From Maribacter algarum (ex Lu et al. 2025) (nom. illeg.) (GTDB taxonomy: Bacteria; Bacteroidota; Bacteroidia; Flavobacteriales; Flavobacteriaceae), in the NCBI GenBank assembly GCA_947495915.1, contig CANMAW010000002.1, forward strand, positions 124,001 to 188,000: a stretch of 64,000 nucleotides of DNA, in the 5' to 3' direction. A model generated the notes under the pieces. It was not told the origin of the DNA, searched no databases, and was given only the letters and a program-made list of their open reading frames with translations. Of this stretch, positions 1 to 64,000 are shown piece by piece; position 1 is the first letter of the stretch, and each line of letters begins with the position of its first letter. A program made the translations under genes and the position numbers.

Positions 1-953
1 TTGCTTCTCAATCATTTGCTCAAGAAGGTATACCTGTATATTTCGACTACTTAGCCGATAATTATTATTTGGTATATCCATCAATGGCAGGTATTAGTGA
101 AGGGGGCAAAATTAGAGGTACCATACGTAAACAGTGGTTTAGTGTAGATGAAGCACCCAGCTTGCAAACCTTAAATGCAAATTTTAGATTAGGAGAAAGT
201 AATAGTGGTATTGGCGCAATTGTTTTTAATGATGCTAATGGTTATCATTCACAAACCGGCGTGAAATTGACTTATGCCCATCATTTGAAACTTGGTGGTG
301 ATGCACGATATTTAAACCAAGTGTCTTTTGGGTTAAGTGCCGGAATGTTACAAAGTAACTTAGATGAAACTGAATTTCGTTCGGTAATTCAAGATCCTTT
401 TATTACTGGTACAAATAACAGTGTAAGTTATTTTAATATGGATTTGGGCGTCTCTTACAGTAAAATGGAATTTTACGCACACTTTGCTGCACTAAATATT
501 TTAGGTAGTGGTAGAGATTTGTATTCGGCTATTGAATTTGATAATCTCAGAAGATATTTGGTGTCAACTGGTTATATTTTCGGTAGAAATGAATGGCAAG
601 TAGAGCCTTCTATTTTGTTTCAAATGACTGATTTTACCAAAGAAAAAACGATGGATATTAATGCCAAAATTTATCGTGATGTAAATTTTGGAAGAGTTTG
701 GGGCGGATTATCTTATAGGAGAAGTTTTGACGGCGCACAATTTCAAACTAACGGAAGTTTCGGTGAACAAAGATTGCAATTGGTAACACCTATCGTTGGT
801 GCTAATATTGGTAACTTTTTAGTGTCTTATAATTATTCATATCAAATGGGTGATATTCGATTTGATGATGGTGGTTTTCATCAAATTACCTTAGGTTATG
901 ATTTTGGTCAAACTGAAAGAAAATACGATTGTTACTGCCCTGCTGCACAATAA
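1..953 (+). CDS. PorP/SprF family T9SS outer-membrane protein (5' partial)
   Basis: The reading frame is open from the window edge, so the start and signal peptide lie upstream; the first in-frame start-like codon (TTG at 69) is internal. The visible N-terminus (GIPVYFDYLADNYYLVYPSM, then AG) matches the start of mature PorP/SprF proteins, where a short strand is followed by an NPA-x-AG-like turn. The rest is alternating aromatic/polar beta-strand sequence of a single outer-membrane barrel. These proteins accompany T9SS-secreted adhesins and are thought to help present them at the surface. A partner adhesin gene is expected just upstream, as in the second copy at 7150-11902. The product ends with a Cys-containing tail (YDCYCPAAQ). 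Confidence 0.8.
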   Translation, partial: ASQSFAQEGIPVYFDYLADNYYLVYPSMAGISEGGKIRGTIRKQWFSVDEAPSLQTLNANFRLGESNSGIGAIVFNDANGYHSQTGVKLTYAHHLKLGGDARYLNQVSFGLSAGMLQSNLDETEFRSVIQDPFITGTNNSVSYFNMDLGVSYSKMEFYAHFAALNILGSGRDLYSAIEFDNLRRYLVSTGYIFGRNEWQVEPSILFQMTDFTKEKTMDINAKIYRDVNFGRVWGGLSYRRSFDGAQFQTNGSFGEQRLQLVTPIVGANIGNFLVSYNYSYQMGDIRFDDGGFHQITLGYDFGQTERKYDCYCPAAQ

Positions 954-954
954 A

Positions 955-989
955 AAATGAGTCTAACAAACTAGTTGAAAGACTCATTT
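955..989. terminator. Bidirectional terminator-like hairpin
   Basis: AAATGAGTCT (955-964) is the exact reverse complement of AGACTCATTT (980-989), giving a 10-bp stem with a 15-nt loop. It lies just after the PorP/SprF stop codon and between convergent genes, with A-rich sequence on one side and T-rich sequence on the other. Confidence 0.6.
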
Positions 990-1061
990 AATTAAACACC
1001 AACCAATTGCGTTCAACAATTTAATACAGATTTTGTATTGGGTATTTTGGTTGAAGTTGTC

Positions 1062-2240
1062 TTATTTCCAGGAATAATTTTTCTTTTCAGCCTGTTTTTT
1101 AATGGCTTCAAGCATGGCGTTTTCTAGTTCACCCTTTCTATGCTTATCTTGATGGTTCGCAATATATAGCTCTCTTTTTTTATTTAATTCTTGAATCTCT
1201 TTTTGTATGCTATTACGTTTTTCTTTTTTTGCCTTGATATAAGTTTCAATTTCTTCATCTGTTTTACCTTGCAAATCTGCTGGTAATTCACCTTTATCAA
1301 TTGAAGCGATTTTAAAATCTTTGTCTTCAGAAGCATCTACCAAATCCCAAGTGGCATTTAAATACATGTGCGAGCTTTTACTAACCGCTCGTTTTACTGC
1401 AACCTCTTGTTCCATTTGCATAGCATTTGAGTCTTGCATGCTTTGTTTTTCCCTTTTTGAAGCTCCCATAGCTCCGTAAGAAATATAGGTTTTGTTCAAA
1501 TTAGCATTCAGTTCAATAATAAGTTTGTCATATGGAGTTTTTACATGCACCACTTGACGATTGTGGTCGATTGCCATATATTCTCCACCTGTTAAAAGGG
1601 CACCATTTTTCCAATCAGATTGTACGCCTTGTTCATAATTTCCACAGAAAATAGTATTAACAACAATTTCATTTTTCTTGGCATTAATTACCACATCTTT
1701 ATAGTTTAATTTTCCCTGTGTAAAGGGTTCATTACCTGCTATAAAAATCATCTTTAATTGATCAGAATTTTTACCCCAATTCAATTGTTTTAATGAAGTT
1801 TGAATTACCTCTCCACAAAACTCTTCTCCGCCATTAGTAGAAAGTGAAAATAGCTTTTCAGATATTTCATCTAAATCATCGCTGAACCCTAAGACTTGTT
1901 GAATATAGCCTTCGTTGGCAGATAGATTATCATTGCCATATTGATACAATGCTATTTGAAGTTTCGCACTCGTTTCATTTTCACATTTAGCATGGGTAAA
2001 TTGATTCACAATATCCCATAATTGTGATTTAGCTTGATTAATTAGTCCATCCATACTGTTGCTGGTGTCTAATAATAATGCAATTTTCACAACATTGTTA
2101 GCTTCCTTTTTATTGGGTAATATGGTTTGCGCAATAAGAGTTTTCTTTTCTTTCTTATCTGGACTCACTTCACAACCATAAAACGTACTAAGGGTACCTA
2201 ACATAAGACCAGTTACAAAAAGATGTTTTAAGTTTTTCAT
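1062..2240 (-). CDS. von Willebrand factor A domain lipoprotein
   Basis: A 392-residue lipoprotein. The N-terminus is a signal peptide with a lipobox ending at Cys23 (STFYGC). Residues about 52-250 form a vWA domain starting with a MIDAS motif, D58-T-S-N-S62, so divalent-cation-dependent ligand binding is likely. The last 70 residues are highly charged (KAKKEKRNSIQKEIQELNKK) and predicted to be coiled coil. The gene stands alone, convergent with the PorP/SprF gene and divergent from the sensor kinase. The ligand is unknown. It differs from Bacteroidetes BatA/BatB proteins, which are membrane-anchored and lie in moxR operons. Confidence 0.75.
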   Translation of the reverse strand: MKNLKHLFVTGLMLGTLSTFYGCEVSPDKKEKKTLIAQTILPNKKEANNVVKIALLLDTSNSMDGLINQAKSQLWDIVNQFTHAKCENETSAKLQIALYQYGNDNLSANEGYIQQVLGFSDDLDEISEKLFSLSTNGGEEFCGEVIQTSLKQLNWGKNSDQLKMIFIAGNEPFTQGKLNYKDVVINAKKNEIVVNTIFCGNYEQGVQSDWKNGALLTGGEYMAIDHNRQVVHVKTPYDKLIIELNANLNKTYISYGAMGASKREKQSMQDSNAMQMEQEVAVKRAVSKSSHMYLNATWDLVDASEDKDFKIASIDKGELPADLQGKTDEEIETYIKAKKEKRNSIQKEIQELNKKRELYIANHQDKHRKGELENAMLEAIKKQAEKKNYSWK

Positions 2241-2477
2241 AATATTTCGTTTAATGTGGGATTGTTTTTATTGAAGGATTTTTAATAATGAGGTAAAAGT
2301 ATTTTCAAACTAATTCTAAAAAAACTAGCATTGAGTGAAACTACCTTTTGAATGCGTAAAAGTGCTCAATGCTTTCGTAAAGCAAGAGCTAGCCTTGGTT
2401 TTTTGGTTACTTTTAAGGTTTGGTCGTTTTTTAGTGATACATAAATCTGCTAAGTTTACGTTGTAGTAGTAAATGAT

Positions 2478-4706
2478 ATGATTAGGTTTTTCTACATTCT
2501 ATTAATTACAATTCTCGGAGGTAGCAATTTGATTGCTCAAACCAATGGAGAAACGTTGCGTCATTTTCAGAACGACCGAACAGTGGTCGTAAAAGGAAAG
2601 GTACAGGGTAAAGAGAATTATGAGCCGATTTCAGGCGTTGAAGTGTCAACCAATAGGGGTGCATTTACAATTACCAATGCGCTAGGTGAATATACAATCA
2701 AAGTTCAAATTGGCGATGAACTAGTCTTTAAAAGTCTTGAGTTTGATACTAAACGATATGTTGTAGTTAATGATGAAGAAGTTGATGTGCTTGTTGCTGG
2801 TTACTCTGAGTTGAATTCATCGAGTACTAAGAGTATACTATTAAGCGATGAAAAAGTAGCATTGCATCAAGTTTATCTTGATTCTGCAAATAGCTATAAA
2901 AAAGATGATATTGAAAAAAGCATTGACTTTATTACACAATCTATAGCAGCACTTGGTAAACGAGGAAATAAAAAGCAACTAGCATTATCTCTAACCACCC
3001 TCGGAGAAGTATATCAACATCACCGTCAATATGATTTGGCTATTACTAGTTTTATAGATGCATTAGCTGCTAATAAAACCTCAAAAACTACACTATTACT
3101 GGGTGAGTCGTATTTACAAAGTGCTGATTTTGAAAATGCTCAATCGGTTCTAGAACCACTGTTGAAGGTAAAGAACTTAATACCATTTCAACAAATTCAA
3201 TTGTATGAAAATTTAGGAGATGTATATCGTGGTGTGGGTGATTTTGATAAAGCTGTAGCGTTTTATGAAGAAGGAATTGTTGTAGCTAAAAAAAACCAAG
3301 TAACACCGAAATTAACCGATCTGAATTCAAAAATTGCGGATACCTATGCCATCGATAATAAGGTGATTGAGGCAGAAGGGTATTACGGTAATTCTTTAAA
3401 ACTAGCTGAGAATGAAGCTCCAAAGCGAGCGATACAAGAGAAAGAAAAAGTTGCTGATTTTTATAATAAAAAAAGCAGATACAACGATGAGATTCAGTTG
3501 CGTAAACAGAGTCTTAATGAATTGAATAGTCTGCCAAAACCAAGCATTGAAAAGAAATCGGGTAGTATTTTAGCAGATACAATTACAACCCAAAGAATAA
3601 ATTACAAAATTGCCAAAGCCTATATTTCGCAAGATAAATATGATCAAGCTATTCCCTTTTTAGAGCAAAGTATTGTTGAGGCTGATTCAGAAGATGATAT
3701 TGTAGTTCAAAAAGATGCAACGCGAAAATTATCTGAAATTTATGGTTATAAAGGTGATTATAGCAAAGCTTTGGCAAGTTATCAGGCTTATGTATCATTG
3801 GTTGATACTTTGTATGTTCGAAAAGAACAAGAAATTTCTAGGGCAGCCCGTTTTAACCGCGAAATATCAACAAAGCAAAGTAGAATAAGTGGTTTAGAGC
3901 AAGAGCGAGAATTGTCGCAGAGTAAATACGATCTTGCCATAACGGAACAAAAATTAGCCGAAGAAAGTAACAAACGTCAGCAATGGTTAATATATTCTTT
4001 GGTTTTTTCATTGTTGCTAATGGCTATTGCAACCTTCTTTTTTTATCGCAGCAACCAACAGCAAAAACTGGCAAATAACCTTTTGGCTTTAAAGTCGTTG
4101 AGGTCTCAAATGAATCCACATTTTATATTTAATGCCTTAAATTCTGTAAATAATTATATAGCAAAAAGTGATGAGCGAAGTGCCAATCGCTATCTGAGTG
4201 AGTTTTCTACCTTAATGCGTTCGGTATTAGAAAACTCAGAAGAAGATTTTATTTCACTTACAAAAGAATTAGAACTTTTAGAACTATATGTAAAACTAGA
4301 GCATTCTCGATTTCCTGATAAGTTTGAATATCAGATAAAGGTTGCTAATGATATTGATGTTGCAGCATTTCAAATTCCGCCTATGTTACTACAACCCTAT
4401 ATTGAAAACTCCATTTGGCACGGGCTACGTTACAAAGAAGACAAAGGATTTTTGAAAATTCACTTAGAGAAATTAAATAAAGAAACTATTCAAATTACAA
4501 TAGCAGATAATGGTATTGGGCGAAAAAAATCTGCATCCTTGAAAACCAGTAACCAGAAAAAACAAAAATCTAAGGGAATGGGTAACATTAAAAGGCGGGT
4601 TGCTATTCTTAACGATATGTATAGAGATAAAGTTGATGTTCATATTTCAGATTTAGAGGAAGATGGTTCGGGTACCAAGGTGGTGTTTATCCTAAAAAAA
4701 GATTAA
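2478..4706 (+). CDS. LytS/YehU-family sensor histidine kinase with carboxypeptidase-like and TPR domains
   Basis: A 742-residue membrane sensor kinase. Order of parts: signal peptide (1-20), a carboxypeptidase-regulatory-like beta domain (about 37-110), TPR repeats (about 125-440), a coiled coil, one membrane segment (about 502-524, starting WLIYSLVFSLLLMAIATFFF), then a His_kinase domain. The phospho-acceptor motif LRSQMNPHFIFNALNSV places His548. The ATPase part has NSIWHGLRY, the G-box IADNGIG and KGMGNIKRR. The sensory TPR part should be periplasmic. The LytTR regulator starts 3 nt downstream, so the two form a two-component pair. The carboxypeptidase-like domain in front of the TPRs is a less common addition; the signal is unknown. 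Confidence 0.88.
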   Translation: MIRFFYILLITILGGSNLIAQTNGETLRHFQNDRTVVVKGKVQGKENYEPISGVEVSTNRGAFTITNALGEYTIKVQIGDELVFKSLEFDTKRYVVVNDEEVDVLVAGYSELNSSSTKSILLSDEKVALHQVYLDSANSYKKDDIEKSIDFITQSIAALGKRGNKKQLALSLTTLGEVYQHHRQYDLAITSFIDALAANKTSKTTLLLGESYLQSADFENAQSVLEPLLKVKNLIPFQQIQLYENLGDVYRGVGDFDKAVAFYEEGIVVAKKNQVTPKLTDLNSKIADTYAIDNKVIEAEGYYGNSLKLAENEAPKRAIQEKEKVADFYNKKSRYNDEIQLRKQSLNELNSLPKPSIEKKSGSILADTITTQRINYKIAKAYISQDKYDQAIPFLEQSIVEADSEDDIVVQKDATRKLSEIYGYKGDYSKALASYQAYVSLVDTLYVRKEQEISRAARFNREISTKQSRISGLEQERELSQSKYDLAITEQKLAEESNKRQQWLIYSLVFSLLLMAIATFFFYRSNQQQKLANNLLALKSLRSQMNPHFIFNALNSVNNYIAKSDERSANRYLSEFSTLMRSVLENSEEDFISLTKELELLELYVKLEHSRFPDKFEYQIKVANDIDVAAFQIPPMLLQPYIENSIWHGLRYKEDKGFLKIHLEKLNKETIQITIADNGIGRKKSASLKTSNQKKQKSKGMGNIKRRVAILNDMYRDKVDVHISDLEEDGSGTKVVFILKKD

Positions 4707-4709
4707 GCA

Positions 4710-5441
4710 ATGAATTTAAATGCAATCCTAGTAGAAGACGAAGCAAATAGTCGTGAAATATTGAGCAATTACCTAGCTAAGTATTGCCCGAATGTGCGTT
4801 TGGTGGGTGAAGCAGCTTCTATTGAGGAAGCAAAGAATCTTATGCAAAAAACTGAAAATCTTGATTTAGTTTTTTTAGATGTTGAGATGCCTTTTGGTAC
4901 CGGTTTTGATTTGCTTGATGCAATGCCAGATCGAACCTTCGAAACCGTTTTTGTTACTGCATATAACCAATATGCCATTGATGCGTTAAACAATCATGCG
5001 GCTTATTATCTTATGAAACCAATTAATATTGATGAATTGATAAAAGCTGTTGATTACGTAACTGAAATTCGACAGAAAGAAAATGCACTAGAAGATAAAG
5101 TGATTTCTTCGAAACTAAGTAAGGTTGAAGGTAAGATAACCTTACCACAGCAAGATGGATTTCAAATTTTGAATGTTGCCGATATTTTGTACTGCAAAGC
5201 AGATGACAATTACACAGAGATTTATTTAGAGAGTAAAAAAATACTGGTAAGCAAAACCTTAAAGTATTTTGAAGAAGCCTTATCTGAGTTCACTTTTGCC
5301 AGAATACATAAATCATATTTGGTGAATGTCAATGAAGTAATTAAATACAAAAAGGGTAAAGGTGGTAGTGTGGTGGTATCAAATGGCAAAGAGATACTTG
5401 TTTCTGCCTCAAAGAAAAAAGACCTTTTAGCCTATTTTTAG
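4710..5441 (+). CDS. LytTR-family response regulator
   Basis: A 243-residue cytoplasmic response regulator. The receiver domain (about 4-120) has the acidic pair E9-D10, phospho-acceptor Asp57 in DLVFLDVEMP, the conserved Thr in VTAYNQYA and the Lys in YLMKPI. The C-terminal LytTR DNA-binding domain (about 140-243) shows ILYCKADDNYTEIYLE and the ARIHKSYLVNV block typical of the family. It starts 3 nt after the sensor kinase stop codon, so the two should be co-translated and form a phosphorelay. Target genes cannot be told from the window. Confidence 0.92.
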   Translation: MNLNAILVEDEANSREILSNYLAKYCPNVRLVGEAASIEEAKNLMQKTENLDLVFLDVEMPFGTGFDLLDAMPDRTFETVFVTAYNQYAIDALNNHAAYYLMKPINIDELIKAVDYVTEIRQKENALEDKVISSKLSKVEGKITLPQQDGFQILNVADILYCKADDNYTEIYLESKKILVSKTLKYFEEALSEFTFARIHKSYLVNVNEVIKYKKGKGGSVVVSNGKEILVSASKKKDLLAYF

Positions 5442-5474
5442 GTTTTAAATTTCAATCAACTTAATGAGAATTAT

Positions 5475-5993
5475 ATGTTAATTAAATCTGTTAGAGGTAA
5501 ATCACCACAAATTGGTGAAGATTGTTACATTGCTGAAAATGCAACTATTGTCGGAGAGGTTACTATGGGGAACCAATGCAGCGTATGGTTTAATGCCGTA
5601 TTGCGAGGTGATGTGCATTACATTAAATTAGGAAATAAAGTTAATGTACAAGACGGTGCGGTGATTCATTGTACTTATGAAAAATCACCTACCACCATAG
5701 GTAATAATGTATCCATTGGTCACAATGCGCTTGTGCATGGCTGTACCATAAAAGATAATGTACTTGTTGGTATGGGTAGTATCATTATGGATGACTGTAT
5801 TGTTGAAAGTAACAGTATTATAGCAGCAGGAGCTGTGGTGACAAAAGGTACACATGTACCGTCAGGAAGTATTTTTGCAGGAATGCCCGCCAAGAAAATT
5901 AAAGATATCAGCCCAGAGTTGAGCGCTGGTGAGGTAGATCGTATTGCAAATAACTACGTTAAATACTCTAGTTGGTTTAAAGAATCAGAGTAG
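5475..5993 (+). CDS. Gamma-carbonic-anhydrase-family hexapeptide-repeat protein
   Basis: A 172-residue left-handed beta-helix protein made of hexapeptide repeats (for example ATIVGEVTMG, VSIGHNALV). The three metal-ligand histidines of the gamma-carbonic anhydrase/YrdA/PaaY group are present as His65 (VIHC), His83 (GHNA) and His88 (VHGC), so a trimer with metal sites between subunits is expected. The length fits the YrdA/PaaY group and lacks the acidic loop of Cam-type enzymes, so carbonic anhydrase activity is uncertain; thioesterase-like roles are known for PaaY. It follows the response regulator by 33 nt and may be read with it. Confidence 0.85.
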   Translation: MLIKSVRGKSPQIGEDCYIAENATIVGEVTMGNQCSVWFNAVLRGDVHYIKLGNKVNVQDGAVIHCTYEKSPTTIGNNVSIGHNALVHGCTIKDNVLVGMGSIIMDDCIVESNSIIAAGAVVTKGTHVPSGSIFAGMPAKKIKDISPELSAGEVDRIANNYVKYSSWFKESE

Positions 5994-6036
5994 GGGCTTT
6001 TCAGTTTCAGTTGTTGTTAGAAAGAGTATATAATAG

Positions 6037-6081
6037 AATCTTTATTAAAGATTGCTACTGAACTTTATATGTTTATTTTTG
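6037..6081 (+). promoter_or_regulatory. fabD promoter with overlapping palindrome
   Basis: A TTG (6052-6054), a 19-nt spacer and TATTTTTG (6074-6081) match the Bacteroidetes pattern TTG-N19-TAnnTTTG; ATG follows 19 nt after the -7 box. AATCTTTA and its exact reverse complement TAAAGATT (6037-6053, 1-nt spacer) overlap the -33 element and could be an operator or a weak terminator for the upstream gene. Confidence 0.5.
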
Positions 6082-6100
6082 CCAATCAAAACACTATAGA

Positions 6101-6985
6101 ATGAACGCATATATTTTTCCAGGTCAAGGAGCTCAGTTTGTTGGAATGGGTCTAGACCTTTATGAGAACCATACCATTGCTCAAGAATTATTTGAATCAG
6201 CAAATGATATTTTAGGTTTTCGAATTACTGATATTATGTTTGAAGGTTCACCTGAAGATCTAAAGGAAACAAAAGTGACCCAACCTGCAATATTCTTGCA
6301 TTCTGTTATTTTGAGTAAAGTAATGGGTGATAATTTTAAACCCGATATGGTTGCTGGGCATTCTTTAGGAGAATTCTCAGCTTTAGTAGCTAATGGGGTT
6401 TTAAATTTTGAAGATGGGTTAAAACTAGTTTCTAAAAGAGCATTAGCAATGCAGAAGGCTTGTGAGCTAAAGCCGGGTACAATGGCGGCCGTTTTAAACT
6501 TGCCTGATGATGTGGTAGAGCGTATTTGTGATGAAACACCGGGTATTGTAGTTGCCGCAAACTATAATTGTCCGGGGCAGCTTGTAATATCAGGTGAGGT
6601 AGAAGCTATTACCTTGGCATGTGAAAATATGAAAGAAGCAGGGGCTCGAAGAGCTTTAGTGCTTCCTGTAGGTGGTGCTTTTCATTCTCCATTAATGGAG
6701 CCAGCACGTGAAGAACTGGCAGCAGCCATAGAAAACACTTCTTTTGCGATACCAAATTGTCCCATTTATCAAAATGTATCCACTAAAGCAGTTGTAAATT
6801 CTGAAGAAATAAAAGAAAATCTAATTGCTCAATTGACGGCACCTGTAAAATGGACACAAAGTGTTCAAAACATGGTGAATGATGGCGCAAAGTTGTTTAC
6901 AGAAGTTGGTCCTGGTAAGGTTTTACAGGGTCTTGTTCGTAAAATAAATTCAGAAGCGGAAACCACTTCTGTGATTCTTGCGTAA
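6101..6985 (+). CDS. fabD: Malonyl-CoA:acyl-carrier-protein transacylase
   Basis: A 294-residue enzyme of normal family length. It moves malonyl from CoA to acyl carrier protein, supplying the extender unit for fatty-acid elongation. Visible hallmarks are the N-terminal FPGQGAQFVGM motif, the nucleophile elbow GHSLGEFSA with Ser88, and the catalytic His195 in GGAFHSPLM; the C-terminus has TEVGPGKVLQGL. It appears to be a single-gene unit with its own Bacteroidetes-type promoter, as there is no other fab gene nearby. Cytoplasmic. Confidence 0.96.
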   Translation: MNAYIFPGQGAQFVGMGLDLYENHTIAQELFESANDILGFRITDIMFEGSPEDLKETKVTQPAIFLHSVILSKVMGDNFKPDMVAGHSLGEFSALVANGVLNFEDGLKLVSKRALAMQKACELKPGTMAAVLNLPDDVVERICDETPGIVVAANYNCPGQLVISGEVEAITLACENMKEAGARRALVLPVGGAFHSPLMEPAREELAAAIENTSFAIPNCPIYQNVSTKAVVNSEEIKENLIAQLTAPVKWTQSVQNMVNDGAKLFTEVGPGKVLQGLVRKINSEAETTSVILA

Positions 6986-7149
6986 ATACAGTAGTCGATT
7001 TTATACGTAGTTTACCTTGTAATGTTCCAATTTACCAATTAAAATAGGGTATTCGACGTTTTTTTTAGTAATATTGACACCCGAATTTTGCCTATACGAA
7101 GTAACCTACGACGCTGTACATTGAATTAGTATTAATTCAAGCACAAATT

Positions 7150-10100
7150 ATGTATTTGAAAAAAGAACATGCGTCTTTTATGAATTTGACCAAATTTTTA
7201 AAAAGTTTTATATTTTTTGGAGTAATGCTTGCGATGAATTTTGTTTCATCTCAAAACCTTATTTCCGTAGCTAGTATTGACGCTAATGCAGAAGAAGTAT
7301 CTGCTGGGGCTCAAAACCTAGCTAGCTTTACAATATCAAGAAACTTTACTTCACTGACTCCTAATGTAGTTAATTATACCATAACGGGCTCAGCTGTTCA
7401 AAATGTTGATTATAATTTAGTTGCTAACGGAACTGTAAACTTAACCATTGCTGAGCCATCGGTAACATTTGAAATCACCGCTATTGTAGATGATGAGTTA
7501 GTAGAAGGTCTTGAAGATATTGTTGTTACATTAGTAAGCGAATCAGGTCCGGGTAGTATTGATCCTGCAAATGATGAGGTAATTATTGAGATTGCAGATA
7601 ATGATGAAGGTATTATTAACTTCAGTTTTGATGAGGTCATTTTAAACCCATATATACCAGAAGCCTTTGAAGGTGGTGATGAAGGGCAATTTAGATTAGA
7701 ATCTGATAAAATGAATGCAACTGGTAGTACGGTTTTGTTGTTTTTTGAGATTTCTGGTACTGCGGGCCCTGCTGGTCAAGGCTCTTCTTTTGATTATGAT
7801 CTTTCAGGAGCGATAAATGTTGCTAACAATCGAATTACTTATGCAAATAACTCGCAATTTCGGGTCGTCAATGTTGAGCCGTTCGATGATGCCATTGCCG
7901 AACCTGATAAAACAGTAACCATAAAATTAACGGGTACTAATAACCCATTATTTACAATTGGGCCTTTAGATACAGCAACCGTTACCATAATAGATGATGA
8001 TTGTTCAGCTGGTGATACTCCTCCGCCTTTGAACAATGCAACCGCCATGGCTCGCTGTGATGTAAATAGTGTCAATTTAAATACATTTATTACCGGTGGT
8101 GCAGCAAGTGCCCCAGCAGGTACAGCTTTACGATGGAGTTTAATCGCCAACCCAACAGCTTCTGGAGATCTAATTACTGCTACCGCTACTACTTCAAATA
8201 CGTATTATGGGGTTTATTGGGATAATGTGGAGAGTTGTGCGAGTCCGGCAACACAGGTTGATTTGGTGCTTAGTGAATCTCCTGATGCAGGTGACGATGC
8301 TAATGGTGCTGCATGTAATAATCCTGATGATAGCTTTGGTGCTACTTTGATCGATTTAGATGATTTGTTAACCGCTGGTGTTGACCCAGGTACATGGTCG
8401 TTTATTTCCGGACCAGAAACAATAGCTCCTAACGCAAATAATAGAATTCAATTTCGTAACAGAACTGCGGGAACATACAGGTATAGTTATACCACCAATA
8501 ATGCTGTAGCCCCCTGTACCAATGATTCGGCAACCTTTACCATTACCGTTACCGATTGTGACCCTTGTGTTGCTGGTAATTCGGCTCCGGTATTGGCAAA
8601 TGACGTGGAAACAACACAATGTGATACTTTTGAAAGTAGTTTTAATGACTATACGAATAGTACTCCACCAGCAAATACAACACTTGTTTGGAGTACAGAC
8701 TCTGACCCTTCAAATACCAATGCTCACCTAACAGCTGCAGAGGCTAATAATCCTCCAACTTTAGCAGGTACTTATTACGGATTTTTCTATGATGCAGTGA
8801 ATAATTGCGGTAGTCCAGTACTTCAAATAGATTTAGTGCTAAACGATACGCCAACTTTAACAAATACTGATGGGGATGTGCGCTGTGGTGCTGGAACGGT
8901 AGTTCTGACAGCAACTGCTTCAGCAAACGCTACAATAAATTGGTATTCATCGGCAAGTGGAGGTAGTGTTATTGGTACAGGTAATTCATTTACGACTCCC
9001 TTTATCAGTGAAACTACCTCGTATTACGTATTGGCAACTTTAAATTCATGTGCTACAGAACGTGTTGAGGTAGAAGCTGAAGTAGTTCCGCAGCCCTCAG
9101 CTGGTACAGCCCAAAATGGAGGTAATGCTTCATCTTGTAGTGACGCGAGTAATGGTCCGACTTCTTTGATTTTATCTGATTTATTAACTGGTGAAGATGA
9201 AGGTGATTGGGTATATAATAACGGACCAACAGCAAATTTTACTATAGCAGCTAATAACGAAGTTGATTTTGAAGGTATGCCAGATGGTAATTATGTATTT
9301 ACCTTTACAACCACAGGAGCACAAGCCCCTTGTGAAAATGAGTCTTCAGTCATTACCATTTCAGTAAATGACTGTGATGTTGATACCGATTTAGATGGAA
9401 TTTTCGATGGGCCAGAGTCAATTTTAGGAACCAACCCAAATAGTCAAGATACTGATGAAGATGGTGTAAATGATGGTCTTGAGGTAGGTGATGATTTGGA
9501 AAACCCGTTAGATGCCGATCAAGATGGTATTATAGATGCTCTAGAGTCCATTTTAGCAGATGCTGATAATGATGGGGTTGTAGATCAACTTGATCCTGCA
9601 AATGATAATCCCTGTGTGCCGAATACCTTAAACGGTGTTTGTGATTCTGATGGAGATGATATAGCAGATAGTGATGAAGATGCCAATGGCGATGGGGTTG
9701 TTGACGAAGGTGAAAGTGACCCGAATGACCCTTGTGACCCGAATAGTGAACATCCAAATTGTAACCCTGATCCTATTGATATTGAAGTTTTGAAAACGGT
9801 AGACAATATCAACGGACTTATAGGAGAGACAGTCGTTTTTACAGTTACAGTTAATAACACTGATGCAGAAAGAGATGCTCGTGATATTTTAATTGGTGAT
9901 TTATTAGAAAGTGGTTTTGAATACCAAATGCATGAACCACTAGCAGCGGAATATGATGATGTTAATGGAGAGTGGTTTATTCCTTTTATCGAAGCAGGAG
10001 GTTCTGAATCTATAGATATCTCTGTTATGATTTTAGAAGATGGGGTATATGACAACACTGCTGAGCTACTTGATTCGTTTCCCATGGATGTTACCCCTGA

Positions 10101-10905
10101 AAACAATAGCGCAACGGTCACCTTGCCTATTATGGTTCCTGAAGGAGTCAATTTAGTTTTAGAGAAGCGGGTAAGTTTAGGTTTAGATAAGGAAAAGCTT
10201 GATGTGGTAACAGGATTAATTAATACCATAGATACTGAGGTTGAGGTCTTTTATTTTATTAAAGTAATTAATAAATCACAACAAGACCCAGTTTCAAATA
10301 TTCGTGTTATCGATGTATTTACGAATGAAGAAGACGTAGATTTTGAGATTACGGAAACCACTGTGCCGGCGGGTACAACTTTCAATGCAGAAACAGGGGT
10401 TTGGTTAATTGATGAAGTAAGCCTACCAAGAGAGGCAGAAATTGAACTCTCGTATCGCGTTGTTTTTAAAGGTACAGGAACAGTTTTTAATACCGCTTCT
10501 ATTGATCGTTCAACACCGAGAGAAAGCCTTGACAAAGATCAAGACCCCGATAGTAGTGATACGGCAACAGTTGTTATTACTACTAGAAATGAAATTGAAG
10601 TGGGTATTTTGTATAATCAATTCTCACCTAATAATGATGGGTTAAATGATAATTTGAAAATAAATACGATAAGAACAAATGAAGATGGTACTCAGGTGCA
10701 ATTAGATGTTCTATATAGCATTCAAATTTTTAATCGATATGGAAGTTTAGTATTTGAAACTGAACAACAAACTACAGATGAAATTTGGGACGGATCTTGG
10801 AAAGGGAAAGATTCACCTGATGGCACCTATTTTTATACACTTAACGTGCAGATTGAAGGAGAAGGGGCATCAATTCAAAAAGGCTGGATTCAGCTGATAA
10901 GATAG
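7150..10905 (+). CDS. Large T9SS-secreted surface protein with type B sorting domain
   Basis: A 1251-residue secreted protein. The second Met (7180; MNLTKFLKSF) gives a cleaner signal peptide than the first. After it come Calx-beta-like repeats (about 40-290, ending in VTIIDDD-type strands), repeated Cys-bearing Ig-like modules (about 290-740), a Ca-binding thrombospondin-3-like Asp-rich stretch (about 745-870, e.g. DTDEDGVNDGLEVGDD), a DUF11-like module (about 880-990), another beta module, and a C-terminal gliding-associated type B sorting domain (about 1160-1251; NQFSPNNDGLNDN, FNRYGSLVFE, DGTYFYTLN). It should be exported by T9SS as a surface adhesin. The PorP/SprF and OmpA genes follow in the same operon. 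Confidence 0.88.
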   Translation: MYLKKEHASFMNLTKFLKSFIFFGVMLAMNFVSSQNLISVASIDANAEEVSAGAQNLASFTISRNFTSLTPNVVNYTITGSAVQNVDYNLVANGTVNLTIAEPSVTFEITAIVDDELVEGLEDIVVTLVSESGPGSIDPANDEVIIEIADNDEGIINFSFDEVILNPYIPEAFEGGDEGQFRLESDKMNATGSTVLLFFEISGTAGPAGQGSSFDYDLSGAINVANNRITYANNSQFRVVNVEPFDDAIAEPDKTVTIKLTGTNNPLFTIGPLDTATVTIIDDDCSAGDTPPPLNNATAMARCDVNSVNLNTFITGGAASAPAGTALRWSLIANPTASGDLITATATTSNTYYGVYWDNVESCASPATQVDLVLSESPDAGDDANGAACNNPDDSFGATLIDLDDLLTAGVDPGTWSFISGPETIAPNANNRIQFRNRTAGTYRYSYTTNNAVAPCTNDSATFTITVTDCDPCVAGNSAPVLANDVETTQCDTFESSFNDYTNSTPPANTTLVWSTDSDPSNTNAHLTAAEANNPPTLAGTYYGFFYDAVNNCGSPVLQIDLVLNDTPTLTNTDGDVRCGAGTVVLTATASANATINWYSSASGGSVIGTGNSFTTPFISETTSYYVLATLNSCATERVEVEAEVVPQPSAGTAQNGGNASSCSDASNGPTSLILSDLLTGEDEGDWVYNNGPTANFTIAANNEVDFEGMPDGNYVFTFTTTGAQAPCENESSVITISVNDCDVDTDLDGIFDGPESILGTNPNSQDTDEDGVNDGLEVGDDLENPLDADQDGIIDALESILADADNDGVVDQLDPANDNPCVPNTLNGVCDSDGDDIADSDEDANGDGVVDEGESDPNDPCDPNSEHPNCNPDPIDIEVLKTVDNINGLIGETVVFTVTVNNTDAERDARDILIGDLLESGFEYQMHEPLAAEYDDVNGEWFIPFIEAGGSESIDISVMILEDGVYDNTAELLDSFPMDVTPENNSATVTLPIMVPEGVNLVLEKRVSLGLDKEKLDVVTGLINTIDTEVEVFYFIKVINKSQQDPVSNIRVIDVFTNEEDVDFEITETTVPAGTTFNAETGVWLIDEVSLPREAEIELSYRVVFKGTGTVFNTASIDRSTPRESLDKDQDPDSSDTATVVITTRNEIEVGILYNQFSPNNDGLNDNLKINTIRTNEDGTQVQLDVLYSIQIFNRYGSLVFETEQQTTDEIWDGSWKGKDSPDGTYFYTLNVQIEGEGASIQKGWIQLIR

Positions 10906-10912
10906 AACACGA

Positions 10913-11902
10913 ATGATTTTTGAAAAAAGTAAGTTACTTTATAAATACGTTTTATTCCTTGGTTTGACCTTTGGCTTTTTGGCAACAAGCTATGGGCAAA
11001 ACGAGCCATTATATACGCAATACATGTATAATATTGGTAGTTTTAACCCAGGGTATGTAGGTTCAACTTCAACTCCTGAAATAATAGGATTGTATAGAGC
11101 TCAATGGATAAGTTTACCAGGTGCGCCACGAAATATTAGGCTGGGTGCGAACATTCCTTTTTCCAATGAAAAAATGGGGGTTGGTTTCAATATTATTAAC
11201 GACCAAATTGGGCCTACATCGCAAACCTATATTAATGCCGCCTATTCGTACCAATTCAATGTTTCTGAAAATACTAAATTGTCATTTGGTATGGATGTGG
11301 GAGGTTCCTTTTTAAATGTTGATTTTAATAAAGGTACCTTTGAAAACCCAGGAGAACGTTTTGATGGTCAGAATATTAAGAATTTCTATTTAAACATCGG
11401 AGCCGGACTTTTTCTTTATGGAGAAGATACTTGGTATTTAGGGGCTTCAATACCGAATTTTCTAACCGATGGTATTTATGATGATGATGTGGCAGCAGTA
11501 ATTGAAGGAAAAACACAGTTTAATTTTATAGGTGGCTACGTATTTGATTTAAGCGAAAGCTTACGTTTTAAACCTGCTTTTTTAGTTAATTATATTGCTG
11601 GTGCTCCATTAAATGCAAATGTATCGGCAAACTTTCTAATCAATGATAAATTTACTGCTGGAGCTTCCTATAGGTTTAACAATGCCATTAGTGCTCTTGC
11701 AGGGTTTCAAGTTTCTGGTAGTACTTATATCGGTTATTCATATGATTATAATACGAATGGATTAGGGCAGTTTAATAGCGGATCACATGAGTTAATTTTG
11801 AAATTCTACATGGGTAGAGAAGGAAGCTCTCGAGAGAGAGGATCGAACAACAAAAAACTAAAAGGAAAACCTAAACAAATTGATTCGCCTCGATTTTTTT
11901 AA
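10913..11902 (+). CDS. PorP/SprF family T9SS outer-membrane protein
   Basis: A 329-residue outer-membrane barrel with a signal peptide ending near ATSYGQ. The mature start NEPLYTQYMYNIGSFNPGYV and the following AG-like turn and YRAQWISLPGAPR block are the family signature. A basic tail follows the last strand (RERGSNNKKLKGKPK). It starts 7 nt after the type B adhesin gene. In F. johnsoniae SprF is needed for surface delivery of SprB; by analogy this copy should serve the adhesin encoded upstream. It is a separate paralogue of the partial gene at the window start. Confidence 0.92.
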   Translation: MIFEKSKLLYKYVLFLGLTFGFLATSYGQNEPLYTQYMYNIGSFNPGYVGSTSTPEIIGLYRAQWISLPGAPRNIRLGANIPFSNEKMGVGFNIINDQIGPTSQTYINAAYSYQFNVSENTKLSFGMDVGGSFLNVDFNKGTFENPGERFDGQNIKNFYLNIGAGLFLYGEDTWYLGASIPNFLTDGIYDDDVAAVIEGKTQFNFIGGYVFDLSESLRFKPAFLVNYIAGAPLNANVSANFLINDKFTAGASYRFNNAISALAGFQVSGSTYIGYSYDYNTNGLGQFNSGSHELILKFYMGREGSSRERGSNNKKLKGKPKQIDSPRFF

Positions 11903-11914
11903 GCTAGAACAGTT

Positions 11915-13849
11915 ATGCGAACAAAAAACCTCTTATTTATTCTTCTACTATTTGCCACTTTGGGGGTAAAAGCGCAAGAAATAAATTCAAAGGCTGATAA
12001 GTACTTTTATAGCTATGCCTACAAAGAAGCTATAGCGGAATACAAAAAGGACTTAGACAATCGAAAAGAGATTTCTAACCTTCAGTTTTTAAATTTGGCA
12101 GATGCCTATTTTAATACCGGCGACTATAAAAATGCATCTGAGATTTATGTAGATATTCATAGAAAAGATAGCGTGATGAGTAATCATCGTTTTAATAAAA
12201 TGCTTCAAAGTCTTGCAAAGACCTCTGAAATGGAACGTGTTAGAGCATTTTTAAAAACAAAAAGTAATTCGTTATCTACAGAACTCATTGAAAATGCAAC
12301 ATTTAATTTCAATATTTTAGAATCAACCAGCGTTACCTCAGATTTTAATATATTCAATTTAAGTAGCAATAGTCCTCAATCAGATTTTTCACCTGCCTAT
12401 TATAAAGATAAATTGTTATTTAGTAGCGGAAGACCTGAGAAATCAAAAGAGGTTTACGGGCCTTCAGGGGAATCATATTTAGATATTTACGTAGCCCGTA
12501 TTGGTAGAGATGGTAATGTGGTGAATCCGAACGTGTTTGACAAGATGCCCGCTTCAAAATATCATAAAGCGACACCTTTTTATTCAAATAAATCTAAGAA
12601 GATTTACTATATACTATCAAATAGTGAAGACGGTCAATTATCATTTAATGATAAAGGTAAAAATGCTTTAGCAATAGGTATGGTTTATGAGAGTGGTTTT
12701 TTTGCCTTTTTGTTAAAAGACTTAAGTACTTCATTTTACTATCCATTTTTTGATGAAGTGAATGATCGACTTTATTTTGCTGCTAATTTTGAAAATGGTT
12801 ATGGTGGTACTGATTTATATTATGTGTCAACTAACAATGGTCAAATTATGTCGCAACCCATTAATTTAGGCCCACGAATTAATTCACCTGGTAATGAAAT
12901 AGCTCCCTATATATTAGATAATAGTCTTTATTTCTCTTCAGATATTTTTTATGGATTAGGAGGGATGGATGTGTATAAATCAAATATTCGTCAAGATAAA
13001 AGCTTTAGTATTCCTATTAATTTAGGTTCTGGAATCAATACAGAAAAAGACGAGTTTGGCTTTATTATTCGAGGAGATGAGCAATTAGGGTACTCCGGAT
13101 ACTTTGCGTCAAATCGTGCAGGAGGAAAGGGTGGAGATGATATTTATGGTTTTGGCACAAGAAGTGCTTTAGGGCCTGAAACGGTTTCAATTCGTGGAGA
13201 AGTTGTTGAACCTAAATACCAACAAGGTATAGCTGGTGCAACTGTTAAATTAATGGCCTCAGATGGCACTATAATCAGAGAATTGTCGACCAAAGCAGAT
13301 GGTAAATACCTCATTGAAATACCTTCAAGAGATCAGGTGGTTTTGCAAATAACAAAAAATAGATATTCATCTTTTTACCAATCATTTAGTGGTGAATCAT
13401 TAAAAGCATTGCAAGAAACACCTTTAGTTTTTGAAATGGTTTCTATTGAAGAGGTGGTTACTAATCGTGAAGAAATGACTGTTCTTGATGTTCCAGATTT
13501 TTTCTTTTCTAGAGGAAGTAGTACTGTTACTGCTGATGTAGCTCTTGTACTAGATCAAGTGGTTAGTGCTTTACAAAAGTTTCCTCAAATACAGTTGCAA
13601 ATCGAAACACATACTGATAGTAGAGGTGGTAGTAGCACTAATAGGGCTTTATCGCAGAGACGTGCTGATGCTATCAAAAAATATTTGGTTTCAAAAGGCG
13701 TAGCTTCTTTAAATATTATTTCTGCAAAGGGATTTGGTGAAGATCGAATTATGAATAATTGTACCAATGGGGTGTATTGTTTAGATTTCCTGCATAAACA
13801 AAATCTTAGAACCCTCTTTATAGTCCAAAATTATAGTGACTTAAAATAA
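11915..13849 (+). CDS. OmpA-family protein with TPR, PD40 and carboxypeptidase-like domains
   Basis: A 644-residue envelope protein resembling PorE/SprE-linked OmpA proteins of T9SS loci. Parts in order: signal peptide (1-20, ending VKAQ), TPR-like helices (about 25-130), WD40/PD40 beta-propeller strands (about 150-415, e.g. DFSPAYYKDKLLFSSGRPE), a carboxypeptidase-regulatory-like domain (about 425-505), and a C-terminal OmpA peptidoglycan-binding domain (about 525-644; THTDSRGGSSTNRALSQRRA). The usual closing NRR motif is NLR here. It starts 12 nt after the PorP/SprF gene and probably anchors the barrel complex to peptidoglycan. It ends 8 nt before the convergent transporter gene, and I see no terminator in the gap. 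Confidence 0.88.
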   Translation: MRTKNLLFILLLFATLGVKAQEINSKADKYFYSYAYKEAIAEYKKDLDNRKEISNLQFLNLADAYFNTGDYKNASEIYVDIHRKDSVMSNHRFNKMLQSLAKTSEMERVRAFLKTKSNSLSTELIENATFNFNILESTSVTSDFNIFNLSSNSPQSDFSPAYYKDKLLFSSGRPEKSKEVYGPSGESYLDIYVARIGRDGNVVNPNVFDKMPASKYHKATPFYSNKSKKIYYILSNSEDGQLSFNDKGKNALAIGMVYESGFFAFLLKDLSTSFYYPFFDEVNDRLYFAANFENGYGGTDLYYVSTNNGQIMSQPINLGPRINSPGNEIAPYILDNSLYFSSDIFYGLGGMDVYKSNIRQDKSFSIPINLGSGINTEKDEFGFIIRGDEQLGYSGYFASNRAGGKGGDDIYGFGTRSALGPETVSIRGEVVEPKYQQGIAGATVKLMASDGTIIRELSTKADGKYLIEIPSRDQVVLQITKNRYSSFYQSFSGESLKALQETPLVFEMVSIEEVVTNREEMTVLDVPDFFFSRGSSTVTADVALVLDQVVSALQKFPQIQLQIETHTDSRGGSSTNRALSQRRADAIKKYLVSKGVASLNIISAKGFGEDRIMNNCTNGVYCLDFLHKQNLRTLFIVQNYSDLK

Positions 13850-13857
13850 GCGTTCTA

Positions 13858-15117
13858 TTAGCCTGCGAAAAGTACAATATAGAAATAGTAAATAGAGAAT
13901 ACACTTAAAAAGATGATTCCTGCGTAGGTGAGGTACTGCAGCCATTTGCTGGGCTTGTTTTCTTCTGTAATGTCATTACTCATCACGTTTTTAAGATTCA
14001 TGTAACCAACGATTGGGGCAACTACAAACGATACAAAAGTGGCTAGAGCGACTAACTGGCCCATATTTGCAGCAAACATTGCTATAACTATAAAGTTAAT
14101 CGAAGCAAGTAAAAGCACACCGATCGCAAAATAACTTTTTTTGCCTTGAAGTTGTACTTTTGGTGCTAGTAGATCAATAATATCGATACTAACTCTTGCA
14201 ACGGCATCATGAGCGGTCATACATGTACTGAACATCGTAGCAAATGCTGAAACAGCAATAAATATATAGGCCCAAGACCCAATATGCGTGGTGAATAGCG
14301 AGACAACTTGATCTGCAAAGATTACCCCATTACCGCTTAATTCAGTGCCCGTGCCATATAATGTCATTGAACCTATGACTAAGAAGAATATAGCTAAAAT
14401 TGCGGTCATAAAATAACCGATATTGAACTCTTGAAGCGATTCTTTTAGTGTTGGTTTAGATTTTTGAGTTTTCCATTTTTCAATACTCCAAAGACTAATC
14501 CAACTAGAAGCCTCAACGGTAGTGGGCATCCATCCCATCAGACTTATTAAAAAAAGAATACCAGCATCATTAAATAATACTGGAGGGTTAAATCCTTCAA
14601 CAGTAGCGACTTGGCCTTTGTAAATAACTAACACTGTGGTGATTAATAAAGCAATGAACAAAATGGTAACTACAAATTTAAGTGAAGTCTCAAGAAAACG
14701 GTATCGCCCAATGATCAAGAGACTACTTATAAGTCCGAAAAGGCCTAGAGCGACCAAGGTTATTGAAACTTCAGAAACTTTAAAAAGATTTATAAATAAA
14801 CCCGCAGTAACCGTGTACAAAGCAGCTAGAATAGTAAAGGTGGTTATGAGTGTCAAAATAGCATAAAACCAAAGCCATCCTTTTCCTCGGTTTAAATAAC
14901 CCTCAATTAACGTTTTATTAGTTAGGTTGGTATACCGCACTCCAAATTCAAAAAAGGGATATTTAAAAATATTAGCAAGAATTATTGGAATAGCCATTAA
15001 CCAACCGTATTGTGCACCTGCTTTTGTAGATAATACAAGATGCGAGGTGCCGATAGCCATACTGGCAAATAGTAAACCCGGCCCAAGGTTTCTTAGAAGT
15101 TTTTTAAGTCTGGTCAT
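13858..15117 (-). CDS. Nramp-related membrane transporter with non-canonical metal site
   Basis: A 419-residue inner-membrane protein with about 11 hydrophobic helices and the overall Nramp/APC layout (opening GPGLLFAS, later TKAGAQYGW). In true Nramp Mn/Fe transporters helix 1 carries DPGN; here the same place reads GTSH (about residues 22-25). The helix 6 MPH motif reads MPT (in LMGWMPTTVE). The Asp and Asn metal ligands are therefore missing. It may move a different ion or solute. The gene has no evident operon partner: it is convergent with the OmpA gene, and the SanA-like gene upstream lies 49 nt away in the same direction. Confidence 0.75.
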   Translation of the reverse strand: MTRLKKLLRNLGPGLLFASMAIGTSHLVLSTKAGAQYGWLMAIPIILANIFKYPFFEFGVRYTNLTNKTLIEGYLNRGKGWLWFYAILTLITTFTILAALYTVTAGLFINLFKVSEVSITLVALGLFGLISSLLIIGRYRFLETSLKFVVTILFIALLITTVLVIYKGQVATVEGFNPPVLFNDAGILFLISLMGWMPTTVEASSWISLWSIEKWKTQKSKPTLKESLQEFNIGYFMTAILAIFFLVIGSMTLYGTGTELSGNGVIFADQVVSLFTTHIGSWAYIFIAVSAFATMFSTCMTAHDAVARVSIDIIDLLAPKVQLQGKKSYFAIGVLLLASINFIVIAMFAANMGQLVALATFVSFVVAPIVGYMNLKNVMSNDITEENKPSKWLQYLTYAGIIFLSVFSIYYFYIVLFAG

Positions 15118-15166
15118 CGGTGAATTATTGTATCACCTAAAATAGAGTATTTTCTTGAAACTAATT

Positions 15167-15805
15167 TTATTCAATTTCAATATGTTCTCCGTAGAATTTA
15201 GGTTTTGTATTGAATGTTAAATCAATAAAGACTTTCACCCTGGCCAAATATTCTCGAATATGAACCTTTAGACCTGAATTTCCTGAGATATCTTTCGCAT
15301 TAAAACCTATTGCTTTTAATCCCTTTTTTTCGGCAAGATAAATAGCACGTTGATTATGAAACTCTTGTGAAATTATGGTGACGCTTTGCAAGCCAAAAAC
15401 CTCTTTGGCCCGAACTATAGAGTCTAAGGTTCTAAAACCTGCAAAATCTAAAAAGATTTTATCTGCAGGGATTCCTGCGTTTATCAAATCTGATTTAATT
15501 GTAGCAGGTTCATTATAGTATCGTGTGCCGTTATCACCGCTTACTAAAATAAATTTGATTTTTTTAGCTTTAAAAAGTGCAACGGTAGCTTCAATTCTAT
15601 AAGTATAAAATAGATTTGGACTACCTCCAGCTATTTTTTTTGCAGTTCCTAAAACAATTCCAACCTCATTTTGAGGAATGTCTGTGACATTATGAAAAGT
15701 TTTACCTTCAGAAAATGTATTGATGATGTAATTGCAAAGAAAAATTGACACTATAAGTGTGCCACTTAGACTACCAATTATTTGTATACATCGCTTTTTT
15801 GTCAT
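15167..15805 (-). CDS. SanA/YdcF-family (DUF218) membrane-anchored protein
   Basis: A 212-residue protein with one N-terminal membrane helix (about 8-30) and a DUF218 domain (about 45-200). Family features are GIVLGTAKK, LVSGDNGTRYYNEP, the FRTLDSIVRAKEVFG block and the closing KPKFYGE. E. coli SanA is linked to vancomycin exclusion and envelope integrity; the reaction is not established. It is upstream of and co-oriented with the Nramp-related gene, so the two may share a transcript, and divergent from the EPS locus across a 315-nt gap. Confidence 0.82.
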   Translation of the reverse strand: MTKKRCIQIIGSLSGTLIVSIFLCNYIINTFSEGKTFHNVTDIPQNEVGIVLGTAKKIAGGSPNLFYTYRIEATVALFKAKKIKFILVSGDNGTRYYNEPATIKSDLINAGIPADKIFLDFAGFRTLDSIVRAKEVFGLQSVTIISQEFHNQRAIYLAEKKGLKAIGFNAKDISGNSGLKVHIREYLARVKVFIDLTFNTKPKFYGEHIEIE

Positions 15806-16120
15806 AGCTCAACAATCATTACAAATGTACTTAAATACTACTATTTCAGCGATTTGTAAAGTTGTAAAGTTGTTATATATAATACTATGCAATTGATATG
15901 TATAACGGCGATTTAACACCATCGAATTATTCATTTCAAATTGTTTTGTAGTATACAGGATATTTCCGTCATTCGTCTAATAATTTATATCCTTTGTGAA
16001 CATAAAATTACTTTCGACCTTAATATAGAGAACTAACCACTGTGAAAATGAAGCTTTTGACCGTATCAATATAATTGACACGTTCTAAAAGATGTAGTTT
16101 GCACGTCCCATAATAACCAA
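15806..16120. other. Divergent intergenic region upstream of the EPS locus
   Basis: These 315 nt hold no convincing gene. They should carry the promoter of the long forward EPS operon. A TTGACA (16076-16081) followed about 17 nt later by TAGTTTG is a partial match to the Bacteroidetes promoter and ends close to the first EPS gene. No JUMPstart/ops element was found. Confidence 0.4.
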
Positions 16121-17512
16121 ATGAATTCAAAGAATAGATTCATCTTAATTAACTTACTCGCTTTTGAGTTTGTTTTGCTTAATATAGTTTTGGTTGCGTA
16201 CTTATTTTTTGCACACCCTGAGTTCTCGTTTAGCAATCCTCTTTTTCTTGCCAATTTTATTAAGTTATTTGTGATCTATAATTTAAGTTGGTTGTTTGTT
16301 ATTCTATACATCAGAGATAATGAATTCTATTTTAATCCAGATTATAGGTACTTGAAAAGTTTACTTACCTCTCTTTTCTTTTTTGTTGGAATAGTTACTA
16401 CCATGATTGTGGTCTTAAAGATTACCTATTTTCGACGAACTACATATATAATTCCAATTTTTATTTTTTCTTATTTAGCATTGGTTGGCACGAAATTTTT
16501 AATGAAGTTTTTAAAGAAAAAAGCCTCTCATTTATTTTCTAATACTCTGCTTATTGGAGCGAAGTATGGCGATGAAAACCTAATAGGATTTACCAATGCA
16601 ATGACCCAATATGGTTATAATATTATGGGATATTTAGAAGGTAAAAATGTTAAGTCTGAAAACAAACTAGATTTAAACATTTTTAGTGATTTGAAAAGTT
16701 TACCCAACGTTTTGAATAACAATTCTATCGATGAAATTTTCATAGACATGTCAAGTTTAAAACGTGAAAAAATTATGGAGGCAGTAAAAATAGCTGATGA
16801 ATTTGGGGTAAGGGTTAAACTAATTCCTGAGAATCCGTTATTAATGTCTAAAAATTACAAGGCGGTAACTATGGGTGACTTAGCAGTATTTAAATTAAGA
16901 CAATCACCCTTAGATAATTTCAATTTAACCATATTAAAGAGATTGTTTGACTTTCTGTTTTCACTAGTGGTTCTGATTCTTTTTTCACCTATTTTTTTAG
17001 TTATTGGGATATTAATTTATATCGATAATAGAGGACCAATTTTTTACACCCCTTATCGTAAAGGTGAAGCTAATAGAACATTTAAGTGCTATAAGTTTAG
17101 AACTATGTCGGTCTGTGAAGATGTTATGAACGGTACGAAATCAACTGAAGTAAATGATCCTAGAATTACAAGAGTAGGCAAGTGGTTAAGAAAAGCAGAT
17201 TTAGATGAGTTACCCCAATTTTTTAATGTCTTAAAAGGTGAGATGAGTGTTATTGGGCCTAGACCTCATAGAATTCACTTACAGAACGACATGAGAAATA
17301 GTGTTAAGAACTACATGGTTCGTAGTTACGTAAAACCTGGTATTACGGGATGGGCTCAGGTAAACGGCTGGAGAGGACCTACCAAAACCGTAGAGCAAAA
17401 GAACGAAAGAGTGAATCATGATTTGTGGTATATTGAAAATTGGAGTCTCTGGCTTGATATAAAAATAATTTATATGACCATTTTTGGAGGTCATCATAAG
17501 AAAGCGTTTTAA
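16121..17512 (+). CDS. Undecaprenyl-phosphate sugar-1-phosphate transferase (EPS initiation)
   Basis: A 463-residue polyprenyl glycosylphosphotransferase of the WcaJ/WbaP type, which puts the first sugar-1-phosphate on undecaprenyl phosphate. The N-terminal third has four to five membrane helices, followed by a Rossmann-like middle domain (about 145-240). The C-terminal Bac_transf domain begins with another helix (LKRLFDFLFSLVVLILF) and has the catalytic blocks GPIFYTPYRKGE, KCYKFRTM, DELPQFFNVLKGEMS and VIGPRPH. The family length is normal. It is the first gene of the forward EPS locus. Which sugar is used cannot be told. Confidence 0.92.
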   Translation: MNSKNRFILINLLAFEFVLLNIVLVAYLFFAHPEFSFSNPLFLANFIKLFVIYNLSWLFVILYIRDNEFYFNPDYRYLKSLLTSLFFFVGIVTTMIVVLKITYFRRTTYIIPIFIFSYLALVGTKFLMKFLKKKASHLFSNTLLIGAKYGDENLIGFTNAMTQYGYNIMGYLEGKNVKSENKLDLNIFSDLKSLPNVLNNNSIDEIFIDMSSLKREKIMEAVKIADEFGVRVKLIPENPLLMSKNYKAVTMGDLAVFKLRQSPLDNFNLTILKRLFDFLFSLVVLILFSPIFLVIGILIYIDNRGPIFYTPYRKGEANRTFKCYKFRTMSVCEDVMNGTKSTEVNDPRITRVGKWLRKADLDELPQFFNVLKGEMSVIGPRPHRIHLQNDMRNSVKNYMVRSYVKPGITGWAQVNGWRGPTKTVEQKNERVNHDLWYIENWSLWLDIKIIYMTIFGGHHKKAF

Positions 17513-17540
17513 ATAATGTCAATTTGATAATTCATTTTTA

Positions 17541-17575
17541 TTGATAGCTATTATAAGCTGCGAAGACTATTTTTG
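17541..17575 (+). promoter_or_regulatory. Possible promoter for the EPS export genes
   Basis: TATTTTTG (17568-17575) is an exact TAnnTTTG -7 box, 45 nt upstream of the export lipoprotein start. A TTG at 17541-17543 lies 24 nt away, a little farther than usual, so this is tentative. Confidence 0.3.
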
Positions 17576-17619
17576 CAGTTTTGTAATTATTTGTAAATAA
17601 GATATTTAGTATAAAAATA

Positions 17620-18465
17620 ATGACCAGTACCAAGTTTAAAAATTTTAAAATGAGAAGTTCTACCTTATCTAATTTTGTATGTTTTTGTGTTAAAAATCGC
17701 AATTCAATTTTGAGTAAATTGCTACTTTTGTTAGTCGCTGTTTCTTTGACCTCATGTTATTCTTCAAAACAGTTAGATTATCTTCAGAGTAAACAAAATT
17801 CATTTATTACTCCTTTAAATAAAAAGGATCAATATACAATACAGCCTAGTGATGTTTTAAGTATAAGGGTACAAAGTAGAGACCCTGAGCAAACTAGTTT
17901 TTTTAATATTAGTTCATTGAATAATAATCTTAACCAGGCAAATGCAGCTTCTTTTTATTTAAATGGATATACAGTAGATCCTGAAGGAATGATCAATTTG
18001 GCGATTATTGGTGAATTGAAAGTGAATGATCTAACGGTAGAAGAGATAAGAGACTTGGTGCAAACTGAAATAGATAAATATTTATTAAATGCAATCGTAA
18101 CGGTTCAGTTAACTAGTTTTAAAGTGTCTGTGTTAGGAGATGTTAAAAACCCAGGAACGAACTACATATATAATTCGCAAGCGACAATTTTTGAAGGTCT
18201 GGCAGCAGCGGGAGATTTGAATGTTACTGCCAAAAGAAAAAATGTAAAATTAATACGACAAATAGGAGATGCCTCGGTGGTTGTTAATTTAGATTTAACC
18301 AAACCATCAATTATAAAATCTCCATATTACTTTTTGCACCCTAATGATGTAATCTATGTAGAGACTTCAAAACCTAATATTGGTCAAAGTAATTTAGGGG
18401 TGTTGACTTTGTTTTTGTCAGCTGTCACTACAACGGTACTAGTTTTAAACTTTATACAAGATTAA
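17620..18465 (+). CDS. Wza-like polysaccharide export lipoprotein
   Basis: A 281-residue outer-membrane polysaccharide export protein. The lipobox is SLTSC (Cys46 counted from this start; the Met at residue 11 is an equally good start). A Poly_export domain follows (about 65-160; YTIQPSDVLSIRVQSRDPEQ), then a SLBB domain (about 165-250; VSVLGDVKNPGTNYIYN) and a closing hydrophobic segment (about 258-278) that matches the C-terminal membrane-crossing helix of Wza. It should form the export channel together with the Wzc-like kinase encoded 85 nt downstream. Confidence 0.92.
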   Translation: MTSTKFKNFKMRSSTLSNFVCFCVKNRNSILSKLLLLLVAVSLTSCYSSKQLDYLQSKQNSFITPLNKKDQYTIQPSDVLSIRVQSRDPEQTSFFNISSLNNNLNQANAASFYLNGYTVDPEGMINLAIIGELKVNDLTVEEIRDLVQTEIDKYLLNAIVTVQLTSFKVSVLGDVKNPGTNYIYNSQATIFEGLAAAGDLNVTAKRKNVKLIRQIGDASVVVNLDLTKPSIIKSPYYFLHPNDVIYVETSKPNIGQSNLGVLTLFLSAVTTTVLVLNFIQD

Positions 18466-18550
18466 CCATAAATATAGTTAAATAGTTTACAGCTATTTGA
18501 TAACTCAGTAATAGCATTTTTTAAGAGAAGGCCACTTAGTTTTAATTCAT

Positions 18551-20953
18551 ATGAGCAATCAACAAAATCCAGGTACGGGAACGGAACAAGTATTTAATTT
18601 GAAATTTTTATTTCAAAAGATTTTTCAATACAAGCTGCTTTTTTTAGCTAGTGTCGCTTTGTGTTTGCTTGGTGCTTTTGTGTATTTAAAACTTGCGACA
18701 CCTCAATACGAGGTTTCAACCTCTATTTTAATTGATACCGAAGGTAGCAGTAGAGCTCTTGGAGAAAGTCAATATGTTGATGGAGGAGTAAGTCTTATTG
18801 AAATGGAAAAGAATCTCTATAATGAAATTGGTATAATCAAGTCCTTTAGCCTTATAGAACAAACGGTTAATGACTTAGATTTTGATGTTTCATACTATGG
18901 AAAAAAATGGTACAAGCAAAAGGAGTATTATGATTATTTTCCATTTAAAGTTGTTTTAAAAGATAGTACTTCACAACTTTATGGTCTTCCTTTTGAAGTT
19001 ACCTTGCTTTCCAATAACAGGTATCGCCTTTTAGTAGAAGGAGATGATTTTCAAGTTTTAGATTCAGCCTCTTCAAAAATACGATCATATAAACGGCCTT
19101 TTAAATTTTCTAAAGAGTTCTCTTTCGGAGAGCAAGTTTCTCATGAATATTTTAATTTTGTAATTAACCGTTCTAATTCTGACGTTAATCTTAATGATTT
19201 TGAGAGCGAAAGATTAAGTTTTAATATCAATAACTTAAGTAGTTTGGCAAGTAGTTACATGTCAAAAATTGAGGTGTCAAATATTGATCTACAAGCCAGT
19301 ATCTTTAAGCTAGATTCGGAAGGGCCAATAATTAACAAAGAAGTTGATTTTCTTCAAAAGTTAACAGATAACTACGTTCAGAATCAACTTGCATCAAGAA
19401 ATCAAATAGCCACTAGTAAAGAAACTTTCATTCAAAACCAGTTGGCAGTAATATCAGATTCTTTATCTAAAGTTGAGTCACAACTAGAAGTGTATAAAAA
19501 AAATAAAAGAGCATTAAACCTTGGGGCTACTGCGACTAATGCTTTACGTCAAACTTCTAATCTACAGGTTGATAGGGGTAAGATTCAAATGGAAATGAAT
19601 TATTACCAAACCTTAATTGAAAGTGTTACCAGTAATCGAAATAGTCCAGATTTTGAAATTCCTACTGCCGTTGGAATTGAAGATCCATTAATTAATGCCA
19701 ATATTATTGAATTAAAACAGCTTTATGATGCGAGGTCAAAGAAGCGATTCTTCGTAACAAGCAATAATGAAGAAATGAGCATTCTAAATGGTCAGATTAA
19801 AGCTTCAACCGATTTACTCTTAAATAATCTAAAAAATGCTGTTAAATCTGCTCAATACGAGCTGTCAAGAATATCTTCGCAATTAAGCAATTATGATGGT
19901 GTAATCAGTTCTTTACCTACTAGAGAAAATGAACTATTGACCATTGAACGTAAAAGTGTATTGTACGAGAACTTATTTAAGTATTTGAGTCAAGAATTGG
20001 CTAAGGCAGGAATAGCTAGAGCAGAAAGTACAACAGATACAAGAGTACTTGATGAAGCAAGATTGATGGGAGCTGGACCTATTTCCCCTAATAGAAATTT
20101 AATCTTAGCTTCAGGTCTTTTTATAGGTTTGATATTGCCGTTAATATGGGTTCTATTGTTTACATCAAACGATACCATAGAAAATGTAAGCCAAATAATG
20201 GCCAATAGCGAAATACCTGTTATTGCAAGTATTATTCATTTTGATGAGAAAAATAAAAATTCGAAATCAGATATCTCTCTATGGAAATTGAAAGAATCGT
20301 TTCGTGATTTAAGTACAAACCTGCGTTTTGTTGCAAAAGAACCTTGTGTAATTGGAATTACTTCAATTATGCCTGAAGAGGGAAAAACATATAACGTTAT
20401 TAACTTGGGAATTACTTTTGCTGAAGCAGGTATGAAAACACTTATTATTGATACAGATTTAAGAAATCCAAGTCTTGTAAAGACTTCTTCAAATTTTAAA
20501 GGTAAAGGTCTTGCTAGCTTTTTAAAAGGTGAAGTAAAATCAGTTGAAGAAGTTATTTATTCACACGAGGAAGTTTCTAATTTGAAATTTATTCCAACAG
20601 ATGTTATTGAAGGAAATGTTCATGAATTGCTATCTAACAGAAGAATATCTGAAATGATTTCCAATTTGAAGTCCGAATTTGATTATATCATACTGGATAC
20701 TCCAGCCGCAGGTTTGGTTTCTGACTTTTTATTGTTCTCTGAATTTATAGATATTAACTTATTTGTGGTTCGAAGAAATCTTGCGAAAATTAAATTTTTA
20801 GATGATCTATTGAAATTATCTCCATTTGGTAAAAGTAAAAAGAGTTTCATCATATTTAATGATGTACCTGCTAAAGATCATAAATATGGTTACGAAGAAA
20901 AATATGGAAGAAACAAAGAAAAACAACTAGTTAATAAGTCATTTTCAGTTTAA
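18551..20953 (+). CDS. Wzc-like polysaccharide co-polymerase / BY-kinase
   Basis: An 800-residue inner-membrane protein combining chain-length control and tyrosine kinase. The N-terminal Wzz domain begins with a membrane helix (about 27-48), then a large periplasmic region with coiled coils (about 280-480), and a second helix (about 518-538). The kinase part has Walker A (PEEGKTYN), Walker A' (IIDTDLRNPS) and Walker B (YIILDTPAA). A short tyrosine cluster near the end (HKYGYEEKYG) is the likely autophosphorylation site. No matching Wzb-type phosphatase gene is in the window. It acts with the export lipoprotein and the Wzy-like protein. Confidence 0.92.
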   Translation: MSNQQNPGTGTEQVFNLKFLFQKIFQYKLLFLASVALCLLGAFVYLKLATPQYEVSTSILIDTEGSSRALGESQYVDGGVSLIEMEKNLYNEIGIIKSFSLIEQTVNDLDFDVSYYGKKWYKQKEYYDYFPFKVVLKDSTSQLYGLPFEVTLLSNNRYRLLVEGDDFQVLDSASSKIRSYKRPFKFSKEFSFGEQVSHEYFNFVINRSNSDVNLNDFESERLSFNINNLSSLASSYMSKIEVSNIDLQASIFKLDSEGPIINKEVDFLQKLTDNYVQNQLASRNQIATSKETFIQNQLAVISDSLSKVESQLEVYKKNKRALNLGATATNALRQTSNLQVDRGKIQMEMNYYQTLIESVTSNRNSPDFEIPTAVGIEDPLINANIIELKQLYDARSKKRFFVTSNNEEMSILNGQIKASTDLLLNNLKNAVKSAQYELSRISSQLSNYDGVISSLPTRENELLTIERKSVLYENLFKYLSQELAKAGIARAESTTDTRVLDEARLMGAGPISPNRNLILASGLFIGLILPLIWVLLFTSNDTIENVSQIMANSEIPVIASIIHFDEKNKNSKSDISLWKLKESFRDLSTNLRFVAKEPCVIGITSIMPEEGKTYNVINLGITFAEAGMKTLIIDTDLRNPSLVKTSSNFKGKGLASFLKGEVKSVEEVIYSHEEVSNLKFIPTDVIEGNVHELLSNRRISEMISNLKSEFDYIILDTPAAGLVSDFLLFSEFIDINLFVVRRNLAKIKFLDDLLKLSPFGKSKKSFIIFNDVPAKDHKYGYEEKYGRNKEKQLVNKSFSV

Positions 20954-21002
20954 GTTAATCACAGTTTACAACTTATAAATTTGTATATACTGAAATGATA
21001 TT

Positions 21003-22355
21003 ATGTGGAAAGCCTTTGTAAATATTGATTTAAGAAACCTGCCTAAAATTTTATTTTTATTAGCATTACTCTTCTATCCAATTGTTGCTTTTGTTACTGT
21101 AAAATCTTTTGGGGCAGGGGTAACTCCGACTAAGGTCTTAGGTTTAGTTTGTTTAGGGTTCTTACTCTATAGAATAATAGAAATATATAGAACAGGGTCA
21201 AACATTTCGATTCCTTATTATGTATTATTTTTTGGTTTATTTGCTGCTTATACACTTTTCTGTAGCATGTATTTTACAGATCATTTTGCTAAGCGAGGTA
21301 GCAAATATTTTTATTCTGATCCGATATGGCTTACCCTTATTGCATTGATTATAGTAGAGAATACCAAATTTTCATTGAACGCTTTGAACTTGGCAAAAAA
21401 GGTACTTGGTCTTATGCTTTTCATCGCTGCTATAGTTTCAATAATACAAATTTCAGACCCATTATTTTTTAGAAATGATGATCTTTTTGTTAAGGGATTA
21501 TCTCCGGAGCGAATGGAGGAATATTATAAAAATGCAACACACTTATCTTCAACGATCTCAGGGAATGCTAGTAGGTTTTTAGATGGGTATAGGCTTTCTA
21601 TATTTTCTTATATCAATGAGTTATCGGTAGGAATTGATACGATTGCTATTTTTAGTATTCTAATAGCGCTTAAACCCTTAAAACTTGCACATAGTATTTT
21701 TTTAGCAATCTCAGCAGCCTTGGTAAGCTTTTTATCAAGTTCAAGGTGGATTATGCTAGGGTTTATGGTTGCTTCAAGTCAATTTTTTTGGGCCAGCAAG
21801 AAAAAGCTTATCAATTTTATCTATTTTTTAGTTTTCAGTATTTTGTTGCTTTTAGTTTTTTGGTTTGGGGCAGTTTTAATCGATTTTAATGTTGAGAAAT
21901 TTTTTACAGAAAGGTTAATGTCAGATAGTGCTAGCACTAGGTTTTTAGCATTTGAAGTGTTTTTTGAAGTATTTCCTGATAGCCCGATTTTTGGTACTGG
22001 TGGCGAAGACACTGAAGAAATGATAAGGTTGCTAGGGGGTAGAAGTTCGCAGATTCACGTTGGCTATTTAAAACTGTTCTATTATTATGGCTTAATTGGA
22101 GGAATTCTATATATATCGTTCATGATAGCAATTTTAGTTCGATTAAGAAAAATGGCAAAATTTTCAAATTATTGGGGTGGTTTTTTCGCTGTTATAACTT
22201 TTTTCATTGCCAATTTAACCTTGTACGAACTAAGCCTTTTTTATTTTGGCCCACTACTGGCGCTAATTTTTGCCAATCATTATTATGATCGTAAAATGAA
22301 AAAACGAACTATGCCTGAGTTTATTGAAAATGCAACTAACTCAACTTTAAACTAA
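21003..22355 (+). CDS. Wzy-like O-antigen polymerase/ligase-family membrane protein
   Basis: A 450-residue polytopic protein with about ten to twelve helices and a larger extracytoplasmic loop (about 150-200). The segment FLSSSRWIMLGFMVAS, with an Arg after a Ser-rich turn, and the second loop ending in GTGGEDTEEMIRLLGGRSSQIH before GYLKLFYYYGLIGG, look like the Wzy_C pattern of polymerases and ligases. The position between the Wzc-like and Wzx-like genes supports a role in polymerising EPS repeat units. Sequence alone does not separate polymerase from ligase; context favours polymerase. Confidence 0.75.
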   Translation: MWKAFVNIDLRNLPKILFLLALLFYPIVAFVTVKSFGAGVTPTKVLGLVCLGFLLYRIIEIYRTGSNISIPYYVLFFGLFAAYTLFCSMYFTDHFAKRGSKYFYSDPIWLTLIALIIVENTKFSLNALNLAKKVLGLMLFIAAIVSIIQISDPLFFRNDDLFVKGLSPERMEEYYKNATHLSSTISGNASRFLDGYRLSIFSYINELSVGIDTIAIFSILIALKPLKLAHSIFLAISAALVSFLSSSRWIMLGFMVASSQFFWASKKKLINFIYFLVFSILLLLVFWFGAVLIDFNVEKFFTERLMSDSASTRFLAFEVFFEVFPDSPIFGTGGEDTEEMIRLLGGRSSQIHVGYLKLFYYYGLIGGILYISFMIAILVRLRKMAKFSNYWGGFFAVITFFIANLTLYELSLFYFGPLLALIFANHYYDRKMKKRTMPEFIENATNSTLN

Positions 22356-22362
22356 GTTATTG

Positions 22363-23736
22363 ATGTTAGAATTGATAACACGTCTCATAAGTAAGGCGAA
22401 AATGCTTATAAACAGAGGTCAACAGAGATCTGTTAGAGCCAAGAAAAATATTATAGCTTCTTTTTTAATCAAAGGAGTAAGTGTTTTAATAGGCTTTTAT
22501 ATGGTTCCGCTGACTATAGGTTATGTTCAAAAAGAACAATACGGAATTTGGTTAACATTATCTTCTGTAATTGGTTGGTTTTCTTTTTTTGATATTGGCC
22601 TTGGGCATGGTCTAAGGAATAAATTATCTGAAGCCATGGCTAAAGATGAATGGAAAGAGGCAAAAATATATGTAAGTTCAACCTATGCCATTTTAGGGGC
22701 TATTTTTATAGGTGTTCTTGCGCTGTTTTTTATGGTGGAACCATTATTAAACTGGCAAAGTATATTAAACACCGAATTAGTAGATGTGAAGGAGTTACGG
22801 CTAGTTGCGATTGCCACCTTTTCTTTTTTCTGTATTAATTTTATACTTAGACTCATTGATTCCATTTTTTATGCCTATCAAAGACCTGCTTATAAGGGTT
22901 TTATTAGTATGATAAGTAATATCATCACCTTGGTGATAATTATAGTTCTAACTAAAACTACAGAAGGGTCATTACTTTATTTAGCAATTACACTTGGGGC
23001 TGCTCCAATGTTAATATTACTTATTGTTAGTATTTATTTATTTAACAGCGAATTTAAACCAATAGCACCTTCTTTATCTTATGTTCGAAAAACACACTTT
23101 AAAGATTTAATAGGTTTAGGTGCTCGATTTTTTATAGTAAACATTTCAGTAATAATCATATTTGCTACTGATAATATGATAATAACACAGTTATTTGGCC
23201 CTGCTGAGGTTCCGGCATACGCCATAGCTCATAAATATTTTGGATTAATCACCGTTGGGTTTTCATTCATTTTGGTGCCGATGTGGTCTGCATATACAGA
23301 GGCATACGTAAAAAATGATTTAAAATGGGTTCTTTCGATAATCAATAAACTTAAGAAAACATGGTTAGTTTTAATTGGGGTAGGTATATTAATGTTAATT
23401 GTTTCACCATTATTTTTTCGGTTATGGGTGCCTCAAATTGAAGTGCCAATATTATTAAGTGTAATGATGTGCCTTTACGTAATAGTTATGGCTTGGGGTA
23501 ATATTTTCGTTAATTTTATAAATGGAGTTGGAAAAATTCAACTGCAGTTAATCATTGGAATAGTTGGAACAGTTCTTAACATTCCTTTATCTTACTTTTT
23601 CGCGAAAACCTTAGGACTAGGAACGGCTGGCGTTATAATTTCTAGTCTAATTTGCATAGCATACGGGCCTATTTTAGCACCGATTCAATTTAAGAAAATT
23701 ATAAACGGAACAGCCAAAGGTATTTGGAATAAGTAA
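22363..23736 (+). CDS. Wzx-like polysaccharide flippase
   Basis: A MOP-superfamily transporter of about 457 residues with roughly twelve membrane helices. The N-terminal region (KKNIIASFLIKGVSVLIGFY, then PLTIGYVQKEQYGIWLTLSS) is typical of Wzx/RfbX flippases. It should turn undecaprenyl-linked repeat units across the inner membrane for polymerisation. The ATG at 22363 is chosen over a TTG one codon earlier. It begins 7 nt after the Wzy-like gene. Confidence 0.88.
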   Translation: MLELITRLISKAKMLINRGQQRSVRAKKNIIASFLIKGVSVLIGFYMVPLTIGYVQKEQYGIWLTLSSVIGWFSFFDIGLGHGLRNKLSEAMAKDEWKEAKIYVSSTYAILGAIFIGVLALFFMVEPLLNWQSILNTELVDVKELRLVAIATFSFFCINFILRLIDSIFYAYQRPAYKGFISMISNIITLVIIIVLTKTTEGSLLYLAITLGAAPMLILLIVSIYLFNSEFKPIAPSLSYVRKTHFKDLIGLGARFFIVNISVIIIFATDNMIITQLFGPAEVPAYAIAHKYFGLITVGFSFILVPMWSAYTEAYVKNDLKWVLSIINKLKKTWLVLIGVGILMLIVSPLFFRLWVPQIEVPILLSVMMCLYVIVMAWGNIFVNFINGVGKIQLQLIIGIVGTVLNIPLSYFFAKTLGLGTAGVIISSLICIAYGPILAPIQFKKIINGTAKGIWNK

Positions 23737-23761
23737 TATAAACAAAGTCATAAAAACTGTT

Positions 23762-25039
23762 ATGCGTGTACTCTGGTTTTCAAACACCCCTTCGTTAGCA
23801 TCTAAAAAGGTGTCAAAAAATACTGCAGGAGGTAGTTGGATTGAATCTCTTGAAAAAGAGCTAACTACGTTCCCAGATATTGAATTAGGTATCGTGTTTA
23901 AAAAGTTTGTTTCTGAACCACAAGAAATAGAAGTGGAAGGCTCAGAAACTAGGTATTTCATGGTGCCGCAGCACCCATCTGGGAAGTTTAATAAATGGAG
24001 TAGTCGTTTTTTTGCAAAGCCTTTTTCTAAAAAATCATTGCCTTTTTATCTAAATGTAGTAGAAGAATTTAAACCAGATGTTATTCTTTTTTTCGGAACA
24101 GAATTCGATTATCCCTTAATTATACCCCAATTGAAAGTACCTTCAATTATTTGGTTTCAAGGTAATCTAACTGTTTATAACGAAATGTATGAAAATGGTA
24201 TTAGGTTGCACAAAACCATATACGCCGAAAGTTTAAAAAGAATTCTAAAGTGCTATACTTCCTACCATGAGTATCGATTGTTTTTAAAAATGGTTGAGCG
24301 AGAAAAAGAAATTTTTTCAGTAGCTAAAAACTTTATTGGTAGGACCGCCTGGGATAAAAGATTGGTAAGCATTATGGCTCCGAATGCAAATTATTTTCAT
24401 AATGAGGAAGCACTTCGTGCCCCCTTTTGGAAACATAAATGGACTATGCCTAGTAAAGGAAAGAAGTTCATTGTTACAACCGTAATTAGAGGGCTTTTGT
24501 ATAAAGGACTTGAAACTATTTATAAAGCTTCTACCCTTTTAGAAGATATTTTGGATGTAGAATTTGAGTGGCGAGTAATTGGAATATCAGAAGGATCTAC
24601 TTATGTGAAAACAGCAAAAAGAGTAGCTAATTATGAAAAAAATAGGTCTGGTGTAAAGTTGATAGGTTCAAAATTTGGCAAAGATTTAGTTGAAAAATTG
24701 TTAGAGGCCAATGTATATATGCACCCATCTCACATTGAAAATAGCTCAAATGCGGTACAAGAAGCAATGCTTTTAGGAATGCCAGTTGTTGCAACCAATG
24801 TTGGTGGTACACCTAGCTTATTTGTAGATAATATGGAGGGCTTTTTAGTACAGAGCAAAGATCATTTTGCCATTGCAGGAGCCATATTAGAATTATATAA
24901 TTCGCCTGAAAAGTCTGTTGAAATGGGGCAAAAGGCTCGAGAAAGAGGGTTGGTTCGAAATAATAACAATAAAATATGCCAAGATCTTATTAAAACATTC
25001 AAAACTGTAATAGCATTAAATAACGATGATTTGAACTAA
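23762..25039 (+). CDS. GT4-family glycosyltransferase
   Basis: A 425-residue cytoplasmic GT-B glycosyltransferase. The C-terminal half has the GT4 signature: VYMHPSHIENSSNAVQEAML followed by GMPVVATNVGGTPSLF, where the E-x7-E region binds the nucleotide sugar. The N-terminal acceptor domain is divergent. It is the first of six consecutive glycosyltransferase genes, 25 nt after the flippase, and should add one sugar to the lipid-linked EPS repeat. The donor is unknown. Confidence 0.87.
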   Translation: MRVLWFSNTPSLASKKVSKNTAGGSWIESLEKELTTFPDIELGIVFKKFVSEPQEIEVEGSETRYFMVPQHPSGKFNKWSSRFFAKPFSKKSLPFYLNVVEEFKPDVILFFGTEFDYPLIIPQLKVPSIIWFQGNLTVYNEMYENGIRLHKTIYAESLKRILKCYTSYHEYRLFLKMVEREKEIFSVAKNFIGRTAWDKRLVSIMAPNANYFHNEEALRAPFWKHKWTMPSKGKKFIVTTVIRGLLYKGLETIYKASTLLEDILDVEFEWRVIGISEGSTYVKTAKRVANYEKNRSGVKLIGSKFGKDLVEKLLEANVYMHPSHIENSSNAVQEAMLLGMPVVATNVGGTPSLFVDNMEGFLVQSKDHFAIAGAILELYNSPEKSVEMGQKARERGLVRNNNNKICQDLIKTFKTVIALNNDDLN

Positions 25040-25176
25040 GAAAGATTGTGTTCAGGTTTCTTTTGTCGCATGAAAAGTAATGAATGACAGAGGGTAAATC
25101 GAACTGTTTTTGGGGTAGGTTGTATTAGCTTTTGAAGATAAAGACTCGCTCTATGTAAATTTTTAATTTGAAATTA

Positions 25177-26382
25177 ATGTCTGATATAAATAAAAGAGAA
25201 TTAAAATCAGTGGTTTTTTTAGGTGATGCTGGTTTTCCAATTGGCCTAGCAGGAATTCAACGTATGACACTGATGGGAAGAGCATTAATTAACGCAGGTT
25301 GTAGCGTTAGTGTGGTAAATCGAATATGGGCATGGAATAAAGATTTAAAAACAGATTATGGTAAAGAGGGAGTACATGAAGGCATTCATTATATGTTTAC
25401 TGTAGAAAGTCCGTTTAGACCAGAAGGTTTTTTTAATAGAAAATTTCAAAGATTTATGGGGCTTTGGAATGAATTTTTCTATTTGAAAAAGTTAAAAAAT
25501 GAAGGCAGAATAGATGCCGTAATTCTTTCTACCATGAATTTTAATGATTCTTTACGATACAAGATTTACTCTAAGGTCATTGGATTTCCAATTGCAGTTA
25601 ATTTAGTAGAGATGGCGTCAGCCTTAGAGCGTAGATCATCCTTAACTTTAAAGATACACAATTGGTTGATGGAAAATTGGCTATTAAAGCGATTAGACGG
25701 TGCAATGCCAATTAGCGATAACCTTTGTGCTTTTTACAAAGAAATAGCACCTAGTAAGCCTATTATGAAGGTTCCGGTTATTTGTGATTATGATAGTTTT
25801 TCTAAAATAAAAAAGAATACGACTGAGAGCTACTTTCTTTATTGTGCTAGTATTTCTTTTATGGAAGTAACTGAATTCGTATTAAAAGCTTACGAGTTGA
25901 TGAAAAACAATGAGCAGATTAAATTAAGGTTATTAATCGGTGGTAAAGATAAAACCAAAATTAAAAGACTTCAAGAAGAAATAGCATTGAGGTTTCCTAA
26001 CGAAAATGTAGAACTGTTCTCTAATGTTCCATATCAAGTACTGATGGAGCTGTTTACCAATGCTAAAGCCCTACTTATACCGTTAAGACATACTTTAGAA
26101 GATACTGCAAGATTTCCGCATAAAATTGGGGAGTATTTGGCAACAGGAAACCCAATTATTACAACTGGTGTTGGAGAAATAAACACCTATTTTAATGATG
26201 CTTTAAACGCTTTAATCTCTGATGAATATGATGCAGAAAAGTTTGCTGCAAAAATGGATTATGTTGTTGAAAATAGTGATGAGGTTATTCAAATAGGATT
26301 ACAAGGTAAATCGTTAGGATTGAAAAATTTCCATTTTGACAATTACGGAACAAGAATAAAACATTTTTTAGAACAATTATAA
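25177..26382 (+). CDS. Divergent GT-B glycosyltransferase
   Basis: A GT-B-type glycosyltransferase of about 401 residues. The N-terminal domain begins VVFLGDAGFPIGLAGIQRM, and the donor half has LLIPLRHTLEDTARFPHKIG with EYLATGNPIITTGVG. The family resemblance is weaker than in its neighbours because the first Glu of the EX7E pair is not obvious. ATG at 25177 is preferred over a TTG nine bases earlier. The 137-nt gap upstream has no recognised promoter. The protein should work in EPS repeat-unit assembly. Confidence 0.75.
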   Translation: MSDINKRELKSVVFLGDAGFPIGLAGIQRMTLMGRALINAGCSVSVVNRIWAWNKDLKTDYGKEGVHEGIHYMFTVESPFRPEGFFNRKFQRFMGLWNEFFYLKKLKNEGRIDAVILSTMNFNDSLRYKIYSKVIGFPIAVNLVEMASALERRSSLTLKIHNWLMENWLLKRLDGAMPISDNLCAFYKEIAPSKPIMKVPVICDYDSFSKIKKNTTESYFLYCASISFMEVTEFVLKAYELMKNNEQIKLRLLIGGKDKTKIKRLQEEIALRFPNENVELFSNVPYQVLMELFTNAKALLIPLRHTLEDTARFPHKIGEYLATGNPIITTGVGEINTYFNDALNALISDEYDAEKFAAKMDYVVENSDEVIQIGLQGKSLGLKNFHFDNYGTRIKHFLEQL

Positions 26383-26583
26383 GAATTGTTACTGATAAGA
26401 AGCATCTTAATCGATAGCATAAATTTATAATGAGTAATTAAGTCATTTTTGAAATTCTTTTGTTCTCAACTAATTATATGGTGAGTTGTCTAATTAAAAA
26501 TGGTGAGTAAGCTTTTAAACATAGATTTAAAACTTATTAATTAACAATGAAATGCTAAAAAGGTTTCTACAATCGCAGTTTAA

Positions 26584-27774
26584 ATGACTAAACATAATTT
26601 TTATATTTATAGTAATTGTGATTTCTCGGTAAAAAGTGCCGCAGCTACCCGTATGATGTATTACGCCAAAGGTATTTCTAATGAAGAAAATGCAGTTTAT
26701 TTGGTAAGTTGTTGTTCCACCAAACTTGAAGACGATAATTTTAATGAAATTGAACCAAATGTTTTTGTTTTAGAACAAAAACAATTAACAAAAAATATAA
26801 TTCCTACAATTTCATTTTTAAAAGAACTGTGCCGCTTTTCAGACAATCATAAAGGTAAAAAAACATATTTGTTATATCCTTATCCTTTTGTGTTTTTAGA
26901 GCTTTTTACAGTGTTATACATGATTTTTATTAGAAAAAAGACCGTGTATTATGAATTGAATGAAGTTAGAAAGTATTCTTCTTACTTTCATGACAAACTA
27001 TCAATAAAGAGAATTAAATATTCTTTAAAGAAAATTATTTATAATAGTATTTATGCATTTCTCGACAAATTGCTCCCTTATTATAAAGGGCTTATTTGCA
27101 TCTCTACTAATATTCAAAAGTACGGCCAAGTTTATAACGAGAATACCATAAGAATCCCAATTCTTACTAATCCAAGAATTAAAATTCAAACATCATCAAA
27201 ATCATACGTCAAAAATAGTAGTTTTAATATTGGTTTCTCCGGCTCAATAGTATCAAATAAAGAGAATTTAGATTCCTTTGTTGATGTTGTCAATAAGTTG
27301 CATTGCGAAAATTTTGATGTAACCTTTAATCTTTGTGGTACAATTAATACCAGAGATAAGCAAAAGTTGTTAACCGATAAAAATCAGTATGCTGTAGTAA
27401 AATATCATGGAAATTTATGTGAAAATGAGTTATCTGCCTTTTTAGGACAACAAAATCTTCTTGTTATTCCAAGAGGTTATAATATGCAAAATAATTATGG
27501 TTTTTCAACGAAGTTATCAGATTATCTAAATCATCAAAAAGTAATTCTACTTACCAATATTAGTGACAATAGGCTATATATAGTTGATGGCGTAAACGGG
27601 TATATGGTGCCTCCTGATGATGAAAAAGCTATGATTAATAAATTGAAATATATCATAAAAAACTATCAAAAGGTATCAGATTCAATTATTGCTAATGCAT
27701 CTAAAACTTCAAAAGAAGAATTTAACTATCAATTACATGGGCCATCTTTAAGGGGTTTTATGAGCAAAAATTAA
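26584..27774 (+). CDS. Glycosyltransferase (GT-B fold, GT4-like)
   Basis: A 396-residue protein. It begins KHNFYIYSNCDFSVKSAAAT, with a basic, hydrophobic acceptor domain. The donor domain has FNIGFSGSIVSNKENLDSF and VIPRGYNMQNNYGFSTKLSD followed by YLNHQKVILLT, which resembles GT4 enzymes but has few invariant residues. A 201-nt A+T-rich gap precedes it, with no visible gene. Like its neighbours it probably builds the EPS repeat unit. Codon use and composition are very A/T-rich, as is common for glycosyltransferase genes in EPS loci. Confidence 0.72.
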   Translation: MTKHNFYIYSNCDFSVKSAAATRMMYYAKGISNEENAVYLVSCCSTKLEDDNFNEIEPNVFVLEQKQLTKNIIPTISFLKELCRFSDNHKGKKTYLLYPYPFVFLELFTVLYMIFIRKKTVYYELNEVRKYSSYFHDKLSIKRIKYSLKKIIYNSIYAFLDKLLPYYKGLICISTNIQKYGQVYNENTIRIPILTNPRIKIQTSSKSYVKNSSFNIGFSGSIVSNKENLDSFVDVVNKLHCENFDVTFNLCGTINTRDKQKLLTDKNQYAVVKYHGNLCENELSAFLGQQNLLVIPRGYNMQNNYGFSTKLSDYLNHQKVILLTNISDNRLYIVDGVNGYMVPPDDEKAMINKLKYIIKNYQKVSDSIIANASKTSKEEFNYQLHGPSLRGFMSKN

Positions 27775-27841
27775 AATATGAGTCGGATGCGGTATTTACA
27801 AAAAGTATACATTACTGCCATGACTGTAATTATTATATGAA

Positions 27842-28966
27842 ATGAAGGTATTTTTAGTGGGTGATTTTCCTAAAGACGATAAAATTTATGGAGGGGTAGA
27901 GGGTGTGTTAATTAATTTAGCAAATGAGTTGGTTAAAAACATCAAAGTAGAACTTGTGCTTGTGTCAATGACGGAACAATGTAATTTAAAAAGATTCGAA
28001 AGAAAGAGTAAAATACATAAACTAAATCTAAAGGCCAATCCATTTAAAACCAAAAAAAGGTTTCATAAAATTTTTCTAGATGAGAAGCCTGATATTATTC
28101 ATGTACAGGGCGTTGTTCCAGGGGCTTGGTTGTTTAAAAAAGAATACCGTAATATTTTTACAGTTACGCAACATGCTATTTTAAGTGAAGAACGATTATG
28201 GCAGGTTACAATCAAGCGTAAAGTTCTTTTTTTTGTAAAAGAAAAATTTGAAAATTATTACTTAAAGAAAATCAAAAACGTAATATTTATTTCTAAATAC
28301 AATCGAGATTTATATTTCAAAAAATTTGGTAAAAATCTGTTTTTGAAATACGAAAATATTGTAAACCCTGTCAATAAAGTATTTTTTGATTCCCCCAGTT
28401 CATTTGATAAAAATAGGGGTAATGAATTATATTTTGTTGGAGAAATAAAGAAAAGGAAAGGGCTACATGTTTTAATTAATGCCATTGCAAAGTTAAAACA
28501 ACAAGGTATTAGGTGTACCGTTCACGTTATTGGTGGATTTAAAGAATTACAGTATGAAAAAGAGATTAAAATTTTAATAAGTGAATTAAAAGTATCAGAT
28601 CAAATTGTGTTTTGTGGATGGAAAACACAATCAGAAATAATGTCTTATATCAAGGAAGTACCAATATTTGTTTTGCCTTCTTTTCAAGAAACGTTACCGC
28701 TAAGTATTGCTGAGGCTATGTGCCAAGGTAAAATAGTTGTTGCAACTAATATATGTGGTATACCAGAAATGATTCAACACGAAAAATCAGGTTATTTATT
28801 TGAAAAAGGTAATCATGATTCTTTAGCAAATATTTTAAAATCTATTTTCCAAAATGATCAAAGCTATATTATCAAAAATGCCTTAGAAGAATCAAAGCGT
28901 TACCACCCAGAAAAAGTTGTAAACCAAACTATTGCATTTTATAGTAAAATTGGTGAGTTAAATTAA
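27842..28966 (+). CDS. GT4-family glycosyltransferase
   Basis: A 374-residue GT4 enzyme. The N-terminus has the family glycine-rich acceptor loop GDFPKDDKIYGGVEGVL. The donor domain has ELYFVGEIKKRKGLHVLINA and the signature FVLPSFQETLPLSIAEAMC followed by GKIVVATNICGIPEMI. The retaining mechanism and nucleotide-sugar donor are inferred from family only. It sits 67 nt after the previous glycosyltransferase and 12 nt before the next. Confidence 0.9.
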   Translation: MKVFLVGDFPKDDKIYGGVEGVLINLANELVKNIKVELVLVSMTEQCNLKRFERKSKIHKLNLKANPFKTKKRFHKIFLDEKPDIIHVQGVVPGAWLFKKEYRNIFTVTQHAILSEERLWQVTIKRKVLFFVKEKFENYYLKKIKNVIFISKYNRDLYFKKFGKNLFLKYENIVNPVNKVFFDSPSSFDKNRGNELYFVGEIKKRKGLHVLINAIAKLKQQGIRCTVHVIGGFKELQYEKEIKILISELKVSDQIVFCGWKTQSEIMSYIKEVPIFVLPSFQETLPLSIAEAMCQGKIVVATNICGIPEMIQHEKSGYLFEKGNHDSLANILKSIFQNDQSYIIKNALEESKRYHPEKVVNQTIAFYSKIGELN

Positions 28967-28978
28967 TATGAATAGGAG

Positions 28979-30061
28979 ATGAGGTTGTTAATTATAAATG
29001 ATAGTTTAAAACCAGGTGGTAAAGAAAGGCGGTTAATTGAGTTGATTAAAGGATTGTCTAAATACAGTGATATAGAAATACACTTGATAATTTTTTCAGA
29101 TAGTGTTCATTATACAGAGGTTTATGATTTTGGAATACCAGTAACTATTTTAAAAAGAATACCTAAGCGAAATCCACTTGTATTTTACAGATTTTATCAA
29201 GTATGCAGGAAATGGAAGCCGGATTTAATACATAGTTGGGGTACCATGTCTACAATTTTTGCAATACCGACTACTATTATTTTAAGGTTAAAACTTATAA
29301 ATGCAAATATTGCTGATGCTCCAGAAAATATGGGTTTTTTTGACAAAAGACTGCTAAGGGCGAGGTTGACATTTCCTTTTTCAAAAATTATAGTGTCTAA
29401 TTCAATGGCAGGCCTAAGAGCTTATGGCGTATCTAATAAAAAAGGGATATGTATTTATAATGGTTTTGATGCCAATCGTACAAAAAATTTAACTAATGAA
29501 AAAGCAATTAGAGAGCAATTTCATATTCAAACTGAATTTGTTATCGGAATGGTAGGAAGTTTTTTCGGAAACAAAGACTATGATTCGTATATAAAAGCTG
29601 CTCTTTTAGTTTTAAAAGAAAGAGAAGATGTAACTTTTTTGGCTATTGGTGATGGTGACGAATTAGAATTGCATAAGTCAATGATTCCTAATGAGTTTGC
29701 TTCAAGATTCATATTTACAGGTTTGCAAAAAGATGTCGAATCATTAATCAATGTTTTTGACATCGGTGTTCTATCAACTTTCACTGAAGGGGTGTCAAAT
29801 GCCATTTTAGAATATATGGCTTTAGAAAAACCGGTTATTGCAAGTATAGGAGGTGGTACGGTAGAGACAGTAGATGATAACATAACGGGTTTTTTAATAC
29901 CGCAGCGTCAGCCACTTATTTTGGCTCAAAAAATTGTAACTCTTTTAGAAAATAAAGGTACAGCTCGAGCAATGGGTGTGGCAGGTAGAGAAAAGCTAGA
30001 AACAACATTTAGCTTAAACCAAATGACCATAGGTTTTTACAATTTGTATAAAACAGTTTAA
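28979..30061 (+). CDS. GT4-family glycosyltransferase
   Basis: A 360-residue GT4 enzyme. Acceptor loop: INDSLKPGGKERRLIELIKG. Donor signature: VLSTFTEGVSNAILEYMAL followed by KPVIASIGGGTVETV. The start at 28979 has AGGAG directly upstream, a rare clear Shine-Dalgarno-like sequence in this window although it is very close to the ATG. It begins 12 nt after the preceding glycosyltransferase, and the next one begins 12 nt after its stop, so co-translation is likely. Confidence 0.9.
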   Translation: MRLLIINDSLKPGGKERRLIELIKGLSKYSDIEIHLIIFSDSVHYTEVYDFGIPVTILKRIPKRNPLVFYRFYQVCRKWKPDLIHSWGTMSTIFAIPTTIILRLKLINANIADAPENMGFFDKRLLRARLTFPFSKIIVSNSMAGLRAYGVSNKKGICIYNGFDANRTKNLTNEKAIREQFHIQTEFVIGMVGSFFGNKDYDSYIKAALLVLKEREDVTFLAIGDGDELELHKSMIPNEFASRFIFTGLQKDVESLINVFDIGVLSTFTEGVSNAILEYMALEKPVIASIGGGTVETVDDNITGFLIPQRQPLILAQKIVTLLENKGTARAMGVAGREKLETTFSLNQMTIGFYNLYKTV

Positions 30062-30073
30062 ACATAATCAATA

Positions 30074-31195
30074 GTGCTAAATAAAAAAAAACTAGCTTTT
30101 TTTGGAATAAAGTACTTCCCATCAAAAGGAGGTACAAGTCGTGTTGCAGAAAATTTAATATTAAATCTTATTGATGATTACGATATAACAATTTATTGTT
30201 ACAAAAATAAATTGGCGAAGAATCATATAAGGGGTGTAAACGTAATAGAACTCCCGAATTTAAAATTTGGAAGTATTGGGGTTTTTGGATATTATTTTTT
30301 GTGCTATTTACATATTTTGTTTTTTGCAAATTATGACATTATTCATGCTCATAAAATTGACAGTTTTATCTTTTTAAATTTGTTAGAAAAAAGGGCAAAG
30401 GTTATTGCTACAGCTCATGAAGCCCCTTATAAAAGGGATAAATGGAGTGGCGTTGCGAAAAAGTTTTTTAAAATAAGTGAAAAGAGCTTTCTAAATTTTA
30501 ACGGAATAAAAACTGCAATTTCTAAGCCGTTATGTGAGTTTTATGCTGAAAAGTATAATGTTGAAGTTCAGTTTATTGCTAATGGTATAAACCTAAATGA
30601 CACTAGAAAGGCAAATGACAAAATAGGCTTTTGGCCTAAAGAGCTGCCTAAAGATACGCCGTTCGTCTTGTTTGCCGCAAGAAGAATTATGGGTACTAAA
30701 GGCTTGCATACAATGTTAAAAGCATACAAAGAGTTAGGATATAAGGGAAATATTTTTGTAGCAGGAGAATTAGACAATTATCCTGCTTATATCAAAAAAA
30801 TTAAACAATTAAGTGTTGGTCTAAATGTATACTTTCTGGGTTTTGTTCATCCGCTTTCTACATTATTAGAATATGTTTATAAAAGTGAGTACTTTGTTTT
30901 TCCTTCTGAAACGGAAGGTATGTCAATTATGCTATTAGAAGTGGCAAGTGTTGGAAAGCCAATTTTAGCAAGTAATATACCTGAAAATACTCAAGTTTTT
31001 AATGAAAATGAAGTTCTATATTTTGAAAATAAAAGTGTTAGTGATTTAATCGAAAAAATTAATTGGCTTAATAATCACCCTAGGAAGTTTAAAGAATTAG
31101 GGGAAAACGCTAGCACAAAAGTAGCTAGTAACTATACTTGGAATAAAATTGCAATTGAATACAAGACTTTATATGAATCTCTGAATAAAACCTAA
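30074..31195 (+). CDS. GT4-family glycosyltransferase
   Basis: A 373-residue GT4 enzyme and the last of the glycosyltransferase run. The start is GTG (30074). The acceptor loop reads FGIKYFPSKGGTSRVAENL; the donor region has FVLFAARRIMGTKGLHTML and FVFPSETEGMSIMLLEVASV with KPILASNIPENTQVF. It closes the forward EPS biosynthesis block; the next gene, 125 nt downstream, is the first of the lyase-like lipoproteins. Confidence 0.9.
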   Translation: MLNKKKLAFFGIKYFPSKGGTSRVAENLILNLIDDYDITIYCYKNKLAKNHIRGVNVIELPNLKFGSIGVFGYYFLCYLHILFFANYDIIHAHKIDSFIFLNLLEKRAKVIATAHEAPYKRDKWSGVAKKFFKISEKSFLNFNGIKTAISKPLCEFYAEKYNVEVQFIANGINLNDTRKANDKIGFWPKELPKDTPFVLFAARRIMGTKGLHTMLKAYKELGYKGNIFVAGELDNYPAYIKKIKQLSVGLNVYFLGFVHPLSTLLEYVYKSEYFVFPSETEGMSIMLLEVASVGKPILASNIPENTQVFNENEVLYFENKSVSDLIEKINWLNNHPRKFKELGENASTKVASNYTWNKIAIEYKTLYESLNKT

Positions 31196-31320
31196 GACAA
31201 TTTAGAAATACCATTGTTAGCTTTCTAAGTATCGTTAATTTATTTTTTTTGTTAGTTAGTCTATTCATTATCAATGTTTTATACTATATTTATAGCGTCT
31301 GACACATATTTTATATTATT

Positions 31321-32763
31321 TTGAGGCATACAGCGTTTATAGTATTAATTCTGCTACAATTTTCGTGCGACAATAGTGATTCGAACCTAAGGGTGGTGAA
31401 CCAAGCTCCAATTGCTAAGGCTAATGCAGATCGTGAAATTGGTCAAGTACCTTTAAGTGTTAATTTTTCTGGAAGTAATTCTTCAGATGATACTTCTATT
31501 CATAGTTATTTTTGGGATTTTAAAGATGGGTCTGAATCTAATGAGTTAAATCCTTCACATATCTTTAATGAAATAGGAATATTTAATGTAGAATTAACGG
31601 TTACAGATGAACAAGGGTTGGCTGATCAAGATATAATTAGTGTAGTGGTAGAGGAGCAGCCAAATGAAATACCTACAGCCATTGCTTCAGTAAATATTTT
31701 AAGTGGAGAAGCACCATTGAAAGTTGATTTTACTGGAAGTAACTCTACAGATGACATTGAAATATCTAATTATATTTGGAATTTTCCTGATAGTGAAGTT
31801 TCAGAACCTGATACTTCTTACGTATTTGATCAAGCTGGTGAATTTGACATTACCCTAACCGTTGTTGATAACACTGGACTTAAAGATAGTACGTTGATTA
31901 CTATCACTGTGACACCTGAAAACAAAGATAGATTAGCTTGCCAAATTGGAGGAGGGCTCGCAAATCAAACGGGGAAAAAGGTATGGTGTTGGCAGAATAT
32001 TGACATACCTTCAGGTGCGCTGAGCGGTGGAGATAGTTTTAGTAATGGAGAGCTAGCTTTAAGTGTAGAGTGTAGTGAAAATCAAGTGGTTAATTTTGGT
32101 GATCAATTGATGTTTAAACTTAATCCTATTAGCCCTGAAGCAGCAAATTGGTGTAATAATGAATATAACTTGCGTTCAGAAATTCGTACACTACCATGGC
32201 CAGTAAAGCAGTCCTTAGGAACTGAAGAGTGGCTTGGATGGTCTTATACTTTTGGTGATAATTATGAGGTAGATAATCAAAATCCCTGGTTGTTTTTTCA
32301 AATGCATCAAGGGGTTAATGGTTCACCTCCTTTTGAATTAGCTGTTGTTCCCTCGAGTCTCTATGGTGCGGAAAATGGAGAGGTTGTGGTAATTAATGAG
32401 GCCAATTTAGAGGAAACAGATCGAACACTTACTGGTTTTGTACCAACCGCTGGTACAACATTGAACATTGTTGTGCATGTGATTCATGATCTCGGTACCA
32501 AGGGAATGCTTCAAGTTTGGATCAATAATAAATTAGTTTATGACAAAAAAGTTGGCACAGTATATGCTGACACTCCTTGGGGTGGAAACGCTAAGTTTGG
32601 AATATATAAATGGGGATGGCGTGAAGCCGTTGGTGTCCAAAGCTCACTTAATCAAGGTATAAATAATTTAGAAACTTATATGGGCCCGCTTCGTATAATA
32701 ACAAGAAAACCCAATGATGTAGATTATAATAAAAATGCTTTTAATGAGGTTGTCCCACGTTGA
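31321..32763 (+). CDS. Surface lipoprotein: two PKD domains plus polysaccharide-lyase-like domain
   Basis: A 480-residue lipoprotein with TTG as the only plausible start (lipobox LLQFSC, Cys16). Two PKD domains follow (about 28-110 and 115-200; FWDFKDGSESNELNPSHIF, YIWNFPDSEVSEPDTSYVF). The C-terminal 275 residues match the heparin-lyase-I-like beta-jelly-roll pattern: RSEIRT, EEWLGWSYTFG, WLFFQMHQG, PWGGNAKFGIYKWGWR and YMGPLRIITR. The conserved Arg, Gln and His residues are candidate substrate and catalytic residues. It probably cuts an acidic polysaccharide at the cell surface; its place right after the EPS locus suggests EPS trimming, as AlgL does for alginate. The exact lyase family and substrate are not proven. 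Confidence 0.72.
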   Translation: MRHTAFIVLILLQFSCDNSDSNLRVVNQAPIAKANADREIGQVPLSVNFSGSNSSDDTSIHSYFWDFKDGSESNELNPSHIFNEIGIFNVELTVTDEQGLADQDIISVVVEEQPNEIPTAIASVNILSGEAPLKVDFTGSNSTDDIEISNYIWNFPDSEVSEPDTSYVFDQAGEFDITLTVVDNTGLKDSTLITITVTPENKDRLACQIGGGLANQTGKKVWCWQNIDIPSGALSGGDSFSNGELALSVECSENQVVNFGDQLMFKLNPISPEAANWCNNEYNLRSEIRTLPWPVKQSLGTEEWLGWSYTFGDNYEVDNQNPWLFFQMHQGVNGSPPFELAVVPSSLYGAENGEVVVINEANLEETDRTLTGFVPTAGTTLNIVVHVIHDLGTKGMLQVWINNKLVYDKKVGTVYADTPWGGNAKFGIYKWGWREAVGVQSSLNQGINNLETYMGPLRIITRKPNDVDYNKNAFNEVVPR

Positions 32764-32833
32764 TTATTGGGTAATTATATAGTTGTGACTGTACTGAAGT
32801 GAAGTAATTCATCGAAATCGTGATCATTTCACT

Positions 32834-32871
32834 GCATTTTGTCGAATTTTACTACACCTAGTCGACTATTT
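32834..32871 (+). promoter_or_regulatory. Conserved upstream element of lyase paralogue 2
   Basis: GCATT-N3-TCGAAT-N11-TAGTCG-N-CTATTT occurs here and, with identical spacing, at 35262-35299 upstream of paralogue 3. It starts 108 nt before the ATG here and 104 nt before the ATG there. TAGTCGACTA (32859-32868) is a perfect palindrome. It is a candidate operator or promoter element. Confidence 0.5.
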
Positions 32872-32895
32872 TCAAACTTTATTGCGTTCTTAGAT

Positions 32896-32923
32896 TTAGT
32901 CTTATTTATAAAAATAGGACTAA
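32896..32923 (+). promoter_or_regulatory. 5'-leader hairpin before lyase paralogue 2
   Basis: TTAGTCTTATTT (32896-32907) pairs with AAATAGGACTAA (32912-32923) over 12 bp with one G-T pair and a 4-nt loop. It is followed at once by ACCCCAAAT and the start codon 9 nt later. There is no T-tract, so it is not a normal terminator. The same ACCCCAAAT stands just before the start of paralogue 3, there after a weaker TTTCAC/GTGAAA pair (35316-35346). Confidence 0.5.
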
Positions 32924-32941
32924 ACCCCAAATCTACCCGTT

Positions 32942-34027
32942 ATGAACCTGCATTTTAAACGAATTCATTTTTGTATGTTTTTTTCATGTATTATAATTAT
33001 CACTTTTTTGTTGAATGTTTCTTGTAGTAAAGATCTAGATACTCTAAGAGCTAGTGTAATTAGTGATGACGTTACGACTATCGTTGAACAAGATGACGAG
33101 GGTAATAGCACTAACAATGATCCTACAGTAGAAGAAGAGCAGGACAATGTACCAAACGAGGAGGAAAATAGTTTAAATGAAGACCCACTAAATGTTCAAA
33201 ATTGTTCGACTACAGGAGGTAAAGCAAATGAGCTAGGACTGAAAACATGGTGTTGGGGAGATGTTTTTGTTCCATCAGGTGAATCATCTGGTACTGAATC
33301 ATTTAGTAACGGAGAATTAGCTCTTAATATAGAATGTAATGCAAATCAGGTGGTTCAAGAAGGTGATCGGCTCAAGTTCGTTCTTAATCCGCAGAATCCA
33401 TCTCCAGCAAGTTGGTGTAATAATAGTTTTAATATGAGAGCTGAAATTAGAACAATGCCTTGGAAGGTGAATCAGCCATTAGGTACAGAAGAATGGATAG
33501 GATGGTCATATACATTTAGTGATGATTATAAAATAGATGAAGAAAACCCGTGGTTGTTCTTTCAAATGCAACAAGGTGTTGCAGGCTCTCCCCCTCATGA
33601 ATTGGCTATTGTTCCATCAAGTTTGTATGGAGCAGAAAATGGTGAAGTAGTTGTTATTAACCATGCCAATAAAACTGAAACTGATAGAAGTAGAACAGGT
33701 GTGGTGCCAACCGCTGGTACAACTTTAAACATCGTTGTTCATGTGATACATGATTTAGGTACGAAAGGTCTTCTGCAGGTTTGGATTAATAATGAATTGG
33801 TATATGACAAGCAAGTTGGCACTGTTCATGAATCGGCGCCGTGGGGTGGTAATGCTAAATTTGGTATTTATAAGTGGCCGTGGCGTGAATCTGCAGGTGT
33901 ACAAAAATCGTTAGATCAAGGCATAAGTCATTTAGTTACCTATATGGGACCTCTAAAGATAATTACAAGAAAGCCCGGTGACGAAAATTACGGACAAAAT
34001 TCTTTTAGCACGGTTGCGCCGAATTAA
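32942..34027 (+). CDS. Surface lipoprotein: polysaccharide-lyase-like domain only
   Basis: A 361-residue paralogue of the previous lyase-like gene that lacks PKD domains. The lipobox is LLNVSC (Cys28), followed by SKDLD; acidic residues directly after the Cys resemble surface-export signals of Bacteroidetes lipoproteins. An acidic linker (about 40-85) leads to the lyase-like domain (about 88-361), with the same blocks: RAEIRTMPW, TEEWIGWSYTF, WLFFQMQQG (Gln replaces the His of the two paralogues) and FGIYKWPWR. The His-to-Gln change in FFQMHQG may alter activity. It has its own leader and probably its own promoter. Confidence 0.72.
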   Translation: MNLHFKRIHFCMFFSCIIIITFLLNVSCSKDLDTLRASVISDDVTTIVEQDDEGNSTNNDPTVEEEQDNVPNEEENSLNEDPLNVQNCSTTGGKANELGLKTWCWGDVFVPSGESSGTESFSNGELALNIECNANQVVQEGDRLKFVLNPQNPSPASWCNNSFNMRAEIRTMPWKVNQPLGTEEWIGWSYTFSDDYKIDEENPWLFFQMQQGVAGSPPHELAIVPSSLYGAENGEVVVINHANKTETDRSRTGVVPTAGTTLNIVVHVIHDLGTKGLLQVWINNELVYDKQVGTVHESAPWGGNAKFGIYKWPWRESAGVQKSLDQGISHLVTYMGPLKIITRKPGDENYGQNSFSTVAPN

Positions 34028-34074
34028 GTTTCTAAAGTTTTAATTTAGTGCAGAGTTTTACTTAGATATTGTTA

Positions 34075-34722
34075 CTAATATGTAATAGTGTCATTGATTA
34101 CAACTGTGAAAGTCATGGTAAGCCCTAGTACTCTGTTTCGCTTAATCTGGTATCTCTTAATTCCACATTCTTTTAAAAGATATTTTAGTTCTTTATATGA
34201 TACTAAATTAAGCCTTTCTTGTGGCCACCAAATATTATTTGTTTTACGCCATTTAGAGAAAAGATTATCCTTCCAATGAATGAACCAAACCATAGTATGA
34301 GCATCTACCGGAAAATACTTATTAGGTGTTGTGAAAAATACATTTTTTGAAACACGGTTCATTTCATTAATAAAATAAATCTTTTTTGAGATATCTCCAA
34401 CGTGCTCAATTACCGCGTTGCTATAGGTCCAATCAAATTGTTTGTCTGAAAATGGAAATTTACCTCCAGGATATTGAACAAATATCATATTGCTATATTT
34501 TTTTTTAACAAATGTCATATCATCAATACCAAGCCCAGTATAATTTGATGGATGATGTTTGAAGGTTTTAATAAAGTAATTGGCCGATTCAGGACTGTTT
34601 GTTTTCTCACTATGTACTCCGACATCAAGTACTGTTTGAGACTCCTTATAAAATGTGTAAAATTGCTTTTGTTTTTGATCCCTTGAAAATGGCTGTATTC
34701 TTTTTTTTAATTTATTGAACAT
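34075..34722 (-). CDS. SAM-dependent methyltransferase (class I)
   Basis: A 215-residue cytoplasmic protein. Motif I is LDVGVHSEK (normally LDxGxGxG, so degenerate), the acidic loop is LGIDD, and motif IV/post-I reads FDWTYSNAVIEHVGD, a Methyltransf_11 pattern with the usual IEHV helix. Near the middle is FFTTPNKYFPVDAHT. It is a single reverse-strand gene between two lyase paralogues, inside the EPS region, so methylation of a sugar or lipid-linked intermediate is plausible but unproven. Confidence 0.7.
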   Translation of the reverse strand: MFNKLKKRIQPFSRDQKQKQFYTFYKESQTVLDVGVHSEKTNSPESANYFIKTFKHHPSNYTGLGIDDMTFVKKKYSNMIFVQYPGGKFPFSDKQFDWTYSNAVIEHVGDISKKIYFINEMNRVSKNVFFTTPNKYFPVDAHTMVWFIHWKDNLFSKWRKTNNIWWPQERLNLVSYKELKYLLKECGIKRYQIKRNRVLGLTMTFTVVINDTITY

Positions 34723-35365
34723 ATGGCTGGCGTCTTTTGAATTTTAAAATTGGCTACCAAAATTGATGCGCAAAACAAAAAAGAGTATTACACAATCAGC
34801 TTGCGCCTTTATGGTATTTGGGGAGAATTTTGGGTTTGCATGTAATTAGACATGAGGCTTAGACAGGGGAGCTATACTTCTATATAGTCAGTTTATAAGA
34901 TAATTTAATAATTCGATAATTTCAAGTTATAAGTGCTAATAAAAACGAGGTAATTAACCATAGGTAGAATTTTTGATCATAATTGTCTTAAAAAACCTGA
35001 TCGTTCATAAGATAGGTGAAAATTACTATCACAGGTTTAGTCAACTGGCTGTGTAAAACACTTTAACTAGGCGTTGTATATATTCACAAGTAGAAAATGG
35101 TTTCAATCGTTTTGGTTGAATTTTAGTTGACTGATGAAGTTTTCAATGTATTGAACTTAAATCAATTATCCTTTTAAATAAACTTGTTGAAAAAATAGGC
35201 TTTAACTATACTAAAATTTGATTTGAAACGTATTAGTCATGGTGAAAAGTTAAAATTTTGTGCATTACATCGAATATTGAAGCTTTTAGTCGGCTATTTA
35301 TAATATCGTAACGTATTTCACCTAGTCATTGTTTTTTATAGTGAAAACCCCAAATTTTGAAAAAG
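34723..35365. other. Long intergenic region upstream of lyase paralogue 3
   Basis: About 640 nt with no credible gene on either strand. The right end carries the conserved element GCATT-N3-TCGAAT-N11-TAGTCG-N-CTATTT (35262-35299), a TTTCAC/GTGAAA stem (35316-35346) and ACCCCAAAT just before the ATG at 35366. TAGTC recurs several times (35233-35240, 35287-35291, 35323-35327 region), which may mean multiple binding sites. The left part is plain A+T-rich sequence, probably holding the methyltransferase promoter. Confidence 0.45.
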
Positions 35366-37759
35366 ATGATATCACGTCCCATGAAGATATTTAAGAATTT
35401 ACTTTCTTTTGTGGTTATTTCGGTTTTACTTATTGTTTCATGCAGTAAAGATATTGATAGCTTAAAAGATGCCGTCTTGAGTGATGAAGATATTCAAGTA
35501 AGTGAAACCTCAACAACAAATGACGCATCTAATGAGCAAGATGAAGTGGTTGAGGTAATTGATGAAGTTAACGAACAATCTATAGAACTTGAAAGCAGAA
35601 CTACCATTTTTCCTTCTATTCAAGATGCCTACATACAGAATGGTCAGGGTTATGATCAGACTATTGTAAGGCTACAAGAAAATCATAGAACTAGTTATTT
35701 AATGTTTGATTTGAGTCAAATAGATTCTATAGAAGGAAAAATAACTTCTTTAAATTTAGAATTTATAATTAATACTGATGATGGCAGTGGTACTATTGAG
35801 GTGTTCAAGGGAAATTCTAATTCTTGGACTGAAGATAGTTTAACTAATAAAAATGCCCCTGAACCTGGTGTTCTTATAGGAAGCGTAGATAATGAATTCT
35901 ATGTAGATAACAAAGTTAGTATCTCTTTAGATGAAAATAGGATACTGCCAGAAGCATCTACGTTAATTTTGGATCATAAAAATGGTGATGATTTGGCATT
36001 TGCTTCTAAAGAAAACCTTAGTGATCTTGGTCCAAGATTGGTTGTTAATTATACAGCACCTATTGATGCCAAAGCCCTTGAAATAGAAATTTCTCAAAAT
36101 ATTATTGAAGATACTTCTGAAGAACCCAATTCAGACCAACCATTGGATGAACCAACATCAAATCCTGAGCCAGAAGAACCAACATCAAATCCAGAACCAG
36201 AATCAGAAGGGCCTTCTCCAGAACCAGAACCAGAATCAGAAGGGCCTTCTCCAGAACCAGAACCAGAAGGGCCTTCTCCAGAACCAGAACCAGAAGAGCC
36301 TTCTCCAGAACCAGAACCAGAAGGGCCTTCTCCAGAACCAGAACCAGAACCAGAAGAGCCTTCTCCTGATCCAGCTCCTGAAGAAGATTCTAATGAGGCA
36401 CCTATAGCGGTGGCAGAGGCCTTACAGATTAATGGAACAGCACCTTTCGAAGTGAACTTTAAAGGAGATAAATCTTTTGATGATAGTTCGGTAACATCGT
36501 ATTCATGGAATTTTAAAGACGGATCTTATTCAAATAATACTAACCCTACGCACACTTTTACTTCTTCTGGAACATATTCGGTTGAATTAACGGTAAGTGA
36601 CGCGGAAGGGTTAACCAGTTCTGACAATATTCAAATTAATGTAAGTGCACCAGTAAATAATCCTCCCGTGGCCGTTGCTTCGGCAAATATAATTAGTGGC
36701 CCTGCTCCTTTAACGGTAAATTTTACAGGTGGTGATTCTTCTGATGATAATGGCATTACAACTTTTCGTTGGGAGTTTAAAGATGGCTCTTCTTCAACAG
36801 AGATGAATAATACACACACATTTAACAGTCCAGGGGTGTATTATGTTGATTTGTTTGTAACTGATGAACAAGGTTTAACCGATTTTGCTGGTATTTTAAT
36901 CACTGTAGAAGAAGTAAATATTGTTGATAATTCTTGTACAACCAATGGAGGTTATGCACATGATACTGGGTTAAAGACTTGGTGTTGGGGCGACATAAAC
37001 GTGCCTTCAGGAGCCTCCAGTGGAAAAGATTCATTTAGTAATGGTCAGTTAGCTTTAAATGTTGAATGTAGTGCTAATCAAGTCGTTAGGGAAGGTGATC
37101 GTCTTAAATTTAAATTGAATCCTACTTCACCTTCACCTGCAAGTTGGTGTGGAAATAATTATAATATGAGGTCTGAAATCCGTACAATGCCTTGGCAAGT
37201 AAATCATCCATTGGGTACTGAGGAGTGGATAGGTTGGTCATATACTTTTGGAAATAATTATGTTGTAGATAATAACAATCCATGGTTGTTTTTTCAAATG
37301 CATCAAGGTGTTTCTGGTTCACCACCATTTGAATTTACAGTAGTTCCATCTAGTCTTTATGGTGCTCAAAATGGAGAAGTAGTAATTATTAACCATGCCA
37401 ATAAAACGGAGACTGATAGAACACGTACAGGTGTAGTGCCATCAGCCGGAACAACTCTAAATATTGTAGTTCATGTTGTACATGGCTTGGGGTCGAATGG
37501 CAAACTTGAGGTTTGGATTAACAATAATAAAGTTTATGATAAGCAAGTAGGTACTGTTTTAGCAGCAGCACCTTGGGGTGGAAACGCAAAGTTTGGAATA
37601 TACAAATGGCCATGGAGAGAAGCGGCAGGAGTTCAAAATTCGACGAATCAAGGTATAACCAGTTTAGAAACTTACATGGGACCACTTCGTATTATTACAC
37701 GAAGACCCGGTGACTCTAATTATGGTCAAAACTCGTTTCAGCAAGTAGTGCCAAGGTAG
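35366..37759 (+). CDS. Surface lipoprotein: CBM-like, Pro/Glu linker, two PKD and polysaccharide-lyase-like domains
   Basis: About 797 residues, the largest of three paralogues. The ATG at 35366 is chosen over a TTG 9 nt upstream because its spacing to the shared ACCCCAAAT leader matches paralogue 2. Lipobox LLIVSC (Cys26) is followed by SKDID. Then come a DNRLRE/CBM96-like beta domain (about 75-230; DAYIQNGQGYDQTIVRLQ, RLVVNY), a Pro-Glu repeat linker (about 255-345), two PKD domains (about 345-435 and 435-520; YSWNFKDGSYSNNTNPTHTF), and the lyase-like domain (about 525-797; RSEIRTMPW, WLFFQMHQG, FGIYKWPWR). It is likely tethered at the cell surface and binds and cleaves a polysaccharide. 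Confidence 0.75.
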   Translation: MISRPMKIFKNLLSFVVISVLLIVSCSKDIDSLKDAVLSDEDIQVSETSTTNDASNEQDEVVEVIDEVNEQSIELESRTTIFPSIQDAYIQNGQGYDQTIVRLQENHRTSYLMFDLSQIDSIEGKITSLNLEFIINTDDGSGTIEVFKGNSNSWTEDSLTNKNAPEPGVLIGSVDNEFYVDNKVSISLDENRILPEASTLILDHKNGDDLAFASKENLSDLGPRLVVNYTAPIDAKALEIEISQNIIEDTSEEPNSDQPLDEPTSNPEPEEPTSNPEPESEGPSPEPEPESEGPSPEPEPEGPSPEPEPEEPSPEPEPEGPSPEPEPEPEEPSPDPAPEEDSNEAPIAVAEALQINGTAPFEVNFKGDKSFDDSSVTSYSWNFKDGSYSNNTNPTHTFTSSGTYSVELTVSDAEGLTSSDNIQINVSAPVNNPPVAVASANIISGPAPLTVNFTGGDSSDDNGITTFRWEFKDGSSSTEMNNTHTFNSPGVYYVDLFVTDEQGLTDFAGILITVEEVNIVDNSCTTNGGYAHDTGLKTWCWGDINVPSGASSGKDSFSNGQLALNVECSANQVVREGDRLKFKLNPTSPSPASWCGNNYNMRSEIRTMPWQVNHPLGTEEWIGWSYTFGNNYVVDNNNPWLFFQMHQGVSGSPPFEFTVVPSSLYGAQNGEVVIINHANKTETDRTRTGVVPSAGTTLNIVVHVVHGLGSNGKLEVWINNNKVYDKQVGTVLAAAPWGGNAKFGIYKWPWREAAGVQNSTNQGITSLETYMGPLRIITRRPGDSNYGQNSFQQVVPR
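36191..36366 (+). repeat. In-frame GAACCA-based minisatellite (Pro-Glu linker)
   Basis: The stretch repeats CCAGAACCAGAACCAGAA followed by GGGCCTTCT or GAGCCTTCT. GCCTTCT recurs at 36211, 36244, 36271, 36298, 36325 and 36358, so units are 27 or 33 nt (9 or 11 residues; PEPEPEGPS types). All steps are multiples of three, so copy-number change would alter linker length without a frameshift. Confidence 0.85.
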
Positions 37760-37767
37760 CATTTGTT

Positions 37768-38724
37768 TTAATCAGATGTAGAGTTATTTTGCATTATTCT
37801 TTGTAATTCGTTTTCGATAAATAGAGGCTTATTACTTGCAGAAATTAGACCATTATCAATTAACTTATTAAACCAAGTAGTGAAAACATCAGCTCCGTAT
37901 TTGTTTATATGGCCAATATCTGCAAATTGTTCATCCTTTAGTGGAAATGTATCAAAATCTAAAAATGGAATTTCTTTAAATTTTTCATCTTTTATTTTAA
38001 ATAATAAGGCTTCATTTTGTCTGGGATAATTCTTATGCTGTGGACTTCTTATAAAGAATACTTCCACTTTTTTCTCATTACAATAATTTACAATTTTTTC
38101 TAAATACTTAATGTTGATTTTTGATATTGCCAAAGGATCTATAGATTCTAATGTATCCTTTGAATCCTCCTTTTCTTTTTCTTCAACATACTTATTTTTT
38201 AACTCATAATAACCTCCAAATTTTGTGCTTACTGAATAATCGAAAGTTGCTATTCTAGAAAAGTTTAAAAGTGTAGAGGTGGAAAGTGTTTGATGTACTC
38301 CCTCCTTGTTATTTTGGTATAGTAAACCAAGGTCTTCTTTAGAAATAAAAGGGGTATGCCATGGCAAAAAAGTACCCAATTGTTCATTGCCCCAAATCCA
38401 ATTGTCCATTCTAGCATGGATTTGATTATTAGTGTATTCAATAAAAATTATGTCAACATCATTATTGGGTAAAACTTCCTTAATCTTTTGATAGTTATAA
38501 AAATAACCCTCACCAGATTTCGCAAGATTGATAATTTTCTTGTTAAGTTTATTATTGAAAGAACAGGCAGGGTGTGAATGACCAAAAATAACAATATCGG
38601 TCTCTTTTGGTAGTTCAAAATTTGCTTGTTGCTTAATTATTAAATGAACGACTAAAGTAAAAAAAAGTATACCAATACAGACAACTGAAATAAATAGACC
38701 TGTTTTACGTAGGAAATGCTTCAT
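37768..38724 (-). CDS. SGNH-like membrane-anchored O-acetylation partner protein
   Basis: A 318-residue protein with one N-terminal helix (about 9-30) and a periplasmic SGNH/GDSL-like domain. The first catalytic block reads IVIFGHSHPACSFNN, and the closing block ADIGHINKYGADVF carries the D-x-x-H pair. The gene starts 2 nt after the MBOAT gene stop, the standard arrangement for AlgI/AlgJ- or DltB/DltD-like pairs, in which the MBOAT protein moves acetyl across the membrane and the SGNH protein puts it on the polymer. It ends 8 nt from the convergent lyase gene. The family is divergent, so the exact role is inferred from context. Confidence 0.72.
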   Translation of the reverse strand: MKHFLRKTGLFISVVCIGILFFTLVVHLIIKQQANFELPKETDIVIFGHSHPACSFNNKLNKKIINLAKSGEGYFYNYQKIKEVLPNNDVDIIFIEYTNNQIHARMDNWIWGNEQLGTFLPWHTPFISKEDLGLLYQNNKEGVHQTLSTSTLLNFSRIATFDYSVSTKFGGYYELKNKYVEEKEKEDSKDTLESIDPLAISKINIKYLEKIVNYCNEKKVEVFFIRSPQHKNYPRQNEALLFKIKDEKFKEIPFLDFDTFPLKDEQFADIGHINKYGADVFTTWFNKLIDNGLISASNKPLFIENELQRIMQNNSTSD

Positions 38725-38726
38725 AT

Positions 38727-40175
38727 CTAAAATTGAAAGTAAATAAATTCTTGTTCTTTACCTGAAAACATGAAAATTAGTAGGCAAACAATAAAGTAGA
38801 AGGTCAATCTTATTGATGTTTTCCAACTCAAACCAAATTTCTGAAGAGCATGTTTGCCATCTCTACCGAGCCATTCTATGATTATTAAAAATAAGATCAT
38901 AGAAATAGTTAATAACGATCTATTAATCTTTCTGTAATCTACAGAATCAAAAAGGGATGAAGAGAATATTGTAGAAATATAGTCTATAGCATGGTTAATA
39001 TCAGTGGATCGAAAGAAAATCCACGCAAAGACTGCTAAACTAAAGGTTATTGAAATTTGTAAAACCTCTTTAAAACTTGGTAAAAGTCTGTCTTCAGCTA
39101 TTGGGCCAATATTTTGTCTGTTATTATTTGTGAGTAATAATGGCATAAAATATAAAGCGTTTAATCCTCCCCAAACTATAAATGTCCAATTGGCTCCGTG
39201 CCAAAAGCCACTTACCAAAAAGATAATAAAAGTGTTTCTAACTTTCATCCATGTCCCTCCACGACTACCTCCTAATGGTATATACAAATAATCTCTAAAC
39301 CAAGTAGAAAGTGAGATGTGCCAACGTCTCCAAAATTCAGCCATATCTCTTGAAAAATAAGGAAAATTAAAATTTTGCATTAGGTCAAACCCAAATAATC
39401 GCGATGTGCCTATTGCAATGTCAGAATAACCAGAAAAGTCACCATAAATTTGAAATGTAAAGAATATTGCTCCTAAAACTAAAGTGCTTCCTGATAAGTC
39501 TTCAGAGTTATTGAATATTTGATTTGCGTATTCTGCACAATTATCTGCAATTACAATTTTTTTGAACAAACCCCAAAGTATTTGGCGCATACCATCTACG
39601 GCTTTTGTGTACTCAAATTTTCTCTTGACATAGAATTGTGGAAGTAAATGAGTCGCTCTTTCAATAGGACCTGCTACTAGTTGGGGGAAGAAGCTTACAA
39701 AGGCAGAAAATACAATGAAGTCATTCGTCGGCTCTAGCTTTCTTTTGTAAATATCAATAGTATAGCTTAAGGTTTGAAAAGTGTAAAAACTTATGCCTAC
39801 GGGAAGTATAATATTTACAGAACTTGCTTGTATGTCATAACCAAAGAAGGTAAAAGCTGAAATGAAATTTTCTTGGAAAAAATTGTAGTACTTAAAAAAA
39901 CCTAAAAAACCTAGATTAACGATTATACTTACCCATAAAAGTATTTTACGGTGAAGAAGAGTTTCTTGCTTTTGTAATAATAAGCCAACAGTATAATCTA
40001 TGATGGTACTAAATAATATTAATGCAAGAAAACGCCAGTCCCACCAACCATAAAAAAAATAGCTGGCCACTGTTATTAAAAAATTTTGTAATCTTAAATT
40101 ATTATTAGTTGCAAACCAATATAATATAAAAACTATCGGTAAAAAAACGGCAAAATCAATAGAGTTAAAAAGCAT
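38727..40175 (-). CDS. MBOAT-family O-acyltransferase (AlgI-like)
   Basis: A 482-residue polytopic membrane protein of the AlgI/DltB group. Signature segments are the internal FPQLVAGPIERATHLLPQF, FWRRWHISLSTWFRDYLYIPLGG and SGFWHGANWTFIVWGGLN, which holds the invariant His. It likely transfers acetyl groups across the inner membrane to modify the exopolysaccharide. It is immediately followed by the SGNH-like gene. The 74-nt gap before it shows no promoter match, so it is probably read through from the upstream reverse genes. Confidence 0.92.
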   Translation of the reverse strand: MLFNSIDFAVFLPIVFILYWFATNNNLRLQNFLITVASYFFYGWWDWRFLALILFSTIIDYTVGLLLQKQETLLHRKILLWVSIIVNLGFLGFFKYYNFFQENFISAFTFFGYDIQASSVNIILPVGISFYTFQTLSYTIDIYKRKLEPTNDFIVFSAFVSFFPQLVAGPIERATHLLPQFYVKRKFEYTKAVDGMRQILWGLFKKIVIADNCAEYANQIFNNSEDLSGSTLVLGAIFFTFQIYGDFSGYSDIAIGTSRLFGFDLMQNFNFPYFSRDMAEFWRRWHISLSTWFRDYLYIPLGGSRGGTWMKVRNTFIIFLVSGFWHGANWTFIVWGGLNALYFMPLLLTNNNRQNIGPIAEDRLLPSFKEVLQISITFSLAVFAWIFFRSTDINHAIDYISTIFSSSLFDSVDYRKINRSLLTISMILFLIIIEWLGRDGKHALQKFGLSWKTSIRLTFYFIVCLLIFMFSGKEQEFIYFQF

Positions 40176-40249
40176 TGGCTACTAGTTAAAGAGGGCGAAG
40201 TAACAATTTTTTTAGTCGGTATAGTGCTTTTTTTAACTAATAAAAAATT

Positions 40250-41524
40250 TTAGTTCTTATTTTGTTCAAGTTTAAGTTTTTGTTCTTGCAAATTTTTGAA
40301 AGCATAAGAAATAAAAAATAATAATATTGGAACAATAGGTAGTAAATGTCTTACCCTACCATCAGAAAGGGTTAAACCTCCAATAAAAATTATCGATATT
40401 AAGGCAACGAGTACAATATTTATCGGGATTTTTATTTTAAATCTAAATAAAACTAAAATTGCTAGAATTAAAAAAACAACCAAAAACATATTTGGTAAAA
40501 TATAAAAATAGCTTGTTACTTTTTGTGGAGTGTAAGAATATGGGTAATTAAAAAAAAGTCTTAGACCACTACTTATAGTGTTTTGAAAATATTTTATTGG
40601 ATGATTTTTAATGTTCTCAATTGCCTTTTCCTTGTATTTATCATCTTTTTCTATAAATTTTAAAGAATCGATACCTTTTATAAAAGCGCCGTGATTTTTT
40701 ATGATAGAAGAAGTGTCAAAATAGTCAACATTATTTTTTCCATAGACGACATCACTGCTTATCCAGTCTCCATGCTCTTGTGGAAACGGGGTAGACCTCC
40801 AGTAAAGAATCTCTCCGCTCTGAGAACCCCAATAGAAGACTTTATTTGTTACATTATATGTGTAAATGAGATATGGAATGCAGAAGGCAAAACTAACTAT
40901 TAATAGCAGTAAACTGTCTTTTAATTTTGATGATCGTTTTACAATAAAAGCAATTAAGCAAAAGAATAAGGTAGCTAATATAACATAACCGAAGATTACT
41001 TTGGTTAGGGCTAAATAACCCAAAAAAGAAGCCGCTATAAATACGGTTGTTTTTGATTTTTGATGATAAGATTTGGTTAAGAAGTAAAGGAAGCCACAAA
41101 TTAAGAATATTGCTAGTGATTCAGAATGCATATATAGCATCCATTTTATCAATACAGGGTATAACCCTAAAATATATGTAATAATAATTGCTTTTTTCTT
41201 AGATAAGAAGAATCGAAGTGTTTTAAAAAACAATACTAAACCCAAGAGAATCATGATTGGGTTAAAAATCTTAATTACAAAGTAAGGAGCATCAAAAAGG
41301 ACAAGCGGAGAAATCAATAAGGGGTATCCAGGGCCGTTTCTTAAGGAAGGGTTTTCAGTGTCGGTGTAAAAACCATGAGTTAAATTGGTAGCATATTCAA
41401 TATATCGACCTTCATCAGCAACTATTTCATGGTTAGAAAAAACAACTAATGCTAATATGTAGATTAGAGCCAAAGGGACTAAAAAAAGATAAGCTTTTAA
41501 AGTTGAATTTTTGGTTTGGCTCAT
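40250..41524 (-). CDS. GT39/ArnT-like polyprenyl-phosphate sugar transferase
   Basis: A 424-residue inner-membrane protein with about ten helices, resembling the GT-C fold. The first periplasmic loop carries the acidic pair ADEGRYIEYATNL expected to bind metal and the lipid-linked donor. Its start overlaps the stop of the GT2 gene by 4 nt (ATGA type), the usual pairing of a polyprenyl-phosphate sugar synthase with a GT-C enzyme. It should transfer that sugar on the periplasmic side to the EPS or another glycan. Confidence 0.8.
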   Translation of the reverse strand: MSQTKNSTLKAYLFLVPLALIYILALVVFSNHEIVADEGRYIEYATNLTHGFYTDTENPSLRNGPGYPLLISPLVLFDAPYFVIKIFNPIMILLGLVLFFKTLRFFLSKKKAIIITYILGLYPVLIKWMLYMHSESLAIFLICGFLYFLTKSYHQKSKTTVFIAASFLGYLALTKVIFGYVILATLFFCLIAFIVKRSSKLKDSLLLLIVSFAFCIPYLIYTYNVTNKVFYWGSQSGEILYWRSTPFPQEHGDWISSDVVYGKNNVDYFDTSSIIKNHGAFIKGIDSLKFIEKDDKYKEKAIENIKNHPIKYFQNTISSGLRLFFNYPYSYTPQKVTSYFYILPNMFLVVFLILAILVLFRFKIKIPINIVLVALISIIFIGGLTLSDGRVRHLLPIVPILLFFISYAFKNLQEQKLKLEQNKN

Positions 41525-42591
41525 GTTTTTAAGTTATTTTTTGAATTTTTGAGTATAGAAGTATTCAAATGAAACAATTCATCAAAATACCGCTTCTTTT
41601 GTAATGATAGAAAGCCCATTCCCATAATTTGAATGGAAACAATTAACGAAACACCACCGACTACAAAAGAGTAGGGCCGTTGTCGATATACTTCTGAAAC
41701 CGCTAGTGAAAATCTATTTTCAAAACCCTGAGCCAATTCTGCGGTCATTGGGTATTGTAAGTAAGTGTTTACAAATATCCATATGATGATATATAAGGAA
41801 ATCAAAAAAATTGATAGACCTAACAACCAAAAGAAAAGATAGGGTCGAAAGATGAAACTGTTTACTAGTCCATTGAAAATTCCTTTTACGATGCGCACTC
41901 CTGAAGTTCTTACTTTGCCCAACTCACGTTGTGCTGACCAATCAAGGTGTGCGGGAATTTCCACCACTCTCGCTCTCAAAATATAGGCCTTAAAAACCAA
42001 TTCAGACATGATGTCAAAAGTACTTGACTTCGTGTTCACCGATCGAATGAAATCACCTTTGTAGGCTCGTACCATTCCTGTAAAAGTATATATGTTTAAG
42101 CCAGAAGCTTTTCGCATCATATAATTGACGGTTTTACTTAATGCTAAGCGTAACCGTGGTACAGCAGTGTTCTTACCACCTTTCATGTAAGGAGAAGCGA
42201 TAACCATATCTGCATCACATTCATGTGCTTTGTCTAGTAGTCTGCCAATATGCTCAGGCGCATAACTCAAATCAATATCTAATACGATCACATAATCACC
42301 TTTCGTGTTTTGAAAACCGGTACGCATAGCAGTACCTAGATTTCTGTTGGTTACATGATGAATAACGCGTAGGTCATGATGTTTCTCTGCTAAGGCATCT
42401 GCAAGCTGGGGTGTTTTATCAGAACTACCATCGTTGATAATTAAAATCTCCCATTGATACAAATGACTTAAACCCTCAAGATAATCATACAACAAGGCGA
42501 TGTTAGTTTCTATAATCGCCTCTTCATTAAAAGCCGGTATAATAATACTAACTAACAGTTTTGATTGTGTGTTGTTATCGGTTGAATTCAT
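41521..42591 (-). CDS. GT2 polyprenyl-phosphate glycosyltransferase (DPM1/GtrB-like)
   Basis: A 356-residue protein. The cytoplasmic GT-A domain (about 12-240) has VSIIIPAFNEE, ILIINDGSSDKT, and the metal-binding DxD-like VLDIDLSYAPEHI. Two membrane helices follow (about 249-272 and 312-332), which is the GtrB layout. It should make an undecaprenyl-phosphate-linked sugar for the GT-C enzyme, whose gene overlaps it by 4 nt. Confidence 0.9.
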   Translation of the reverse strand: MNSTDNNTQSKLLVSIIIPAFNEEAIIETNIALLYDYLEGLSHLYQWEILIINDGSSDKTPQLADALAEKHHDLRVIHHVTNRNLGTAMRTGFQNTKGDYVIVLDIDLSYAPEHIGRLLDKAHECDADMVIASPYMKGGKNTAVPRLRLALSKTVNYMMRKASGLNIYTFTGMVRAYKGDFIRSVNTKSSTFDIMSELVFKAYILRARVVEIPAHLDWSAQRELGKVRTSGVRIVKGIFNGLVNSFIFRPYLFFWLLGLSIFLISLYIIIWIFVNTYLQYPMTAELAQGFENRFSLAVSEVYRQRPYSFVVGGVSLIVSIQIMGMGFLSLQKKRYFDELFHLNTSILKNSKNNLKT

Positions 42592-42644
42592 AGTTGATAG
42601 CGTTCGATTTTTTATTTCATCAATAGCTAAAAGCTTCTAATAAA

Positions 42645-43619
42645 TTAAGAAGCAATTTCTGGCATGGGTACAGTTTTTAAATCCTTTTGAGTTGCAATAG
42701 CATCAACATGGGTCTTCATATCAACTAAGTTGTAATGCTTGCCTAATTTCTTCATCACTTTTTTAAAGATGAAAACTTTTCGGTCACTACTGATGTTCAT
42801 GCCTGGAAAAAAGGCCAAACTCTTAATCTGATCTCCACCTATAATGTCAAGTGGGTGAAGTAAGAAGCTTGGTTCTGTTCGTGTAATTTTACAAAGAAAA
42901 ATTGCAATATTTAAATACAACATGGCTAAATGAATAGAAATGTTACTTAAATATAATAGATAACTTAAGTGAAATGGTATTCTAAACACGGGCATTGTAG
43001 TCACAGGAAGTTCTAATAATTTGCGGTCTTTTTTAATCTTCCAGTAATATGGTTTTAGTTTTCTAAATCCGTCTGAGAATTTTCCAAATATCTCTTTTCG
43101 ATCTTCTTTTTCTTCCTTAGAAAGATTTGATGTGCTGAAATAATATAATCGCGCTAAGGGGCCTATTACTGTTGGTAATGTTGAAGCATCGTAGGCGTAA
43201 CCTTTTTCAGATAATACCTCTAATAAGGTACTACTCCAGCTAAACCCAGGACCTCTAAATCCATTTGGTGCTTTTCCTGTTACATTAGCGATAACATCGT
43301 GTGCGGTATCAATTTCATTTTTCATTTCTTCCTTGGTGTACAAGTGTAGCCAAGTTTCATGTTTGAAAGAATGATTACCGATATCATGACCTGCATCGGC
43401 AATGGCTTTCAAATATTTATGATTGTGCTCAAATTCAGCATCTTGCCCAACAATGAAAAATGTAATTTTAAGGTCTAACTCATCTAAAATTTTAAGTACA
43501 TGAGGGACAAAAATATCTAAGTATGATGGATAACTTTCCCAACCTTCTTCACCATGAATTTTCATGTAAGACCATTGGTTGTCCATATCAAGTGAAAGGC
43601 TTAAGTATGGTTTACTCAT
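42645..43619 (-). CDS. NodB-type polysaccharide deacetylase
   Basis: A 324-residue protein. The NodB metal site is visible: LSLDMD (Asp11/Asp13) and GNHSFKHE (His83, His87), and the GFRGPGFSWS arginine block is in place. There is no signal peptide, so it is probably cytoplasmic or acts on lipid-linked intermediates; about 230-255 is hydrophobic (ISIHLAMLYLNIAIFLC) and might contact the membrane. It lies in the reverse EPS decoration operon next to the FAD enzyme and GT2 genes. The substrate may be an N-acetyl sugar. Confidence 0.85.
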   Translation of the reverse strand: MSKPYLSLSLDMDNQWSYMKIHGEEGWESYPSYLDIFVPHVLKILDELDLKITFFIVGQDAEFEHNHKYLKAIADAGHDIGNHSFKHETWLHLYTKEEMKNEIDTAHDVIANVTGKAPNGFRGPGFSWSSTLLEVLSEKGYAYDASTLPTVIGPLARLYYFSTSNLSKEEKEDRKEIFGKFSDGFRKLKPYYWKIKKDRKLLELPVTTMPVFRIPFHLSYLLYLSNISIHLAMLYLNIAIFLCKITRTEPSFLLHPLDIIGGDQIKSLAFFPGMNISSDRKVFIFKKVMKKLGKHYNLVDMKTHVDAIATQKDLKTVPMPEIAS

Positions 43620-43626
43620 AATAATG

Positions 43627-44949
43627 TTATAAGGTGTCTTTTGTAGATTTTAATTCTTTTTGAAAATCAGTCATAAATTCTTTGACATGCTGAACTACCG
43701 AGTTGTTGTTTAAGGTATCGTTTACAAATTGCGATGTATTGACAACAAAAAAATCAGAATTTTTAGTTTGTGTCGTCGGTATTATGTCAGAATAATTCAA
43801 AACTTGCAATGGTTGCACTTTAAACGCTTTATGCATATGACTTGATACGATGTTATTTGAGTTGAAGTTAGGATAAAGTCGCTCAATACCATTCATGAAA
43901 ATTGTTTTCAAGTCGCTATCAGATTTTGACCAGTAGTCATGGTCAGAAGTTACATACTTAGGGAAATATGTCAAGTATTTTCCATCAGTTTGCTCAATAT
44001 CAACTAGCGAACTCATCCCTATTACACCCGTAAAAGGAACCTCTTTATCTGCAAGATTTAAAACGTAATAAGGTGTAAGTGGTTCTTTAGTAACCACCGC
44101 CATACATACAACTCCTAAATACTCAACTTGTTTTTTGTTTTTAGATATATCAACTAGGTCTTTTGATGTTGTTTTTTCTAAGACGTTTAAAGGACTTGTA
44201 AAAATGACTTTGTCAAAATGTTCTTTCTTTCCATTAAACTCTAAATCAATACCACCGTTCTGATTTGCTGAAATATGTTCAATTGTTGTATTTGAAAGTA
44301 CTTCTGAATCATTTTCTAGCAATAGTTTTTCAAGTTGGTCGAATACGGTTTTATAACCACCTTTTACAAAGCCCATGTGTTCTTTTTGAGCCGCTGAACT
44401 CCTTGCTTGAAATAACCTTTTAATATATGTCCAAATGAATACAGCAGATACTCGGTCATGGCTATCGCCAAGTTTAGCTTTAAGCAAGGGAGCCCAAAAT
44501 TTTTCGTAAGTGCGCTTTCCGCCAAGCTTAATCAACCAATCTTTAACAGTAATCTTTTCTAGTTTTTTCCTATCATTAATTTTTGATCCATAAAAAATGG
44601 TGAAAGCTAATTTAGCTTTATCAAAAATATTCAAAGGGGGAAACAACAAAAAGTCTTTTGAACTGCTAAAAGAATAAAACTTTTTATTTACATAATAACC
44701 GGTTAACGACCTTCTCCATTCTAAACTGTCTTCAAGACCTATGTCTTTAATCAAGCCCACTAAATGCTCATCAGTCGGTAAAATTACGTGATAATATTTG
44801 TCCCAAATAAAAGTACCGTAGTCAAAATGGGTAGCCAAGCCACCCAATTGTGAGTCAGCCTCGAAAACCTTTACTGAAACATTGGTTTTTGAAATTTCAT
44901 GTGCCAATACGAGGCCCATGAAACCCCCACCAACGATGCCTATTTTCAT
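43627..44949 (-). CDS. FAD-dependent oxidoreductase (protoporphyrinogen-oxidase/amine-oxidase-like)
   Basis: A 440-residue flavoprotein. The N-terminal Rossmann motif is IVGGGFMGLVLA and ends with Glu in VKVFEADSQLGGLATHF, the GG doublet typical of amine-oxidase and UDP-galactopyranose-mutase-like enzymes. The middle has WAPLLKAKLGD and VKGGYKTVFDQLE. The start overlaps the epimerase gene by 4 nt, so the two are translated together. A role in making an unusual sugar donor, perhaps by redox-neutral mutase chemistry, fits the context but is not shown. Confidence 0.8.
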   Translation of the reverse strand: MKIGIVGGGFMGLVLAHEISKTNVSVKVFEADSQLGGLATHFDYGTFIWDKYYHVILPTDEHLVGLIKDIGLEDSLEWRRSLTGYYVNKKFYSFSSSKDFLLFPPLNIFDKAKLAFTIFYGSKINDRKKLEKITVKDWLIKLGGKRTYEKFWAPLLKAKLGDSHDRVSAVFIWTYIKRLFQARSSAAQKEHMGFVKGGYKTVFDQLEKLLLENDSEVLSNTTIEHISANQNGGIDLEFNGKKEHFDKVIFTSPLNVLEKTTSKDLVDISKNKKQVEYLGVVCMAVVTKEPLTPYYVLNLADKEVPFTGVIGMSSLVDIEQTDGKYLTYFPKYVTSDHDYWSKSDSDLKTIFMNGIERLYPNFNSNNIVSSHMHKAFKVQPLQVLNYSDIIPTTQTKNSDFFVVNTSQFVNDTLNNNSVVQHVKEFMTDFQKELKSTKDTL

Positions 44950-45953
44950 GCAGTTTCTACTTTAGCTGAAGTTACTCTTTTTTGCCAATCGTAAGTGATT
45001 TTAAGGCCTTCTCTCATTGATGTTTGAGCTTTTACCCCTAAAATTCGTTCTGCTTTTGTAGTGTCTGGCACTCTTCGCATTACATCTTGGTATTTTCTTC
45101 CGCTTGATATTTCGTTATATGGAATAAGCTTTATTTCAGATTTATTAGTTTCATCTGCAATTTCATTTAGCATCTCTGCCAATTCAAGAATTGTGATTTC
45201 TTCATTTGCCCCAATATTAAAGATTTCTCCATTGGCTTCTGGTTTCATTGCTGCAGCATAAATGCCAGCAACCGTATCTTGAACAAATGTGAATGTTCTT
45301 GTTTGTTTACCATCGCCGTGTATAGGAATTTCTTTATTGTTCAAAATACAATCAATAAATACTGATTGTGGTCCTCCCCACCAAGATAGGTGTTGGTTTG
45401 GTCCGTATGAACCGAAGAAACGTAGCATTACTACTGGAAAATCATAATCTTCCATATATGCAAGTGCTAAATGCTCGTCAAATAACTTTGATACTGCATA
45501 GGCCCAACGTGGTACTTTAGAATCTCCTAAAACGCAGTTTCCGTCTTCCTTAAATGGTATATCAGGACTCATGCCATAAACATCGGAGGTAGAAGCTAAA
45601 ACAAATTTGGTTTTATTTTTTCGAGCAAATTCTAGCATGTTTTCACTACCCTTAGAATTCACTTGTAATGTGGCTACCGCATTACCATATCGTGGTATTT
45701 TAAATGCTGCCAAGTGTATAATTACATCAAAATCGTTATCTAGTTCTTCAATTACGCTTTCATCTAAAATGTCTTTTTCAATAAATTGAAAATTAGAATG
45801 ATTAATGTTGTCACCTATATTTTCCATTCTACCCATAGAAAGGTTGTCAATACCAACAACGGTATGACCTTCGTTAAGAAGTTTGCTTAGTAGATTTGAT
45901 CCTAGAAACCCAGCTACACCTGTAACTAATACTTTTTTCTGCTCTGTACTCAT
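44946..45953 (-). CDS. NAD-dependent sugar epimerase/dehydratase (extended SDR)
   Basis: A 335-residue extended SDR. The N-terminal NAD motif is VTGVAGFLGSNLL, with Asp at strand 2 (GIDNLS). The active site shows Thr/Ser at STSDVYG and the Tyr-x3-Lys at WAYAVSKLFDE, with RFFGSYGPNQH following. It should convert a nucleotide sugar used by the downstream glycosyltransferase genes. It is the first gene of the reverse seven-gene operon 45953-37768, and the next gene overlaps it by 4 nt. Confidence 0.92.
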   Translation of the reverse strand: MSTEQKKVLVTGVAGFLGSNLLSKLLNEGHTVVGIDNLSMGRMENIGDNINHSNFQFIEKDILDESVIEELDNDFDVIIHLAAFKIPRYGNAVATLQVNSKGSENMLEFARKNKTKFVLASTSDVYGMSPDIPFKEDGNCVLGDSKVPRWAYAVSKLFDEHLALAYMEDYDFPVVMLRFFGSYGPNQHLSWWGGPQSVFIDCILNNKEIPIHGDGKQTRTFTFVQDTVAGIYAAAMKPEANGEIFNIGANEEITILELAEMLNEIADETNKSEIKLIPYNEISSGRKYQDVMRRVPDTTKAERILGVKAQTSMREGLKITYDWQKRVTSAKVETA

Positions 45954-46343
45954 GTTTTGTTTTTAGAAAGGGGATGGTTAATGTGTTTTTCATTTACATT
46001 CACCTTGAAAACTACGTTGGATATTTTGGTAATGAATATCATTTATTTAAATGTAGTTCGTCGATTAGATTCGAAAGATACTGTTATTGAAGAATACAGT
46101 TTTAGAAAATCTTTGTATTGCAAAACTTATCGATAAGAAGCACTTTTTGACTAATAGATGCTTCTAGTTCTTCTAAATAAGTATAATCACATACCGGGTA
46201 TATTTACCCAATTTTATTTTCGACAATGCCTTGATTTTTTACTTCTTACAGAAGGCGAAAACGCTCATTTAGATCTATAAAAATACCCAGATGTTTTTTG
46301 TGAAAATTTGTATACTAGGCGATATAAGTAATAAATATAAACC
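45954..46343. other. Intergenic region upstream of the reverse EPS-decoration operon
   Basis: A 390-nt A+T-rich gap between the epimerase start and the marR stop. No gene or RNA feature was seen on either strand. It must contain the promoter for the reverse operon and the end of the marR transcript, but neither a clear TAnnTTTG box nor a strong hairpin stands out. No GTTAAC-type operator is present, which marks the edge of the catabolic regulon. Confidence 0.45.
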
Positions 46344-46856
46344 TTAAATGTCGACGAGAAGTTTATGGAAAGATTTAATTTTCTCGTCTTCGTTTGAAAT
46401 TTTACTCATGCAGGTTTCTAAGAAAAGTAGAAACGTTTTCTTTTCTTCACCGGTAAACCCTTCTGTAAGGAATTTAATAACTCCTAAACGAGATGGTTGG
46501 GTGTTTTCAACCAAGGTAACCCCTTTTTTAGTAAGTTTTAGACGCTTTTTTCTACGATCATCTTTGTCTTCATATTGTTTTATGAGTCCTTTATCAAGTA
46601 AAACATTAATCAAATTGGTGATATTGGCTCTAGAAACATTTAACGAGTCTGCGAGTTCACTAGCCATTAAGTTTTTAAGGTGTTTCTCTCGTTTGAGAAA
46701 TGGTAAATTTGGGTTATTGGCTAAATGCAAGAGTATAAGCCATTGTTGTGTGGTTAATCCTACCTTTTGATAGACTTCATCACCAATTTTTTTTAATTGA
46801 TTAGAAAGTTCAAAAATGCTTAATACTATTGATTCTTCAATACTTTTTTCTATCAT
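46344..46856 (-). CDS. MarR-family transcriptional regulator
   Basis: A 170-residue winged-helix regulator. The core has LTTQQWLILLHLANNPN, the recognition helix LADSLNVSRANITNLINVLL, and the wing KGLIKQYEDKDDRRKKRLKLT, where D-x-R-D-R-R is the family signature. It probably represses the catabolic genes around it and is released by a substrate or intermediate. It lies 56 nt after the nitrilase-like gene in the same direction and is likely co-transcribed. A small inverted repeat (TCTCA-N5-TGAGA, 46864-46878) stands directly before its start but differs from the GTTAAC operators. Confidence 0.9.
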   Translation of the reverse strand: MIEKSIEESIVLSIFELSNQLKKIGDEVYQKVGLTTQQWLILLHLANNPNLPFLKREKHLKNLMASELADSLNVSRANITNLINVLLDKGLIKQYEDKDDRRKKRLKLTKKGVTLVENTQPSRLGVIKFLTEGFTGEEKKTFLLFLETCMSKISNEDEKIKSFHKLLVDI

Positions 46857-46912
46857 GTTACTGTCTCATTATGTGAGAGAACTAAAAATCGTTGCAATAT
46901 AAGCAGCAATTT

Positions 46913-47959
46913 TTATTTCTGTAATTTTTTAATAACGTTTAGCTGCGTATTTATAAACAACTCTTTATTAGGGTTTTTAGATGCAAAGCTATTTGGGGGG
47001 TAATGTGAATAACTGGCGTATGAAGGTGCATATAGTTCAAAACGCTGTCGAGCATTATAATTCTGCATCGAAACTTTAGATCGATAGTCTCTCAATGCAT
47101 TTATGTCGATGTAACTATTAGCAACCATGCTGCCTCCGGTTCCTGCTTCTGATAATACGTGACCTTCGTATCCAACAATTTTTGATAAGCCATCAGTTGC
47201 TGCGAATGGAAAGGATATACCTGAAATACCCGCAGAATTTGATGAAATTACGTAACTCATGTTTTCAATGGCACGGGCCCTTTTTGCAATATCTTTATGT
47301 GTTAATTGTGGGCTGCCTGCCTCTGATGAAGAATGTAAAAAAATTTCTGCGCCTCGCATCATGAAACATCTTGCTATTTCAGGGTACATTATTTCTTCCG
47401 AAGCTATACAGGCTAACTTTCCTAATGCAGTATCTACCACAGGAAAGAGAGCATCGTCTCCATAAAACTTAATATAATCATCAAGAACATCATGTGGGGT
47501 AGGGGCAAACATTGAGTTTAACCGGCGATACTTAAGAATCAACTCACCCTTGTCGTCAATAATGAAACTACTTTGAAAATATAAATCTGGGAAGTGGTCA
47601 TCTAATTCATAAAAATTACCGGATAAAAATATGGATTGTTCTAAACAGAATTTTTTCATTTGACTGAATAAATCATCATCTGTTTTTAAACAAGCTTTTT
47701 CTTTCCATTGTTCTAGACTTTCTCCAAATGGGAAGCTGGTTAAAAAGTATTCTGGTAAAACAACTAGTTTTAAATCAGGACCGATAAATGCTTTAGAGCC
47801 TCTTATTTCACCCAAAACGGTTTTCAGAGATTTTTGCATTTGCTGATAAGCAGAGTTTCGATTATCACAAGAATTAATTGCGAAACATTCGGTCTGCAGG
47901 GCGAGGGCTTTGTATCGTGGAATCAAATTGAATAATATAGGTTTACTAACAAGATACAA
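46913..47959 (-). CDS. Nitrilase-superfamily protein lacking the usual catalytic Cys and Lys
   Basis: About 348 residues from a TTG at 47959; the true start is uncertain because no ATG precedes the first core strand (KALALQTECFAIN), and an alternative TTG lies 33 nt downstream. The carbon-nitrogen hydrolase fold is clear: LVVLPEYF gives catalytic Glu70. The usual Lys block YRK-x-H reads YRRLN (Arg146). The usual Cys block C-x-x-x-x-F-P-E reads SEEIMYPE (Ser187), with Cys184 three residues earlier. The Glu-Lys-Cys triad is therefore Glu-Arg-Ser. It may be a new variant or non-catalytic. The operator at 47960-47984 abuts the start, so it is controlled with the island. Confidence 0.7.
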   Translation of the reverse strand: MYLVSKPILFNLIPRYKALALQTECFAINSCDNRNSAYQQMQKSLKTVLGEIRGSKAFIGPDLKLVVLPEYFLTSFPFGESLEQWKEKACLKTDDDLFSQMKKFCLEQSIFLSGNFYELDDHFPDLYFQSSFIIDDKGELILKYRRLNSMFAPTPHDVLDDYIKFYGDDALFPVVDTALGKLACIASEEIMYPEIARCFMMRGAEIFLHSSSEAGSPQLTHKDIAKRARAIENMSYVISSNSAGISGISFPFAATDGLSKIVGYEGHVLSEAGTGGSMVANSYIDINALRDYRSKVSMQNYNARQRFELYAPSYASYSHYPPNSFASKNPNKELFINTQLNVIKKLQK

Positions 47960-47984
47960 AAATAGTTAATATTATTAACTATTT
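47960..47984. promoter_or_regulatory. GTTAAC-type operator, nitrilase-like/marR unit
   Basis: AAATAGTTAAT (47960-47970) and its exact reverse complement ATTAACTATTT (47974-47984) are separated by 3 nt. This is the same half-site as at 60485-60564. It sits right at the start of the nitrilase-like gene and should block its transcription when bound by the MarR protein. Confidence 0.65.
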
Positions 47985-48045
47985 ATTAGTAAGAAGTTCA
48001 AGCAATCGATGAAAGTCTTTCTTTACTGGATAAACGTAAGAAAGT

Positions 48046-49119
48046 TTACTCCGCTAATTTAAATTCAAGTGCTGTTTTTGGTGGGTTTTGAGGTGGTGTT
48101 GTTTTTGAAATTAGTTGCCAACTAACGCCCGCGGTATCTGAAAAAACAAAGGCGGCTTCGCCAAATTCATTTTCTTGAATTCTTGTAGGCTTCAATTGGT
48201 GTTCTGTAACTAAGGCGTGTACCATTTCTATTTTTGGGGTATAGAAGGAGTGTAACGTTATTCCCTTTTGCCCTATTTTTTGATGTGATGATTTGTTTGG
48301 TTTATTTCCCCTAGGGATAAAAAATTTCATTTTACCACAAATATTATTTGGTGATACAAAGCCTTGATACCAATGACTAAAACCTGGTTCCATTTGAAAA
48401 ACTCTTTTGGGTCCTTTTAACCAATCACCATCTATGGCGGGTTCATCTTCGGCCTTCAAACCTAAAGCCGTTGATAAATATGACATTTGAGACATATCTT
48501 GGGCATCAATTATGAAATCATGGTGGGTGAACTCACTCGTTTTTAATTTGGTATCGTTATTTATTGTTCCATATCCCGGAATTTTATACCCATATCGTTG
48601 AAAAAAAATGTGGTTAAAGAACTCACCATATACTGCATTTTCTCGCACTAATACCGGACGGTTAAAAAAATCTTTCTCACCAGTATTTAGACCGAATAAA
48701 TCGTCGGCTATTGGTGCTGTGGGTAACCATGGTTTTTTTCCCAAATCACGTGCAGTTTTATAAACATCGTATAATCGAAATATGTCATCAGTCATCATTA
48801 CTGAAATACGTGAGCCTATTGTTTCAACAGGTGTATATCCAATACCATTACCCGTTGGTTTTTCCCATTCTAAAATTCTCAAAAGGCCATGACTATCTAT
48901 ATGTCCATTTTGAAGTCGGTATGATTTGAGCTTTGAATCAAGACCATATAATTCTTGAACTTTGCCTGCATTTAATTCTGCACTTTGCACTACTTTAAAT
49001 CCGAAATCAGCAAAATATTTTAAAGCATAATCAGCATCTTGAACACCAATCATAACCTCATAAAGTCCACTTATACCGGTGTTGGGTATCTTCTTGTTTA
49101 TTTTCGAAGCTGTATTCAT
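48046..49119 (-). CDS. Two-module VOC-superfamily protein (glyoxalase/dioxygenase-like)
   Basis: A 357-residue protein with two VOC halves. The first (about 15-150) begins SGLYEVMIGVQDADYALKYF; the second (about 180-350) has SEFTHHDFIIDAQDM, KGITLHSFYTPKIEM and ends with FVFSDTAGVSWQLI. His and Glu residues on the expected strands could hold one metal ion in the second half. VOC proteins include glyoxalases, epimerases and extradiol ring-cleaving dioxygenases; which applies here cannot be told. It is transcribed with the MDR reductase 43 nt upstream from the shared promoter region at 50159-50246. Confidence 0.72.
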   Translation of the reverse strand: MNTASKINKKIPNTGISGLYEVMIGVQDADYALKYFADFGFKVVQSAELNAGKVQELYGLDSKLKSYRLQNGHIDSHGLLRILEWEKPTGNGIGYTPVETIGSRISVMMTDDIFRLYDVYKTARDLGKKPWLPTAPIADDLFGLNTGEKDFFNRPVLVRENAVYGEFFNHIFFQRYGYKIPGYGTINNDTKLKTSEFTHHDFIIDAQDMSQMSYLSTALGLKAEDEPAIDGDWLKGPKRVFQMEPGFSHWYQGFVSPNNICGKMKFFIPRGNKPNKSSHQKIGQKGITLHSFYTPKIEMVHALVTEHQLKPTRIQENEFGEAAFVFSDTAGVSWQLISKTTPPQNPPKTALEFKLAE

Positions 49120-49162
49120 AGTAGTATAGTTAGTATTAAAAGGTTAATATGACTACTAGTTG

Positions 49163-50158
49163 TTAAGGTTTGAGAATTAGCTTTCCGAAATTATCACCTG
49201 TAAAAAGCATTTTAAGAGTCGGTACATAATTGTCGAGTCCTTCAACAATATGTTCTTTGACATTGATTTTTCCATCGGCAATCCATACAGCCATTTCTTT
49301 AGCGGCTGCAGGCCATTCTTTTATAAAATCGAAAACAATAATGCCGGTCATATAACCTCTTGCACTCACAATTTTCATATAATTTTTTGGGCCATAAATA
49401 TTGCCCATGTCGTTATACTGAGAGATTGCACCACATATAACTACTCGGGCACCTTGAGCCAGATTTAGTAAAGCCGTATCTAAGGTCTTTCCCCCTACAT
49501 TATCATAAAATATATTCAGTCCGGTAGGGGCGTATTCTTTTAGTTTTTGATCTAAATCTTCAGTCTTATAATTGATCGCATAATCAAACCCACATTCATT
49601 AAGCAAAAATTGACATTTAGCATCGCTACCGGCTGAGCCAATAACGGTGCAACCTTTAATTTTTGCAATTTGTCCGACTGTAGATCCAACGACACCTGAA
49701 GCTGCTGAAATATATACTACATCACCTTTTTGAGGTTCACCACGTTTTAGCAAGCCAAAATAAGCCGTCATACCAGGCATTCCTAAAACGCCTAAGTGAT
49801 AAGATAATTTGCCGGATGACATGTCTAAAACGCGAATACCATCTCCAGAAGATATACTATATAATTGAGCGCCTAGAAAGCCTTCTACATAGTCACCAAT
49901 TTTAAACAATTCATTTTTAGATTGAATAACTTTACCCGCAGAAAAACTACGCATAACGGCCCCTATTTCTATTCCTTTGATATAGGTGGTGCCTTCATTC
50001 ATCCAACCACGAATTGCTGGGTCTAACGAAATAGCTTCAATTTGTACTAAAAACTCACCATCTTTTAAAACCGGAATTTCTTCATCAATTAGCGCAAAGT
50101 TATTGTCCTGTATCATACCTGTAGGCCTACTTGCCAGGGCTACTTTTCTATTCGTCAT
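49163..50158 (-). CDS. Zinc-independent MDR NADP-dependent oxidoreductase (CurA/PTGR-like)
   Basis: A 331-residue medium-chain reductase without the zinc-binding Cys residues. Features: LDPAIRGWMNEGTTYIKGIE near the N-terminus, LGMPGMTAYFGLL, and the nucleotide motif YISAASGVVGSTVGQIAK (AASGxVG). Family members reduce carbon-carbon double bonds of enals and enones with NADPH. It is the first gene of the reverse MDR-VOC unit and diverges from the alpha/beta-hydrolase gene; both promoters flank operator half-sites. Confidence 0.88.
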   Translation of the reverse strand: MTNRKVALASRPTGMIQDNNFALIDEEIPVLKDGEFLVQIEAISLDPAIRGWMNEGTTYIKGIEIGAVMRSFSAGKVIQSKNELFKIGDYVEGFLGAQLYSISSGDGIRVLDMSSGKLSYHLGVLGMPGMTAYFGLLKRGEPQKGDVVYISAASGVVGSTVGQIAKIKGCTVIGSAGSDAKCQFLLNECGFDYAINYKTEDLDQKLKEYAPTGLNIFYDNVGGKTLDTALLNLAQGARVVICGAISQYNDMGNIYGPKNYMKIVSARGYMTGIIVFDFIKEWPAAAKEMAVWIADGKINVKEHIVEGLDNYVPTLKMLFTGDNFGKLILKP

Positions 50159-50198
50159 GCGTGTTTTTTTTTGATTATCTTAAATTAAGTAATTAAAT

Positions 50199-50235
50199 AT
50201 AGTTAATATTATGAATAATTAACTACATTAACTAT
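50199..50235. promoter_or_regulatory. GTTAAC-type operator region in divergent promoter
   Basis: ATAGTTAAT (50199-50207) is followed by two direct copies of ATTAACTA (50218-50225, 50227-50234), the opposite half-site. Spacing is wider than the 3 nt of the other sites, so two overlapping or looser sites may be present. The site lies between the divergent MDR and alpha/beta-hydrolase genes. Confidence 0.55.
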
Positions 50236-50246
50236 TATTTTTAAAA

Positions 50247-51287
50247 TTGGAAGATTTGAGCAAAAGTAAAATAGTAACAATTGATGGACAAAAATTACAT
50301 TTTTATGTTTTGGGCACTGGCCCTGATTTAATTTTGTTTCACCCTTCGCCCAGTAGTGCTATTTCTCTTTTACCTTTAGCAAAACAATTATCAGATACTT
50401 ATACGGTATATGGTATCGATACCCCTGGTTATGGAGGCTCTGATTCGTTAGCCCAAGAACCTACTGTCTTAAAAGAGTATACTGATTTCTTACATGTTGC
50501 TTTTTTGAAGCTAGGACTGACGCAACCTGCGATTTATGGTTCAGCCACAGGGGCCCAATTGGCAATTAGATATGGCATAGATTATCCTGAGTATGTATCA
50601 CAATTGTTTTTAGATAATTCTGCGCATTTTGATGATGATTTATGTAATCATATTTTAAAAAGTTATTTTCCTGATTTGACACCAAGTATAGACGGAAGTC
50701 ATCTTCAAACTATATGGACAATGGTTAAGCAAATGTTTCAATATTTTCCTTGGTGTTTTACTTCAGAAGAGTATGCTTTAAATATACCTCAAATGCCTCT
50801 TTTGGTTTTACAAATGGTTGCTATGGACTATTTGAAAGCCGGTAAAGACTATGATGTAGCCTATCGTTTGGCCTTTAAACATGAACGTGGCTATTTTGTA
50901 CAACAGTTACAGGTTCCTACTACTATATTTAGATGGAATAATAGTATAATTGTGCCCTATATTGACAAATTGCTTTCATTCGATTTTCCTGAGCATATAA
51001 AACCGCTTGCCATTAATGGAGGAGCTTCTGAAAGAACCATGCAAATGGTAACTTTTATAAAAAAATCAGTTGAGAAAACCACTAGAGGGCAAATTGCTAA
51101 AAATGCAATTGAAGATGCAATTTTTAATGAAATAATTTATAACAAACCCATGAATACTCCCCCTGAAATTTTAGAAGATGGGAGTCATTTGAATATCGCA
51201 TGGGAACAATTGGTAGCGGTTAATAAAGATATAAGTGCGGCGCATATTCAAAAGTGCTTGGTAGATTGGTTTAATACAAATTCATAA
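50247..51287 (+). CDS. Alpha/beta-hydrolase-fold protein with Ala at the nucleophile position
   Basis: About 346 residues; no ATG is near the start, so TTG at 50247 (or TTG at 50256) is used. The fold is clear: FHPSPSS oxyanion strand, YGIDTPGYGGSD, then the nucleophile elbow, and ILEDGSHLNIAW with a His. The usual G-x-Ser-x-G reads G98-S-A-T-G102, putting Ala100 at the nucleophile and Ser99 one residue early. The next residue is Ala where a second Gly is usual. It may have lost hydrolase chemistry or use another mechanism. It heads a forward unit with the SDR gene 11 nt downstream. Confidence 0.78.
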   Translation: MEDLSKSKIVTIDGQKLHFYVLGTGPDLILFHPSPSSAISLLPLAKQLSDTYTVYGIDTPGYGGSDSLAQEPTVLKEYTDFLHVAFLKLGLTQPAIYGSATGAQLAIRYGIDYPEYVSQLFLDNSAHFDDDLCNHILKSYFPDLTPSIDGSHLQTIWTMVKQMFQYFPWCFTSEEYALNIPQMPLLVLQMVAMDYLKAGKDYDVAYRLAFKHERGYFVQQLQVPTTIFRWNNSIIVPYIDKLLSFDFPEHIKPLAINGGASERTMQMVTFIKKSVEKTTRGQIAKNAIEDAIFNEIIYNKPMNTPPEILEDGSHLNIAWEQLVAVNKDISAAHIQKCLVDWFNTNS

Positions 51288-51298
51288 AAAATATTAGC

Positions 51299-52045
51299 AT
51301 GATAGCAGCTAAATACGAAGCAACAAATACATATGTAGTTATTGTAGGTTCAAATAGTGGTATTGGCCAAGTTCTCATAAAGCAGTTAATAGCATATGGA
51401 ACCACAATTTTTGGTTTAGATATTCAAGAATCTTCAGCAACGCCAATTTCTGATCGTAATTATTATTTTCAAGCAGATTCTACGAATAGTAATGAAGTAG
51501 AAAATGTTTTAAAGCAAATTAAAAATTATACTACACAGATTAATGGTTTGGTAAATCTTGCTGGAACAATTTTACAATTCAAACCGATAGAAGAGTTAAG
51601 CATTGCTGATTGGAATGAAACCTATGATATTAGTTTTAAAAGTTGTTTCAATTCTTGTAGAATTTTTATGCCATTATTAAAGAAAAGTACGGGAGCAGCC
51701 ATTGTAAATATGTCTTCTGGGTTGGCATTTATTGGTCAATTAAATTACGGTCCGTATGCCGCGGGAAAAGCTAGTGTAATTTCTTTCAGTAAAACATTGG
51801 CAGCCGAGACAGCGCCATCAATTAGGGTGAATACGGTTGCGCCAGGTGCAGTTGATACGGGTTTTATCTATAAAAAAGATGGGTCTACACGCTTTAATAA
51901 ACAATTGTATACTAAAATGGTTCCTCTAGGCGCTATTGCTAAACCTGAAGAAATTAGTTCGGTCGTTTTATTTTTATTGAGTAATGGAGCATCTCATATG
52001 ACTGGGCAATGTCTGCATGTAAATGGAGGCGCAAGTATGCATTAA
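51299..52045 (+). CDS. Short-chain dehydrogenase/reductase
   Basis: A 248-residue classical SDR. The cofactor motif is VGSNSGIGQ, with Asp after strand 2 (GLDIQ), which points to NAD(H). Catalytic Ser is in NMSSGLAF, and the Tyr-x3-Lys is PYAAGKAS. The usual NNAG motif reads NLAG. The C-terminus TGQCLHVNGGASMH is normal. It probably oxidises or reduces a hydroxy intermediate of the island's pathway. It is convergent with the BASS transporter gene with 11 nt between stops. Confidence 0.92.
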   Translation: MIAAKYEATNTYVVIVGSNSGIGQVLIKQLIAYGTTIFGLDIQESSATPISDRNYYFQADSTNSNEVENVLKQIKNYTTQINGLVNLAGTILQFKPIEELSIADWNETYDISFKSCFNSCRIFMPLLKKSTGAAIVNMSSGLAFIGQLNYGPYAAGKASVISFSKTLAAETAPSIRVNTVAPGAVDTGFIYKKDGSTRFNKQLYTKMVPLGAIAKPEEISSVVLFLLSNGASHMTGQCLHVNGGASMH

Positions 52046-52056
52046 ACCAGTTGTTA

Positions 52057-52959
52057 TTACTTCTTAGAACTTTCGTTGGTAACAATCATGTTTTTGAAAA
52101 TGTAAATAACACCGATGGCTAAGATACTCATCACTACTCCATATACTCCTGGGGTTGCAGCCATTTCAGGGCTATTTAGTAAGCCCGGTGACATGGCTAA
52201 GGTCATTCCTAAAACATTATTTTGCATCCCACTTTCTATTGATATAGTTGCTGCCTGCCGGGTAGATAGTTTCATTATTTTTGAACTGATAAAGCCAACA
52301 GACAATGTAAAAAAATTTAGCAATAATACACCAACGAAAGCCGCTTTTAAAAAAGACCAGCTATCACCAATTTCTTCCAATTTCAAAATCATAAAAACTA
52401 AAGCGAGAATAATTACAGTTATAGAACCCCATTTAATAGAAGGTCTTGCCTTATCGGAAAAAGTAGGTAATTTATGGTTTACGAACATTCCTAAAAACAC
52501 GGGTAGAGCTGTAAGTTTAAAAATGTTGAAGATGGTTTTTCCTAACGGAAGTTGAATACTTTTTGATGCTTCTCCTAAAATAGCATCCAAAGAAAAGTTT
52601 ATAATTAGCGGAATAGTAAATATAGTTATAAGGCTACTAATAGCCGTAAGAGTTATTGATAAAGCAGTATCACCTTTTGATAAATAGGAAAACAGATTAG
52701 AAACAGCCCCACCTGGACTGCAAGCACATACCATGAGTCCCATGGCTATCATTGGTTGCATAGGAATTAAAAGAACTATTATATACGCAATAAGCGGAAC
52801 AATAAGAATTTGATTCACCAGACCAATAGTAACTGCTTTGGGCGCAGTACCAACACGGGTGAAATCGCGCAAAGTTAAAGTCATACCCATTCCCAGCATT
52901 ACTAAAAACAAAAGCGCTTGTAGTATGGTGGGAATATTGGTAGAAAGAAACTCTGTCAT
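52057..52959 (-). CDS. BASS-family (bile acid:sodium symporter-like) transporter
   Basis: About 300 residues and nine to ten membrane helices. The ATG at 52959 (MTEFLSTNIP) is chosen because an upstream TTG would overlap the preceding gene by 19 nt. Family blocks: FLVMLGMGMTLTLRDF, MVCACSPGGAVSNLFSYLSKGD and SIESGMQNNVLGMTLA, where the Gln/Asn residues help bind sodium. BASS proteins import organic anions such as bile acids, pantoate or 2-oxo acids with sodium. As the last gene of the reverse catabolic operon it probably imports the pathway substrate, expected to be an organic anion. Confidence 0.88.
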   Translation of the reverse strand: MTEFLSTNIPTILQALLFLVMLGMGMTLTLRDFTRVGTAPKAVTIGLVNQILIVPLIAYIIVLLIPMQPMIAMGLMVCACSPGGAVSNLFSYLSKGDTALSITLTAISSLITIFTIPLIINFSLDAILGEASKSIQLPLGKTIFNIFKLTALPVFLGMFVNHKLPTFSDKARPSIKWGSITVIILALVFMILKLEEIGDSWSFLKAAFVGVLLLNFFTLSVGFISSKIMKLSTRQAATISIESGMQNNVLGMTLAMSPGLLNSPEMAATPGVYGVVMSILAIGVIYIFKNMIVTNESSKK

Positions 52960-52970
52960 TAAAAAAAAAT

Positions 52971-53897
52971 CTACTGTTGCGTTTTCCAAGTACTTAGAAT
53001 TTCTGATGCTGATGCCGACCAGACTTCTTCGTGACTTCCTAGTTTGTCTAAAACTTTTTCAAGATACTGAATGCGGTGCGGTTGACCTAGCACCCACGGA
53101 TGAATATTCAAACTTAATATTCGGCCACCTGAAGTTTTACTTTCATGTAATAAAAATTCAAAAGCATCATCAACTTGTTCAGCCCAACTTTCAGCAGAAT
53201 GTAGATTATTGAGAATGATATAATAATCATCGAGTTCTGTTGTTAGTGGCATGGCAGAAAGATCTCCTTTACTGGTTTTAAAATTATAGGGCAGATCATC
53301 ATTCGCCCAATCGCAGAAATAAGTGATGCCATTAGCTGCAAGTATATCTGGTGTGTTTTCAGATTCGTTTTTTGCGGGACTAACCCAACCCTTAATTTCT
53401 TGCTCTGTTAATTTTCGTAGGCCATCTAAAGCACGTTTTACGAGATCCTTTTCTTCTTCAATATTTTGTCCTCCATAGTGTAATTTATCCATGTCATAGC
53501 CATGGCATATAATTTCATTATTTCTCTCTTTTATAGTTGCCGTCAGGTAGGGTGTTCTTTCTGCTAACCGAGTATTCATCGCGAAAGTTGGTGTTATATT
53601 AAAGGTGTCAAAGGCTTTTAGCAAACGATAAATACCGACACGATTACCATAATCTCGTAGACTAAAATGTCTCAAGTCAGGGTATGGTTTGGTCATTCCA
53701 CCTGGTACTTTAAAAGGAATTCCTTTTTGATTTAATGGAAAGAATTGCAAACCGACATTAACCCAAAGCGCTATCTTTTTACCCTTTGGCCAAGTGATCG
53801 CTTTTCTGTTTTGCAGCATGCTCCATTCATAACGATCATGATCCATTCCATATGACCTTTTTGAATACTGTAAATAGTCGTTACCTAATGTTGTCAT
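52971..53897 (-). CDS. PuuE-like polysaccharide-deacetylase-fold hydrolase (copy 2)
   Basis: A 308-residue cytoplasmic protein of the NodB-fold branch that includes PuuE allantoinase and some cyclic-imide hydrolases, enzymes that open C-N rings rather than deacetylate sugars. Signature blocks: YGNRVGIYRLLKAFD, EIICHGYDMDKLHYGG with ligand-type His, GWVSPAKNESENTPDILAA and SLNIHPWVLGQPHRI. It overlaps the other deacetylase-like gene by 17 nt, and about 40 percent of the landmark positions are shared by eye, so they are tandem paralogues that may form one complex. The next gene downstream is the transporter. Confidence 0.82.
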   Translation of the reverse strand: MTTLGNDYLQYSKRSYGMDHDRYEWSMLQNRKAITWPKGKKIALWVNVGLQFFPLNQKGIPFKVPGGMTKPYPDLRHFSLRDYGNRVGIYRLLKAFDTFNITPTFAMNTRLAERTPYLTATIKERNNEIICHGYDMDKLHYGGQNIEEEKDLVKRALDGLRKLTEQEIKGWVSPAKNESENTPDILAANGITYFCDWANDDLPYNFKTSKGDLSAMPLTTELDDYYIILNNLHSAESWAEQVDDAFEFLLHESKTSGGRILSLNIHPWVLGQPHRIQYLEKVLDKLGSHEEVWSASASEILSTWKTQQ

Positions 53898-54834
53898 ACT
53901 TCTTTTTTTTTGTTTTAATATCTTCTTTAACCAAGTCGTAGTAATGGTCTAAAAAGTATTGTGCAATTTCTTTGCCGGTAGTCACCCATACGTCTGAATG
54001 CCCGGTAATATATTCTAAAGCCTCTTCATAGGCTTTAATACGATGGGCATTACTCACTTGATAATTATGCGTAGGTATGCACATAATGGTGCCACTTTCA
54101 GATCCTTCTGTATATAGTCGATCAAAATTGTCTTTTAGTTCTTTACCATACCGACGAGGTGTGGTTTTTTGAACCAAATAGGCAATGGTATCATTCATTT
54201 CTAAAGAATAAGGTATAGATGCAAATCGTTTGCCACTTCTCAAATTAATAGGCGTGGGCTGATCATCATGAAAAAGATCGCAGGAATAAAAACCTGCTTC
54301 ATCACCGAATAATTCAGTACCAACTTCTGCAAAAAGATCAAGCGTGTTTTCTGAATGTGATAAAGCGGGAGCTAAATAACCGGCGCATTTTTGACCGGTA
54401 TGTTTATAAATAGATTCAATGGAATCTTTAATCATTTCACGTTCTTGAGCTTCAGTCATACCATAGGTATATCTGGTATTATAAATACCATGACTAAAAA
54501 ATTCCCATTGTCGCTCTTTGCATGATTCAATTATTTCAGGGTGATGGTCACATAATGCTGTTGATAAAGATATTGATCCGCGGATGCCATATTTTTCTAA
54601 GAGTTGCATTTGACGCATGTGTCCCACTCGATTACCCCAATCTCTACTCGTATAACCGGGTAAGGCAGGATTTGGCTGCGGCCATGGTTTACGAAATGGA
54701 TTATCGGGCGGATTTAGTTCATAAAACTCAATGTTTGGCGCTACCCAAAATGCAACTTTTGCGCCATTTGGCCATTCAATTTTTGGTCGATTTTCATAGG
54801 GCCAATACTCATAATATCCTGGATCTTCTTTCAT
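53881..54834 (-). CDS. PuuE-like polysaccharide-deacetylase-fold hydrolase (copy 1)
   Basis: A 317-residue paralogue of the downstream gene. It has SRDWGNRVGHMRQMQLLEKY, EFFSHGIYNTRYTYGMT, CAGYLAPALSHSENTLDLFA and IPTHNYQVSNAHRI at matching places, but differs in the likely metal region (SHGIYNTR versus CHGYDMDK). A basic tail (EDIKTKKKKYDNIR) covers the overlap with copy 2. The two overlap by 17 nt in different frames, implying translational coupling. No signal peptide. Substrate unknown; a cyclic amide, imide or ureide is the family-based guess. Confidence 0.82.
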   Translation of the reverse strand: MKEDPGYYEYWPYENRPKIEWPNGAKVAFWVAPNIEFYELNPPDNPFRKPWPQPNPALPGYTSRDWGNRVGHMRQMQLLEKYGIRGSISLSTALCDHHPEIIESCKERQWEFFSHGIYNTRYTYGMTEAQEREMIKDSIESIYKHTGQKCAGYLAPALSHSENTLDLFAEVGTELFGDEAGFYSCDLFHDDQPTPINLRSGKRFASIPYSLEMNDTIAYLVQKTTPRRYGKELKDNFDRLYTEGSESGTIMCIPTHNYQVSNAHRIKAYEEALEYITGHSDVWVTTGKEIAQYFLDHYYDLVKEDIKTKKKKYDNIR

Positions 54835-54922
54835 TGAAGCGTATTTCTATTTGATTAAAATTCTGTAGCAACCTAAGCTTCTAAAGTTTTGTTTGGTAAC
54901 TATAAGAAAAGTTATATGGTTT

Positions 54923-55603
54923 TTATTTTAAACTATTCAGCCAATCAAAAACTTCTTTCACCTCTCTTATATCACAATACTTTAACGATAAGTCGGTTAA
55001 ATTAGCATAATGGTAACTTTCATGCTTATCAGCCACACATTCTTCTGGTATAATTGTTCTATAACCTCTTGAAAGGGAATCTACGCCAGCCGCTCTAACA
55101 CAGCCTGAAGTAGAACCTCCTGTTAAAACAATGGTGTCAATCTGGTGCCAAACCAAAAGCGATTGTAACGGAGTTTCAAAAAAAGGTGAAGGCATCTTTT
55201 TTTCATAAAAGACATCGGTTGCTTTATCAAGAATTAAACGATCGTCGAGTTCAGCACGTTCAGAACCAAATTTGATGTTTTGAAGGCTATCAGGCGTATC
55301 AGTTCGAGTGCCCCAAATGCCAGCGTCTACGGCGGTATCCATATAAGCAACATTGGTCCATACTACAGGCCAGCCAAGTGCTCTAAACTTTGAAGCTAAT
55401 TCATTAACGTAATCAAGTTGTTTGGGGTCAGCTTCATACGCCGTTTTAAATAAATCAGTACGTGTATATGCTTTTTGAAGGTCAATATTTACTAGTGCTG
55501 CTTTTTTGCCGAAACCAAAACGTTTACGTGCAGGATTTGCTTTGACCTCTTGATATATTTCCTTTGCCGTTTTTGTAGTGGTTTGCATTTTTGTTCCTAT
55601 CAT
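54923..55603 (-). CDS. Isochorismatase-family cysteine hydrolase
   Basis: A 226-residue amidohydrolase. The Asp-Lys-Cys triad is visible: Asp41 in ALVNIDLQ, Lys136 in YEKKMPSPF and Cys168 in GGSTSGCVRAAG, with the cis-peptide Gly-Gly/Ser before it. This branch (N-carbamoylsarcosine amidase, maleamate amidase) hydrolyses a linear amide to acid and ammonia, matching the product a ring-opening PuuE-like enzyme would give. It is 88 nt upstream of the deacetylase pair and 18 nt downstream of the NTF2-like gene. Confidence 0.88.
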   Translation of the reverse strand: MIGTKMQTTTKTAKEIYQEVKANPARKRFGFGKKAALVNIDLQKAYTRTDLFKTAYEADPKQLDYVNELASKFRALGWPVVWTNVAYMDTAVDAGIWGTRTDTPDSLQNIKFGSERAELDDRLILDKATDVFYEKKMPSPFFETPLQSLLVWHQIDTIVLTGGSTSGCVRAAGVDSLSRGYRTIIPEECVADKHESYHYANLTDLSLKYCDIREVKEVFDWLNSLK

Positions 55604-55621
55604 ATCATGCAGGGGTTTAAA

Positions 55622-56059
55622 CTATTTTTTCTTTTTAATTTTTGAAGATTGCATGGAGATGATTTTCCATTGCTTTTCATGTTTTGTCCAAACGACAGTT
55701 AATCGGTATCTGCCTTTTTCAAGCGTCTTATATTTGCGCTCATTAATATAATTGGTAAGCACAACATCATTAGATATTGGAAGGAATTCTATTTCAGAAC
55801 TCTCATATATTTCAAAGTTATTTTCAATATTTTTTAATGCGATTTCTTTGTTATACTTTTTTCCACTTTGTGATGTGAGTATCATTTTTGGATGATATAA
55901 AGCATCTGCCATTGCTGAATCACTGTTTAAATGAGCTATTTTCAGTTGCTCAATTTGATGCTCAATTTGGGTGATATTTTCCGAGGAAATATCTTGTGCG
56001 CTACACCAATAGGAAAGGAGTAATGCGAATAGAAATAGTACTTTGATATGGTAATTCAT
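55622..56059 (-). CDS. Secreted NTF2-like (SnoaL/DUF4440) protein
   Basis: A 145-residue protein with a signal peptide ending WCSAQ (about 1-21), so it should be periplasmic. The rest is an NTF2-like cone fold with ALYHPKMILTSQSGKKYNKE and WTKHEKQWKIISMQS, the standard DUF4440 pattern. A basic tail (KIKKKK) closes it. A periplasmic member inside a cytoplasmic catabolic operon is odd; it may bind the substrate before uptake. Function unknown. Confidence 0.75.
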   Translation of the reverse strand: MNYHIKVLFLFALLLSYWCSAQDISSENITQIEHQIEQLKIAHLNSDSAMADALYHPKMILTSQSGKKYNKEIALKNIENNFEIYESSEIEFLPISNDVVLTNYINERKYKTLEKGRYRLTVVWTKHEKQWKIISMQSSKIKKKK

Positions 56060-56063
56060 CTAA

Positions 56064-57245
56064 CTATTCTGTTTTTATAATTCCTTCTGAGATCATTTTT
56101 GAAATGGTCGCTTCATCAATGTTGAGGTCATTTAATACCTCAGCAGTATGCTCGCCAATTTTTGGAGGATCTAATCTTTTATCAACTCTTGTGCCTTTAT
56201 ATTCCAATGGAAATTTAGGAAGTTTTGCAGTTTTTCCGTTGCCCATGTTAACCTCCATAAGACTATTACCTTTGTTAAGTTGCTCATCTTCAAAAAGGTC
56301 TTCTGGTCGGCTAATAGGAGCAAATGGAATATGGCCTTTCTCACATCGGGCTACAATTTCGGCCTTAGTGAATTTTTTAACTCGCTCATTCAAAGCAGGA
56401 ATAAACCATTCACGCTCATCAATACGCAAATTATTAGTTTTTAATCGATCATCTTGTAACCAATCATTCCATTCAAAAACATCACATAAACGTTCCCAGT
56501 GTTTTTCACTAATAATTCCGATAAAAGCCTTGTCGTTATCTTTTGTGTCAAAAACTTTATAAATACTCCAAGCGCTTACTCGAGAAGGCATGGGCGGAAT
56601 TTTATAGTCAATTTGTGACGAGTATGCCATATGTTGCCCCATTAGAAAGGCACAAGTTTCAAATAAGGCTGCTTTAACAAAGCCACCTTCTCCTGTTTTT
56701 TCTCGTTCGTATAAGGCTTGTAATATGCCAATATAGCCGAACATGCCACCAGTAATATCAATTACAGATGTGCCGGCCCGCAAAGGGTCACCTTCACGGC
56801 CGGTCATATAGGCGAGTCCGCCCATCATCTGTACGACCTCATCCATCGCATGGCGTTTCTCGTACGGACCGCTTAAAAAGCCCTTGAGAGAACAATAGAT
56901 GAGTCGTTTGTTCAATGTTTTTAGTTTTTCATACCCCAATCCTAAGCGATCCATTGTGCCGGGTCCGAAATTTTCGACAACTATATCATACCCTTTTACT
57001 AAATCGTATATAATTTGAAGGCCTTCTTCTGATTTTAGGTTTACAGCTAAACTTTTTTTATTTCGATTGTAAAACCAAAAGTAACCAGTACCAAAACCTT
57101 GTAAGCGTCGTGTACTATCACCGTTTGTTGGTTCAACATGCACCACCTCTGCGCCCATGTCTGCAAGCATTAAGCCAGCACATGGGCCCATCACGGCATG
57201 TGTAAATTCTAGAACTTTTAAACCTTTTAATGGAGTACTACTCAT
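56064..57245 (-). CDS. Class III (CaiB/BaiF-family) CoA-transferase
   Basis: A 393-residue CoA-transferase of normal length. The opening LKGLKVLEFTHAVMGPCAG and ENFGPGTMDRLGLGYEKL are family blocks. The catalytic Asp, which forms the acyl anhydride, aligns at Asp163 in SVIDITGGM. Members move CoA between carboxylic acids; the Chloroflexus relative acting on citramalate is paired with an HMG-CoA-lyase-like citramalyl-CoA lyase, as here. It overlaps the CMD/AhpD-like gene by 4 nt and probably activates a (substituted) malate. Confidence 0.9.
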   Translation of the reverse strand: MSSTPLKGLKVLEFTHAVMGPCAGLMLADMGAEVVHVEPTNGDSTRRLQGFGTGYFWFYNRNKKSLAVNLKSEEGLQIIYDLVKGYDIVVENFGPGTMDRLGLGYEKLKTLNKRLIYCSLKGFLSGPYEKRHAMDEVVQMMGGLAYMTGREGDPLRAGTSVIDITGGMFGYIGILQALYEREKTGEGGFVKAALFETCAFLMGQHMAYSSQIDYKIPPMPSRVSAWSIYKVFDTKDNDKAFIGIISEKHWERLCDVFEWNDWLQDDRLKTNNLRIDEREWFIPALNERVKKFTKAEIVARCEKGHIPFAPISRPEDLFEDEQLNKGNSLMEVNMGNGKTAKLPKFPLEYKGTRVDKRLDPPKIGEHTAEVLNDLNIDEATISKMISEGIIKTE

Positions 57246-57808
57246 TTAGTTTCTTTATTTAATGATTGATAAAAAGAGTTTGGTGTGTTTTCTAGTGGTG
57301 TGTTTAATGTAGAATTCCATCGGTTTAAAAACCCGAACATTGCAATTACACTAACAATTTCTACAATAGCTTCATTATCGAAATACCTTTTTAAAAGATT
57401 GAAATCTTCATCACTTGCTTGATTGGGTTGTACACTGGCATTAATTGCAAGTTCAAGAGCTGCTCTTTCGGCGTCAGAAAACAAGGGAGATGTTCTAAAT
57501 TCCCAAATCTGTTCTAGCTTTTCTTTTTTCACCCCTTTTTCATTGGCTCCGAATGCTGTATGTGCACTGCAATATTGACATCCACTCGAAAGACTTGATA
57601 AATGACCTATCATTCGTTTCAAACCTGCGTCTACCTTGCCTTCTGCGTATATCGCTTTAGCCATATCAAAAAAAGAACTTAGAATATCTGGTTTGTGAGC
57701 CATGATTAGCCCGTCATTTGGCATAAAACCCATCCAAGATTCTGCTTGCTGAAATAGTGCCCCTAATGGGCTGTTCTTAGGGTTTTCTATAGGATCTATT
57801 CTGCTCAT
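57242..57808 (-). CDS. AhpD-like / carboxymuconolactone-decarboxylase-family protein
   Basis: A 188-residue all-alpha protein. The redox motif GCQYCSAHT (Cys-x2-Cys-x2-His) places it with AhpD-like peroxidase-related proteins of the CMD superfamily rather than true carboxymuconolactone decarboxylases. It starts 3 nt after the small hydratase subunit gene and overlaps the CoA-transferase by 4 nt, so it is fully embedded in the operon. A role in protecting oxygen-sensitive steps or the iron-sulfur hydratase is possible; no reaction is established. Confidence 0.78.
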   Translation of the reverse strand: MSRIDPIENPKNSPLGALFQQAESWMGFMPNDGLIMAHKPDILSSFFDMAKAIYAEGKVDAGLKRMIGHLSSLSSGCQYCSAHTAFGANEKGVKKEKLEQIWEFRTSPLFSDAERAALELAINASVQPNQASDEDFNLLKRYFDNEAIVEIVSVIAMFGFLNRWNSTLNTPLENTPNSFYQSLNKETK

Positions 57809-57811
57809 AAT

Positions 57812-58318
57812 TTATAACGTGTATGTGCCGTTTTTTGTTAAATAATTTACAAGGCCGCCTTCTGCCAAAATATCAATCATGATATCAGGAAGTTTGGTTG
57901 CCGTATAGGTTATGTTTGCTGTTAGGTCTTTGACAATTCCTGTTTTTAAATCAATATCTAAAAGGGCGTTTTTCTGAATGCTGTGATCTGCAATTTCTAA
58001 AACAGGTAGACCTATATTTATTGCGTTTCTGAAAAATATTCTAGCAAAGTCTTTTGCTATAACAACAGAAACTCCAGATTGCTTGAGCGCCAAAGGGGCT
58101 TGTTCGCGTGACGAACCGCAACCGAAATTAATACCAGCTACTAGAATATCTCCTGGTTTTACTTCTTTGTTAAATTTAGGATCTAAATCTTCTAAAACAT
58201 GATTCGCTAAAGTTGATAAATCAAGGGTTTTAGTATACTTACCTGGTATAATACGATCGGTGTCAATATGGTCACCATATACGTGTGCTTTTGCTCTTAT
58301 ATTGGTTTGTACGGCCAT
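57812..58318 (-). CDS. LeuD-like hydro-lyase small subunit
   Basis: A 168-residue aconitase-superfamily swivelling domain with the substrate-loop motif [12 protein letters not shown], near LeuD length for the homoaconitase/dimethylmaleate-hydratase group (about 165). It pairs with the large subunit encoded 1 nt upstream. No leuA or leuB is near, so leucine synthesis is unlikely. The specificity loop is YGSS-like but begins GCGSS, which does not by itself identify the acyl group. Confidence 0.9.
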
Positions 58319-58319
58319 G

Positions 58320-59555
58320 TTATAAAAGATATTTTTTAGGATTCGTAATTTGACCTTCTAAGGCCGAGGCAGCAACGGTAGATGGTGCGCCAAGGTAGAT
58401 ATTAGAATTTGGGTTGCCCATTCGGCCTCTAAAATTTCTATTTGCAGCTGAAATTACAACTTCACCATCGGCGGGTACTCCTTGATGTGTTCCTACGCAG
58501 GGTCCACAACCTGAAGTTATTAAAGAGGCTCCAGCTTCAATTAAGGTGCTCATGGTGCCATTACTAATTGCATCAAGTAATACACTTTGAGATGCCGGTG
58601 CAATAACCATTCGAACATCCGGATGTATTTTTTTTCCTTTTAATATTTCCGCTGCAACATCTAAATCTTCTAAACGACCATTACAGCAAGTACCTATAAA
58701 TGCATAATTTATTTTAGTGCCTTCATAGTTTGAAATATTATGAACGTTATCTGGCGATTCTGGTGCACTTACTTGTGGTTCTAAATCTGATACATCAAAA
58801 TTGAAAGTTTTGACGTAGTTGGCGTCAGTATCAGGCGTAATAGACTCAAAATCATAATCTAAGGCTAAACCTTTCGGATGTACAATGCCTGTTTTTGCTC
58901 CCATTTCTGAAGACATATTTGCAATAGTCATTCGACTTGCCAAGCTTAAACTTTCAAAAGCTTCCCCGGTAAATTCAATGGCTTGGTAGGTAGCACCTGA
59001 AACGGTTACTTTACCTACTAAGAATAGAATTAAATCTTTAGCTGTTACGCCGTCTTGTAACTTACCAGAACAGTTTATTTGAATTGTTTGCGGTACTTTA
59101 AGCCAAATTTTACCGGTCATCATTGTTGCCGCCAAGTCGGTAGAACCTACACCGCATGCAAATGCATTTAGCGCTCCATAGGTGGGTGTATGTGAGTCGG
59201 CTCCAATAAAAATATCTCCAGGTTTTACATATTGGTTTTCTACCATTACTTGGTGGCATATACCTTCACCAATTTCAAAAAGCCGCATGCCTTGCTCTTT
59301 GGCAAAATCACGCATCATTTTGTGTAAATTAGCAATACGTTCATTAGGAGATGGTGCCGCATGGTCAATAATTAAGGCGCATTTTTCGGGATTAAAAACT
59401 TTTTTTCCTCCCATTTCACGAAATGCCTTAATCGTTAACGGACCCGTGGTGTCACTCGCCATACAGCCGTCTACCTTACTGATAACAAGTTCGCCAGCAT
59501 ATACTTCTTTGCCAACGTGATTTGATATAATTTTTTCTGAAATTGTCTGTCCCAT
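58320..59555 (-). CDS. LeuC-like [4Fe-4S] hydro-lyase large subunit
   Basis: A 411-residue aconitase-superfamily catalytic subunit, shorter than canonical LeuC (about 465) and typical of the homoaconitase/2,3-dimethylmalate-dehydratase branch. Cluster ligands are Cys290 (IGTCCNGRLED), Cys350 and Cys353 (SGCGPCVG). IGADSHTPTYGAL and the GRMGNPNS arginine block are also present. It should add or remove water across a maleate-type double bond. The start overlaps the lyase stop by 1 nt (TAATG-type), and the small subunit follows by 1 nt. Confidence 0.92.
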   Translation of the reverse strand: MGQTISEKIISNHVGKEVYAGELVISKVDGCMASDTTGPLTIKAFREMGGKKVFNPEKCALIIDHAAPSPNERIANLHKMMRDFAKEQGMRLFEIGEGICHQVMVENQYVKPGDIFIGADSHTPTYGALNAFACGVGSTDLAATMMTGKIWLKVPQTIQINCSGKLQDGVTAKDLILFLVGKVTVSGATYQAIEFTGEAFESLSLASRMTIANMSSEMGAKTGIVHPKGLALDYDFESITPDTDANYVKTFNFDVSDLEPQVSAPESPDNVHNISNYEGTKINYAFIGTCCNGRLEDLDVAAEILKGKKIHPDVRMVIAPASQSVLLDAISNGTMSTLIEAGASLITSGCGPCVGTHQGVPADGEVVISAANRNFRGRMGNPNSNIYLGAPSTVAASALEGQITNPKKYLL

Positions 59556-60466
59556 TAAATCATCTTAATTTCTTTGTTATCTATTAGTTGATACACTTGA
59601 CCAGGTAATTTATGACCTAAAGTGCCTTCGATTTCTTTGCTTATAGCTGCAATTTTTGAAATATTTAAGTTGGTTTCATAGCCCATTTGATGTGCAGCGT
59701 TAGCCGTATCTTCGGTTGCTATATTTCCTGTTGCGTTTTTAATAAAAGGGCATCCACCAAGTCCGCCAAAAGCGGTGTCAAAAATGCGTACTCCTGCTTC
59801 GGTTGCGGCATAAAAATTTGCATAACCTTTGTTTTCGGTATTATGTAAATGAAGAATTACTGGAATGTTTCCAGCTTTTTCAAGTATCTTTTCCATTAAG
59901 GAGCGCATTTGATTCGGATTTCCCATTCCAGTAGAGTCTGCCAATGCTAGTTCGTCAATGCCTGTATCTAAATGATGGTCTACCATATCAAGCACATGAC
60001 TGGCTTCAATTTTTCCCTCATACCTACAACCAAAGGCACATTGAATACCTCCCCTAACTTTAATACCTGAAAGTTTTGAAGTGTTTACCATTTTTTTAAA
60101 ATTGACTTTAGCTTCTCGAAGAGTCATTCTAGCGTTTTTTTGACTGTGAAGGTCACTGGCAGAAATAGAACATGCTAGATGATCTAGGCCTGCAGAGATA
60201 GCTCTTTCTACACCTTTGAGATTGAGTACCAATCCACTATATATTACGCCTTCTTTTTTATCAATTTTTTTACAAAGTAGTTCTGCATCAGCCATTTGAG
60301 GAACCAATTTAGGATGTACAAAAGAAGCAACTTGAATACGGGTCATGCCTGCATCAACTAACCTATCGATGTATTCTAGTTTTTTTGATGTGGTAATAAC
60401 TTTCTGTAATGTTTGAAATCCGTCACGGAGTCCTTGCTCTTCAAGTATAATTTTGTTTACATTCAT
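59555..60466 (-). CDS. HMG-CoA-lyase-family retro-aldol lyase
   Basis: A 303-residue DRE-TIM lyase. The catalytic features of HMG-CoA lyase are present: R14-D15 in GLRDGFQ, SFVHPKLVPQMAD, ADSTGMGNP, metal ligands His206 and His208 (ILHLHNT; the usual following Asp is Asn209), and Cys239 in GLGGCPF followed by NATGNIATED. Known relatives cleave HMG-CoA or citramalyl-CoA to acetyl-CoA plus a 2-oxo acid. Being first in the operon, beside a CoA-transferase and hydratase, it probably makes the final cleavage. The operator at 60485-60513 is directly upstream. Confidence 0.92.
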   Translation of the reverse strand: MNVNKIILEEQGLRDGFQTLQKVITTSKKLEYIDRLVDAGMTRIQVASFVHPKLVPQMADAELLCKKIDKKEGVIYSGLVLNLKGVERAISAGLDHLACSISASDLHSQKNARMTLREAKVNFKKMVNTSKLSGIKVRGGIQCAFGCRYEGKIEASHVLDMVDHHLDTGIDELALADSTGMGNPNQMRSLMEKILEKAGNIPVILHLHNTENKGYANFYAATEAGVRIFDTAFGGLGGCPFIKNATGNIATEDTANAAHQMGYETNLNISKIAAISKEIEGTLGHKLPGQVYQLIDNKEIKMI

Positions 60467-60484
60467 ATGAGAAATTGGTCTTTT

Positions 60485-60513
60485 AAAATTAGTTAACTAA
60501 GTTAACTAATTTT
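60485..60513. promoter_or_regulatory. GTTAAC-type operator, best copy
   Basis: AAAATTAGTTAAC (60485-60497) and its perfect reverse complement GTTAACTAATTTT (60501-60513) flank a 3-nt spacer. It lies 19 nt from the lyase start on the reverse strand. The right arm includes TAATTTTA, a near match to a -7 box read on the reverse strand, so binding would block the promoter. Confidence 0.75.
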
Positions 60514-60541
60514 ATTGATTCTAAGGGTGTTTGTTTAAAAT

Positions 60542-60564
60542 AATAGTTAACTTTATTAACTAAT
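60542..60564. promoter_or_regulatory. GTTAAC-type operator before the aldehyde dehydrogenase
   Basis: AATAGTTAAC (60542-60551) and ATTAACTAAT (60555-60564) form an imperfect (8 of 10) inverted repeat with a 3-nt spacer, ending 14 nt before the aldehyde dehydrogenase start. Together with the 60485 site it controls the divergent promoter pair. Confidence 0.65.
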
Positions 60565-60578
60565 TTATAACGAGGTAT

Positions 60579-61994
60579 ATGAAGGTACGAAATCCAAGAA
60601 CGGGCAAATACGATTATGAACTGTTAGAAGACAATGCTGTTGCTGTTAAGAAAAAGGCTGATCAAATAAGAAAATCACAAAAAGAATGGCAGCATCTTAC
60701 TATTAAAGAACGGGTAGCAGTTTTACAATTGTGGTTAGCGAGTTTTACAAAATATCAGACTGAAATTTCTGAGCAACTTGCACTAGATACGGCAAGAAAG
60801 AGAATTTCACAAGTGGAAACTAATGGAATAATTGGCTTGATGCAAGCTTGGAGTTATAGAGCTCCACAGTTATACCAGCCTCCTGCTGAAAGACCTTCAG
60901 CTTCGGCTGCTACTGTTCAAATAGGACAACAATGGATACCCTATACTTTGGTCGGAGTTATTAGTCCGTGGAATTTTCCATTACTATTAGCATTAATAGA
61001 TACCATACCAGCTTTATTAGCTGGCTGCGGGGTATTACTAAAGCCAAGCGAAGTGACACCTCGTTTTATGGATGGACTAGAGAAGAGTATTGCTGAGATA
61101 CCCCAACTTGCGGGTGTGCTGCAATTAGTTCGTGGAGGTGCAGAAGCAGGTAAAGCGGTAGTTAATTCGTCAGATGCTATTTGTTTTACAGGTAGTGTGC
61201 CAACAGGTAAAAAGATCGGAGCAGCATGCGCCGAACGCTTTATTCCGGCATTTTTAGAATTAGGAGGTAAAGACCCTGCTATTGTGCTTGCAGATGCAGA
61301 CTTAGAAGTAGCTACAGATGCAATCTTAAGAAGTTGTGTTGGGGCTACGGGCCAGGCATGCCAATCATTAGAGCGTATTTATGTTGACGAAAAAATTTAT
61401 GACGAATTTGTTGATCAAATAACCATTAAAGCAAAAGCGGTTACCTTAACAATTAACCCAGAAAAGGGCCAAATGGGGCCGTTAATTTTTGAAAAACAAG
61501 CTGAAAAAATTCAGGATCATATTGATGAAGCAGTCGCCAAAGGGGCAAGAGTTTTAGCAGGTGGTAAAGTTGAAAACATTAAAGGCGGCCTTTGGTGTGC
61601 ACCTACAGTTTTGGTTGATGTTGACCATAGTATGGCTGTAATGGTTGAAGAGACTTTTGGCCCAATTATACCAATAATGTCTTTTCAAACCGAGCATCAA
61701 GCTCTTGAATGGGCAAATGATAGTATTTTTGGTTTATCAGCATCTGTTTTTTCAAAAAATAAGGAAAAAGCTATTGATATTGCGACAAAAATTGAAGCCG
61801 GAGCGATAAGTATTAATGACGGTAGTTTAACAAATAAAGTGTTTGATGCTGAAAAGAATTCATTCAAAGAATCTGGAATTAATGGTTCTCGCATGGGTGA
61901 TGCTGGTTTTCTTCGTTTCTTTAGAAAGAAAGCTTTACTGATTCAAACAGCGCATCCTGATACCATGGCTGCTTTTGAAGAGTATCAATCTTAG
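60579..61994 (+). CDS. NAD(P)-dependent aldehyde dehydrogenase
   Basis: A 471-residue ALDH. The cofactor region has FTGSVPTGKKIG; the general base Glu227 is in LELGGKDP, and the catalytic Cys261 in GATGQACQSLER; ETFGPIIPIMSF follows. The family length is normal (about 480). The substrate is not clear; succinate-semialdehyde-type enzymes are closest by eye. It is a single forward gene, divergent from the lyase operon, with an operator directly upstream and a strong terminator downstream. It should oxidise an aldehyde made in the pathway. Confidence 0.94.
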   Translation: MKVRNPRTGKYDYELLEDNAVAVKKKADQIRKSQKEWQHLTIKERVAVLQLWLASFTKYQTEISEQLALDTARKRISQVETNGIIGLMQAWSYRAPQLYQPPAERPSASAATVQIGQQWIPYTLVGVISPWNFPLLLALIDTIPALLAGCGVLLKPSEVTPRFMDGLEKSIAEIPQLAGVLQLVRGGAEAGKAVVNSSDAICFTGSVPTGKKIGAACAERFIPAFLELGGKDPAIVLADADLEVATDAILRSCVGATGQACQSLERIYVDEKIYDEFVDQITIKAKAVTLTINPEKGQMGPLIFEKQAEKIQDHIDEAVAKGARVLAGGKVENIKGGLWCAPTVLVDVDHSMAVMVEETFGPIIPIMSFQTEHQALEWANDSIFGLSASVFSKNKEKAIDIATKIEAGAISINDGSLTNKVFDAEKNSFKESGINGSRMGDAGFLRFFRKKALLIQTAHPDTMAAFEEYQS

Positions 61995-62056
61995 CTTTTC
62001 AAATTAAAAGCGGGTAACGCCTGTTGAAGAAAGTATTTTCTTAAAATTAGCAATGA

Positions 62057-62092
62057 AAAAGCGGATAGAACTTTAAAAGTCTATCCGCTTTT
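62057..62092. terminator. Bidirectional rho-independent terminator
   Basis: AAAAGCGGATAGA (62057-62069) pairs perfectly with TCTATCCGCTTTT (62080-62092) over 13 bp with a 10-nt loop. An A-tract precedes and a T-tract follows, so it works on both strands. It lies between the aldehyde dehydrogenase and the convergent TonB receptor gene. Confidence 0.9.
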
Positions 62093-62126
62093 ATAAATAA
62101 AACTAACTCAAACTATTACACTTCTT

Positions 62127-64000
62127 TTAGAACGAGTATCCTACGGTAAATAATACTCTTTTTGGGTTTTGAAAAACCGCTGAAGAAATTCTACCAATTC
62201 CATCAGGGTTCGCCTGCAATTCTCTTAAACTAGCATCTCCGTCTTGCCCACCAACAACAAGTTGTCTTGCATTAGCACCATCGAAAAGGTTTTTAATACG
62301 CATACTAATTTTTAATTCATCTTTACCTAATGGAAAGGTGTAGTATGCCCCAAGATTATATTCTGACATAGTAGGTAGTTTAACAAGGTTTAAAACATCT
62401 GCATAGGCTCCAGAATAGGTGATGCCTCCAAAATCTGCTCCCCATCTGTCCGTATTGTATCCAATATTTACATTGTAAATAGTAGAAGGACGATTTGTAG
62501 CTTTCAAACCACCAATATCAAATGCTTGTAAACCATTTGGTGTAGTTAAAAGATTCAAACCGAAAATATTATCAGGATCAGTAGTAGAGCTTAACGGAAC
62601 TAAGAATGTTTTATATTCAGAATTTGATAATGTTACAGCTCCCCGTGCTAAGAATCCTTTAAGTGCTTTAGGGGTGTATACTGCTGATATTTCACCACCA
62701 AAAACTTTATTTGCACCTGCAGGTTGTTCTACCCATTCACCAAGATCACCATCAAAAATTGTTGCTGTTCTGTTGTCAATGGTAGTGTTGAACATCGTAA
62801 GATCAACAGTTAAATCACCTAAACCAGCTCTATACCCAATTTCTAGGTTATTTACAACTTCATTTTCCTCAGGCAACACTGTTGTAAGGTTTATTGAACC
62901 TGGTAAAGAAAACGCTCTTACGTAATTAGCGTAAATAGCTGAAGATTCACCTAATAAATAATTCGCACCTATAGAATATGATAAATCATTGAATTTTAAC
63001 TCATTTTCTTCAAACGTAACAGGGTTGTAATCTACACCTGTTAGTCTTATTTCTTTAGGGTCATTGTTAAATCTGGTTTTTAGCCAATCGTACCGAAAAG
63101 AAACGTTAACACTTAATTTCTCGTTGAATACCATTTCATCACCAATAAATATAGCTGTACTAGCCTCGTCTCTGTTAGAAGAGGTGTTCGATACATATGA
63201 AGTAGGAGGTAATGTTGGGTCGCTGAATGAACCATTTGAAAATCCAAAAGAACTTGCTACGACTGGATTTCTAAATGCAACATTCGAACCATAAATGAAA
63301 TTTAGACCTAATCGATCTCTTTCAGCAGTACTATAATATACCCCACCACTAATATTGTGTTCAGTAGTCGCTCCCTTAATTTGTTTTGAAATTCTATGCT
63401 CTGTAATCCAGTCTCTATTTTGGTTATCAGCTGCACCATTGAACCTGCTTACAGTAGAATTGACATCATAAAAAGTGGAGAAATTGAATTCGTTAATGTC
63501 TAAGTATTTAAAGTCATTATAACGAACTCTTTCATTCCAGAACCACCCGTTGCCTAAATCAATATTAAAGTCAACACCTACTGAGGTACCTATTGTTTTT
63601 TCTTTATTTCTTCCTGGGTTATCTCTAAGAGGTACGCCATTTGCATCAGTTGCTGCTGAAGTATCAAAAAATGCGTTTCTTACCCCTATTTCACCAAAGA
63701 CGGTAGTGAGGTTTCCTGCATCATTAAAAAAGGTATTAGCAGGGTGCCAACCGTCTAAAATTTTGCCGTTCTGTAAGTCCCAAGGTCCATCAGTTATGTT
63801 TTGAAATTGGTTGTTAAAGGTACTTCCGTATACTCTTATTGAAGAAGTTTCAGTAATTAACCAATCAAAGTTGGCTCTAATTTGAGCACCTCTATCTTTA
63901 GCAAACTGCTCTTTAACGCCAGAATCTTCTAAAACGTAACCACCAACATTATAGCGAATTTTATCAGAAAGAGGTCCGTTGAAATTAAAGTCTGCACGAA
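62127..64000 (-). CDS. TonB-dependent outer-membrane receptor (5' partial)
   Basis: The reverse-strand frame is open without a stop from the window end to 62127, about 624 codons, although the first ATG is only at 63134; the true start and plug domain lie beyond the window. The sequence is the beta-barrel of a TonB-dependent receptor: long runs of alternating aromatic strands (e.g. NGWFWNERVRYNDFKYLDIN), YYSTAERDRLGLNFIYG, EIGYRAGLGDLTVDLTMFN, and RIKNLFDGANARQ near the end. It ends with an aromatic residue (FTVGYSF), as outer-membrane barrels do. It may take up a siderophore or carbohydrate. It has no operator of the catabolic type in view and is separated from the island by a strong terminator. 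Confidence 0.88.
   Translation of the reverse strand, partial: RADFNFNGPLSDKIRYNVGGYVLEDSGVKEQFAKDRGAQIRANFDWLITETSSIRVYGSTFNNQFQNITDGPWDLQNGKILDGWHPANTFFNDAGNLTTVFGEIGVRNAFFDTSAATDANGVPLRDNPGRNKEKTIGTSVGVDFNIDLGNGWFWNERVRYNDFKYLDINEFNFSTFYDVNSTVSRFNGAADNQNRDWITEHRISKQIKGATTEHNISGGVYYSTAERDRLGLNFIYGSNVAFRNPVVASSFGFSNGSFSDPTLPPTSYVSNTSSNRDEASTAIFIGDEMVFNEKLSVNVSFRYDWLKTRFNNDPKEIRLTGVDYNPVTFEENELKFNDLSYSIGANYLLGESSAIYANYVRAFSLPGSINLTTVLPEENEVVNNLEIGYRAGLGDLTVDLTMFNTTIDNRTATIFDGDLGEWVEQPAGANKVFGGEISAVYTPKALKGFLARGAVTLSNSEYKTFLVPLSSTTDPDNIFGLNLLTTPNGLQAFDIGGLKATNRPSTIYNVNIGYNTDRWGADFGGITYSGAYADVLNLVKLPTMSEYNLGAYYTFPLGKDELKISMRIKNLFDGANARQLVVGGQDGDASLRELQANPDGIGRISSAVFQNPKRVLFTVGYSF

Follow-up and report, generated by a model that had tools for sequence, protein, structure and literature searches.

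Several described pathways share part of their chemistry with the locus analyzed here. In the lower pathway of Pseudomonas-type nicotinate degradation, maleamate is hydrolyzed by NicF, an amidase of the isochorismatase family, and maleate is isomerized by NicE. Eubacterium barkeri, which ferments nicotinate anaerobically, uses a dimethylmaleate hydratase and a dimethylmalate lyase. The 2-methylcitrate cycle ends with an aconitase and methylisocitrate lyase, and Chloroflexus employs a citramalate CoA-transferase together with a citramalyl-CoA lyase. In the nicotinate pathway of Aspergillus nidulans, according to the accessible part of PMC9304392, the cyclic imidase HxnM, which the authors relate to HpPgdA and PuuE, is followed by the amidase HxnN.

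The window (the whole stretch analyzed, positions 1-64000, on contig C2) contains a tight and genuine minus-strand operon, 60466 to 52057, in which neighboring genes overlap or are separated by no more than 88 bases. In order, it encodes an HMG-CoA-lyase-like acyl-CoA lyase (HMGL, 59555..60466), the HacA/LeuC-type large subunit (LeuC1, 58320..59555) and LeuD/DmdB-type small subunit (57812..58318; TIGR02087, 198 bits, over the 108.95 cut-off) of hydratase 1, a CMD/AhpD-like protein (57242..57808; Pfam CMD, E 8.6e-10), a class III CoA-transferase (CoAT, 56064..57245; CoA_transf_3, E 9.7e-108), a DUF4440/SnoaL-like lipoprotein (55622..56059; DUF4440, E 1.6e-9), an isochorismatase-family amidase (IsoCh, 54923..55603; Pfam E 4.5e-28), two PuuE-like cyclic amide/imide hydrolases (PuuE1, 53881..54834; PuuE2, 52971..53897) and a BASS-family sodium symporter (52057..52989; SBF, E 1.2e-37). 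Flanking it on the minus strand are a MarR-family regulator (46344..46856; MarR_2, E 2.1e-12), a CN-hydrolase (nitrilase-superfamily) amidase (46913..47959; CN_hydrolase, E 4.2e-23), a VOC-like gene (48046..49119) and an NADP-dependent, curcumin-reductase-like MDR C=C reductase (49163..50158; NF058644, 339.9 bits, below the 440 cut-off). Plus-strand neighbors are an alpha/beta hydrolase (50247..51287; Abhydrolase_1, E 1.4e-8), a short-chain dehydrogenase (51299..52045; adh_short_C2, E 4.8e-46) and a succinic-semialdehyde-dehydrogenase-like aldehyde dehydrogenase (ALDH, 60579..61994; NF006916, 363 bits, below the 521 cut-off). A TonB-dependent receptor (62127..64000, minus strand; TonB_dep_Rec_b-barrel, E 1e-21 for 62127-63134) has a reading frame that stays open as far as 63998, at the end of the window; the N-terminal part of the receptor, read apart from this piece and named by eye, lies in L028:1-784. 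Open reading frames and family profiles placed every gene named in the earlier note where it had been reported. The VOC unit of that list is indeed a gene, conserved in flavobacterial relatives, but its name was given by eye, with no match to Pfam or NCBIfam and none in the PDB by profile; the list had passed over the CMD/AhpD-like protein, the DUF4440 lipoprotein, the CN-hydrolase and the alpha/beta hydrolase.

How does this gene set compare with the described systems? Like NicF, its amidase is of the isochorismatase family and is proposed to act on a maleamate, in this case a substituted one, and the related cluster of plasmid pJE1 has a gene annotated as Asp/Glu-racemase family. The Pseudomonas route, however, handles unsubstituted maleate, with an isomerase rather than a hydratase and with neither CoA-transferase nor lyase. 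As in E. barkeri, a LeuCD/DmdAB-type hydratase would be followed by a lyase, but here the lyase is HMGL with a CoA-transferase, or an HpaI-type aldolase, and imide and amide hydrolases stand in front. Hydration of a methyl-aconitate and retro-aldol cleavage to pyruvate and a dicarboxylate, as we propose, would parallel the end of the 2-methylcitrate cycle, except that the substrate would be one CH2 longer and yield glutarate instead of succinate; lyases linked to IsoCh, PuuE1 and PuuE2 (hereafter the trio) in other genomes miss the methylisocitrate lyase PrpB cut-off (TIGR02317, 354.4; L083, 297.5 bits; pJE1, 252.6). A class III CoA-transferase and an HMGL-family lyase are shared with Chloroflexus, where the substrate is citramalate and neither imide hydrolases nor LeuCD are involved. 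HxnM and HxnN likewise open a small cyclic imide and then free ammonia, but in the part of PMC9304392 available that imide is six-membered hydroxyglutarimide, no hydratase or lyase takes part, and the likeness to HxnN drawn here is one of role.

Both PuuE1 and PuuE2, as well as IsoCh and CoAT, score well below every curated substrate-specific cut-off, and HMGL exceeds the one for an ordinary HMG-CoA lyase subfamily (NF004283, 290.9 bits against 246; PDB 6nds, E 1.1e-62). The nearest solved relative of PuuE1 is PuuE allantoinase (3cl6, E 2.4e-22), and it also matches 3qbu (E 6.4e-9). Given the latter match and the relation stated in the accessible part of PMC9304392, PuuE1 is a candidate cyclic imide hydrolase of the HxnM / P. 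putida YZ-26 type, by family relation only. CoAT has SUGCT as its closest solved relative (9br6, E 2.4e-60), yet falls short of the succinate-glutarate CoA-transferase cut-off (NF052585, 750; CoAT, 233.2 bits; pJE1, 229.9). LeuC1 (PDB homoaconitase 4kp2, E 5.6e-112) and LeuC2, encoded elsewhere in the island, miss the LeuC cut-off (TIGR00170, 560.25) with 225 and 210 bits. The homoaconitate hydratase family cut-off (TIGR01343, 385.7) is exceeded by LeuC1 (542.9), LeuC2 (469.1) and the L083 LeuC (444 bits), none of which reaches the narrower methanogen HacA equivalog (550). Among other trio-linked LeuCs, pJE1 LeuCb (692) and that of L121 (579.6) exceed the TIGR00170 cut-off and pJE1 LeuCa (554.7) is just short of it, while the pJE1 and L121 LeuCs lie below that of TIGR01343.

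The palindrome TAGTTAA-N5-TTAACTA occurs without mismatch nine times in the 4.17 Mb genome, compared to 0.18 expected from base composition, and eight of these sites fall within C2:171963-240065. All eight are intergenic, seven of them immediately upstream of a called start, and they are found at the operon, at a second aldolase/HyuAB block and at propionyl-CoA-type genes. Perfect sites in the window lie at 47963..47981 and, between the HMGL operon and the ALDH gene, at 60490..60508 and 60544..60562. A site with one mismatch (50216..50234) separates the divergent MDR and alpha/beta hydrolase genes, and one with two mismatches (L028:915) precedes the TonB receptor; because sites with up to two mismatches are rarer than those of a backwards control (65 versus 151), such loose sites count only by position. 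No site lies directly upstream of marR itself. In G013 and G131, two genomes from another family, a MarR ortholog (46-50% identical) adjoins Nit, and CN-hydrolase orthologs (58-60% identical) lie near PuuE2 in these two genomes and in G034. The shared palindrome supports the MarR-type control suggested in the earlier note, with MarR as the proposed repressor of the regulon, predicted to bind the sites shared across the blocks.

The operon is part of a regulon-like stretch of ∼68 kb, with operator-like sites and partner genes extending to about C2:240 kb, ∼52 kb beyond the window end. The island is therefore far larger than first described, and its proposed end at 61994 is too short. Beyond the operon it holds a second hydratase/aldolase set (HpaI-type aldolase, LeuC2) with the HyuAB block, propionyl-CoA carboxylase/mutase-like genes at an operator site (names given mostly by eye), a homodimeric PDH near another site, and CpeT, DUF1838 and DUF3598 proteins; these and the SnoaL-like ones are possible binding proteins. 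MFS-type transporters were also seen; the G034 copy was profile-scanned, and the window genome's own were named by eye.

The core gene order is retained in distant genomes, and the set is therefore more than a chance assembly. Parts of the set occur in many other bacteria. Both Bacteroidota and Proteobacteria carry the trio, which is often accompanied by LeuCD and by an enzyme resembling HMG-CoA lyase or methylisocitrate lyase. The 80 loci kept contain relatives of IsoCh; at least two PuuE copies accompany the isochorismatase gene in 66 of them and LeuC is present in 37. In L083 the lyase linked to the trio comes closest to methylisocitrate lyase; that of pJE1 matches 2,3-dimethylmalate lyase (3fa3, E 1.6e-41), with eight other sequences scoring higher.

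Two further linkages bear on the substrate. CpeT proteins belong to a bilin-lyase family (CpeT/CpcT, PF06206), and all four copies in the genome, each above the gathering score of 21, lie in the island stretch, as do all four copies of DUF1838. The sole significant PDB match of CpeTa is the phycocyanobilin lyase CpcT (E 1.3e-6). Within a 397-genome family sample, at least two CpeT copies occur in 4/4 genomes with the module versus 0/393 others (Fisher P = 1e-9, uncorrected for relatedness of the genomes). A Saprospiraceae MAG, a Kordiimonadaceae MAG and NOR5-3 also carry CpeT close to the module; CpeT is missing from 24 of 41 isochorismatase-locus genomes searched, chosen from the 80 loci. Because 26 of the 393 genomes lacking the module carry a single CpeT, membership in this family need not mean a bilin. 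The second linkage involves glutaryl-CoA dehydrogenase (GcdH, at least 60% identity): eight of the 80 loci, drawn from three classes of Proteobacteria, have its gene next to the trio, compared to 0.37 expected; counted as three lineages in 80 trials, P is only 0.006. For the L083 protein, the best PDB match (4w9u) is labelled only acyl-CoA dehydrogenase and the next six are all glutaryl-CoA dehydrogenases (573-579 bits); its score for the GlutCoADH_Des equivalog is 218.6 against 470. GcdH is absent from the other 72 loci, neither it nor a PrpB-like lyase occurs in any of 22 flavobacterial loci, and the window genome's own GcdH is on contig C9.

Our main reading, to which we assign a probability of roughly one half, is that the operon encodes the later steps in a MarR-type-controlled breakdown of substituted maleimides, most likely monopyrrolic fragments of linear tetrapyrroles. 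Candidate fragments would be hematinic acid and methyl-ethyl- or methyl-vinyl-maleimide, derived from chlorophyll, heme or phycobilins. Pigment or fragment may be taken up by the TonB receptor and transporters, bound by CpeT, DUF1838 and DUF3598 proteins and cut by VOC, flavin and HyuAB enzymes; an undirected scan of proteins recognized no known ring-opening oxygenase. PuuE1 and PuuE2 would then open the imide to a maleamate, IsoCh would release ammonia to give the substituted maleate, and the aconitase-type LeuCD would hydrate this to an alkylmalate. In this operon HMGL would cleave the C-C bond of the alkylmalate after CoA transfer; the second set would use its HpaI-type aldolase, and many other genomes the methylisocitrate-lyase-like enzyme. 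This logic from imide to half-amide, alkylmaleate, alkylmalate and lyase, put forward in the earlier note, is likely, with a PuuE-related imidase as precedent in the accessible part of PMC9304392.

Once its ring is opened, hematinic acid becomes HOOC-C(CH3)=C(COOH)-CH2CH2-COOH (methyl-cis-homoaconitate), a compound that would suit both homoaconitase-like and methylisocitrate-lyase-like enzymes. Its hydrate could yield pyruvate and glutarate or glutaryl-CoA; the opposite hydration would give 2-oxoglutarate and propionyl-CoA. It is this fit, together with the CpeT and GcdH linkages, that leads us to favor tetrapyrrole-derived maleimides, and the tetrapyrrole origin once offered as a guess has gained support, although we still arrive at it by inference. 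Hematinic acid does arise from chlorophyll, going by the part of PMC7318184 at hand. Against the reading count the isochorismatase-locus genomes without CpeT, the 72 loci without GcdH, the curated scores of the enzymes and, in the leaves of the PMC7318184 study, the finding of hematinic acid but of no maleimides. A broader proposal, put forward more tentatively, is that the island serves dedicated bacterial mineralization of tetrapyrrole pigments: hematinic acid and alkylmaleimides would be intermediates on the way to central metabolites, methyl-homoaconitate would pass via methyl-homoisocitrate to pyruvate and glutaryl-CoA (or 2-oxoglutarate and propionyl-CoA), and proteins of the CpeT family would have been recruited to bind pigment.

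The same chemistry might instead serve a ring compound that does not come from tetrapyrroles (an alkaloid, a pyridine or a cyclic imide of microbial origin) and proceed through citraconate or dimethylmaleate. The enzyme families by themselves fit any alkylmaleate, the trio is carried on soil and plant-associated plasmids (BLAST with the island CpeTs found no CpeT in the stretches read of pJE1, pTomTYG65b and four others), and propionyl-CoA-type genes by an operator site suit cleavage of dimethylmalate to propionyl-CoA and pyruvate. We nonetheless consider such a substrate rather unlikely, as it explains neither why CpeT is confined to the regulon nor the GcdH linkage. A ureide/hydantoin or nicotinate-like pathway, in which carbamoyl or maleamate groups are the targets of the PuuE-like and isochorismatase enzymes and LeuCD hydrates maleate, would agree with PuuE allantoinase as the closest solved relative of PuuE1, with N-carbamoylsarcosine amidohydrolase among the nearest solved relatives of IsoCh and with the HyuAB (hydantoinase/oxoprolinase) genes in the regulon. 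It is improbable, given scores of 103.1 (PuuE1) and 118 bits (PuuE2) against a TIGR03212 cut-off of 424.6, no nicotinate hydroxylase or uricase noticed in an undirected reading of the genes, and lyases and GcdH left without a role. That the island modifies or detoxifies pigment rather than supporting growth would suit its possible binding proteins and MFS-type transporters, but seems very improbable, since carbon use is indicated by the operator sites at PDH and propionyl-CoA-type genes and, in other genomes, by GcdH next to the trio. Ordinary leucine/HMG-CoA breakdown genes thrown together with unrelated hydrolases would account for the HMGL score, but this is barely credible in light of the shared palindrome, the gene order conserved in distant genomes and the separate leuC on C3 (621 bits, over the TIGR00170 cut-off).

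As to the end products, nothing points to the acetyl-CoA first envisaged. The linked downstream genes (the propionyl-CoA-type genes and PDH here, GcdH in other classes) suggest a 2-oxo acid together with propionyl- or glutaryl-CoA. For chlorophyll by itself, yearly synthesis and breakdown are on a scale of 10^12 kg, according to the accessible part of PMC7318184, and the open-access literature searched yielded no bacterial gene set that takes chlorophyll pyrrole fragments to central metabolism. Should this interpretation be right, hematinic acid is a single compound with which it could be tested using a handful of purified enzymes, and these genes would provide a direct handle on the fate of chlorophyll carbon and nitrogen.

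Ten genes occupy the minus strand of the window (contig 2, 124001–188000, of a 4.17-Mb Bacteroidota genome) from 60466 to 52057, in the order HMGL (HMG-CoA-lyase-like), LeuC, LeuD, CMD, CoAT (class III CoA-transferase), DUF4440, IsoCh (isochorismatase-family amidase), PuuE1, PuuE2 (PuuE-like hydrolases) and BASS (sodium symporter); they abut or overlap, with a widest gap of 88 bases. The operon is flanked by a divergent ALDH gene, which starts at 60579, by an MDR/VOC-like/nitrilase/MarR group and by an alpha/beta hydrolase–SDR pair. The catabolic genes claimed by the earlier note are all present as described, and the set proved larger than it had proposed. Among named genomes, the closest at this locus are Maribacter, Croceitalea and other Flavobacteriaceae records. 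HMGL reaches the ordinary HMG-CoA lyase cut-off. IsoCh, PuuE1, PuuE2, CoAT and the scanned PrpB-like lyases fall under every curated substrate-specific cut-off. All reactions in the proposed pathway are predictions. A profile search of the window's VOC-like protein against the PDB returned no match. The window also contains an exopolysaccharide-type block (16121–43619) with a sugar transferase, Wzz and a glycosyltransferase, two PKD-domain polysaccharide lyases (31321–32763 and 35357–37759) and a polysaccharide deacetylase (42645–43619).

To assess conservation, we scanned named genomes with an isochorismatase alignment, which gave 82 relatives, and kept 80 loci, many of them ended by contig ends. 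Genes were counted by tblastn over all 80, dropping hits that covered less than half of the query or fell below 45% (CoAT), 33% (HMGL) or 60% (glutaryl-CoA dehydrogenase, GcdH) identity. Because the two PuuE queries cross-match, they were counted together: at least one PuuE was present in 72 loci and at least two in 66. A separate best-hit count gave 71 for IsoCh, 68 for PuuE1 and 65 for PuuE2. In the tblastn count, LeuC and LeuD were each found in 37, HMGL in 28, CoAT in 25 and a PrpB-like lyase in 22. LeuC, LeuD, CoAT and HMGL are each present in 20 of the 22 flavobacterial loci; among the 58 others, LeuC occurs in 17, and the core plus some lyase in 28. Lineages represented among the kept loci include Saprospiraceae, Cytophagales, Microbulbifer, Glaciecola, NOR5-3, Kordiimonadaceae, Rhodospirillaceae-type and other proteobacterial MAGs, and one Marinimicrobia MAG. 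Plasmid matches to the isochorismatase number 352 records, 13 of them at 60–80% identity. On the sphingomonad plasmids pJE1 and pTomTYG65b, LeuD-LeuC-CoAT adjoins HMGL-IsoCh-PuuE1-PuuE2-LeuC-LeuD, and both carry an isocitrate-lyase/PEP-mutase-family lyase. TomTYG65 comes from a tomatine-degradation study, the consulted portion of which does not mention isochorismatase (PMC10653915). No relative was found among viral contigs scanned with the same alignment.

The genome has a second HacA/LeuC-type gene (LeuC2), 20 kb from that of the operon (LeuC1). It belongs to a block beyond the window that encodes a DUF3598 protein, LeuC2-LeuD2, an HpcH/HpaI-type aldolase, an SDR, HyuA/HyuB (hydantoinase/oxoprolinase), flavoenzymes, a methyltransferase, SnoaL-like, CpeT, DUF1838 and VOC proteins and, judged by eye, MFS-type transporters. 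In two genomes of another family (G013 and G034), orthologs of the nitrilase, PuuE1, PuuE2 and IsoCh directly adjoin second-block orthologs, which argues that operon and block belong together; the G013 locus also has an HMGL (58.7% identity over the 121 residues seen). A methyltransferase (∼395 aa) and a ∼120-aa protein outside known Pfam families (L029:6327–7883, with counterparts in loci L032, L119, L121 and L132) accompany the module as a pair in both Bacteroidota and Proteobacteria. A HapK/REDY-like protein, from a family whose name derives from pigment biosynthesis, repeatedly adjoins the second-block SDR (L032:7909–8271, L067, L076, L121, L132). Homodimeric pyruvate dehydrogenase AceE (TIGR00759, 1229.9 bits against a cut-off of 859.9) and an E2-like gene, the latter assigned by eye, lie at C2:191847–196150 (L028:3847–8150), preceded by a tandem pair of operator-like sites with two mismatches. 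In the pJE1 gene context, one protein weakly resembles DUF3108 (E = 0.0005, under cut-off), and the 219-aa protein encoded next to it, considered as a diverged CpeT, corresponds instead to the 221-aa membrane protein of the island.

Intergenic regions around the operon share a repeated palindrome, TAGTTAA-N5-TTAACTA, which would mark a single regulon. Nine perfect sites exist genome-wide, compared to 0.18 expected from base composition, and eight of them fall within C2:171963–240065, or 1.6% of the genome (binomial P ∼ 4e-14, although these 68-kb bounds were defined after the fact by the sites themselves). Of these eight, four precede the genes for the nitrilase, the HpaI-type aldolase, HyuB and a cytochrome c, two separate HMGL from ALDH, and one separates DUF1838 from a VOC gene. 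The last is at the start of a biotin-carrier gene, the first of a block assigned by eye to propionyl-CoA carboxylase plus methylmalonyl-CoA mutase. Sites with two mismatches lie upstream of the TonB receptor, the DUF3598-LeuC2 block and AceE. Allowing up to two mismatches, 17 of 65 genomic sites, some overlapping, are in the stretch; the pattern read backwards gives 151 at this looseness, and hence we give weight only to perfect sites and to position. The window itself holds five sites with up to two mismatches, one inside a gene, a number attained in none of 100 shuffles. Other flavobacterial loci (L042–L063) show at least one perfect site in 17 of 22 cases and a one-mismatch site in the remaining five, and the second family's pieces have almost none (a single two-mismatch site, in L032). 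The sole perfect site outside the island (C5:299655) is at the start of a gene that looks, by eye, cysteine-desulfurase-like, which would fit a need of the hydratases for Fe-S clusters. Given the shared palindrome and a separate leuC on C3, we set aside a simple leucine-catabolism reading.

The CpeT family is that of the phycobilin lyases. All four genomic copies lie within C2:199390–235095, as do all four of DUF1838 within C2:189511–233977, and the only significant PDB match of one of them, CpeTa, is the phycocyanobilin lyase CpcT (E = 1.3e-6). Among 14 control genomes, CpeT matched in Synechococcus elongatus only. In 397 sampled genomes of the family, the four module carriers (PuuE1 at E = 1e-40 or better) each have three or four CpeT genes within ∼57 kb of the module; among the 393 without it, 26 have CpeT, invariably as a single copy (Fisher test ignoring relatedness: P = 1e-9 for carrying at least two copies, 2.7e-5 for carrying any). 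A 296-genome phylum sample gave CpeT in 4/4 module genomes versus 19/292 others, the module in one of the four (G131) being judged by PuuE2, MarR and nitrilase only. The distance between CpeT and PuuE1 is ∼8–9 kb in NOR5-3, 12 kb in a Kordiimonadaceae MAG, 17–35 kb in a Saprospiraceae MAG and ∼20 kb in G013 and G034. Three alphaproteobacterial MAGs (loci L082, L083, L085; genomes G693, G694, G696) have 15, 12 and 9 CpeT-family matches, respectively, and, beside the IsoCh-PuuE1-PuuE2 trio, five relatives of pJE1 jHyp301 (itself a weak VOC/glyoxalase match) within a six-gene run; in L083, four of the five start with Tat-like signal sequences, judged by eye. A separate single-copy CpeT group, mostly high-scoring (most 100–167 bits), occurs in module-free Flavobacteriaceae such as G303, G389 and G597.

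GcdH, at E = 1e-100, is single-copy in 24 of 26 genomes searched and absent from two. At 8 of the 80 loci GcdH adjoins the trio: alphaproteobacterial L082, L083, L085 and L120, gammaproteobacterial L119, and betaproteobacterial L086, L088 and L089, in which it directly precedes the isochorismatase gene. The locus sequence totals 1.46 Mb, in which 0.37 such cases would be expected by chance (P = 5e-9 when each locus is counted, 0.006 when the cases are taken as three lineages in 80 trials). A need for GcdH beside maleimide genes would follow from a hematinic-acid route, as this would yield glutarate. Hydrolysed hematinic acid, HOOC-C(CH3)=C(COOH)-CH2CH2-COOH, is methyl-cis-homoaconitate; with water added at the methyl carbon, retro-aldol cleavage would give pyruvate and glutarate. 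This triacid matches the enzyme families seen: LeuC1, LeuC2 and the LeuC of L083 score above the homoaconitate-hydratase family cut-off and not above that of leuC, and the trio-linked lyase is closest to methylisocitrate lyase. The match is not universal, since pJE1 and L121 have LeuCs whose scores are those of ordinary leuC or close to them.

In the literature searched, we found neither a description of this gene set nor a paper joining hematinic acid with glutaryl-CoA. Precedents exist for parts of the route. Aspergillus HxnM opens a cyclic imide and has been related, by the authors of that work, to a Pseudomonas putida imidase, HpPgdA and PuuE (PMC9304392). Hematinic acid is a product of chlorophyll breakdown in vitro and in the leaf (PMC7318184); that study cites maleimides previously reported in leaves and sediments, and itself detected none. 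Candidates for the upstream ring cleavage are the VOC, flavin and HyuAB proteins.

Linkage of the module to CpeT and to GcdH, together with these precedents, raises the earlier note's tetrapyrrole substrate from speculation to a specific candidate reading, the breakdown of substituted maleimides from tetrapyrrole pigments. Against it, CpeT is missing from 24 of 41 genomes selected among those that carry the 80 loci (a few of the 41 loci show isochorismatase alone), and tblastn detects no GcdH at any of the 22 flavobacterial loci; in the window genome, GcdH was not found in the island, and the single copy that reaches E = 1e-100 lies on C9. The pathway proposed earlier is supported in part: its tetrapyrrole source gains support, and for its product, GcdH linkage elsewhere and the propionyl-CoA-type genes here suggest glutaryl- or propionyl-CoA in place of acetyl-CoA. 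The propionyl-CoA-type genes of the window genome would fit the opposite hydration, giving 2-oxoglutarate and propionyl-CoA, or ethyl-methyl-malate. Because the window genome, like pJE1 and pTomTYG65b, has two hydratases and two lyases, the substrates may be two similar yet different substituted maleates.
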